NCBI GenBank assembly: GCA_014879735.1
Contig: JACSRN010000087.1
Coordinates: 1-35,577, forward strand
Reading direction: 5' to 3'
Source of the DNA: Paracoccaceae bacterium
Lineage (GTDB): Bacteria; Pseudomonadota; Alphaproteobacteria; Rhodobacterales; Rhodobacteraceae
Length of the DNA: 35,577 bases
Each line of letters opens with the position of its first letter. Position 1 is the first letter of the stretch. The notes below the pieces were generated by a model, which was not told where the DNA came from, ran no database searches, and saw only the letters and a list, made by a program, of their open reading frames with translations. Below, piece by piece: positions 1 to 35,577 of the stretch. The position numbers and the translations under genes were made by a program.

Positions 1-1
1 A

Positions 2-223
2 CCGCCCACGGTACTGGACCGCGCCGGCCGCCGCGAAACCGACGACCGCCTGCCCGCCATCGTCGCCGCTATCAAGGGCGCGGACCCCGACATCACGCTT
101 CAGGCGATCTGCACCCGGCTGGAAGCGATGCGCGAGCGCACGCCCCGTGGGCGGACAAGCTGGCAGCCGTCATCCGTGAAGATGCTGCTGGAGCGGGCGG
201 AGAGGCTGGGGCTGCTTGAGTAA
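2..223 (+). CDS. C-terminal part of a probable serine recombinase (5' end outside window)
   Basis: An open frame enters from the left edge in the frame beginning at base 2 and stops with TAA at 221-223, giving 73 residues. The tail contains a DRAGRRETDD stretch, a helical segment and a closing SWQPSSVKMLLERAERLG segment. This arrangement resembles the small C-terminal helix-turn-helix region of resolvase/invertase-type serine recombinases, where a W-x-P-S-S/T-V-K motif is common. The catalytic N-terminal domain is outside the window, so the family call rests only on this tail. It could instead be another DNA-binding protein of plasmid origin. Confidence 0.45.
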   Translation, partial: PPTVLDRAGRRETDDRLPAIVAAIKGADPDITLQAICTRLEAMRERTPRGRTSWQPSSVKMLLERAERLGLLE

Positions 224-301
224 TCGAGCTACCTTGCAAATCCTCCAAGACATGGAGGGATTACAAGGCTGTGGTCAGTTTCAGGCTCAGAAGCTGTCCG
301 C

Positions 302-697
302 TCATGCAAAGGGGTTGACGATGCGAAGCTGCCCTTCGACTAGCAGGCCATCTTGCATGTCCTCGCTCCACAGCGTGGTGCAGCCCGCAACCAGAGCGCT
401 TGCCACGATCATCGCGTCGTAGATCGAGAAACCGTAACGTTCCGCCAAGGCGCGGCCAACGTCATGGGTTTGGAGGGTCAGGTCTTCGACGGGGCACAAG
501 GCGCGCACGCCTTCGAGAAACGTCCCTGCCTCCTCCCAACTGAGGCCGGCTTTGCGGCGGCAGTTTACTAGCGTCTCGTTCAGCACCTGAACGCTGATCC
601 GGGGCCCCTGCCCCAGGATGAGCTCGGCGCGATCGGCCTTCGGGCCGTCGTCGAGCAGGTACAAAACGACATTCGTGTCCGCGAATTCAGCGCTCAT
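302..697 (-). CDS. vapC: PIN-domain toxin of a VapBC-type module
   Basis: This 131-residue PIN-domain protein should be a Mg2+-dependent RNase toxin. The expected acidic residues are in place: Asp7 in FADTNV, Glu41 in NETLVN, Asp94 in IYDAMIVAS and an acidic residue near 112-113 in LWSEDMQDG. The ATG at 697 lies inside the last codons of the upstream antitoxin gene (11-bp overlap), the usual coupling for a toxin-antitoxin pair. It sits directly upstream of, and divergent from, the repABC operon, so a post-segregational role in plasmid maintenance is likely (inference). The RNA target cannot be read from sequence. Confidence 0.88.
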   Translation of the reverse strand: MSAEFADTNVVLYLLDDGPKADRAELILGQGPRISVQVLNETLVNCRRKAGLSWEEAGTFLEGVRALCPVEDLTLQTHDVGRALAERYGFSIYDAMIVASALVAGCTTLWSEDMQDGLLVEGQLRIVNPFA

Positions 698-914
698 GCG
701 CGTCTTCGCGGCTCAGGCGTTCCGCAGCGGGCAGCTTGCCCCGGAAGCGGCGCAGACCCGTCAGCACCTCATCCGCGCGCGCCAGACGACGGACCCTGAC
801 CTGGCCGTTGTCCTTGACCAGATCGATCTGATCGCCTTCCTTGAGGCCAAGTTCCCGAACAAGCTCCGCGGGCAGACGGACGGCGAGCGAGTTGCCCCAT
901 TTTGCGACCTGCAT
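687..914 (-). CDS. vapB: AbrB/MazE-type antitoxin partner of the PIN toxin
   Basis: This 75-residue protein begins MQVAKWGNSLAVRLP, the swapped-hairpin AbrB/MazE DNA-binding signature, followed by LVRELGLKEGDQIDL. The C-terminal half is charged and would bind and neutralise the toxin. The ATG at 914 was chosen over upstream starts because a strong GGAGG ribosome site lies six bases ahead. The stop overlaps the toxin start by 11 bp. AbrB-type antitoxins normally repress their own promoter, and a palindrome suited to this lies just upstream (931-954). Confidence 0.88.
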   Translation of the reverse strand: MQVAKWGNSLAVRLPAELVRELGLKEGDQIDLVKDNGQVRVRRLARADEVLTGLRRFRGKLPAAERLSREDAHER

Positions 915-930
915 CGTGGCCTCCTGCGCG

Positions 931-954
931 GATATACGGTCAGCAATGTATATC
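931..954 (-). promoter_or_regulatory. Probable operator/promoter of the vapBC operon
   Basis: A perfect inverted repeat, gatatac - 10 bases - gtatatc, lies 16 bp upstream of the antitoxin ATG. It is AT-rich in a GC-rich setting. Position and symmetry fit an autoregulatory operator bound by the AbrB-type antitoxin or toxin-antitoxin complex. Function is inferred; only the repeat is seen. Confidence 0.5.
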
Positions 955-1129
955 ATGTTGGTTGCATGGGCAAGCCTGTCCACGAGCCCGGGCTACTCTT
1001 GTGCATCATGCAGCGCCTGCCACCAGATTTAGAAAGAGCTTGCACGAATCTGAGTCCTCCGGCAATAGTCACGGAAAAGGGCGACTAAACGCCAAAATCC
1101 GTGAACACGCCACGGGCGCGCGAGGGCAG

Positions 1130-2314
1130 ATGAGCAGAGCCGACACACAGGAAGACCTGAACGCTGTGATCCGTCAGCATTCTGAGGTGCTGGCGGCGCA
1201 ACTGCATTCGCAGCGTGAGAGCCTGTTCCCGCCCGACGCTTCTAAGACTATGCGCAAGTTCACCTCAGGTGAAGCTGCTGCTCTGCTGGGCGTCAACGAC
1301 TCATACCTCAGAAAGCTTCACCTTGATGGCAAGGGGCCGTCGCCCGAAGTTTCATCGGGGAACAGGAGGCACTACTCGGCCGAAGATATTCATAACTTAC
1401 GGATACTGCTGGAGAAAACGGCTCGCAAGCCGGGAGATTACGTGCCTGGTCGTCGTGCTGGAGACCATCTTCAGATTATCGGCGTCATGAACTTCAAAGG
1501 TGGAAGCGGCAAGACAACCTCCTCGGCGCATCTTGCTCAAAGGTTGGCCCTCAAGGGGTACCGTGTCTTGGCGATCGACCTTGATCCGCAGGCCTCGCTC
1601 ACGGCCTTGCATGGGGTTCAGCCGGAATTTGACCTGCTTGACGGCGGCACGCTCTACGATGCGATCCGCTACGAAGATCCTGTTCCGATCGCCCAGGTCA
1701 TCCGCAAGACCTACATCCCAAACCTGGATCTGATTCCCGGAAACCTCGAACTCATGGAGTTCGAGCACGAAACGCCACGGGCACTGTCTCGCGGCAACGC
1801 GGGCTTGTTCTTCTTCCGTGTGAAGGAAGCGCTGGCGCAGGTTGATGATCGGTACGATGTCGTCGTTATCGACTGTCCTCCGCAGCTCGGGTTCTTGACC
1901 ATGTCGGCGCTGTCTGCCGCGACGGGCGTTCTGGTGACGATCCATCCTGAAATGCTCGACGTGATGTCGATGAGCCAGTTCCTCAGGATGACGGCAGACC
2001 TCATGGATGTCATCGCCGATAGCGGAGCCGATATGTCGCATGACTGGATGCGCTATCTGTTGACCCGCTACGAGCCGACGGATGCGCCACAGAACCGTAT
2101 CGTCGCCTTCCTGCGCACAATGTATGGCGACAAGGTCCTGAACGCTCCGATGCTCAAGTCGACGGCCATCTCGGATGCCGGCCTGACCAAGCAGACCCTG
2201 TACGAGGTCGAACGGAGTGCCTTCACCCGCACGACCTATGACCGGGCCATCGAAAGCCTGAATGCCGTCAATGATGAGATTGCCCAACTCATCCAGAAAA
2301 CCTGGGGGCGCTGA
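1130..2314 (+). CDS. repA: Plasmid partitioning ATPase RepA
   Basis: RepA is the ParA-type ATPase of repABC plasmids. With RepB it segregates the plasmid and represses the operon. The 394-residue length is normal for the family. The N-terminal part carries a MerR-like helix-turn-helix (about 42-92, FTSGEAAALLGVNDSYLRKLH). It is followed by a deviant Walker A motif KGGSGKTT at 123-130 with the signature lysine, then LAIDLDPQAS (Walker A') and VVVIDCPPQLG (Walker B). The ATG at 1130 was chosen because it gives family length and has GAGGG just upstream; the frame stays open further upstream. The stop TGA overlaps the repB ATG by one base, so the two are translationally coupled. Confidence 0.96.
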   Translation: MSRADTQEDLNAVIRQHSEVLAAQLHSQRESLFPPDASKTMRKFTSGEAAALLGVNDSYLRKLHLDGKGPSPEVSSGNRRHYSAEDIHNLRILLEKTARKPGDYVPGRRAGDHLQIIGVMNFKGGSGKTTSSAHLAQRLALKGYRVLAIDLDPQASLTALHGVQPEFDLLDGGTLYDAIRYEDPVPIAQVIRKTYIPNLDLIPGNLELMEFEHETPRALSRGNAGLFFFRVKEALAQVDDRYDVVVIDCPPQLGFLTMSALSAATGVLVTIHPEMLDVMSMSQFLRMTADLMDVIADSGADMSHDWMRYLLTRYEPTDAPQNRIVAFLRTMYGDKVLNAPMLKSTAISDAGLTKQTLYEVERSAFTRTTYDRAIESLNAVNDEIAQLIQKTWGR

Positions 2315-3306
2315 TGACTGACAGCAAGAAGAAGCGCATGTCCATGCTCGACAGTTTGGCAGCAGCGGGGACGCCCCCTGCCCCGGGCAGCATGATGTCA
2401 AGCAATCGGGCCCTGCGCTCCGCGCGTGATGCCGTGGATGCCCATCATGTCTGGGAACTCGACCCGGTTGAGATCGAGGACGAGAGGTATTCGGATCGCC
2501 TCGACCCCAAGGACGTGGATGATCTGCGTGCGTCGATCGAGCAGAACGGCCAGACCGTCCCCATTCTCGTAAGGCGCCACCCGACCGAGACCAATCGCTA
2601 TCTTCTCGTCTATGGACGCCGCCGTCTTGAGGCCATTCGTGCCTCCGACAAGGTTAAGAAGGTTCGAGCGCTTATCGCGAACCTGGACGACACGGCCGCG
2701 CTGCGTGCCCAGGTTTCCGAAAACACTGGAAGGCGCGATCTGAGCTACATCGAACGCGCCCTCTTCGCGCAGGAGCTGCTCGCCAGCGGCTTTGGTTCGC
2801 AGGCTCAGATTGCCGAAGTGCTGAATGTGACCCGTTCTGCTGTGTCGATGTCGATCTCGGTTGCCAAGTCGATCGGGACCGCCTTGGCCCGTGCGATTGG
2901 ACCGGCTCATGGAATCGGGCGCCCCAGATGGGAATCGTTGGCGAAGGAACTCTCGAATGCCGGCATGGCCATGGATGAGCTTTGCCGTGTTGCAAGTGAT
3001 GCCCGTGGCAAAGCGGCTGCAGTCGAACAGGCCGAAGAGGAGCCCCAGCTTGATCCTTCGGTCGCGGCATTTGAAGCCGTTGTCCGCCATGTGAAGAAGA
3101 CCACCGGTCCTTCTCTAGGCACGAAGCCGAGACCCAAAGCGACGCCTCTTTTGATCGATGGCGCGCCTGCGGGCGCCATAAAGCGGTCGGCTCGGGCGGT
3201 CAGGCTGGACCTTACGGATGTGGACGATGAATTTGCGCAGTGGCTCGACGCCCGTGCGCAGGACGTCCTCGACGAGCTTCATGATCGCTGGAGACGCGAG
3301 ACATGA
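2314..3306 (+). CDS. repB: Plasmid partitioning protein RepB (centromere-binding)
   Basis: RepB is the ParB-family partner of RepA and binds parS sites. The 330-residue protein has the ParB N-terminal domain at about 45-150 (LRASIEQNGQTVPILVRR, then YLLVYGRRRLEA, the GRRR box). A conserved ENTGRRDLSYIERA segment and an HTH (FGSQAQIAEVLNVTRSAVS) follow. The C-terminal region is charged and likely dimerises. It starts inside the repA stop codon. Two identical palindromes downstream of repC (4703-4718 and 4749-4764) are its probable targets. Confidence 0.95.
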   Translation: MTDSKKKRMSMLDSLAAAGTPPAPGSMMSSNRALRSARDAVDAHHVWELDPVEIEDERYSDRLDPKDVDDLRASIEQNGQTVPILVRRHPTETNRYLLVYGRRRLEAIRASDKVKKVRALIANLDDTAALRAQVSENTGRRDLSYIERALFAQELLASGFGSQAQIAEVLNVTRSAVSMSISVAKSIGTALARAIGPAHGIGRPRWESLAKELSNAGMAMDELCRVASDARGKAAAVEQAEEEPQLDPSVAAFEAVVRHVKKTTGPSLGTKPRPKATPLLIDGAPAGAIKRSARAVRLDLTDVDDEFAQWLDARAQDVLDELHDRWRRET

Positions 3307-3347
3307 GGAGAGGCAGAGCAGCAACAAAAAGGAGGCACGGTACAGGC

Positions 3348-3403
3348 TAAAGAAAAGGTCCCGCAAAGCTTGCGCTCCACGAGACCCCAACTTTGATCTT
3401 AGC
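3348..3403 (-). ncRNA. Candidate antisense ctRNA (inc-alpha) in the repB-repC gap
   Basis: repABC plasmids carry a short counter-transcribed RNA between repB and repC that limits RepC synthesis and sets incompatibility. Here the minus strand of this 183-bp gap has a promoter-like pair, TTGCGG (plus 3433-3438) and TACCTT (plus 3410-3415), separated by 17 bp. About 45 bases downstream is a GC-rich stem (CGCAA-GCT-TTGCG flanked by GGTC/GACC) followed by TTTTCTTT, a Rho-independent terminator. The predicted transcript is about 55 nt, matching known ctRNAs. Ends are approximate and the assignment rests on position and architecture. Confidence 0.6.
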
Positions 3404-3409
3404 ACCTTC

Positions 3410-3438
3410 AAGGTAGTGGGCCAGCGCGCAAACCGCAA
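3410..3438 (-). promoter_or_regulatory. Predicted ctRNA promoter
   Basis: On the minus strand, TTGCGG at 3438-3433 and TACCTT at 3415-3410 are spaced by 17 bp. They point into the candidate ctRNA and away from repC. This is a sequence prediction only. Confidence 0.45.
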
Positions 3439-3489
3439 GTCATATGTGATTCGCGGAACCGTCTTTCTATGCCTTCGTGAACTGAAATC

Positions 3490-4701
3490 ATGGAGTACAC
3501 ACCGATTTCGCCGTTTATGCGGCCGATCTCGCATGCGCATCTGCGCGTCGTCGAGCGGCCTGAGGCTTCTGTTCCAGGGAGACCCGTCAACAAGTGGGAA
3601 CTCCTTCGCGAGTTGTCCAAGGCACAGGCCGCCTTTGGGGTTACGGAGCGCGATCTGACCGTTCTGCAGGGGCTTCTCAGCTTCTTTCCGGATGATGCAC
3701 TTGGCGGGAATACCGAGATGGTCGTCTTCCCGTCGAACAAGGCAATCTGCGAGCGGCTGAACGGCATGCCCTGCTCCACGATGCGCAGGCACATTGCCCG
3801 TCTGGTGGATGCTGGCTTGCTCATGCGCCGCGATAGTCCCAACGGCAAGAGGTATGCTCGCAAGCACGGCGAAGAGCGTGTGGCTTTTGGCTTCGACCTC
3901 TCGCCACTCTACTGCCAATCCGAAGAGGTTGCACGGGCCGCAGAGGCTGTGCGTGAGGCCGAGGACCGTGTCCGGAGACTGCGGGAGGTCGTGAGCCTCA
4001 TGCGGCGCGATCTTGCTGCCCTGGCGGAGTTCGGAGAAGAGGTCCAGCCAGGCCTCGGCCTCTGGGATCAGTTTCGCGACAAGGCTGTTCTCACAGCGCG
4101 CGCCCTTCGCCGCAAGCTCACGCTCGAGGAGCTCTCAGCATTTCGCGCCGACCTTGAAGCCCTTCTCGACCACGCACGCAACGTTATTGATGGTCCTGAA
4201 ACAGAAAAAATGAACACCAATGGTGCCAATATTGAGCGCCACTATCATAATTCAAACGAAGAATCTATAGATCTTGAACCTGCCTTAGAAAAAGGCGGGG
4301 CGGCGGTCGGCGCGCCAGATGTTGAAACGGATGCGCCTAGTGCTGACGTGGAAGAAGCGGACACAAGACGCGTGCCAAAGATCCCGCTCCATCTGGTGAT
4401 CGCGGGCTGCCCGTCGCTCAAAACTTTCTACCAGGGCGATATCCGCCACTGGCATCAGCTTTTCGACGCGGCTTGCCATGTGCGGCCGGCCATGGGGATC
4501 AGTGCTTCCGCTTGGGAAGAGGCGCAACGGTTCATGGGCCCCGAGCAGGCATCGATCGTTGTTGTCGCCATGCTGGAACGCTTCGCCGACATCCGATCGC
4601 CCGGTGGCTATCTCCGTGCGCTGACATCGAAGGCGGCGGCGGGCGAGTTCTCCTGCGGGCCGATGGTCATGGCACTGATGTCCCGGCGAAGCGCGGCGTG
4701 A
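3490..4701 (+). CDS. repC: Replication initiator RepC
   Basis: RepC is the essential, cis-acting initiator of repABC plasmids. The 403-residue protein has the family N-terminal region (about 35-150: KWELLRELSKAQAAFGVTERDLTVLQGLLSFFPD, then VFPSNKAICERLNGMPCSTMRRHIARLVDAGLL), which forms a winged-helix DNA-binding domain. A helical middle (about 150-230) and a C-terminal domain starting near 295 (RVPKIPLHLV) follow. The stretch joining these domains is AT-rich at DNA level, as expected for an internal origin. Translation is probably limited by the antisense RNA upstream. The stop at 4699-4701 abuts a palindromic parS candidate. Confidence 0.95.
   Translation: MEYTPISPFMRPISHAHLRVVERPEASVPGRPVNKWELLRELSKAQAAFGVTERDLTVLQGLLSFFPDDALGGNTEMVVFPSNKAICERLNGMPCSTMRRHIARLVDAGLLMRRDSPNGKRYARKHGEERVAFGFDLSPLYCQSEEVARAAEAVREAEDRVRRLREVVSLMRRDLAALAEFGEEVQPGLGLWDQFRDKAVLTARALRRKLTLEELSAFRADLEALLDHARNVIDGPETEKMNTNGANIERHYHNSNEESIDLEPALEKGGAAVGAPDVETDAPSADVEEADTRRVPKIPLHLVIAGCPSLKTFYQGDIRHWHQLFDAACHVRPAMGISASAWEEAQRFMGPEQASIVVVAMLERFADIRSPGGYLRALTSKAAAGEFSCGPMVMALMSRRSAA
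4190..4300 (+). other. AT-rich stretch inside repC: origin of replication candidate
   Basis: Within repC, bases of roughly 4190-4300 are strikingly AT-rich compared with the surrounding GC-rich coding sequence, with runs such as acagaaaaaatgaac and ccaatattgag. In repABC plasmids the origin has been placed in an AT-rich part of the repC coding sequence, so this is the natural candidate. The exact limits are not defined by what can be seen. Confidence 0.5.
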
Positions 4702-4702
4702 T

Positions 4703-4718
4703 GTTCACAGCTGTGAAC
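4703..4718. promoter_or_regulatory. parS centromere candidate, copy 1
   Basis: A perfect 16-bp palindrome, gttcacagctgtgaac, lies immediately after the repC stop codon; the symmetry extends to 20 bp (4701-4720). It fits the GTT-N4-GC-N4-AAC form of RepB-bound parS sites in repABC plasmids. A second identical copy lies 46 bp downstream (start to start). Confidence 0.7.
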
Positions 4719-4748
4719 ATTCTCCCCGTCGGCGCCACAATCGATGAA

Positions 4749-4764
4749 GTTCACAGCTGTGAAC
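4749..4764. promoter_or_regulatory. parS centromere candidate, copy 2
   Basis: This is an identical 16-bp palindrome to that at 4703-4718, with symmetry extending to 18 bp (4748-4765). Paired copies in the short gap between repC and the next gene strongly suggest a plasmid centromere bound by RepB. Confidence 0.7.
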
Positions 4765-4841
4765 TCTCTGCGTCGTCTGATGAGCAACCAGCAGATAGAG
4801 GGAAAGGTTGGGGGGTTTGAGGGCTGACGGGAAGTGAGATC

Positions 4842-4880
4842 GGGAGAGTGGCTTCCGACGCCCGTCGTGGAGAAGATCTG
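4842..4880 (+). promoter_or_regulatory. Conserved leader before the ParB-like gene
   Basis: The 39 bases before the ATG at 4881 contain gggagagtggcttccgacg followed by cccgtcgtgg. Nearly the same sequence, with only a few differences over about 30 bases, precedes the DUF932 gene at 30790-30828, some 26 kb away. The leader ends with a GGAGAA ribosome site. Shared placement right before two start codons suggests a common regulatory element or RNA-binding site; function unknown. Confidence 0.55.
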
Positions 4881-7052
4881 ATGGCGAAAGCAGCCCAGAA
4901 CGTCATCCTGTCCCCGTCGCGGGACATCCCCTTCGACAAGCTCGTCCTGAGCCAGTCCAATGTCCGGCGCATCAAGGCGGGCGTCTCAGTCGAGGAGCTA
5001 GCCGAGGACATCGCGCGTCGCGGCCTGCTGCAGGGCTTGAACGTCCGGCCCATGCTCGATGCCGAGGGCGTTGAGACCGAGCTGTTCGAAATCCCGGCCG
5101 GTGGTCGTCGCTTCCAGGCACTGTCGCTGCTGGTGAAGCAGAAACGGCTGGCCAGGACAGCCTCGGTCCCCTGCATCGTGCGGAATGCCGCGTCGGAGAT
5201 CCTCGCCGAGGATGACTCGCTCGCGGAGAACATGCAGCGCGTCGCTCTACACCCGCTCGACCAGTTCCGTGCGTTTCAGGCTCTGCGCGAGAAGGGTCAG
5301 GGCGAGGAAGCGATCGCGGCGGCCTTCTTCGTGACGCCGCAGATCGTGAAGCAGCGCCTGAAGCTCGCGTCTGTGGCCCCTGCCCTGCTCGAGGTTTATG
5401 CCGAGGACGGCATGACGCTCGAACAGCTGATGGCCTTCACCGTGAACCCGGATCATGCGCGTCAGGCGCAGGTCTGGGATGCGGTGAAGAACTCCTGGAA
5501 CAAGGAGCCCTACGCCATACGGCGCATGCTCACGGAGACCTCGGTCCGGGCGTCTGATCGCCGCGCGGTGTTCGTCGGTGTCGATGCCTATGAGGCGGCC
5601 GGCGGTGTCGTCCTGCGCGATCTCTTCCAGGGCGATGACGGAGGCTGGCTCGAGGACCCTGCCCTGCTCGATCGGCTGGTCTCCGAGAAGCTCCATGCCG
5701 AAGCCGAGGCGCTGGCCTCGGATGGCTGGAAGTGGATCGAGGTGGCGACCGACCTGCCCTATGGCTACAGCCACGGTCTGCGGCGTCTGGCCGGTGATCC
5801 CGCGCCGATGACCGACGAGGAAAGCGCGGCCCATGCGACGCTCCTCGCGGAGTATCGGGCGCTGGAGGAAGAATACTCCGGCCAGGACGTGTACCCCGAG
5901 GAGATCGATGCCCGGCTGGGTCAACTCGAGATGGCGATGGAAGCGCTCGAACAGCGGCCTCTGATCTACGAACCGACCGAGATTGTGCGCGCGGGCGTCT
6001 TCGTGACGCTGGATCGGGATGGCAGTCTCGCGATCTATCGCGGGTACGTTCGGCCAGAGGACGAGCCGCACGAGGAGACCGCGGTCCAGGATGGCGATGG
6101 TGTGGACGCCATGGGGCAGGGGGGTGACGTCGGTCTTTCCAGCTGGAAACCGTCGGCGACCTCTGCCGGGGGTACCGTCATCACTTCGGGTGGTCAGCCG
6201 ATTGGTGCGGATGCGTCCGAGGAGGAAGACGACGGCGCGCTGAAGCCGCTGCCCGAGCGGCTGGTCATGGAACTGACGGCCCATCGAACCCTTGCGCTGC
6301 GCGAGGCTATCGGGCGGTCGCCGGACGTTGCGCTGACGCTCCTGCTCCTGAAGCTGGTCACGGACACCTTCCGCACCTCCTCAGCCTCCGGCAGCTGCCT
6401 CGAAGCCTCGGTCCGCCACGTCTACATGTCGGCTCAAGCGCCCGATCTGAAGGACAGCGTCGTGGCCAAGCTCGTCGACGAACGGCACGCCGCCTGGGAG
6501 GCTGAGCTGCCTCTCGGCGACGATGACGCGCTCTGGGATTATCTGTCCGTTCTCGACCAGGGCAGCCGTTTGGCGCTGCTGGCACATTGCCTCAGCTTTG
6601 GCATCAACGCGCTCCATGAGAAAGTGAACCCTTACGGTGCGGGCATCTCGGCCACCGGACTGACCCGCCGCATGGCGCATGCCGATCTCGTGGCGCGGGC
6701 GGTCGATCTCGACATGGTCGAGGCGGGATGGGAGCCGACGGTCGATGGCTATCTCAACCGTGTGCCGAAGACCCGGATCCTCGAGGCCGTGCGTGAGGCG
6801 AAGGGGGAGGGGAATGCGCAGCTTCTCGATCACCTCAAGAAGGGCGAGATGGCAACGGAGGCCGAGCGGCTTCTCAAGGGCAGCGGCTGGCTGCCCGAGG
6901 TCCTGCGCCGAGCCGATCTCGTTGCACGCGACGGTGAGGCGATCGCAGAGGGGCAGGGGGAGGACGCGGGCCAGCCCGACGACATCGATCTCCCCGCCTT
7001 CCTGATGGCTGATCTGCCGGACAGCAATGCGTCGATGCTGGCGGCAGAGTGA
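4881..7052 (+). CDS. Large ParB/RepB/Spo0J-family plasmid protein
   Basis: This 723-residue protein starts with a ParB N-terminal nuclease/CTPase-type domain (about 14-125: VLSQSNVRRIKAGVSVEELAEDI, then EIPAGGRRFQAL and SLAENMQRVALHPLDQ). A KorB-like helix-turn-helix follows (about 145-185, GEEAIAAAFFVTPQIVKQRLKLA). The long remainder is acidic, with no recognised domain. It is twice the size of RepB and has no ParA partner next to it, so it is probably not the segregation protein. Such large ParB-like proteins are common backbone genes on alphaproteobacterial plasmids, with role unproven. The ATG at 4881 has GGAGAA six bases ahead and was preferred to a GTG at 4848. Confidence 0.85.
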   Translation: MAKAAQNVILSPSRDIPFDKLVLSQSNVRRIKAGVSVEELAEDIARRGLLQGLNVRPMLDAEGVETELFEIPAGGRRFQALSLLVKQKRLARTASVPCIVRNAASEILAEDDSLAENMQRVALHPLDQFRAFQALREKGQGEEAIAAAFFVTPQIVKQRLKLASVAPALLEVYAEDGMTLEQLMAFTVNPDHARQAQVWDAVKNSWNKEPYAIRRMLTETSVRASDRRAVFVGVDAYEAAGGVVLRDLFQGDDGGWLEDPALLDRLVSEKLHAEAEALASDGWKWIEVATDLPYGYSHGLRRLAGDPAPMTDEESAAHATLLAEYRALEEEYSGQDVYPEEIDARLGQLEMAMEALEQRPLIYEPTEIVRAGVFVTLDRDGSLAIYRGYVRPEDEPHEETAVQDGDGVDAMGQGGDVGLSSWKPSATSAGGTVITSGGQPIGADASEEEDDGALKPLPERLVMELTAHRTLALREAIGRSPDVALTLLLLKLVTDTFRTSSASGSCLEASVRHVYMSAQAPDLKDSVVAKLVDERHAAWEAELPLGDDDALWDYLSVLDQGSRLALLAHCLSFGINALHEKVNPYGAGISATGLTRRMAHADLVARAVDLDMVEAGWEPTVDGYLNRVPKTRILEAVREAKGEGNAQLLDHLKKGEMATEAERLLKGSGWLPEVLRRADLVARDGEAIAEGQGEDAGQPDDIDLPAFLMADLPDSNASMLAAE

Positions 7053-7066
7053 ACTGAGCGATCCGG

Positions 7067-7084
7067 GGGCGGGGAAACCCGCCC
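7067..7084 (+). terminator. Hairpin after the ParB-like gene
   Basis: The sequence gggcggggaaacccgccc forms a 7-bp GC stem closed by a GAAA tetraloop, 14 bp after the stop codon. There is no long T-run, so it may act as a terminator or as a 3'-end stabiliser. The same GAAA-capped design follows ssb at 29117-29138. Confidence 0.6.
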
Positions 7085-7607
7085 TCAGACCCATAAAATA
7101 CTGCAATATCAATATGATAAACGCGAACACTCGCATTCTGGATGAGGAATCATGTCTGCAACAACCATCATCGACACAGCCCCCCTCGTGGCGCTGATCC
7201 GCTATACCGACGGCAGTCCCAAGCCGCCGGCACGGTTCACCAAGAAGCTCGCGGCCTGGGAGCGGTCGAACGGCGTCGGCCGTCTCGTGAAGAAGGAACC
7301 GCCCCGGGTCTATCCGACCTGGACGGCACCGGCCTCCTTCACGCTGCATGAAGGCAACTTCTCCTCCGACGGGGTCATTCTCGTCACCATCATGCGCAGT
7401 CATTCGGCGGACAGTCGTCTGATCTTCGAGGTGGCCGAGGAACCGAAGTCGGAGCAGGTCCGCGTGCTCCTCGACTTCGGCGGCAACACCGAGTTGCTGC
7501 ATCTGGCGGAGTCCCTCACCGCTGCCGAGCTCTGGATTGCACGGGAGGGCTATCGCAACGCGCGGCTGGAAATCGTCGGTTATGAAGACGGCCATAGGGC
7601 AGATGGA

Positions 7608-7620
7608 ATGGTTGCCGCCC
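7608..7620 (+). repeat. Left subterminal inverted repeat of the IS1111-type element
   Basis: The bases atggttgccgccc are the exact reverse complement of 8976-8988. They mark the left end of the element. Confidence 0.85.
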
Positions 7621-7690
7621 TCCCCAAACGGCATCGCGATGTGCCAAGATTGTGGTGTTCAGAGCCACAAAACGGAGAGGACGGCATATA

Positions 7691-8716
7691 ATGGATACTA
7701 TGATTGGCGTGGATTTGGCAAAGTCTGTCTTTCAGCTCCACGGAGCGGCGATGACCGGCGAGGTGCTGTTTCGGAAGAAGTTGACCCGATCACAGTTCCT
7801 TAAGTTCATGTCGGACCATGCTCCTGCAGTCGTTGTTATGGAAGCCTGTGGGGGAGCGCACTATTGGGCACGTGTGATGGCTGAACTTGGGCATCAAGTC
7901 CAACTGATTGCGCCTCAGTACGTGCGCCCGTTCGTGAAAAGACAAAAGAACGACGCTGCCGATGCTGAGGCGATTGTCGTTGCGGCGCAGCGACCTGAGA
8001 TGCGGTTTGTCGAGCCGAAGACCGAAGAACAGCAGGCGCGCGCGGCAATTTTCCGCTCTCGCGACCGTCTTGTCCGCCAACGCACTGAACTGATCAATGC
8101 GCTGCGTGGCGTGCTCTATGAGCATGGGCATGTTTTCCCCACGGGTGCCGCGCACGTCGGGCGCATCGAGGCCTTGCTGCTTGATCCGGACAATGGGCTG
8201 CATCCCCTGGTTCTAGCGGATTGCCTCGACCTGCTGGATCAGATCTCGGAAAAATCAGGCCGTATCGAGGCCCGAACGAGGACGACGACCGCCCTGTCAG
8301 CGCAGGCGAGTGTGACGCGTAGGCTGCAGACCATACCGGGTGTGGGGCCGCTTACTGCACTGGCTGTTGAAACCTTCGCACCACCCATGGAGACCTTTGA
8401 GTCAGGTCGAGCTTTTGCGGCCTGGCTTGGAATTGTGCCGCGGCAGCATTCCTCGGGCGGCAAACAGCGGCTTGGAAAAATCTCGAAAGCGGGGCAGGGG
8501 GACATAAGGCGCCTGCTGATCATGGGCGCCATGACACGGCTCACGCCTCGAGGTCGTCGCGGTATTCCTGAGGGCAGCTGGCTGGCGCGGATGCTCGAAC
8601 GAAAGCCAAAGATGTTGGTGGCGATCGCGCTGGCAAACAAAATGGCCCGGCAAATCTGGGCGCTGCTCATGAAACAAGAAGACTACCGGGAACCGGCGAC
8701 GATGACTGCAGCGTGA
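7691..8716 (+). CDS. IS110/IS1111-family transposase (DEDD recombinase)
   Basis: This 341-residue protein opens with TMIGVDLAKSVFQLH, the first Asp of the RuvC-like DEDD domain. It continues with VVMEACGGAHYW and the KNDAADAEAI motif. The C-terminal transposase_20 half contains LQTIPGVGPLTALAVE and FAAWLGIVPRQHSSGGKQRLGKISKAGQGDIRRLL, which holds the conserved serine region of IS110 enzymes. The ATG at 7691 lies just after GGAGAGGACGGC; upstream extension would run into the element's left end. IS110 enzymes recombine DNA guided by an element-encoded RNA, so the non-coding 3' segment matters functionally. Confidence 0.95.
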   Translation: MDTMIGVDLAKSVFQLHGAAMTGEVLFRKKLTRSQFLKFMSDHAPAVVVMEACGGAHYWARVMAELGHQVQLIAPQYVRPFVKRQKNDAADAEAIVVAAQRPEMRFVEPKTEEQQARAAIFRSRDRLVRQRTELINALRGVLYEHGHVFPTGAAHVGRIEALLLDPDNGLHPLVLADCLDLLDQISEKSGRIEARTRTTTALSAQASVTRRLQTIPGVGPLTALAVETFAPPMETFESGRAFAAWLGIVPRQHSSGGKQRLGKISKAGQGDIRRLLIMGAMTRLTPRGRRGIPEGSWLARMLERKPKMLVAIALANKMARQIWALLMKQEDYREPATMTAA

Positions 8717-8975
8717 AGTTCATGTTTCGCAGTTAAACCTGAGGCCGGCCAACGGGAGGTGTAGGAAGCCGATGACCTGAATGGGCAAATGATCGAACAG
8801 ATCTGGGTCGGGGAAACCAGTGCGCCCCCATGAGTATGATAGCTCGCAGGGTAGATTTGGACCCGATCCGCTGATCTCCATACCGGCCAGCGGCTTCTGA
8901 AATGCCGCACAAAAGGCCTGATAGAAGACCGCACTCGATCACACCTCAGGAAGCGTCAAAAGCAACTTGCATCAC
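8717..8975 (+). ncRNA. Region expected to encode the element's guide (seek/bridge) RNA
   Basis: About 260 bases lie between the transposase stop and the right inverted repeat without a convincing gene. In IS1111-type elements this segment produces the structured RNA that pairs with element end and target DNA. The assignment is by position and family knowledge. I did not fold it or locate the pairing loops, so limits are those of the gap, not of the RNA. Confidence 0.5.
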
Positions 8976-8988
8976 GGGCGGCAACCAT
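8976..8988 (-). repeat. Right subterminal inverted repeat of the IS1111-type element
   Basis: The bases gggcggcaaccat match 7608-7620 in inverted orientation without mismatch. They mark the right end of the element. Confidence 0.85.
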
Positions 8989-9016
8989 AGAAGGGGGCGC
9001 GGATCTGGCCGCCTGA

Positions 9017-9406
9017 GCCCTGACAATGCGTGAGGGGCCTGCCGAAGGGCGGACCTCTCACCGACCACTCCCTCTGCTCGCGATATTGCGCGGGCGCCAA
9101 GGCTCCATCCTTCGGGACGGATGATCGTCAACCAAGAGCCTGCCTAGGAGGCTGGCGGCTTTCGAAGCATCAGCGGGACAACCGGCTCCTGACGTTGGGG
9201 GACCATCCCCCGCTCGCCATTCCCTTCCTCGCCCCGAATCCCGTCTTCGAGATCAACCCGCAAAGGGGTCGGACTACGGGCAAGCCCGTGCCGCCGGGAG
9301 GATTCGGGCGAGCCGAACGCACCCGGTGATGTCAGCCAGTCTTCGGGCCTGCGGGGTCATGTCGCGCGGGGGATGGTCCCCCGCCTCCCAGACAGGAGCC
9401 AAACAG
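9017..9406. other. Non-coding backbone gap with two mirror-image hairpins
   Basis: No convincing gene is visible. The segment holds gggggaccatccccc at 9197-9211 and its exact reverse complement gggggatggtccccc at 9368-9382, about 170 bp apart. Each copy can also fold on itself (five G:C pairs). The second copy ends 24 bp before the start codon of the small gene at 9407. The pair may bracket a regulatory leader; nothing else is recognisable. Confidence 0.4.
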
Positions 9407-9571
9407 ATGTCCCGCAAAGATGCTCACGCCTTCGCCGCCTCCCTCGCCGCCACGCTCATGGTCTCGATCGTCGTTTTCCGGGCAGGAGATGGAACCTTCG
9501 GCGCTGTTCCCGCCGATGAAATCGACGGCGACGAGGTCGTGATCGTCTCGGAATACGATCCCTTCGGGTGA
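9407..9571 (+). CDS. Small hypothetical protein (54 aa)
   Basis: A short frame starts with ATG at 9407 after CAGGAGCCAAACAG, a reasonable ribosome site. It encodes MSRKDAHAFAASLAATLMVS and continues to VVIVSEYDPFG. The first 30 residues are fairly hydrophobic and could form a short helix or weak signal; the tail is acidic. A UUCG-capped hairpin overlaps the stop codon, supporting a real transcription unit. No family recognised. Confidence 0.5.
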   Translation: MSRKDAHAFAASLAATLMVSIVVFRAGDGTFGAVPADEIDGDEVVIVSEYDPFG

Positions 9572-9584
9572 GGCTTCGGCCTCA
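9569..9584 (+). terminator. UUCG-capped hairpin at the end of the small gene
   Basis: The sequence tgaggcttcggcctca forms a six-bp stem with a TTCG tetraloop, beginning at the TGA stop codon of the 54-aa gene. It is followed by ctttcc rather than a clean T-run. A terminator or 3' stabiliser is likely. Confidence 0.5.
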
Positions 9585-9957
9585 CTTTCCGAGGGCCTGC
9601 CACGGCGCAGGTGCGCCTCCGGGCCTATCTCCGATAGAGTGATCGGCGGTGCCGATCTGAGGAAGGCTTATGTGCCACCAGCACAGATCTTGGGGCGCAG
9701 AGGGCGGAAAGCGGCTGTTCGCCGCGGTTAAGACGAATGGCATGTAAGCGCAGGAAGCGAGCCGATGGCAGGGTTGGCCGTGCGACCTTGCCTAAATTCT
9801 TGCGCGACAATCTGGGTGAGACCGAGAACCTAAGTGGCATGGTTCAAGGGCCGTTGCGGATATCTGTAAGCCTTTCGCGCCTTCCTGATCGGTTGCCGAG
9901 CGTTACAGCAATGAGCGGGTTATCTTCAAACGAGCCGTTTATGATCGCCAAAATAGG
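9585..9957. other. Gap between plasmid backbone and catabolic island
   Basis: About 370 bases with no gene I can support. Short open frames exist on both strands but lack convincing ribosome sites or family features. The left junction of the catabolic island probably lies here or in the next few hundred bases. No direct repeat or integrase site marks it. Confidence 0.35.
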
Positions 9958-10104
9958 TCACTGGCAGCGGTAGGATTGGTCTTTCGCGATTTTCTGAATT
10001 GCACGTAGATCAACAGAACTTGGGGATGGATGATAGGCAGGGTGGACGCACAACGACGCATCGAACGGGATGGTGACGTCCTTGCCCCTGACAATCTCGA
10101 CCAT
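9958..10104 (-). pseudogene. Possible remnant of a small iron-sulfur (Fer4_19/CDGSH-associated) protein
   Basis: A 48-codon frame starts with ATG at 10104 after TAAGGGAGATTGCAC, a good ribosome site. The first 21 residues, including VEIVRGKDVTIPFDASLCVH, resemble the opening of small (4Fe-4S) mono-cluster proteins (G-K-D-V-T-I-x-F-x-x-x-x-C-I-H). The rest does not match and lacks the further cysteines, so it reads as a truncated gene whose 3' end was lost when the island or another element joined. The family call is tentative. Confidence 0.3.
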
Positions 10105-10215
10105 GTGCAATCTCCCTTAGCGGCGACAATCGCGTGACCGCCACCCGGGAAGGCTGCCCCCTATGCACTTCGCCTCCTCAAGGATTCGATCTGACTGGAC
10201 AGGAGAGCGGGCAAC

Positions 10216-11415
10216 TCACACGCGTTCCAGCGCGATGGCGATGCCCTGCCCCACGCCGATGCACATGGTAGAGAGTGAGCGTCTGCCGTTGATGTGGCGC
10301 AATTCCAGCGCGGCCGTGCCGGTGATCCTCGCACCCGACATGCCCAAGGGGTGACCCAGCGCGATGGCCCCGCCGTTGCGGTTCACCCGAGGGTCATCGT
10401 CGGCGATCCCAAGCTGGCGCAGCGTGGCCACGCCTTGCGCGGCGAAGGCCTCGTTCAGTTCGATCACGTCGAAATCTGCCTGGGAGAGCCCCAGCCGCGC
10501 CATCAGTTTCTGGCTCGCGGGTGCCGGGCCGATGCCCATGATGCGCGGCGGCACGCCCGCGGTCGCCCCGCCGAGGACGCGGGCGATCGGCGTCAGGCCA
10601 TGCGCGCGGGCGGCGTCGGCGCTGGCCAGTATCAGCGCCGCGGCGCCATCGTTGACGCCCGACGCGTTCCCCGCCGTGACCGAGCCGTTCGGGAACAGTG
10701 ACCGCAGCTTTGCCAGCGCCTCGGCCGTTGTCGCGCGGGGATGCTCATCGCGGTCTACCACCAGCGCCTCGCCCTTGCGCTGCGGGATCGTGACAGGGGT
10801 GATCTCAGCCGCGAGGCGCCCGTTGACTTGCGCAGCCGACGCCTTGGCCTGGCTGGACAGTGCCATCGCGTCCTGCGCCTCGCGGCTGATGCCGTAGTCA
10901 TCCGCCACGTTCTGCCCGGTCTGCGGCATCGAATCCGTGCCGTAGGCCGCGTGCATCGCCGGATTGATCAGCCGCCAGCCGATGGTGGTGTCGCAGATCT
11001 CGGCGTTGCGAGAAAAGGCGTTGTCGGCCTTGGGCATTACGAAGGGGGCGCGGCTCATGCTTTCGACACCGCCCGCGATGACTAGCTGCGCCTCGCCGGC
11101 GGCGATCTGGCGCGCCGCGGTCAGCACCGCGTCCATTCCCGAGCCACAAAGCCGGTTGATCGTGGTCCCGGTGACGCCGACCGGCAGCCCCGCCAGCAAC
11201 AGCGACATCCGCGCCACGTTGCGGTTATCCTCGCCCGCCTGGTTGGCGCAGCCGAAGATCACGTCATCGACCGCCGCCCAGTCCACACCCGCGTTGCGGT
11301 CCATCAGCGCTCGCAGGGGAATGGCCGCCAGATCGTCGGGGCGCACCGATGAGAGCGCCCCGCCATAGCGCCCGATCGGCGTGCGGATGTAGTCGCAGAT
11401 GAAGACGTCGGTCAT
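10216..11415 (-). CDS. pcaF: 3-oxoadipyl-CoA thiolase (beta-ketoadipyl-CoA thiolase)
   Basis: This enzyme should split 3-oxoadipyl-CoA with CoA into succinyl-CoA and acetyl-CoA, the last step of adipate beta-oxidation. The 399-residue protein has the thiolase triad: Cys90 in [11 protein letters not shown], His355 in [10 protein letters not shown] and Cys385 in MCIGVGQG. The N-terminal [20 protein letters not shown] and [15 protein letters not shown] segments are typical of PcaF/PaaJ rather than generic acetyl-CoA acetyltransferases. It is the last gene of the minus-strand operon, 23 bp after etfA, with GGAGCACCAAC before the ATG. No terminator is obvious downstream. A broader acyl-CoA thiolase activity cannot be excluded. 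Confidence 0.88.
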
Positions 11416-11438
11416 GTTGGTGCTCCGAGTGTGGCAAC

Positions 11439-12365
11439 TTACAGCTTCTCGATCATTTCCGGCACGGCGGTAAACAGGTCTGCGACCAATCCATAGTCGG
11501 CGACCTGGAAGATTGGGGCCTCTTCGTCCTTGTTGATCGCGACGATGACCTTCGAATCCTTCATCCCGGCGAGGTGTTGGATCGCACCCGAGATGCCGAC
11601 GGCGACGTAAAGGTCCGGAGCCACGACCTTGCCGGTCTGCCCGACTTGCCAGTCGTTCGGCGCAAAGCCCGAGTCCACCGCGGCGCGCGAGGCACCGACA
11701 GCGGCGTTCAGCTTGTCCGCGAGCTTCTCAATCAGCGCGAACTCGGTCTGCGAGCCCACGCCACGTCCGCCCGAGACCACGATCCCGGCCGACGTCAGCT
11801 CGGGACGGTCGGGGGACGCGACCTTATCCTCGACCCAGGCGGACAGCCCGCTGTCGACCGAGGCCGAGACCTTCTCGACCGGGGCGTTACCGCCCTTGCC
11901 CGCCGCATCGAAAGTCGCGGTGCGGATGGTCAGCACCTTCTTCGTATCCGAGGTCTTGACCGTGTGGATCGCGTTCCCGGCATAGATTGGCCGGTCGAAG
12001 GTCGCAGCGTCATGCACCGCCAGCACTTCCGAGATCACCATGACGTCCAGCAGGGCTGCCACGCGGGGCAGGACCGACTTGGACAATGCGCCCGAGGCGG
12101 CGACGATGTGCTCGTAGTCACCGGCCAGCGACACGACCAGCGCGGCGGTGGGCTCGGCCAGGCCATGCGCGTAGGCCCCGTCCTCGGCCAGTAGTACCTT
12201 CGCCACGCCTTCCAGCGTCGCGGTCTCGGCCGCAGCGGCCGCTGCATCGGGATCCGCGACCAGCACGGTCACTGGACCCAGCGATTTCACCGCGGTCAAC
12301 GCCTTCGCCACCTGGTCGGTCGCGAGTTTCCCGTCAGCAACGTCGGCAAGAAGAAGAACGGCCAT
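11439..12365 (-). CDS. etfA: Electron transfer flavoprotein alpha subunit
   Basis: The alpha subunit carries the FAD of the heterodimeric ETF, which takes electrons from acyl-CoA dehydrogenases and passes them to ETF-quinone oxidoreductase. The 308-residue length is standard. The C-terminal FAD domain is clear: [18 protein letters not shown] near 200, then [17 protein letters not shown] and [20 protein letters not shown]. It starts one base after the etfB stop, so the two subunits are co-translated. Its place in this operon points to a dedicated electron acceptor for the acyl-CoA dehydrogenase at 21413. The quinone oxidoreductase partner is not in the window. Confidence 0.95.
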
Positions 12366-12366
12366 C

Positions 12367-13128
12367 TCAGATCACCCCTGCTTCGTCTTTGAGTTTTGCG
12401 ATCAGCTCGGCCACCGAGCCGACCTTAACGCCCGCCTTGCGGCCCGCCGGTTCCACGGTCTTGACGACCGACAGCCGCGGGCTCACGTCCACGCCGTAGT
12501 CGGCAGGCGTCTTGGTCGCCAGCGGCTTGGCCTTGGCCTTCATTATGTTCGGCAGCGAGGCATAGCGCGGCTCGTTCAGGCGCAGGTCGACGGTGATGAT
12601 CGTCGGCATCTTGACTGTGATCGTCTGCAGACCGCCGTCCACCTCGCGGGTGACCTTGGCTTGGTCGCCGTTGATCGACACTTCCGAGGCGAAGGTCGCC
12701 TGGCTCCAGCCGAGAAGCGCCGAAAGCATCTGGCCGGTGGCGTTCATGTCGTTGTCGATCGCCTGCTTGCCGCAAAGGACGAGGCCCGGCTTTTCTTCCT
12801 TCACCACGGCCGCCAGCAGCTTGGCCACGGCCAAGGGCTCGATGTCCACATGCAGGTTGTCCGTCGCCTCGATCAGGATGGCGCGGTCGGCCCCCATCGC
12901 GAGCGCGGTCCGCAGCGTTTCCTGGGCCTGCTTGACGCCGATGGAGACGACCACGACCTCGGTCGCGATGCCCTTCTCCTTCAGACGGATCGCCTCTTCC
13001 ACGGCAATCTCGTCAAAGGGGTTCATCGACATCTTCACATTGGCCAGATCGACACCCGTGCCATCCGCCTTCACGCGGACCTTCACGTTGTAGTCGATCA
13101 CCCGTTTGACAGGCACCAGAACCTTCAT
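12367..13128 (-). CDS. etfB: Electron transfer flavoprotein beta subunit
   Basis: This 253-residue ETF beta subunit starts [20 protein letters not shown] and has the family features [35 protein letters not shown] and [19 protein letters not shown]. The ATG at 13128 is preceded by AAGGAAGCTCTCCT and matches the usual N-terminus, so a longer frame was not used. The 68-bp gap to the upstream dehydrogenase gene contains a strong hairpin (13152-13184), so etfBA may be expressed at a different level from the upstream genes. Confidence 0.95.
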
Positions 13129-13151
13129 AGGAGAGCTTCCTTTCTCACATC

Positions 13152-13184
13152 CCCTGTCCGCCCGGTCGTGCTGGGCGGACAGGG
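13152..13184 (-). other. Intercistronic hairpin between chnA-like gene and etfB
   Basis: A perfect 12-bp GC-rich stem (ccctgtccgccc / gggcggacaggg) with a nine-base loop fills much of the gap. There is no T-run after it on the transcribed strand. mRNA processing or stabilisation, or partial termination, are possible. Confidence 0.6.
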
Positions 13185-13196
13185 CAGTCATGTGCG

Positions 13197-13952
13197 TCAG
13201 TTTGCGGTGTAGCCACCGTCCACGACGATCTCGGCGCCATGGACGAACGAGGCTTCGTCCGAAGCAAGGAACAGCACCGCGTTCGACACTTCCTCGGGCT
13301 TGCTCGGACGCTTGAGGAGCGTACAGCCCAGGATCGCCTGCCGCGTGGCCGGATCGGCGTGCAGCAGATCCTTGGTCATCGGCGTGTCAATGACGCCAGG
13401 GTGGATCGAGTTCACCCGGATCCCGGTATCTGCCAGATCGACGGCACAGGATTTGGTCAGCATCCTCACAGCACCCTTGGAACCGATATAGGCCCCGGCC
13501 ATTGCCGCACCGACGATGCCGTAGATCGACGAAATGTTCACGATCGAGGCCTTGTCCGCTTCCTTCATCAGCGGCACGGCCGCGCGGATGCCCAGATAGA
13601 CGCCCTTCACGTTGACGTTCATCGTCAGGTCGAATTCCTCGGGCGTTGTTTCGTGCAGGGGCTTCAAGATCAGCACGCCCGCGTTGTTGACAAGGATGTC
13701 CAGCCGCCCGGCCTTGGCACGCACAGTGGCAATGGCGTTGGCCCAGTCGGCTTCGCTTGCCACGTCATGCTTGATGAAGTCGGCCTTGCCACCTGCTGCC
13801 ACAATGCCCTTGGCGACCGCCTCACCCGCCGCCACGTCCCGGTCTGTGACGAAGACATGCGCGCCTTCCCGCGCCAGAAGTTCGGAGTGGGATTTGCCCA
13901 TCCCCATTGCTGCGCCCGTCACGAGGGCGACTTTTCCCGATACACGTCCCAC
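13197..13952 (-). CDS. chnA: Short-chain dehydrogenase, probable cyclohexanol dehydrogenase
   Basis: This 251-residue classical SDR should oxidise cyclohexanol to cyclohexanone. It shows the cofactor motif TGAAMGMG (12-19), Asp37 at the end of the second strand (favouring NAD+ over NADP+), NNAG (89-92) and the catalytic Ser142-Tyr155-Lys159 set (YIGSK). The C-terminal [13 protein letters not shown] is typical. The substrate assignment comes from its position directly downstream of a cyclohexanone monooxygenase gene; SDR sequence alone does not settle it. Translation begins at a GTG (13952) after AAGGGAGAGAG. An 87-bp gap with a long hairpin separates it from chnB. Confidence 0.82.
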
Positions 13953-13992
13953 AGACTCTCTCCCTTATTGCTGTGTGGTTTTCTTGGCGCAT

Positions 13993-14024
13993 GGCGGGCC
14001 GGGCACAATCCTGCCCGGCCCGCC
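13993..14024 (-). other. Intercistronic hairpin between chnB and chnA-like gene
   Basis: A perfect 13-bp stem (ggcgggccgggca / tgcccggcccgcc) with a six-base loop lies 16 bp after the chnB stop. It is the strongest hairpin in the operon. No T-run follows on the transcribed strand, so stabilising or attenuating roles are more likely than full termination. Confidence 0.65.
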
Positions 14025-14039
14025 GCGCGTTCCGTAGCT

Positions 14040-15677
14040 TCAGGCGCTTGCCATCTCGCGGTCGAAGATCATGGTCTGGTAACCACCATCCTTCACCGCG
14101 TTGATCGCGTTGCGGTAATTGCCGATGCCCGCCATGTAGAACATCACCGCGTTCTTCTTGCCGGGGATGTTCGCACCGAAGATCCAACTTTCGGCTTTCG
14201 GGAATAGGGTCATGTCCGCAATTGTCCGGCAGAGCGTGACCCATTCGTCCCGGGCGGCCTCGGTCGGCTCGATGGCCTTCAGGCCCTTGCCCTCCATCAT
14301 CTCGATGGTGTCGGCGATCCACTCGACCTGCGTTTCGATGCTCGGCGGCAGGTTGGTGAAGGGGCCATTCGGGCCAAGGATCATGAAGAGGTTCGGGAAA
14401 TCCGTCTCCATCATGCCCAGATAGCCCAGGGGGCCGTCCTTCCACTTGTCGCGCATGGTGACGCCGCCGCGGCCGCGCATGTCCATCTTGACGTAGTTGC
14501 CGTCCACCGCGTCAAAGCCAGTGGCGAAGATCACCACATCCAGCTCATGCTCCGCGCCACTTTCCAGCCGGATACCGGTCGCGGTGAACTCGGCGATCGG
14601 GTCGGCCTTTATATCGGCGAGGGTGACATTGGGCCGATTGTAGACCTCATAGTAGTTGTTCCCGCACAAGGGGCGCTTGGCATAGATGTCGCGCGGCGTC
14701 AGCGCCTTTGCGGTTGCGGGATCCTTCACGATTTCCTTGATTTTCTTCTTGATGAAGTCGGCAGCCGCGTCATTTGCGATCTGGCTGGTCGCAATGTCGC
14801 AGAACGTTCCAAACATGAAGTAGAAGCCGCCGCCGCGCTGCCATGCGGCCTCGAACACGCGTTCGCGTTCTTCAGGCGAAGCGGTTTCCGCAGGCACGGT
14901 GCTTTCCTCGAAGCCGAAGGCCACGACCGAGGATTTCACTTGTTTCCAGATGTCGTCGTAGTTGGCCTTTTGCTGGGCGATCGTCGCCTCGTCCTGGGGC
15001 GTGTTGCCGATCGGCACGACATATTGGGGCGAGCGCTGGAATACCGTAAGATGTCCGGCAATCGGAGCGGTCGCGGTGATGACCTGAACCCCGGTCGAGC
15101 CGGTGCCGATCACGCCGACGCGCTTGCCCTTGAGTTCGACACCCTCGGGCCAGTTGCCGGTGTGCAGCATCTGGCCCTTGAAGCTGTCAATGCCCTTGTA
15201 TTTCGGCGTGTTCGTCGCGGACAGCAGGCCAAGCCCCGTGATCAAGTATTTCGCGGTGACCGTCTCGCCCTTGTCGGTTGTCACATGCCACAGCCCGGTT
15301 TCGTCATTGAAATGGGTCGCGGTGACACGAGTGTTGAACTGGAAGCTGCGGCGCAGGTCGTAGGTGTCTGCAACCTCGTTCATGTAGGCGAGGATTTCGG
15401 GCTGGGTAAGATAGCGGGTCTTCCAGCGACCCTTTTGCAAAAGCTCGCCGCTGAAGGAATAGCGGTAGACGAAGCTTTCGGTATCCGACAGCGCGCCGGG
15501 ATAGCGGTTCCAGTACCAGGTGCCACCCACATCGCCTGCACGGTCGAAGGCCTTGACGTTCAGGCCCTGTTCATTGCGCAATTTGTAGACGGAATAGAGA
15601 CCGCCGAAGCCCGCACCGATGACGACAGCATCGAAATCGGCGCCCTTGGTCTTTGTGGTTTCAACAGATTTGGTCAT
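14040..15677 (-). CDS. chnB: Cyclohexanone monooxygenase (type I Baeyer-Villiger monooxygenase)
   Basis: This FAD- and NADPH-dependent enzyme inserts oxygen into cyclohexanone to give epsilon-caprolactone. The 545-residue protein has the FAD Rossmann motif GAGFGG (21-26), GGTWYWNRYPG (51-61), the Baeyer-Villiger fingerprint FKGQMLHTGNWP (166-177) and the NADPH Rossmann motif GTGSTG (191-196). It also has FATGFDAVDGNYVKMD and LGPNGPFTNLPPSIETQVEW near the C-terminus. These long blocks agree closely with the well-studied Acinetobacter and Rhodococcus cyclohexanone monooxygenases as I recall them, so this subgroup rather than acetone- or phenylacetone-type enzymes is favoured. The ATG at 15677 has GGGAGGAG six bases ahead. 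Hairpin-bearing gaps lie on both sides. Confidence 0.93.
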   Translation of the reverse strand: MTKSVETTKTKGADFDAVVIGAGFGGLYSVYKLRNEQGLNVKAFDRAGDVGGTWYWNRYPGALSDTESFVYRYSFSGELLQKGRWKTRYLTQPEILAYMNEVADTYDLRRSFQFNTRVTATHFNDETGLWHVTTDKGETVTAKYLITGLGLLSATNTPKYKGIDSFKGQMLHTGNWPEGVELKGKRVGVIGTGSTGVQVITATAPIAGHLTVFQRSPQYVVPIGNTPQDEATIAQQKANYDDIWKQVKSSVVAFGFEESTVPAETASPEERERVFEAAWQRGGGFYFMFGTFCDIATSQIANDAAADFIKKKIKEIVKDPATAKALTPRDIYAKRPLCGNNYYEVYNRPNVTLADIKADPIAEFTATGIRLESGAEHELDVVIFATGFDAVDGNYVKMDMRGRGGVTMRDKWKDGPLGYLGMMETDFPNLFMILGPNGPFTNLPPSIETQVEWIADTIEMMEGKGLKAIEPTEAARDEWVTLCRTIADMTLFPKAESWIFGANIPGKKNAVMFYMAGIGNYRNAINAVKDGGYQTMIFDREMASA

Positions 15678-15755
15678 GATACTCCTCCCAGAGCATGGCA
15701 CTGCCGCCCCGCGAAAAGCGGGTGAAAGGCCGGTTGACTGTGATGATATTTGTTG

Positions 15756-15786
15756 CTGCCCTGCGCCAGCTGGCGGCGCGGGGCAG
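15756..15786 (-). other. Intercistronic hairpin between chnC-like gene and chnB
   Basis: An 11-bp stem with one mismatch (ctgccctgcgc / gcgcggggcag) and a nine-base loop lies five bases after the chnC-like stop codon on the transcribed strand. It belongs to a series of such structures in this operon. Confidence 0.5.
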
Positions 15787-15791
15787 TCGGA

Positions 15792-16694
15792 TCAGAGGGC
15801 GCGATACCAAGCGGCGATGCGTGCCAGTTCCTGATCGGCCTCGGGGGCGCGGCCCGACAGGGCCGGGAAGACGTGCTGCATCCCCGGCACCACCGAGAGT
15901 GCGACGTTCACGCCCTGCGACTTGGCCTTGGCGGCCAGCGACTCGGAATCGCTTTGCAGCGTCTCGGCCCCGCCGCAAGTGATGTAGAGCGGCGGGAAGC
16001 CGGTGAAATCGTTTTCCAGCGGGTTGGCCAGCGGGTTCAGCGGATCGGTCGCGCCGCCGAGGAACATGCCGGCCATCGCTTCAAGGATCGGCTTGCCGAC
16101 CAGCGCATCGGTGGCGGCGTTGGTTTCCAACGTCTTGCCGCGCAGCGCCATGTCAAGCCAGGGCGAATAGGCGATGACCGCACCCGGAAGGGGCAGGCCA
16201 AGGTCGCGGAACTTCAGCACCGAAGCGATGGCGAGGTTGCCACCCGCGCTGTCGCCTGCAGTCAGAATGTTCCTCGCCTCGAACCCTTGGGCCAGCAGCG
16301 CTTTGTAAGCGGCCACGGCATCCTCGATCTGGGCGGGGAAGGGGTGTTCCGGCGCACGGCGATAGTGCAGAATGCAGGCGGTCACGCCCAGCACTTTAGC
16401 AAGATGGCCCGCCATCTTTCGGTGGCTGTCGGCCGAACCAACAGCAAACCCGCCGCCATGAGTATAAACGATCACGCGCTTGGCGTCGGCGCCCACGGGC
16501 AGGGCCCAGATCGCCTCGACCCCGCCGACATGGTCGCTCTTGTAGGTGACGTTCTCCGGTTCCAGCGCGGGCTGGCCCCATTCGTCGAACATGCTGCGCA
16601 GGTTGGCGATGGTCAGGCCGGGGTTCGCGACCATCTGGTCGGTCCAGCTCTGATAGAGCGCTCGCAGTGAATCGGCTTCCTTGCTGATTGCCAT
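15792..16694 (-). CDS. chnC: Alpha/beta hydrolase of the HSL family, probable epsilon-caprolactone hydrolase
   Basis: This 300-residue hydrolase should open epsilon-caprolactone to 6-hydroxyhexanoate. It has the HSL-family oxyanion motif HGGGF (79-83), the nucleophile elbow GDSAGG with Ser149, and His274 in PGMQHVF. The acid residue is probably Glu244 or Asp249 in GGAETLQSDS. No signal peptide is seen, so it acts in the cytoplasm. Lactonases of cyclohexanone pathways belong to this family, and the gene lies directly upstream of chnB in the same operon; the exact substrate is inferred from that. The ATG at 16694 follows TTTGGAGGATCAA; an in-frame TTG further up would swallow the ribosome site. 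Confidence 0.85.
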   Translation of the reverse strand: MAISKEADSLRALYQSWTDQMVANPGLTIANLRSMFDEWGQPALEPENVTYKSDHVGGVEAIWALPVGADAKRVIVYTHGGGFAVGSADSHRKMAGHLAKVLGVTACILHYRRAPEHPFPAQIEDAVAAYKALLAQGFEARNILTAGDSAGGNLAIASVLKFRDLGLPLPGAVIAYSPWLDMALRGKTLETNAATDALVGKPILEAMAGMFLGGATDPLNPLANPLENDFTGFPPLYITCGGAETLQSDSESLAAKAKSQGVNVALSVVPGMQHVFPALSGRAPEADQELARIAAWYRAL

Positions 16695-16904
16695 TTGATC
16701 CTCCAAAGGTGGCGTTCCGGTCCGGTCCGTTCCCCCTGCGTTCGATCCTCCATCGGCGCAGGGATCGCGGAGTATCCCTAATCAGAGGACGTTACAGGTA
16801 TCAGCCGCGCCTCGTATTGAACGTGCCTGCTTGTCGCGTTGCATCTTCTTGCTGTTTCGCGCCCCGATGCGATCACGACCGGGGCGCGGTGGTCAGATGT
16901 GAGG
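16695..16904 (-). other. 210-bp gap between fadB-like and chnC-like genes
   Basis: No gene is seen. It holds a hairpin at 16858-16888 just after the fadB-like stop. The remainder is less GC-rich (around 16770-16830) and long enough for an internal promoter for chnCBA-etf-pcaF. No confident -35/-10 pair was identified. Confidence 0.4.
16858..16888 (-). other. Hairpin after the fadB-like gene
   Basis: A perfect nine-bp stem (cgcgccccg / cggggcgcg) with a 13-base loop begins about 16 bp past the fadB-like stop on the transcribed strand. On the minus strand it is followed by AAACAGC, not by a T-run. Confidence 0.5.
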
Positions 16905-18968
16905 TCAACCTGCGTTCAGGCTGTCCAGAGTCTGGCCCGTTGCGGCCAGCCGCGCCAGCAACGGCGGCACCGCCCATCCCTGCGGGTATGCTGCGGCCAG
17001 TGCCATGTAGCGCTGCACGAGGGCGTTCACCCCAAGGCTGTCGGCATGATGGATCAGCCCGCCGCGCCAGCGCGGGAAGCCGTAGCCATGCACAAGCACC
17101 AAGTCGATGTCTTGTGGCCGCTCGGCGATACCTTCCTCCAGTATCGCGCAGGCCTCGGCGATCATGGCCAGGGTGATCTGTTCGACAATCTCATCGGCTG
17201 TGAAGTCGCGCCGGGTCCTGCCCATCTCTGTCGAAACCTTGCGGATTTCCCCTGTCACCAGCCCGGACACCACTGCCTTTCCCGCCGCGTCATAGTCATA
17301 CCACCCCGCACCGGTCTTGCGGCCAAGCCGCTGGTGATCCGAGACCAGACGCTCAACCAGGGGGACGTGACGCGGCTTCGCGCCGGGGACCTGCCGCTTG
17401 ATGTTGGCGTAAGCGATGTCGAGCCCTGACATGTCCTGCGCCTCATATGGTCCCATCGCCATGCCGAAGCCCCGCATCGCGGCATCGACCTCGTTGGGCA
17501 GGGCACCTTCGGCCAGAAGCAGGTTGGCCGCTTGCCGGTAGCGCGTCAGAATCCGGTTGCCGATGAACCCGTCGCAGACGCCTGACAGGACCGGGATCTT
17601 TCCTAAACGCCGCGCCAGTGCGAAGGCCGCGCCAAGCGTCTCGTCCGATGTGCGGTCGCCATTCACGATCTCCAGCAGCTTCATGATATGCGCCGGGCTG
17701 AAAAAATGCAGGCCAAGAAAGCGCGACGGAACCGCCACGCTATCGGCCAGCCGGTTCACGTCGAGATAAGAGGTGTTGGTGGCAAGGATCGTTTCTGGTG
17801 GCAGCACAGTTTCAAGCTCGGCAAAGATCGCGCGCTTGACCACGAAATCCTCGAAAGCCGCTTCAATAGCCAGATCGGCAGGTGGCAGGTTGGCATAACC
17901 GACGACAGAGGTCAGCCGCTCTTGGATCGCCGCGCCCTCGGTGGCGGAAAGCGTGCCGCGACCGATGCCTTGGTCCACCAGCTTGCGCAGGTTCTCCTCG
18001 GCCCGCCCCGCCCCGGCGGGGTCGCGTTCAACGACGGTCACCGCAATGCCGGCACCGGCCAGCGCATAGGCGATTGAAGCCCCCATGTTGCCGCCGCCGA
18101 CCACGATGGCCGTGGCGATGTCCCGCGCGGGTCTGGGATAGGTGCGCCCCCTGTTGCCCGCCGCCCGTTCGGCAAAGAACATATGTCTAAGGGCCCGCGC
18201 CTGCGGTGAGGCGCGCAACTTCAGAAATGCCGCGCGTTCTCGCGCCAGCCCTTCGATCAAGGGCAGACTGGCCGTTTCCGCGACCAGCCCCACCGCGACC
18301 GGCGGGGCAATCTGGCCCGGCATCCGGCGCGTGATATGGGTTTGCATCGCGGCCACCGCGTCGGCGTCGGCCTGAGGCGCTGGACGCTGGTCCGGCCCGA
18401 TCGCCGCAGCAAGGCGCACGTCGTCAAGCGCCAAGGCAGCAGCCAGCGGATCGTCTGCAATCTCATCGACAAGCCCCATCGACAGCGCCTTGCCTGCGGC
18501 GATGGCTTTGCCGGTCACAATCATGTCCAGCGCTGCCTTGACTCCGATCAGCCGTGGCAACCGCTGCGTGCCACCCGCGCCGGGGATGATACCCAGAACC
18601 ACCTCGGGCAATCCCACCTGCGCTTCGGGGACTGCGATGCGATAACGGCAGGCCAATGCGATTTCAAGCCCGCCCCCCAGCGCCGCGCCGTTGATCGCCG
18701 CAATCGTGGGGATCGGAAGGCTGGCCAGGTGCAGCAAGACATCGTTGAGGTGCGGTTCAATGGGCGCTTGGGCGAACTCTTTGGCATCCGCACCGGCGAC
18801 AAAGGTTTTGCCTGCTCCGGTCACGATCAGCCGGTCTGCGCCCCGTGCCACCGCTGTCTCCATCCCGCGCAGAAGGCCCCCCCGAATTTCAGCATCGAGA
18901 AGATTCAGCGGCGGATTGTTGATGGTCAGGATTGCCGCACCATCGCTCAGTTCAAGATCAACAGACAT
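16905..18968 (-). CDS. Bifunctional enoyl-CoA hydratase / 3-hydroxyacyl-CoA dehydrogenase (FadB/PaaH-like)
   Basis: This 687-residue protein should hydrate 2,3-dehydroadipyl-CoA and oxidise the product to 3-oxoadipyl-CoA. The N-terminal crotonase domain (1-190) has the oxyanion-hole stretches [10 protein letters not shown] and [18 protein letters not shown], with Glu102 and Glu122 ([20 protein letters not shown]) as the expected catalytic pair. The NAD-binding dehydrogenase domain starts near 285 ([19 protein letters not shown], 289-307). It contains [15 protein letters not shown] with the catalytic His, and ends with two 3HCDH C-terminal repeats. The ATG at 18968 lies 8 bp after the aldehyde dehydrogenase stop and follows GGTGAGG. 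General fatty-acid beta-oxidation is an alternative role; context favours adipyl-CoA. Confidence 0.88.
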
Positions 18969-18976
18969 GTCAGACC

Positions 18977-20431
18977 TCACCGTACCGGCGCGGAATTGCG
19001 CGAGATGAACTTGGTGGACAGATAACCGTCAAAAGTCTCGGTCCCACCTTCGCTGCCATAGCCACTGTCACGCACCCCGCCGAACGGCGTTTCTGGCAAT
19101 GCAAGACCAAAGTGGTTGATGCTGACCATTCCCGCCTGAAGGCACGCCGCCGAACGGTCGGCGCGCTCCAGCGAGTTGGTGAAGATGTAGGATGCAAGGC
19201 CGAACGACAGGCCATTGGCGCGCGCCAATCCGTCCTCAATTTCGCGGAAGGGCGACACAACCGCGACCGGCCCGAAAGGTTCGTCGCGCATCAGGGCGAT
19301 GCTGTCGTCCGGCGTATTCACGATTGTGGGCGCGTAGAAACTGCCGCTGTTGCCGATCCGCGCGCCCCCGGTCAGCACTTCGGCGCCGTTGTCGCGCGCA
19401 TCCGTAACCAGCTTTTCCATCGCTGTCACGCGGCCCGCATGACAAAGCGGCCCCATCTGCGTGCCCTCGGCCAAGCCGTCGCCGACCTTGACCGCCTCAA
19501 ACGCCGTCACCAGTTCCGACAGAAACCGCTCGTGAATGCCCGCCTGCACATAAAACCGCGTCGGGGAAATGCAGACCTGCCCGGCATTGCGCAGCTTGTT
19601 GCCCGCCAGCGCCCGTGCCGCCGCCCCGGCATCTGCATCGTCGAAGACCAGCACCGGCGCATGGCCCCCCAGTTCCATCGTAGCCCGCTTCATGTGTTGG
19701 CCCGCCAGCGCGGCAAGATGCTTGCCCACTTCGACCGAGCCAGTGAAAGTGATCTTGCGCACGACCGGATGCGCGATCAGCGTTTCCGAGATGAAGGCTG
19801 AATTGCCCCAGACGAGGTTCAGACACCCCTCCGGCAGACCCGCCTCCTGCAGGAAGCGCGCGATAGCTAGGCAGCCCGCCGGGGCTTCGGCCGGACCCTT
19901 CAGGATCATCGTGCAGCCAGAGGCCAGCGCCGCCGCCACCTTGCGCACGGCTTGGCTGAGCGGGAAGTTCCAGGGCGTGATGGCCAGGCAAACGCCAACA
20001 GGTTCACGCACCACCAGATGCTGCACCGTTGGATTGCGCGAGGGCACGATGCGGCCATAAATGCGGCGGCACTCTTCGGCGTGCCAGTCAACGTGATCGG
20101 CGGACGACCGCACCTCGATCAGCGCCTCGGCCAGCGGCTTGCCTTCATCCAGCGTGATCCAGCGGGCGATCATCGCATCGTTTTGCCGCAGAAGATCGGC
20201 GAACCGGCGCAGGATCGCGCCACGATCGGTGGGCGAACGGTCCTTCCAAGTGGCAAAGGCCGATTCGGCGTGGCGCACCGCACGCTCCAGATCCTCGGCC
20301 GTGGCCTGGGGAATTCGGCCAATCTCGACCCCGTTGGCCGGGTTGATGACCGCCCGATCGCCGGTAGTTGCACTCGCCAGCCAATCCTTGCCGATGAGGT
20401 GGCGGATTTGCGGGTAATCCAGATTATTCAT
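18977..20431 (-). CDS. chnE: NAD(P)-dependent aldehyde dehydrogenase, probable 6-oxohexanoate dehydrogenase
   Basis: This 484-residue protein belongs to the succinate-semialdehyde dehydrogenase branch of the ALDH superfamily and should oxidise 6-oxohexanoate to adipate. Catalytic residues are present: Asn155 in ITPWNFP, Glu253 in TMELGGHAP and Cys287 in [10 protein letters not shown] preference for an omega-carboxylated aldehyde fits the SSADH-like family. It is the first gene of the minus-strand operon. The ATG at 20431 follows GAGGACGTGAACATC; a more distal ATG at 20473 has no ribosome site. The gene symbol is assigned by role. Confidence 0.82.
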
Positions 20432-20507
20432 GATGTTCACGTCCTCGCTTGGCAGCGCCACCCGCTGTTCCATTGATGCAAGCGGGATAAGGCGGGCAGC
20501 TTCTTTA

Positions 20508-20522
20508 TTCCGCTATGCGGAA
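20508..20522. promoter_or_regulatory. Probable IclR-type operator in the divergent promoter region
   Basis: The palindrome ttccgc-tat-gcggaa is of the 15-bp size bound by IclR-family regulators. A further ttccgc half-site follows at 20528-20533. The site lies just downstream of the predicted minus-strand start and just upstream of the plus-strand -35, so one regulator could control both operons. Binding by the adjacent IclR protein is inferred. Confidence 0.6.
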
Positions 20523-20537
20523 AAACATTCCGCAGTA

Positions 20538-20566
20538 TTGACGTGGACCATATCTTTGCTTTAGAG
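20538..20566 (+). promoter_or_regulatory. Predicted promoter of the iclR-acd-adh-caiB operon
   Basis: TTGACG at 20538-20543 is followed after 16-17 bp by TTTAGA/TTAGAG near 20560-20566. It points to the GTG start at 20607 and overlaps the opposing promoter. The -10 is a weak match. Confidence 0.4.
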
Positions 20567-20575
20567 ATCATTCAA
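20547..20575 (-). promoter_or_regulatory. Predicted promoter of the aldh-fadB-chnCBA-etf-pcaF operon
   Basis: On the minus strand TTGAAT (20575-20570) and TATGGT (20552-20547) are spaced by exactly 17 bp. Transcription would start near 20540, so the IclR-type palindrome at 20508-20522 would lie just past +1, a repressing position. Confidence 0.45.
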
Positions 20576-20606
20576 TACGCAGCATCTGTCCTTGAGGAGG
20601 GACACC

Positions 20607-21398
20607 GTGAGGCCAAGGAAGGAGAAACCCGAGGATGACGAACAGGACCGCGACTTCGTGGTGGCCTTGGCGCGCGGCCTGGAACTTCTGCGCGCCTTCC
20701 GGCGTGAGGGCGAGGCGCTGGGCAACCGCGATCTTGCCGAACGCGCGGCGCTCAGCAAATCCACCGTCTCACGGCTGACCTACACGCTGCACAAACTGGG
20801 GTATCTCAGCTACAACCCAGACACCGCGCGCTACGTGTTGGCGCCCCCGGTGCTGTCACTGGGCTTTTCCTGCCTTGCCGGGATGCCCCTGCGGCAACTG
20901 GCCAAGCCTTACATGCAGGAACTCGCCGATTACACCGGGATGCCGGTGGCAATGGCCAGCCGCGACCGCCTGTCGATGGTCTATCTGGAACGCTGCAAGG
21001 GCACCAATGCGGTGACGCTCGCGATCGAAGTCGGCGCGCATATCAAGCTGGCCACCACCGCAGTCGGCCGGGCCTGTATCGCCGCCCACCCCGAGGACGA
21101 GCGCGCCCGGATGATCGACGAGGTGCGCGAGCACGAAGGCGAGAACTGGCCAAACGTCCAGCCCGGTATCGAAAAGGCGATCGAGGATTACCAGACCCGT
21201 GGCTACTGCACCTCCTATACCGAATGGAAGCGCGACGTGAACGCGGTGGCGGTGCCCTTCATCCCACGCGACGGCTCGCCCATCGTCGCCTTCAACTGTG
21301 GCGGCCCCTCGCAGACCCTGACGCGCGACTGGATAGAAAGTGATGTCGCGCCCCGCCTTATCAACGTTGTCCGCCACGTGGCGGCCGTAGCCCCCTGA
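20607..21398 (+). CDS. IclR-family transcriptional regulator
   Basis: This 263-residue regulator has the N-terminal winged helix of IclR proteins (about 18-80: VVALARGLELLRAFRREGE, then NRDLAERAALSKSTVSRLTYTLHKLGYL). An effector-binding GAF-like domain follows (about 95-260: YMQELADYTGMPVAMASRD, GAHIKLATTAVGRACIA). A GTG start at 20607 is preferred because GGAGGGAC lies six bases ahead; a TTG at 20592 would overlap that site. It heads the plus-strand operon and faces a palindromic operator in the divergent region. A pathway intermediate is the likely effector, which cannot be read from sequence. Confidence 0.92.
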   Translation: MRPRKEKPEDDEQDRDFVVALARGLELLRAFRREGEALGNRDLAERAALSKSTVSRLTYTLHKLGYLSYNPDTARYVLAPPVLSLGFSCLAGMPLRQLAKPYMQELADYTGMPVAMASRDRLSMVYLERCKGTNAVTLAIEVGAHIKLATTAVGRACIAAHPEDERARMIDEVREHEGENWPNVQPGIEKAIEDYQTRGYCTSYTEWKRDVNAVAVPFIPRDGSPIVAFNCGGPSQTLTRDWIESDVAPRLINVVRHVAAVAP

Positions 21399-21412
21399 CC
21401 CCAGAGAATACC

Positions 21413-22576
21413 ATGGCCCTAGACTCCGATACACTCGCCCAGTTCCTCGACGCGCTCGACCGCTTCGTCAAGGAACGCCTGATCCCGAACGAGGCGCTGG
21501 TCGCCGAAGAAGACGCGATCCCGCCCGCGCTGGTGCAGGAGATCCGGGAAATGGGCCTTTTCGGCATGTCGATCCCAGAGGAATACGGCGGCCTTGGCCT
21601 TTCCATGTCCGAAGAGGTGCAGGCCGCCTTCGTGCTGGGTCAGACCTCGCCGGTGTTCCGCTCACTGGTCGGCACCAACAACGGCATCGGGTCGCAGGGC
21701 ATCATCATCGACGGCACCGCCGAACAGAAGGCGAAATACCTGCCCGCGCTGGCTTCCGGCGAAATGATCGCCTCCTTTGCGCTGACCGAACCGGATGCTG
21801 GGTCGGATGCAGGCAGCTTGCGCACCACCGCCCGCCGCGATGGTGACCATTTCGTGCTGAACGGGACCAAGCGCTATATCACCAACGCGTCGCGCGCCGA
21901 TGTCTTCACCGTTTTTGCCCGCACCAATCCCGAGACAAAGGGATCGTCCGGCGTCAGCGCCTTCATCGTCGAGGCCGGAACGCAAGGCCTGTCGCTGGGC
22001 CAGCCCGACAAGAAGATGGGTCAGAAGGGCTCGCACACCTGCGACGTGATCCTTGAAGATGTCCGCGTCCCCGCCGCCAACATCATTGGTGGCCCGGCGC
22101 GGGAAAACCAAGGCTTCAAGACCGCGATGAAGGTGCTGGACCGGGGGCGTCTGCATATCTCGGCAGTCTGCGTCGGGGCGGCCGAACGGCTGATCCGCGA
22201 TGCGCTGGCCTATGCTATGGAGCGCCGCCAGTTCGGCGAACCGATTGCCGAAAAGCAACTGATTCAGGCCATGCTGGCAGACAGCCGCACCGAAGCCTTC
22301 GCCGCCCGCTGCATGATCGAGGAAACAGCCCGGCGCAGGGACGCCGGGGCGAACGTGTCCACCGATGCCGCCTGCTGCAAGATGTATGCCTCGGAAATGG
22401 TGGGCCGGGTGGCCGACCGGGCAGTGCAGATCCACGGCGGCGCAGGCTACATGGCCGAATATGCCGTCGAACGCTTCTACCGCGATGTGCGCCTTTTCCG
22501 CATCTACGAAGGCACCACCCAGATCCAGCAGGTTCTGATCGCGCGGAACATGATCCGCGATGCTGCTGCCGCCTGA
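21413..22576 (+). CDS. Acyl-CoA dehydrogenase, probable adipyl-CoA dehydrogenase
   Basis: This 387-residue FAD enzyme should desaturate adipyl-CoA to 2,3-dehydroadipyl-CoA and pass electrons to the ETF encoded by the opposite operon. The family blocks are present: ASFALTEPDAGSDAGSL for flavin and substrate binding, GQKGSHTCDVILEDVRVP, and the C-terminal RIYEGTTQIQQ with the catalytic base Glu366. The length is normal for short- and medium-chain enzymes. It starts 14 bp after the iclR stop. Chain-length and dicarboxylate specificity come from context only. Confidence 0.88.
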   Translation: MALDSDTLAQFLDALDRFVKERLIPNEALVAEEDAIPPALVQEIREMGLFGMSIPEEYGGLGLSMSEEVQAAFVLGQTSPVFRSLVGTNNGIGSQGIIIDGTAEQKAKYLPALASGEMIASFALTEPDAGSDAGSLRTTARRDGDHFVLNGTKRYITNASRADVFTVFARTNPETKGSSGVSAFIVEAGTQGLSLGQPDKKMGQKGSHTCDVILEDVRVPAANIIGGPARENQGFKTAMKVLDRGRLHISAVCVGAAERLIRDALAYAMERRQFGEPIAEKQLIQAMLADSRTEAFAARCMIEETARRRDAGANVSTDAACCKMYASEMVGRVADRAVQIHGGAGYMAEYAVERFYRDVRLFRIYEGTTQIQQVLIARNMIRDAAAA

Positions 22577-22590
22577 CCGAACCGGAGCCC

Positions 22591-23748
22591 ATGATGGATT
22601 TCAACTTTCTCGCCACCCCCAGCATCGTCTGCCAGAGCGGCGGCCTCGCCCAGCTTGGCAGCCTGACCAAAGGTCTGTCAGTCACCCGCGCCTTCGTGAT
22701 CACCGACCCCGGCATCGTCGCCTGCGGTTTTGCCGGTGAGGCGGTCGCGGCACTCAAAGGCGCAGGCATCGCTGCCGAGATCTTTGATAAAGTGCAGGCC
22801 GACCCACCCATCGCGGTTGTCGAGGCCGCAGTTGAGGCCGCGACTAGCTTCGGCGCCGACGGCGTCATCGGTCTGGGCGGCGGCAGTTCGCTCGATACCG
22901 CAAAGGTCGTGGCGGTCGCCGTGGCCAGCGGCCAGCCGATTGCCGACATGATCGGCGTGGACCGCGTGAGGGGCCAGCGCCTGCCACTGATCCAGGTGCC
23001 GACCACCGCCGGAACCGGGTCCGAGGTGACCTGGGTTTCGGTGCTGACATCGGAGAGCCACGAGAAGAAGGCGGTCTATGCGCCGCAGCTTCTGCCCGAC
23101 ATCGCCCTTCTGGATGCCAAGCTCACGCTCGGGATGCCACGTTCGATCACTGCGGCCACCGCACTGGATGCGATGGTGCATGCGATCGAGGCCGCAACCA
23201 GCCGCACCCGCAAGAACCCTATTTCCGACGGTCTGGCCGACAAGGCGCTGGTCCTTCTGGGCCAGAACCTGCCCCGCGTGCTGGATACCCCGACGGACCT
23301 TGAGGCGCGCGAAGCGATGTTGCTGGGCGCCACTCTGGCCGGGATGGCCTTCATCAACGCCAGCGTCGGCGCGATCCACGCGCTGTCCTATCCCCTTGGC
23401 ACCGGTTTCCACGTTCCGCACGGCCATGCCAACGCGCTGGTGGCAGGCCCGGTCCTGCGCTTCAACCTGCCCGTCGCCGAGGCGGAATACGCCCGCCTGT
23501 CGCGTCTCCTTTTGCCTGCCCGCCATTTCAACTCCGACGCGGCGGCGGCCCTTGCCCTGATCGAGGAAATGGAGCGGATGCTGAAGGCCAGCGGCCTCAA
23601 GGCCCGCCTGTCCGAGGTTGGTGTGACCGAGGCCGCCATTCCCGGCATGGCAAACGAGGTCGTGACCGGTATCAGCCGGCTGCTGGCCACCAACCCGCGC
23701 GACATGACGGCCGACGACGTGGCCTCCCTTTACCGCGAGGTGTTGTGA
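22591..23748 (+). CDS. Iron-containing alcohol dehydrogenase, probable 6-hydroxyhexanoate dehydrogenase
   Basis: This 385-residue group III alcohol dehydrogenase should oxidise 6-hydroxyhexanoate to 6-oxohexanoate. It shows the NAD-binding GGGSSLDTAK (97-106), VPTTAGTGSEVT and the four metal ligands Asp193, His197, His263 and His277 (ALDAMVHAIE, IHALSYPLG, HVPHGHANA). Family members include 4-hydroxybutyrate and 1,3-propanediol dehydrogenases. The known ChnD of cyclohexanol degraders, as I recall it, is a zinc-type enzyme, so this would be a non-homologous replacement. The next codon pair ATG-ATG leaves the start uncertain by one residue. The stop overlaps the next start (TGATG). Confidence 0.85.
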   Translation: MMDFNFLATPSIVCQSGGLAQLGSLTKGLSVTRAFVITDPGIVACGFAGEAVAALKGAGIAAEIFDKVQADPPIAVVEAAVEAATSFGADGVIGLGGGSSLDTAKVVAVAVASGQPIADMIGVDRVRGQRLPLIQVPTTAGTGSEVTWVSVLTSESHEKKAVYAPQLLPDIALLDAKLTLGMPRSITAATALDAMVHAIEAATSRTRKNPISDGLADKALVLLGQNLPRVLDTPTDLEAREAMLLGATLAGMAFINASVGAIHALSYPLGTGFHVPHGHANALVAGPVLRFNLPVAEAEYARLSRLLLPARHFNSDAAAALALIEEMERMLKASGLKARLSEVGVTEAAIPGMANEVVTGISRLLATNPRDMTADDVASLYREVL

Positions 23749-24950
23749 TGCCCGGCGCGCTTGACGGAATCCGCGTCCTTGACCTCAGCCGCGTGCTGGG
23801 CGGCCCCTATTGCACCCAGACGCTGGCCGACCATGGCGCCGAGATCATCAAGGTCGAGCCTCCGCAAGGGGACGAGACGCGCGAATGGGGCCCGCCCTTC
23901 AACGACGGGCTTTCCGCCTATTTTTCCGGCGCCAACCGCAACAAGCGCTCCATCGCCATCGACATCGGCAAGCCCGAGGGGCGCGACGTGATCCTGCGCC
24001 TGCTCGAAGGCGCCGACGTCCTGGTCCACAACTTCAAGTCCGGTGCTTTGGAAAAATGGGGTCTCGGCTATGATGCGGTGCTCAAGAACCGTTTTCCCCG
24101 CCTGATCCTTTGTCACGTCACCGGCTTTGGTGCCGATGGCCCGTTGGGCGGCTTCCCCGGCTATGACGCCGTGGTGCAGGCGATGACCGGCCTGATGAGC
24201 ATCAACGGAAACCCGGCCAATGGCCCGACGCGGATGGGCACGCCCATCGTGGATATCGGCACAGGACTCATCGCCTGCAATGCGGTGCTGGCGGCTATCA
24301 TCGAACGGTTCCGCTCTGGGCTGGGCCAAGCAATCGAAGTGCCACTTTACGACTGCGCCATCAGCATGATGCACCCGCAAGCTGCAAACAGCCTCATGTC
24401 GGGAAAGGTCCCGGTTGCCACCGGCAACGGGCACCCCAACATCGTGCCCTATGACATGTTCGAAACCCGAACCGGCAAGTTATACCTCGCCGTTGGCAAC
24501 AACGGCCAGTTCGCCAAGCTCTGCGAGGTGCTAGGCCTGTCCGACGTCCCGCAAGACCCCCGCTTTGCCGACAACGCTGCCCGGCTGGCCCACCGCGCCG
24601 AAATCACGGAAATCCTGTCTGCGCGCCTTGCGGAGAGCGACGCCCGGGCGCTTGAACCCGCGCTGCTGCGCGCAGGTGTCCCGACAGGCGTGGTGCGCAA
24701 CGTGATCGACGCGCTTGACCACCCGCATACCCGCCATCGCGGCATGGTGGTGTCGGTCGGCAGCTACAAGGGCACTGGCGTTCCGGCACGTCTGTCGCGG
24801 ACACCAGGCGAAGTCCGCGCCGCCCCGCCCCGGTTCGCACAGCATAGCCGTGTCCTGCTCAAGGAGGCGGGTTTTTCGGAACAGCAGATCGACGATCTGA
24901 CGCAGTCGGGCGTCGTTCTTGAGGAACGGACGGACACGGTTCAGAGATGA
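23748..24950 (+). CDS. CaiB/BaiF-type class III CoA-transferase, probable adipate CoA-transferase
   Basis: This 400-residue family III CoA-transferase should activate adipate to adipyl-CoA using another acyl-CoA, perhaps succinyl-CoA made by the thiolase of the same pathway. Typical segments are VLDLSRVLGGPYCTQTLADHGAEIIKVE (10-37, split by conserved glycines), NRNKRSIAIDIG, and the catalytic aspartate Asp169 in TPIVDIGTG, exactly where the family has it. The ATG at 23748 overlaps the upstream stop codon, implying coupled translation with the alcohol dehydrogenase. Acceptor and donor identities are inferred from context. Confidence 0.86.
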   Translation: MPGALDGIRVLDLSRVLGGPYCTQTLADHGAEIIKVEPPQGDETREWGPPFNDGLSAYFSGANRNKRSIAIDIGKPEGRDVILRLLEGADVLVHNFKSGALEKWGLGYDAVLKNRFPRLILCHVTGFGADGPLGGFPGYDAVVQAMTGLMSINGNPANGPTRMGTPIVDIGTGLIACNAVLAAIIERFRSGLGQAIEVPLYDCAISMMHPQAANSLMSGKVPVATGNGHPNIVPYDMFETRTGKLYLAVGNNGQFAKLCEVLGLSDVPQDPRFADNAARLAHRAEITEILSARLAESDARALEPALLRAGVPTGVVRNVIDALDHPHTRHRGMVVSVGSYKGTGVPARLSRTPGEVRAAPPRFAQHSRVLLKEAGFSEQQIDDLTQSGVVLEERTDTVQR

Positions 24951-24960
24951 CGCGCAAAGC

Positions 24961-24980
24961 CGGGCCGCCAACTCGGCCCG
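24961..24980 (+). other. Hairpin between caiB-like and araC-like genes
   Basis: The bases cgggccg-ccaact-cggcccg form a seven-bp stem 10 bp after the CoA-transferase stop and 24 bp before the regulator start. No T-run follows; partial termination is possible. Confidence 0.4.
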
Positions 24981-25003
24981 ACCGCCAATAAAGGGGGAGC
25001 CAG

Positions 25004-25885
25004 ATGCAGAAAGCACTCGTGACGCCAGACCGGATTCCTGAGTGGATTCCCGGCACAATCACGATGGACAGTTCCGGCCGGGACTGGAAGGGCATCACGA
25101 TGAAAGGCTACCACTACGATCGCCAGGACGCGGCCATCCCCGCGATGCGCGATTACATGATCGTAGCCTACGACGGAAATCCGACGACCATGCTGCGAAC
25201 AAGTGGCGGATCAAGGCAAAGCGCGCCCGTTGGCAGGGGCAGGATCTCGCTTTTGACGCGGGCCGAGCAATCCACGTGGTGCTGGGCAGAACCGATCAAG
25301 GTTCGGCATATCTACATCGGTCATGACTGCCTTGAGGACACGGCACAGACCGTGTTTGGCCGCAGTCCGCAATCCGTCGAGATACAAGATCAGGTTTCGG
25401 CCGAGGATCCGGTTCTGCTAAACTGCTTCCACATGCTTGAAAACGAACTGCGCAACGGTGGCATGGGGCAGCGCCTGATGATTGACGCGCTGCGCAACCA
25501 GATCGCGGTGCATATGCTGCGACGCTATGCCCGGATCCGGCTTGCCGATGAAAGCGGCTCCGCCTTCAGCCCGACTCAACGCAAACGCATCATAGACCTC
25601 ATCGAAGACCAGCTCAGCGAAAACATCAGCCTTGACGATCTCGCCGCTGCCGTCGGCCTCAGCCCGTTTCACTTTTCCCGCCAGTTCAAGGCCGACTTCG
25701 GGATCGCCCCATACGCCTTTGTAATCCAGAAACGTGTCAGCAAGGCACAGGAGATGCTCCGACGCGGGCGCCTTCCACTTAAGTCGGTCGCGCTGGACTG
25801 TGGTTTCTCCGACCAAAGCCACCTTTGCCGTACATTTCGCAAGATAGTAGGTGTGACGCCAGCCCAGTACCAGAACAGAGCATGA
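25004..25885 (+). CDS. AraC/XylS-family transcriptional regulator
   Basis: This 293-residue protein has the two helix-turn-helix motifs of AraC regulators in its last 100 residues: ISLDDLAAAVGLSPFHFSRQF and LKSVALDCGFSDQSHLCRTF, ending with VGVTPAQYQ. The N-terminal 170 residues would sense an effector. A strong ribosome site (AAGGGGGAGCC) precedes the ATG. It closes the plus-strand operon. Known chn clusters use an AraC-type activator (ChnR), so a matching role here is plausible, with the IclR protein as second control. Orthology to ChnR was not tested. Confidence 0.93.
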   Translation: MQKALVTPDRIPEWIPGTITMDSSGRDWKGITMKGYHYDRQDAAIPAMRDYMIVAYDGNPTTMLRTSGGSRQSAPVGRGRISLLTRAEQSTWCWAEPIKVRHIYIGHDCLEDTAQTVFGRSPQSVEIQDQVSAEDPVLLNCFHMLENELRNGGMGQRLMIDALRNQIAVHMLRRYARIRLADESGSAFSPTQRKRIIDLIEDQLSENISLDDLAAAVGLSPFHFSRQFKADFGIAPYAFVIQKRVSKAQEMLRRGRLPLKSVALDCGFSDQSHLCRTFRKIVGVTPAQYQNRA

Positions 25886-26039
25886 CTTTCGCCGCGAGTA
25901 TCATTTGCAGGTCTTGACCTTCTGCGAGCACAAACGATGGCGGACCTCTGTTGGGCTCTGACTTGCCCCCTCCACCAAGTCAGGACCAATTGATCATTCG
26001 CTCGCTGCGTCACTCGGACTCCGTGAGGAGACTGACCGA
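25886..26039. other. Short gap at the right side of the catabolic island
   Basis: No gene is seen after the AraC stop. Sequence becomes less GC-rich and leads into an IS remnant; the right edge of the catabolic island is probably here. Confidence 0.35.
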
Positions 26040-26200
26040 TAAGCAACCTTTTCTGGCTGACAGACGCACAGATGGCGCGGTTTCAACCTTTCTTTCCAAA
26101 AGGCTATGGCAACCCCCGCGCCTTCATAAATCGCAATGGTGTGCTCTGGTGTGATACGCGTCGGGAGTATGGCCCAGCATTTGGATCGATCTGGAGGCAC
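26040..26200 (+). pseudogene. Remnant of an IS5-family transposase gene
   Basis: In the frame starting at 26051 the translation reads FWLTDAQMARFQPFFPKGYG, then NPRAFINRNGVLWCDTRREYG. These are the opening of IS5/IS1031-type transposases (LTDxQMxRLxPFFP and FINRNGxxWRDxPxxYGP), but the DDRRVLSGI-type segment that normally joins them is missing. A one-base shift is also apparent near 26050. The rest of the transposase is lost. It is a decayed insertion next to an intact IS1182-type element. Confidence 0.65.
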
Positions 26201-26260
26201 CGGGGATCACGTTTTCCACATAGCCGCCGTTGGCTGTGATCCGCACGAAGGGCTGCTAAG

Positions 26261-26280
26261 GGCCGAGGCTGTGTGGAAAC
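26261..26280 (+). repeat. Terminal inverted repeat of the IS1182-family element (left)
   Basis: The 20 bases ggccgaggctgtgtggaaac are repeated exactly in inverted orientation at 27905-27924. Confidence 0.9.
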
Positions 26281-26422
26281 GCGGTGGCGACGTCTGCGGC
26301 GTGGTCGATCGGAGCATTTCCGGACAACAGGTTCGCAATGAGCGCACATCGCTTTCACCGCGCCTCTGGGAGGGGCATCTGACGGCCACCGGTCGGCCTC
26401 ATGTAGCTCCAGAGAGCTGATA

Positions 26423-27862
26423 TCAGCCCCGCATGGCCCGCATCAGCCCCCTGACGCCGAGCAGAGCGACCATTCGCTTGATGTTGTAGGCCAGCACATT
26501 CAACGCCATTTCGCTGCGGACATTCTTCAGTCTGCGCGTCAGGAAATGGGTGCCGCCCATCCACGCTTTGATCGTGCCGAACGGGTGTTCGACGGTGCAG
26601 CGGCGGAGTGTCATGTAGTCCGGGCCGCGTCCCAGACGGCTCTCCATGTCGTCGACCAGATCTTCCCGCTCCCAGCGCGAAATCCGCCGCTCGTTGCCCG
26701 TCGTGCAATTGGTCAGGAGCGGGCAGGTCTTGCATCCGTTGATCCAACATCGCCGGATCGGGATGCCGCGCTCCTCGGTCGTGTAGCGGTAGGTCAGGTC
26801 TTCGCCTGCGGGGCAGACGTAGACGTCCCGTTCGGCGTCGTAGACGAAGTCCGCCTTCACATACATGCCCTTGGCCGCATTGCCCGAGGTCGCAGGCCGC
26901 GGCACTGTCGTCATGATGCCTGCCTCATGGCAAGCCAGGATCTCGGGGTCGCTGAAGTAGCCCTTGTCGGCGATGGCATGCAATTCGTCCCGCCCAAGGG
27001 CAGCCTTGGCCGCGATGGCCATCTGGCTGAGCTGTTCGCGGTCGAAGCCCTGGTTGGTGACCTCATGCGCGACGATGAGATGCGTCTCAGCATCGACAGC
27101 ACTCTGCACATTGTAGCCGACCAAGCCGCTGTGCCGCGCGCTGGTCGCCATCGAGCGGGCGTCCGGGTCAGTCAGGGAAATCTGGCCATCCGGTGCGTCG
27201 GCCAAAGCCTTGTCCATCTCTCTGAGGCGCGCGATCTCCTGCCGGATGCGGCCATAGCGGCGGGACAGATGCTCGACCTTTCCCGCTCTTGCCTCGCCTT
27301 CCTCCTGCCGGTCGATACGGACCATCTCGGTGATGTATCGTTCGACATCGGCTTCGAGATGGGCGATGCGACTGGCGATCTTACCCTTGGTGAAGTTCCT
27401 GTCGCGGTTGTTCACGGCCTTGAACTTGCTGCCGTCGATGGCCACACAATCGCCCTTCAGCGTGCCGATCCGGCGGCAAAGCTCGACGAACTGCGCGCAG
27501 ACCTTGCGGATGCCCGCGCCGTTGTCGCGCCGGAAATCCGCGATGGTCTTGTGATCCGGCACCAGCTTGCCGGTCAGCCACATGACCTCGACATTGCGTC
27601 CCGCCTCGCGTTCTAATCGGCGGCTCGACGGGATGCGGTTCAGGTAACCGTAGATGAACAGCTTGAGCAGGACCGCGGGGTGATAACCGGGTCGCCCCGT
27701 CCGAGCGGGGACCGATCGGGCGAAACCGAGACGCTGCAGATCCAACTCTTCGACGAAGAAGTCTACGACGCGAACGAGGCTGTCTTCACCGATCCAGTCG
27801 TCCAGCCGATCCGGGAAAAGCACCGATTGGCTGCGATCAACGCCCTCGATGAAACCCACCAT
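26423..27862 (-). CDS. IS1182-family transposase
   Basis: This 479-residue DDE transposase starts with the DUF772-type N-terminal domain (GRPGYHPAVLLKLFIYGYLN, RRLEREAGRNVEVMWLTG, PDHKTIADFR). It continues with the DDE domain: CVAIDGSKFKAVNNRD, TDPDARSM, GYNVQSAVD and ADKGYFSDPE. The C-terminus has a cysteine cluster (CWINGCKTCPLLTNC) and RRCTVEHPFGTIKAWMG, with the last acidic residue of the triad. The ATG at 27862 follows GCGGAGGCGGGC. The length is full for the family and no frameshift is seen. Confidence 0.95.
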   Translation of the reverse strand: MVGFIEGVDRSQSVLFPDRLDDWIGEDSLVRVVDFFVEELDLQRLGFARSVPARTGRPGYHPAVLLKLFIYGYLNRIPSSRRLEREAGRNVEVMWLTGKLVPDHKTIADFRRDNGAGIRKVCAQFVELCRRIGTLKGDCVAIDGSKFKAVNNRDRNFTKGKIASRIAHLEADVERYITEMVRIDRQEEGEARAGKVEHLSRRYGRIRQEIARLREMDKALADAPDGQISLTDPDARSMATSARHSGLVGYNVQSAVDAETHLIVAHEVTNQGFDREQLSQMAIAAKAALGRDELHAIADKGYFSDPEILACHEAGIMTTVPRPATSGNAAKGMYVKADFVYDAERDVYVCPAGEDLTYRYTTEERGIPIRRCWINGCKTCPLLTNCTTGNERRISRWEREDLVDDMESRLGRGPDYMTLRRCTVEHPFGTIKAWMGGTHFLTRRLKNVRSEMALNVLAYNIKRMVALLGVRGLMRAMRG

Positions 27863-27904
27863 GCCCGCCTCCGCCTGACCTGCGGAAGTTTACCACAGAG
27901 ACGG

Positions 27905-27924
27905 GTTTCCACACAGCCTCGGCC
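27905..27924 (-). repeat. Terminal inverted repeat of the IS1182-family element (right)
   Basis: Exact inverted copy of 26261-26280. It lies only 19 bp from the end of the H-NS-like gene. Confidence 0.9.
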
Positions 27925-27943
27925 GAAAGCGTAGGTCAAGCCT

Positions 27944-28264
27944 TCAACTGATGGCCAGGTCGCTCGCGGTCTTTCCCGCATCCAAAGCCTTCACGAACCA
28001 CTGCGGTTTCCGCCCCCGGCCGGACCAGGTGAGCGCCGGGTTCTCAGGGTGCCGGTATTTCGCCGCGGCAGGCGCACGGGAGGATTTCGTATCGGTGCTG
28101 ACAAGTTCGGCCAAGGAGTAGCCCAGATCCCGGGCGAGCGCTTCTACCTTGGCGCGGGCTTCCGCCTTCTGCCGATCCTCATAGGTGGAAATCGCCTTGG
28201 CGATGTCCTTCTGCATTTTCTTCAGCTCGCTGAGCGACAGTGCCTCGAGATCGTAATCAGCCAT
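27944..28264 (-). CDS. H-NS/HvrA-family nucleoid-associated protein
   Basis: This 106-residue protein has an N-terminal coiled coil for oligomerisation (about 5-50: LSLSELKKMQKDIAKAISTY, then a Lys/Glu/Ala-rich helix). Its C-terminal H-NS DNA-binding motif is YRHPENPALTWSGRGRKPQW. HvrA-type members in Rhodobacterales silence or modulate transcription of AT-rich or horizontally acquired DNA. A plasmid-borne copy may soften the cost of carrying foreign genes (inference). The ATG at 28264 matches the family N-terminus. The ribosome site is weak, and the frame stays open further upstream. Confidence 0.93.
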   Translation of the reverse strand: MADYDLEALSLSELKKMQKDIAKAISTYEDRQKAEARAKVEALARDLGYSLAELVSTDTKSSRAPAAAKYRHPENPALTWSGRGRKPQWFVKALDAGKTASDLAIS

Positions 28265-28689
28265 TTGTGCGGTCCGTATCCGAATGTCCCGGTATCGATA
28301 GCCCGTCGCGGCAGGGCGCCGCAACTCCCAGAGGGCAGGGGCAGGGGTGGCATAGGCTGGTGATCTCCGTTTTCGTCGCCGGTGAGGTGCTGAACTGGGG
28401 GGGCAGGCTGTCCCGATGGGCAAGGTGATAGGGTCCGGCATGGGCTCCCCGCACATCTCTGGCTCCTGGGCCATCCCTTCGACTGACAATCCCCTAATCC
28501 CGTTCTGGCTCTCGCGCGCAACCCCGCTTCAGTCCGGGCCGTGTTGCCCCTTTGGGGCTGCCCGCTCCACCCCGGTCCTCTGGGGGTTTCCGGCGTCCGT
28601 TCCGTCCACCGTGCACGCGTCACCCGACGGGCTTTTTCCGGGTCTTGTCGAAGGGACGGTCCCGAAGACAGGAGCAACAGGAGCTTACC
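28265..28689. other. 425-bp divergent gap between the H-NS-like gene and ssb
   Basis: No supported gene. It must hold the divergent promoters of both neighbours. A short hairpin, gcccctttggggc, lies at 28546-28558. The last 20 bases carry the ssb ribosome site (AGGAGCTTACC). Long open frames cross it on both strands but look like by-products of high GC content. Confidence 0.4.
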
Positions 28690-29094
28690 ATGCAGAACAT
28701 CGTCATCCTCGCCGGCAACATCGGTCAGACCCCCGAAGTCCGCACCACCCAGGGCGGCACCAAGATCACCAACTTCAGCCTCGCCACCTCCCGCCCCCGC
28801 CTCTCGGAAGGTCGCGTGCTGCGCGACGAGAATGGCTACCGGGTCATGGACACCGAATGGCACCGTATCACCTGCTTCAACGGTCTGGGCAAGACGGTCG
28901 CGGAGCATTGCGAAAAGGGCATGAAGGTCCTCGTCCACGGCCGCATCCACTACACCAAGTGGATCGACAGCATGGGGAACGACCGCTACGGCTGCGAGAT
29001 CATCGCCGAGAAGGTCGACTTCCTGAGCCGCCCGAAGTCGGCCGAGAACGAAAGCCCCGAGCTGGTCGACCGCGACGACGAGATCCCGTTCTGA
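28690..29094 (+). CDS. ssb: Single-stranded DNA-binding protein
   Basis: This 134-residue protein has an OB fold (MQNIVILAGNIGQTPEVRTT, then TEWHRITCFNGLGKTVAEHCEKGMKV and VHGRIHYTKWID). It ends in DEIPF, the conserved acidic tip that binds partner proteins. It is shorter than chromosomal SSBs because the flexible linker is nearly absent, as is usual for plasmid copies that protect transferred or replicating DNA. The ATG at 28690 has AGGAG eight bases ahead. A strong hairpin follows the stop. Confidence 0.95.
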   Translation: MQNIVILAGNIGQTPEVRTTQGGTKITNFSLATSRPRLSEGRVLRDENGYRVMDTEWHRITCFNGLGKTVAEHCEKGMKVLVHGRIHYTKWIDSMGNDRYGCEIIAEKVDFLSRPKSAENESPELVDRDDEIPF

Positions 29095-29116
29095 GGATCG
29101 GGGTCTCCCCCTGGGG

Positions 29117-29138
29117 CCCGGCGGGGAAACCCGCCGGG
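29117..29138 (+). terminator. Terminator-like hairpin after ssb
   Basis: A perfect nine-bp stem (cccggcggg / cccgccggg) with a GAAA tetraloop is followed by tctgttaaactt. It also lies just past the stop of the convergent gene at 29150 and may serve both. The design matches the hairpin at 7067-7084. Confidence 0.7.
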
Positions 29139-29149
29139 TCTGTTAAACT

Positions 29150-29746
29150 TCAGCCTAGCGTCTTTATCGCCGCCAGCTTCTTGTCGATCCTACCGATGTG
29201 GTGGTCCCAGTCATCTGCCCAGCCCTCTGCGTTCGCTTGCTTGCAGAGCGCCCTCGCCAAGGTCCAGTTGCCGCGCTTCTCTTCGATGATGCGAAGCTGC
29301 CGGTAGCCCGCGTGGGCCGGGATGAAGCCCCAGTTCTTGTCCTCGCGGAAGAACCGGACGACATTAGCCCCGAGGCCGATCTGGCGCTGGAAACTCTTCA
29401 CTGCCTCGTCCAAAGCGAATGGATCGTGATCCCGCCACCGGTAATAGAACGCACCTCTGACCGCAAAGTAGAAGTGCAGGTCAAGAACCGGGACGTTCTC
29501 GTTTACCAGCGTGTCAGCCCGATCTAGCAGCTTGTACCCCAGATGGCGCAGGTGCTCCTTCTTAAGGTATTCCGCCAGCGTGCCGAGGCTGTTGGGGTTG
29601 GTCGACCGCGCAAGGCTTTCCGCCGTGCCTCCGCCTAGTGGCGCGAAGACCCCTTCAATGGTCGCGCGCACCTCCTGCGTGAAGGCGTCCGTCCACCAGT
29701 CACCGTTCGGTTTCGATTCGGCTTTTCGACGGATGAATGGCAGCAT
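29150..29746 (-). CDS. Hypothetical protein (198 aa), divergent partner of the HEPN-like gene
   Basis: I do not recognise this family. The protein starts MLPFIRRKAESKPNGDWWTD and is mostly helical, with an aromatic-rich middle (HFYFAVRGAFYYRWRD) and a charged C-terminus ending in KKLAAIKTLG. No signal peptide or membrane segment is seen. The ATG at 29746 was chosen because CAGGGAAACAGG lies ahead; the open frame extends upstream but would run into the divergent gene. It is separated by 39 bp from that gene, so the two share a promoter region and may form a functional pair. Confidence 0.6.
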   Translation of the reverse strand: MLPFIRRKAESKPNGDWWTDAFTQEVRATIEGVFAPLGGGTAESLARSTNPNSLGTLAEYLKKEHLRHLGYKLLDRADTLVNENVPVLDLHFYFAVRGAFYYRWRDHDPFALDEAVKSFQRQIGLGANVVRFFREDKNWGFIPAHAGYRQLRIIEEKRGNWTLARALCKQANAEGWADDWDHHIGRIDKKLAAIKTLG

Positions 29747-29785
29747 CCTGTTTCCCTGTCCCACCACCGTGGGTAGCATCGCATC

Positions 29786-30691
29786 ATGCAAATACCTGAC
29801 GACATCACACCCATTCTGCGCGAGATCGACCAGTCGCTCAAGGAGAAGGCAATACCGCCACACTCGCGCCCCATCATGGCGGTGATCGAGTTCGGAAAAA
29901 GGTTCCGCATCAGTCTTCCCATTGCGAAGCTCCCGCCCGGTGCACCGGCAGAACTGGTCGCCACCAGCGTATACACCGACCGCATCCACCGCTGGTACGA
30001 AGAGGTCTACGGCGATCTGATCAAGACCGATTTCTCAGAGGAGGCCAAGGTCGCGGTCCTCGCGGATGGGGACATCTGGGAGATGCGAATTCCGTTGAGC
30101 TACGGGATGGCGGTTATTGGGGTGAAGCGCGAGTTGCCGAAGGAGACCGGCAACACGATCGGGACGAAAGTTCTGGACCTCAACGCTTGCGCCTCCCTTA
30201 CTGGCATCACCGAGGCCCGCCTTCAGCACTTCTCGGATGATGACCTGAACGAGGTCTATGGGCTTTTCGTGGTGGGCCTCGACGTTCGCAAGGCATTCGA
30301 CCGTTTCCGCAAGGCCGACCCTATGTTCGCTGCCGCCGAGGATGACTGGGCTGCCGCCGTTGCGAACATGACTAGTCAGTCACCGAACTGGGGACACGCG
30401 AGATGGGCATCTCTTCAGATGACCGAGAAGTTCATGAAGGGCCTGATCACGCTGGTTGGGGACGTCCCGGTCAAACGGGTTCACGACCTGACGGCGTTGC
30501 ACGACGCACTCGCCTTCTCTGCCGCGGGCATGAACCTCAAGCACCTCCTTGCGGACATCCAATGCGGCGCTGGTGTCCGCTATAACGACCCGAAGATGCC
30601 ATCCACGCGCCAGCAGGCCTACGCCGCGCACAAGGCCAGCCTGCTCGTCGTACGTGTCTTGGGCGACGTCCAATACAGCCAAAACCGATGA
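29786..30691 (+). CDS. Hypothetical protein with HEPN-like C-terminal region (301 aa)
   Basis: The N-terminal half (about 1-140) has alternating strands and helices with no known motif. The C-terminal half resembles HEPN domains: HARWASLQMTEKFMKGLITL, then KRVHDLTALHDALAFSAAG, a VRYNDP turn and a last helix HKASLLVVRVL. HEPN proteins are often RNases or substrate binders in toxin-antitoxin and defence systems. The classical R-x4-6-H catalytic motif is not clearly present (R and H are spaced differently), so it may be a non-catalytic HEPN. The start codon lies 39 bp from the divergent gene with no strong ribosome site. Confidence 0.6.
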   Translation: MQIPDDITPILREIDQSLKEKAIPPHSRPIMAVIEFGKRFRISLPIAKLPPGAPAELVATSVYTDRIHRWYEEVYGDLIKTDFSEEAKVAVLADGDIWEMRIPLSYGMAVIGVKRELPKETGNTIGTKVLDLNACASLTGITEARLQHFSDDDLNEVYGLFVVGLDVRKAFDRFRKADPMFAAAEDDWAAAVANMTSQSPNWGHARWASLQMTEKFMKGLITLVGDVPVKRVHDLTALHDALAFSAAGMNLKHLLADIQCGAGVRYNDPKMPSTRQQAYAAHKASLLVVRVLGDVQYSQNR

Positions 30692-30789
30692 CCACCCGCA
30701 GGCCTCGGACACTGCCGCTTTGCTCTAATTCGCCATTGTGAACCCAAGAGTGAGAGGAGTGCCGGTTTCCCGGTGACGGGTTGAGGGCA

Positions 30790-30828
30790 GGGAGAGTGGC
30801 TCCCGGCGCCCGTCGCGGGAGATAGCCG
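30790..30828 (+). promoter_or_regulatory. Conserved leader before the DUF932 gene
   Basis: The bases gggagagtggctcccggcg followed by cccgtcgcgg repeat, with a few differences, the leader at 4842-4870 in front of the ParB-like gene. In both cases the start codon follows within about 12 bases. This ties the two genes together as members of one backbone module. Confidence 0.55.
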
Positions 30829-31920
30829 ATGGGCGTTGTGGAAGTTCTGGATCCGGTTGCACCGACGCGGGCTGGTGGCTGGAAAGTGGATGTGAGCCGG
30901 GGTGAGCGGAACGGGCGGGTGTCGTCCGAATGGTTCAACCGGCATGATGACGAGCGGTATCTGTCGCTCGACGATCTCTGGGCCAATGTGAAGAGCCGCT
31001 CCGAGCGCAGCCGCAGCAGGGTGGTGCAGACGGTCGACATCCGAGTCGAGGCGGCGCGCGACAACCCCGAACGGTTGCACCTGATGCTGCCGAAAGCGCA
31101 CGAGCCGGTTGCACCCACGCACTGGGCCTTCGGCCAGCTTGCCAGCATCGTCGGCGCTCCGGCATCCTACCTGCGGCAGTTGCCCGCGCCGCTGGCGGGG
31201 ATCAACCTGCAGTATGGCCTGACCAATCACCGCGCAGAGCAGGTGAAAACCTTCGAGACGGAAGACGGCCGCACCGAACTGCGCGCTGTGACCGGCCCCG
31301 ACTATGGCCGCATCCATGACCATGAGCTGGTCGAGGCGGTGCAGCGCATCGCGGGCAATGGCACGGGCGACACGCGCTGGAAGGTGCCGGGTGTGCTGGA
31401 CTGGTCGACCGGGGTCTATAACCCCGATGTCGAGATCAGCCGCGACACGACCACACTCTATGCCTCGGACCGCGACGTCTTTCTGTTCCTGGTCGACGAT
31501 CACAACCCGATCGAGGCGGGCCGCCTGCCGGACGGCTCTCCCGATCTCTATTTCCGGGGCTTCTATTGCTGGAATTCCGAGGTGGGCGCGAAGACGCTCG
31601 GCATGGCGAGCTTCTACCTGCGGGCCGTGTGCCAGAACCGCAATCTCTGGGGCGTCGAGGATTTCCAGGAGATCACCATCCGCCACTCGAAATACGCGGC
31701 CTCCCGCTTCGCCCATGAGGCCGCCCCGGCGCTGACGCGCTTTGCCAATTCCTCGCCGCAGGGCTTCGTGAACGGCATCAAGGCGGCGCGGCAGCAGATC
31801 GTGGCGCGGACGGATGAGGATCGGGATGACTTCCTGCGCAAGCGCGGTTTCTCGAAGGCCGAGTCCGGCAAGATCATCGAGAAGGTGCTGATCGAAGAAG
31901 GCCGCCCGCCGGAGAGCATC
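30829..31920 (+). pseudogene. DUF932-family plasmid gene truncated by a RIT element
   Basis: The intact part encodes about 364 residues of a DUF932 protein, a family common on plasmids and phages with unproven function. Recognisable parts include HWAFGQLASIVGAPASYLRQLP, RAVTGPDYGRIHDHELV, YFRGFYCWNSEVGAKTLG and the C-terminal RKRGFSKAESGKIIEKVLIE. Homology is expected to continue for about 40 more residues, but at about 31921 the sequence changes to palindromic RIT repeats. The frame stays open by chance to 32751 through the element, antisense to a recombinase, so a long chimeric product with no meaning could be made. The start follows the conserved leader and GGGAGATAGCC. Confidence 0.8.
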
Positions 31921-31945
31921 TTATGCCGATCTCGGCATAAGATGC
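31916..31945. repeat. Perfect 14-bp palindromic arms at the RIT left edge
   Basis: The arms gcatcttatgccga and tcggcataagatgc are separated by two bases (tc). The structure straddles the point where the DUF932 gene is cut. It contains two opposed copies of the TTATGCCGA motif that recurs in both ends of the element, so it is a candidate core recombination site. Confidence 0.65.
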
Positions 31946-32015
31946 TTTATGCCGCGCTCAGGATTATGCCGAGGTCGAGGTGTGAAGTGCCTGCGCGGCA
32001 AGGTTTTCGGGGTCT

Positions 32016-32061
32016 GGTTGCTCGGCATAATTACAGTGCCTCGGGTTACAGCAACCCGAGG
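32016..32061 (+). repeat. RIT terminal inverted repeat, left
   Basis: It begins ggttgctcggcataattaca and continues with a hairpin of arms gcctcgggtt / aacccgaggc around a five-base loop. The reverse complement of 35531-35577 matches it with one substitution in the first 34 bases. Confidence 0.85.
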
Positions 32062-32076
32062 CACTGCAGGAGGCGG

Positions 32077-33078
32077 TCAGGCCGATTTTTGGATTTCAGC
32101 CAGCATGGCGAGAAGCCTGTCGGGCGTTCGGAACCTGCCTTTCGGAACGCTTGGCGGGGCATTGACAGCCAGGATGGCGAGCTTTTCGGCGGGATCGACG
32201 CGCAGATAGGCTTCAGTGCTTTGCAGGCTGGCGTGACCAAGCCAGAGCGAGACCTTGCGGATGTCGCCCGTCGCTTCCAGCGTATGCATGGCACAACTGT
32301 GGCGCAGCACATGCGGCGTCACCCGTTTTTCCGACAGGGAGGGCCGCTTCTTTGCCGCTGCAGCAACATGCACCGCGAGCCGCTGGGCAAAGCCGTCGCG
32401 GCTCAGAGACTGGCCATCCCGACTGACGAACAGTTCCTTCGCCTGCACGGGCGGTCGCACGGCAAGCCAGGCCCGAAGGACGGTCCGGGTCTCTTGCCAA
32501 AGCGGCAGCACCCGTTCGCGCCGCCCCTTGCCGAGGACCCTCACCATCGCAAGCGACCGATCCGGGAAGTCGCCGATCTGCACGGCGAGAAGTTCGGACA
32601 CCCGCAGTCCCGCAGCATAGGTCAGATGCAGCATGGCCCTGTCCCTGAGGCCGACCACGGTCGTGCAATCGGGGGCCGCCAGAAGCGCGTTGATCTCGTC
32701 GCGGGTGAGGTAGTCGATCAGCGCCTTGTCGGTCTTCTTCATCGGCAATGACCGAATCCGGAGGGCCTGTTCGAGGCAGGCGGGAACTCTGTATTCCAGA
32801 TAGCGGAAGAACGACCTTATGGCCGCGAACCGGGCATTGCGGGATCGCGCCGTGTTGCCGCGTTCCTGCTCGACATGGGTCAGGAAGCCGAGGATCAGGT
32901 CCGGGTCGAGATCTTCGATGGTCAGATCGGTTGGGCGCCGATCGAGGCGCTCGGCCGCGTAGCGCAGCAGCAGGCCGAAAGTGCTGGCATAGGCCGCCAC
33001 TGTATGGCGGCTGGCGTTACGCTCGCGCGGCAGATGCTCGCGGAGGAAGGAGGCTAGGGACGGCGAAAGCACGGTCAT
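32077..33078 (-). CDS. ritC: Tyrosine recombinase, third gene of the RIT trio
   Basis: This 333-residue XerC/D-like recombinase has an N-terminal SAM-like DNA-binding domain (LPRERNASRHTVAAYASTFG) and a full catalytic set: Arg in LTYAAGLRVSELL, His-x-x-Arg in TPHVLRHSCAMH, His in LWLGHASLQS and the nucleophile Tyr in TEAYLRV. Its ATG overlaps the preceding stop by four bases (ATGA), so it is made together with its partners. RIT recombinases are thought to act jointly on the element ends; individual roles are not established. Confidence 0.92.
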   Translation of the reverse strand: MTVLSPSLASFLREHLPRERNASRHTVAAYASTFGLLLRYAAERLDRRPTDLTIEDLDPDLILGFLTHVEQERGNTARSRNARFAAIRSFFRYLEYRVPACLEQALRIRSLPMKKTDKALIDYLTRDEINALLAAPDCTTVVGLRDRAMLHLTYAAGLRVSELLAVQIGDFPDRSLAMVRVLGKGRRERVLPLWQETRTVLRAWLAVRPPVQAKELFVSRDGQSLSRDGFAQRLAVHVAAAAKKRPSLSEKRVTPHVLRHSCAMHTLEATGDIRKVSLWLGHASLQSTEAYLRVDPAEKLAILAVNAPPSVPKGRFRTPDRLLAMLAEIQKSA

Positions 33079-33992
33079 GTCCGGCCCTCCACAAACAGGG
33101 ACTCGCCGGCGGCCGCGATGGAATGCATCAGCACGGGCGTCGCCTCCAGATACCAATAGGTGTGCGCCATGCTGGTGTGGCCGAGATAGGTACTGAGCCC
33201 GGCCATGTGATGGGCGACGGCCCGACGGTCATGCAGGCAACCTTCCAGCGAGCGGACGGCGAAACTGTGTCGCAGGTCGTGGAGCCGGGGACCGGGGCTG
33301 TGGCGATCATGGGGTCGCATGCCGAGGTTCCGCGCGATCTCGACAAAGACAACGTGGGCGCGGACTTTGCTCGGGGCCTTTCCGGAGCAGAGCACGAAGA
33401 AATCCTCGCCTTTTGCACACAGTCTTTGGCGAATGGCGGTGTATTCGGCCAGTGCTGCGCGGGTCGAGGCATGGATCGGCAGCAAACGGCTTTTGCCGAA
33501 TTTGCCGTGCCGGATGGTGAGGCCATCGGAACCGATGTCACCCGGCCGCAGCGCGAGCGCCTCGGAAACGCGCATGCCGGTCGCCGCTAGGAGGCCGAAG
33601 AGGTAGTGGAAGGTGTAGGGGCTGATCGAGCCCTTGGGTCCGAGATCGAGGGCCGCAGCAAGGATGGCCCTGATCTGGGCGAGCTCAAGCAGGTGCGGTG
33701 CCGGGCGCGGGCGTTTGCCGCGACCGAACGCGCCGACCGGTGGCACTTCATGGTAAGGATCCTCGGCATTGAGGAAGGCCGCCAAGCGCCGGACAGTGTC
33801 GTAACAGGTTCTGGCCCGGCTGGGAGACGACGCCATTGCGCACCAGTCATGGATGCGAGCGACGCGGACGTGGTCGTCGCCATATGCCTCGGCGTATCGG
33901 GCATAGAGATGCAGGGTTCGGCTCTGCTCGGCAAAATTGCGCCCGAGCCGGCGATAGATCGCCACATAACGGGCAACGTCATCGCTCAGCAT
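33075..33992 (-). CDS. ritB: Tyrosine recombinase, second gene of the RIT trio
   Basis: This 305-residue phage-integrase-family protein has Arg in LLAATGMRVSEAL, His-x-x-Arg in LHDLRHSFAVRSL, His in YLGHTSMAHT and Tyr in the following TYWYLEA. The ATG at 33992 lies within the last codons of the upstream recombinase (7-bp overlap), and the stop overlaps the next start by 4 bp. This tight coupling indicates fixed stoichiometry of the trio. Confidence 0.92.
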   Translation of the reverse strand: MLSDDVARYVAIYRRLGRNFAEQSRTLHLYARYAEAYGDDHVRVARIHDWCAMASSPSRARTCYDTVRRLAAFLNAEDPYHEVPPVGAFGRGKRPRPAPHLLELAQIRAILAAALDLGPKGSISPYTFHYLFGLLAATGMRVSEALALRPGDIGSDGLTIRHGKFGKSRLLPIHASTRAALAEYTAIRQRLCAKGEDFFVLCSGKAPSKVRAHVVFVEIARNLGMRPHDRHSPGPRLHDLRHSFAVRSLEGCLHDRRAVAHHMAGLSTYLGHTSMAHTYWYLEATPVLMHSIAAAGESLFVEGRT

Positions 33993-35524
33993 GCCAGATC
34001 TCCCGGCCAGGGCTGGGCGATCATCTGCAGCATCGGAATGTCGACCTTGGCATAGACGGTGGTTGTGTCGGGCGAGCGGTGGCGCAGGACAGCGCCGACG
34101 GCCTCGAGGCCTGCACCCTCGCGCAAGAGCCGGGTTGCAAGGGAATGGCGGAACATGTGGGCGCCCGATGGCACGCCCCTTATGCCGGCGCGCACCAGAT
34201 GCCGGGCCAGGATCCCCGATATCTCCGATGACGAGGCAAAGGGCGTGAACGGCGCTCCGAGACGCAGAAATAGCCGCTCTTCGGCGATGACCGGCCGGAC
34301 CTCATCCAGATAGGCCGCAACCGCGTCCCCGGCATCCTGTGGCAGAGGCAGCCGGATACTGCGTCGTCCCTTGCCATGGAGCCGCAGAAGCCCTTGTCGC
34401 CAGTCGATATCGGTGATCCGCATCAGCCAGATATCGCTCGCCCGCAGCCCGAGGCGGGCCAAGAGCAGAATGATGGCCCGGTCTCTGATCCGTGCCGGGG
34501 TGTCGGCGCTGCAGGCCGCGACGATCCGCTCGATCGTCGCGGGATCGGCATATCGCGGAAGAACCGACAGTCGGTAAGGCGTCACGTATGGCACAGCGTG
34601 CTGCAGTTCGGGACGGCAACGGCCATTGGCGGCCTGAAACCGAAGAAACGCGCGCAAGACCGTCGCCACCTTGCCCACCGAGGCCCGGGCAAAATGCGGA
34701 GGTTGGTCGAGAACGATCCGCCGGAGGGTGGCGACATCGTAGCAAGACGGATCGGACCCGAGGTCAGGCAGGAACCGGGCGGTGATGAAGACATAGTTCT
34801 CGATTGTCCTCTCCGTCGCGCCGCGATGCTGACGAAGCCAATCGCCGAAAGCTTGCGCAACGGGGTCGCGGCCTGGCGCTATGACGGGCCGCGCCACGAC
34901 ACCGCGGTCCCTTAAGAATGCGATGAACCGGGTCGCGCCGAGCCGCCGCCGCTGAATGCCGGTCCTTGCGATGGTCCCATGCTTGCGGCCTTCTCCACAG
35001 CCACAGTCGTGGCGGACAAATCGCTCGACGACCGATGCGTCCACCTCGTGCCAACCGATCCGCGAGGCGCGCAACCACAGTCCGAAATGCTCCGCAACCG
35101 AGTGCAGCCGCCGTTGCGACCAACGGTTGTACCCGCTCGACGCAAGGCGCTCCCCATAGCGGCGCAGATGCTGGCCCATGTCCGCCACGTCCTTGACGAC
35201 GGCTATGTCACCCCGGTCTTCCAGAAACCGGACGAAGCGCCTGACACGGTTGACGTAATAGGGATCGCGAACTTGGTCGGCGCTGTAGCGCTGGCAGGAG
35301 CAGTCATGGTCGGCAAAGCGCTGAATGACCGACTGGTCGACATCGACGATCGGAATCTTGCTGATCTCAAGCCAGTGCAGGAAATGCCGGGCGGCGCTGC
35401 TGTAGGTCACAAAAGCTGCTGTCCAATGCATCGGCTCGAGAAAGGCGCGGACAGTGTCTTCAGCCGAAAAGCAGCGCGTGGACTGCTGAGCCGCCGCAAG
35501 CGGCATTTGGGTATCGTCGGTCAT
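33986..35524 (-). CDS. ritA: Tyrosine recombinase, first gene of the RIT trio
   Basis: The largest of the trio, 512 residues. Its long N-terminal region (1-230) contains cysteine/histidine-bearing repeats of the form FADHDCSC and FVRHDCGCGEGRKHG, probably extra DNA-binding segments. The catalytic domain has Arg in LLARLGLRASDIW, His-x-x-Arg in HMFRHSLATRLL, His (LRHRSPDTTT) and Tyr in VYAKVD. The ATG at 35524 follows CGAGGGAAGACC; further upstream the frame only translates the terminal repeat. The element's right-end hairpin (35531-35556) lies just before the ribosome site and could regulate expression. Confidence 0.92.
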   Translation of the reverse strand: MTDDTQMPLAAAQQSTRCFSAEDTVRAFLEPMHWTAAFVTYSSAARHFLHWLEISKIPIVDVDQSVIQRFADHDCSCQRYSADQVRDPYYVNRVRRFVRFLEDRGDIAVVKDVADMGQHLRRYGERLASSGYNRWSQRRLHSVAEHFGLWLRASRIGWHEVDASVVERFVRHDCGCGEGRKHGTIARTGIQRRRLGATRFIAFLRDRGVVARPVIAPGRDPVAQAFGDWLRQHRGATERTIENYVFITARFLPDLGSDPSCYDVATLRRIVLDQPPHFARASVGKVATVLRAFLRFQAANGRCRPELQHAVPYVTPYRLSVLPRYADPATIERIVAACSADTPARIRDRAIILLLARLGLRASDIWLMRITDIDWRQGLLRLHGKGRRSIRLPLPQDAGDAVAAYLDEVRPVIAEERLFLRLGAPFTPFASSSEISGILARHLVRAGIRGVPSGAHMFRHSLATRLLREGAGLEAVGAVLRHRSPDTTTVYAKVDIPMLQMIAQPWPGDLAC

Positions 35525-35530
35525 GGTCTT

Positions 35531-35577
35531 CCCTCGGGTTAGTGTAACCCGAGGGACTGTAATTATGCCGAGCAACC
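35531..35577 (-). repeat. RIT terminal inverted repeat, right (cut by window edge)
   Basis: Read on the minus strand from the window edge it starts ggttgctcggcataattaca, like the left repeat. It contains the hairpin ccctcgggtta / taacccgaggg with a three-base loop. The window stops exactly where the left copy begins to match, so the sequence or contig may break at this repeat. Confidence 0.82.

Follow-up and report, generated by a model that had tools for sequence, protein, structure and literature searches.

A plasmid-borne gene island predicted to degrade cyclohexanol and cyclohexanone completely in an alphaproteobacterium

Described systems and the island compared

In Acinetobacter, the chn cluster comprises chnA-E for the five upper steps to adipate, together with ChnR, and its ChnD is a zinc-type enzyme. 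Going by these gene roles as generally given, the island analysed here shares with it the same five upper steps, an enzyme of the cyclohexanone monooxygenase (CHMO) class and an AraC-type regulator alongside; its SDR, CHMO, lactone hydrolase and aldehyde dehydrogenase (ALDH) genes are grouped with a regulator, as expected of a chn cyclohexanol cluster. It departs from the Acinetobacter cluster in having an iron-type dehydrogenase (PF00465) instead of the zinc-type ChnD, and goes beyond it in adding CoA activation, beta-oxidation, ETF and IclR genes. A zinc-type alcohol dehydrogenase was present in the four other CHMO loci tested (Polaromonas, Pseudomonas kurunegalensis, Actibacterium and Pseudosulfitobacter SMR1). 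On plasmid 2 of Polaromonas sp. JS666, hydrolase, CHMO and SDR genes are likewise adjacent (68/64/66% identical), and the TTCAATAC box recurs with CAA 22 bp upstream, but the locus has the zinc enzyme and a GAF/Fis-type regulator; a CoA-transferase (34%) is present, with no ETF and no PcaF thiolase in the stretch fetched.

The preliminary description pointed out that chn clusters usually stop at adipate and leave beta-oxidation to other loci. Linkage of upper and lower pathways is not unique to this locus, as plasmids of P. kurunegalensis 2024CK-00038 and Rhodococcus sp. YL-1 (pYLL2) also link them. The former carries CHMO modules together with an adipate-type module (3-oxoadipyl-CoA thiolase, CoA-transferase, IclR, acyl-CoA dehydrogenase and etfBA), but about 12 kb, including IS66 and a group II intron, separates the modules, the alcohol dehydrogenase is of the zinc type, hydratase and dehydrogenase are separate, and the thiolase belongs to the NF006001 branch (739.7 against a cutoff of 622). 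On pYLL2, hydrolase, CHMO, ALDH and SDR genes are linked, in about 13 kb, to lower genes a few kb from the CHMO gene (CoA-transferase, acyl-CoA dehydrogenase at 47%, MaoC, FabG and a thiolase at 46%). That thiolase fits NF004853 (681.6 vs 551) and fails the PcaF model (389 vs 597), and the locus further differs in its GAF/Fis-type regulator, in having no ETF in the stretch and in having no TnCAATAC box. In P. jessenii GO3, caprolactam-to-adipate and adipate beta-oxidation clusters lie on one 40-kb contig, with CoA-transferase, thiolase, 3-hydroxyacyl-CoA dehydrogenase, hydratase, IclR and acyl-CoA dehydrogenase genes as in the island; entry there is from caprolactam through a caprolactamase and an aminotransferase, and the part of the report available to us mentions no CHMO (PMC6061476). 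Among the top matches listed in the openly accessible literature, no published account of the island itself was found.

We consider it quite likely that this 15.9-kb plasmid-borne catabolic island degrades cyclohexanol and cyclohexanone completely. This reading is favoured by the enzyme families and motifs, the placement of the CHMO, the PcaF cutoff, the conserved gene order, the dN/dS values, the operator layout and the host ETF-QO. It is also favoured because the P. kurunegalensis CHMO plasmid carries a homologous module of IclR, acyl-CoA dehydrogenase, CoA-transferase, thiolase and ETF, and because P. jessenii GO3 induces a comparable set of genes on caprolactam, according to the accessible part of that report (PMC6061476).

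Gene content and predicted enzymes

The window, that is, the whole stretch of DNA analysed, is one entire contig of 35577 bases; its ends do not overlap, and therefore the plasmid is incomplete or its circularity not shown. Its features are as follows.

902-2314, plus strand: repA (NCBIfam model)
2314-3306, plus strand: repB (NCBIfam model)
3490-4701, plus strand: repC (NCBIfam model)
10042-25937, no strand: segment in common with a Roseibium plasmid and regarded as the unit that moves (single blastn match, 15910 columns)
10216-11415, minus strand: 3-oxoadipyl-CoA thiolase (PcaF; thiolase motifs)
11439-12365, minus strand: ETF alpha subunit (PF00766, PF01012)
12367-13128, minus strand: ETF beta subunit (PF01012)
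13197-13952, minus strand: SDR, predicted cyclohexanol dehydrogenase, ChnA role (PF13561; YxxxK)
14040-15677, minus strand: cyclohexanone monooxygenase (Baeyer-Villiger; bit scores, fingerprint, Rossmann motifs)
15792-16694, minus strand: alpha/beta hydrolase of HSL type, predicted caprolactone hydrolase (PF07859; HGGG, GDSAG)
16814-16853, minus strand: predicted site of an AraC-type activator, ahead of the lactonase gene: two half-sites AGCA(A/G)G...CAA(T/C) with a spacing of 22 bp
16905-18968, minus strand: fused enoyl-CoA hydratase / 3-hydroxyacyl-CoA dehydrogenase (PF00378, PF02737, PF00725; motifs)
18977-20437, minus strand: aldehyde dehydrogenase, predicted 6-oxohexanoate dehydrogenase, ChnE role (PF00171; SSADH-like)
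20508-20533, plus strand: TTCCGC-N3-GCGGAA-N5-TTCCGC, predicted IclR site
20592-21398, plus strand: IclR regulator, PcaR/PcaU/PobR-like (PF01614, PF09339)
21413-22576, plus strand: acyl-CoA dehydrogenase, predicted adipyl-CoA dehydrogenase (PF00441; YEGTTQ)
22591-23748, plus strand: iron-type alcohol dehydrogenase, predicted 6-hydroxyhexanoate dehydrogenase, ChnD role with another fold (PF00465)
23745-24950, plus strand: family III CoA-transferase, predicted succinyl-CoA:adipate CoA-transferase (PF02515)
25004-25885, plus strand: AraC-type regulator, predicted activator (PF12833)

The preliminary description had proposed a repABC plasmid carrying eleven enzyme or electron-carrier genes in pathway order, among them a CHMO-class monooxygenase, a 3-oxoadipyl-CoA thiolase and an ETF of its own, with no hydroxylase, and all of this is borne out, the lack of a hydroxylase for the 13 proteins of the block. 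The rep genes stand in order and exceed their cutoffs (TIGR03453, 645.8 vs 348.45; TIGR03454, 309 vs 201.5; NF040974, 476.6 vs 150), and positions 1-7700 are nearest to a Paracoccus pantotrophus plasmid (91.8% identity over 98%). Positions 10216-25885 hold eleven intact enzyme or electron-carrier genes plus the IclR and AraC regulators, all ORFs without internal stops, and the predicted families run in unbroken order from cyclohexanol to succinyl-CoA plus acetyl-CoA. This gene content, the families and the catalytic motifs are established from the sequence, and we infer the substrates and the CoA donor. No specific NCBIfam cutoff was reached by the SDR, ALDH, iron-type dehydrogenase, CoA-transferase, IclR or acyl-CoA dehydrogenase.

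The SDR, which passes only the cutoff of the broad NF005559 subfamily, would convert cyclohexanol to cyclohexanone. An SDR gene adjoins the CHMO gene in four of the six other CHMO loci inspected (Actibacterium, Polaromonas, the first P. kurunegalensis copy and Pseudosulfitobacter SMR1), is one gene away in Rhodococcus and is absent beside CHMO in Sphingobium. The monooxygenase would insert oxygen into cyclohexanone to give epsilon-caprolactone. The hallmark of type I BVMOs is the fingerprint FxGxxxHxxxW(P/D) plus two Rossmann motifs, found here as FKGQMLHTGNWP, GAGFGG and GTGSTG. Against solved structures, the enzyme scores 753.8 bits with TmCHMO and 728-739 with others titled CHMO, compared with 678-706 for entries titled 'putative flavin-binding monooxygenase' and with 494, 458 and 411 for steroid MO, PAMO and OTEMO, which places it in the CHMO class. 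The epsilon-caprolactone ring would be opened to 6-hydroxyhexanoate by the alpha/beta hydrolase, whose closest relatives of solved structure are general esterases, and the iron-type dehydrogenase and then the ALDH would lead on to adipate; the latter is 55%, 50% and 51% identical to the CHMO-neighbouring ALDHs of P. kurunegalensis, Sphingobium and Actibacterium.

Adipate would be charged by the CoA-transferase (362.4 bits with the succinate--glutarate CoA-transferase model, under its cutoff of 750), for which succinyl-CoA is the simplest donor; regenerated by the thiolase, this donor would allow adipate activation without ATP. Adipyl-CoA would then be oxidised by the acyl-CoA dehydrogenase (69% identical to its counterpart in the P. 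kurunegalensis module), with electrons passing to the island ETF and on to the host ETF-QO. A second EtfAB pair and a single ETF-QO match are found in the host genome, all on contigs other than that of the island. The ETF beta start at 13128 was picked by comparison with the Roseibium gene, the ORF listing giving 13191. The fused hydratase/dehydrogenase and then the thiolase would yield succinyl-CoA and acetyl-CoA. The thiolase exceeds the curated PcaF cutoffs (TIGR02430, 661.1 vs 597; NF006551, 708.1 vs 605), and is not the only one in this genome: another contig (C143) holds a further PcaF that scores above the cutoff. No uptake gene was found among the 13 genes of the block.

Transcription units, regulators and DNA elements

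The two divergent operons first proposed are probably three transcription units, since 210 bp lie between the lactonase and hydratase/dehydrogenase genes of the minus strand. Two conserved DNA elements are newly described here: ahead of the IclR operon stands a palindrome with an added box, and ahead of the lactonase operon a TnCAATAC repeat. The elements themselves are observed; operon limits, inducers and the pairing of regulator with element we infer.

The IclR regulator scores 141.3 bits with the PcaR/PcaU/PobR model TIGR02431, below the cutoff of 284.75. Bound to the three-box operator, it would control the divergent ALDH and IclR-acyl-CoA dehydrogenase-iron dehydrogenase-CoA-transferase operons. 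The arrangement at 20508-20533 resembles that of the PcaU/PobR/HmgR operators, which consist, in the part of the source available, of a palindrome plus an external direct half-site (PMC8222616). The palindrome is kept in 8/8 loci of the lineage inspected, with one base changed in three; the third box is exact in four of the eight, with one change in three and two changes in one. The exact three-box pattern occurs in 4 of 123 loci, namely the window's own stretch and three Roseibium/Labrenzia loci. The palindrome is found once in the window, a count not decisive by itself because 22 of 100 shuffles also gave at least one match with one mismatch allowed. The site immediately precedes a TTGAC element, named from the alignment only because a promoter scan between ALDH and IclR gave no consensus match.

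The AraC-type regulator (31% identical to the P. kurunegalensis AraC) would probably act on the repeat upstream of the lactonase-CHMO-SDR-ETF-thiolase operon. Among 15 upstream regions, the TnCAATAC box precedes the lactonase gene in 10, a CAA lies 21-22 bp further upstream in 9, and both boxes show AGCARG in 6. The repeat is seen in Polaromonas and Pseudomonas too, where the Polaromonas and P. kurunegalensis boxes have in common only TTCAATAC and the upstream CAA. One 22-bp-spaced pair occurs in the window as against 0/100 approximate shuffles, a circular comparison, since this very sequence supplied the half-site pattern. Conservation of the boxes inside one lineage partly reflects common descent.

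Distribution, alternative readings and significance

The same gene order, a search for which was suggested at the outset, was found in other genomes. The block is collinear with a Roseibium plasmid (window 10042-25937, 15.9 kb, 89.0% DNA identity), and a more distant form is found on Sulfitobacter-type plasmids (72.3-72.5% DNA identity, one plasmid measured). All 13 genes are present at no less than 97% coverage in 12 of the 15 same-type plasmid loci fetched, and in conserved order also in a genome of the same family (G355). This collinearity and the 12 complete loci argue that the block is not a chance assembly. Selection is evident as well, with dN/dS of 0.037-0.192 against Roseibium (13/13 genes) and 0.042-0.193 against Sulfitobacter THAF37 (the 11 of 13 genes where dS was computable).

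An alternative, which we regard as unlikely, makes cyclohexanol only a side substrate; the true one would be a larger or substituted cyclic ketone, or else a simple lactone or polyester monomer such as caprolactone. CHMOs accept many ketones, no cyclohexane hydroxylase was found among the 13 proteins by family search, and of the 20 plasmid records whose BVMO shows 80% identity or more, 6 have source fields naming polyethylene surfaces. These six are not independent, however, the three read fully naming one aquarium and the other three sharing a strain prefix. The SDR (dN/dS 0.037) and CHMO (0.054), unneeded for a caprolactone-only role, are under purifying selection, and the thiolase falls in a family named for unsubstituted 3-oxoadipyl-CoA, although that is annotation, not a test. 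That a CHMO cassette merely lies beside an unrelated dicarboxylate beta-oxidation cassette is highly improbable: Actibacterium and the WOFB24 contig do lack several genes at the locus, which suggests a modular block, and the stretch fetched from Agrobacterium has homologues of ETF, thiolase and acyl-CoA dehydrogenase with no CHMO, but the ALDH and iron-type dehydrogenase genes sit among the lower-pathway genes, ETF and thiolase follow CHMO and SDR at short gaps, and the order is kept between forms differing by 11% and about 27% in DNA.

In Sulfitobacter-type loci, an interval of about 2.4 kb in which no genes are listed, between lactonase and hydratase/dehydrogenase, was considered as the seat of a hidden hydroxylase. 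The idea was rejected: on visual inspection the ORFs of this interval resemble remnants of transposases, and in Mameliella an IS110 transposase is annotated between these genes. The host genome has five P450 matches on four contigs, none of them the island's; inspection of two of these matches gave no substrate assignment.

The preliminary description had also called the block transferable. Movement between bacteria is supported by the identity with the Roseibium plasmid; transfer genes are not, as neither a VirB4-type ATPase (PF03135) nor a relaxase (PF03432), the two families searched, was matched in the host's own fragmented draft assembly. Judging from the sequence comparisons, the block looks like a real travelling package and not an isolated oddity. 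More tentatively, and with somewhat less than even confidence, we suggest that the island is a self-contained route from cyclohexanol to the TCA cycle, equipped with its own ETF and with a two-layer switch (the three-box IclR operator and the 22-bp-spaced activator repeats), and that it has moved whole from one alphaproteobacterial order to another, carried by unrelated plasmids. Its retention by strains associated with algae, corals and plastic would then mean that cyclohexanol/cyclohexanone or caprolactone truly serves as a substrate there and has been overlooked. If so, a bacterium given this one 16-kb fragment should grow on cyclohexanol and adipate-type monomers, needing little from the chromosome except ETF-QO and uptake, and the fragment could be of use in recycling nylon and polyester monomers. 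The recurrence of the pathway on marine bacterial plasmids would become a testable question, and the two conserved elements would offer a direct way to study how genes are controlled in response to cyclohexanone or adipate. The carriers' source fields name algae, corals, seawater, a copepod, a vent plume and plastic surfaces, none being cyclohexanol enrichments, and one partial carrier comes from an oil-contaminated tidal flat.

Gene content and enzyme assignments

The window is the whole of contig C4 (35577 bases) of a draft genome of 4.39 Mb in 201 contigs. In its left part repA, repB and repC all score above curated cutoffs, in agreement with the repABC plasmid proposed in the preliminary description, and positions 1-7700 match a Paracoccus pantotrophus plasmid at 91.8% DNA identity over 98%. 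The catabolic island is flanked by two transposases:

7652-8716, IS110-type transposase (left)
10216-25885, island of 13 genes: 11 for enzymes or electron carriers, plus the IclR and AraC regulators
26423-27862, IS1182 transposase (right)

The minus strand encodes, in order of transcription, ALDH, a fused hydratase/dehydrogenase and, after a 210-bp gap, the hydrolase (predicted lactonase), the monooxygenase (BVMO), the predicted cyclohexanol dehydrogenase (SDR), etfB, etfA and the thiolase; the plus strand encodes IclR, the acyl-CoA dehydrogenase (ACAD), an iron-type alcohol dehydrogenase (Fe-ADH), a CoA-transferase and AraC. None of the 13 genes contains an internal stop. The island is an intact, selected and mobile catabolic unit, most likely directed at cyclohexanol or cyclohexanone and carried on plasmids of several marine genera; its chief points are its completeness, its mobility and its regulatory elements. 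We found no description of it among the top-ranked results of a literature search.

The BVMO scored 728-754 bits against structures titled cyclohexanone monooxygenase (CHMO) and 678-706 bits against entries whose title says no more than putative flavin-binding monooxygenase, versus 494 for steroid monooxygenase, 458 for phenylacetone monooxygenase and 411 for OTEMO; its sequence shows both the BVMO fingerprint and a pair of Rossmann motifs. The thiolase exceeds the PcaF cutoff (661.1 vs 597). The other enzymes were assigned from family and neighbourhood only: the best model for the CoA-transferase is succinate-glutarate, with a score under that model's cutoff, the ALDH is closest to succinate-semialdehyde dehydrogenases and the hydrolase to general esterases. 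Catalytic motifs, read according to their generally known meanings, were searched in 9 of the 11 proteins and were present in all 9, the second-metal-site histidines of the Fe-ADH being identified by eye.

Distribution, movement and selection

A DNA search of the plasmid collection returned 6 records covering at least 80% of the island (Roseibium/Labrenzia, 98% coverage, 89.1%). The BVMO protein matched 139 plasmid records at E 1e-50 or better, 20 of them at least 80% identical. Sixteen of these 20 loci were retrieved: 15 are of the same type, and the sixteenth, from Actibacterium, carries SDR, BVMO, hydrolase, IclR and ACAD, 5 of the 13 genes, at 76-90% identity. The other four are three Labrenzia records known from DNA matches only and Phaeobacter G2, whose locus was left out. 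A search for the same gene order elsewhere, suggested in the preliminary description, was rewarded: all 13 genes occur at 97% coverage or more in 12 of the 15 same-type loci, and 13 of 13 are present in G355, a genome of the window's own family. Matches are shortened in Mameliella (Fe-ADH, 65%; AraC, 84%) and in S. pontiacus (Fe-ADH, 59%; ACAD, 75%), where the thiolase is also less identical and annotated as split; these frames reflect either decay or sequencing errors. The S. alexandrii locus is truncated by the edge of the retrieved stretch. PLSDB types 13 of the 16 retrieved plasmids as mobilizable, 2 as conjugative and 1 as non-mobilizable.

At E 1e-150 or better, BVMO matches were found in 3 of 394 genomes sampled within the family and in 7 of 390 sampled within the order, both counts including the own genome. 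Apart from the latter, identities were 82% (n = 1) and 50% (n = 1) in the family and 82% (n = 5) and 49% (n = 1) in the order, with G355 in both draws. Such small numbers indicate that the island is rare and patchy.

A single match of 89.0% identity to Roseibium spans 10042-25937. The island's neighbours are arsA and IS66 in Roseibium; in the Sulfitobacter types they are ParB and genes for type IV secretion. That the shared stretch is kept while its flanks differ supports transfer of the island as a unit. The transferability claimed earlier is favoured by the Roseibium match; as to the window's plasmid, the own draft assembly gave no match to PF03135 or PF03432. DNA identity to the window is 72.3-72.5% for the one Sulfitobacter-type plasmid measured and 72.3-72.6% for G355. 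The plasmid backbone and G355 together suggest that the window's host is one of the Rhodobacterales. The closest relative found is therefore on a Hyphomicrobiales plasmid, whereas a member of the own family has a more distant form. Values of dN/dS were 0.037-0.192 against Roseibium for all 13 genes, the highest being that of the hydratase/dehydrogenase, and 0.042-0.193 against Sulfitobacter THAF37 for 11 genes, dS being saturated for SDR and AraC.

Predicted regulatory elements

Two elements were predicted:

20508-20533, plus strand, IclR-operon element
16814-16853, minus strand, repeat upstream of the lactonase

The first, in the ALDH-IclR gap, consists of a palindrome, TTCCGC-N3-GCGGAA, five bases and a third box; TTGAC comes next. 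The palindrome is kept in all 8 lineage loci inspected (window, Roseibium, two Sulfitobacter, Yoonia, S. alexandrii, Actibacterium, WOFB24), with one changed base in 3; the third box reads TTCCGC in 4, TACCGC in 3 and TACTGC in 1. The palindrome is absent from the CHMO stretches of Polaromonas, SMR1 and P. kurunegalensis; by eye, the ECH-IclR gap of the last shows a comparable pattern on TTTCG/CGAAA. Palindromes with an external direct half-site are described for PcaU, PobR and HmgR in PMC8222616.

Upstream of the lactonase, a TnCAATAC box occurs in 10 of the 15 regions examined, with CAA 21-22 bp upstream of it in 9, and AGCARG is found in both boxes in 6 (window, Roseibium, Sulfitobacter THAF37, Yoonia, Actibacterium, WOFB24). 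In Sulfitobacter D7 the TnCAATAC box is present with an altered first half-site, and in P. kurunegalensis copy b the box is confined to the region's far edge; among the 15 regions, it is absent from Sphingobium, Rhodococcus, Neobacillus and the SMR1 ALDH promoter. That AraC acts at this repeat is a guess, as the regulator near the Polaromonas CHMO locus is of the GAF/Fis type.

Known systems and variant clusters

The upper half of the island fits the chn scheme, and the Acinetobacter chn cluster stops at adipate. The preliminary description took this to be usual for chn clusters, but it is not the rule everywhere: upper and lower genes are also linked on the P. kurunegalensis plasmid (identity to the window: ACAD 69%, etfB 67%, etfA 58%, thiolase 55%, IclR 45%, CoA-transferase 42%) and on Rhodococcus YL-1 pYLL2, although the latter has a non-PcaF thiolase. 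Four other CHMO loci carry a zinc dehydrogenase where the island has the iron type. In P. jessenii GO3, a set of lower genes of this kind shows induction on caprolactam (PMC6061476). A second PcaF above cutoff lies on contig C143 of the own genome and a second EtfAB on contig C182; the island therefore duplicates these functions and is not their sole supplier.

Alternative CHMO clusters in Pseudosulfitobacter SMR1 (L089 6475-16510) and Actibacterium (L004 7179-18493) carry a zinc ADH, a MaoC-type hydratase and a carbon-carbon lyase, which is citryl-CoA lyase-like and above the NF004868 cutoff in the former, RipC-like and under cutoff in the latter. PcaF thiolase is absent from both stretches, and these clusters perhaps serve branched rings. 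In compact relatives (L006 1-8367, L004 15002-21002) IclR faces the lactonase directly, without the intervening ALDH and hydratase/dehydrogenase, and in L006 there is no Fe-ADH between ACAD and CoA-transferase either. On an Agrobacterium plasmid (L096 8329-17530), a cluster of ETF-QO, pcaF (76%), etfAB, paaH, hydratase and ACAD (66%) is akin to the island's lower half, with CHMO absent from the stretch. A 4HBT-family thioesterase, outside the 13 genes of the window, adjoins AraC in Sulfitobacter-type islands (L091 7137-7595 and equivalents). A Neobacillus drentensis contig (L007 9085-18890) has a CHMO (70%) and a hydrolase (66%) close to those of the window, a surprising find in a Bacillus relative, which may reflect transfer or contamination. 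Finally, a tyrosine-recombinase gene lies at the right contig end (33075-35575), with a second in tandem recognised by eye; integrase pairs likewise occur near CHMO or adipate genes on Rhodococcus and Pseudomonas plasmids.
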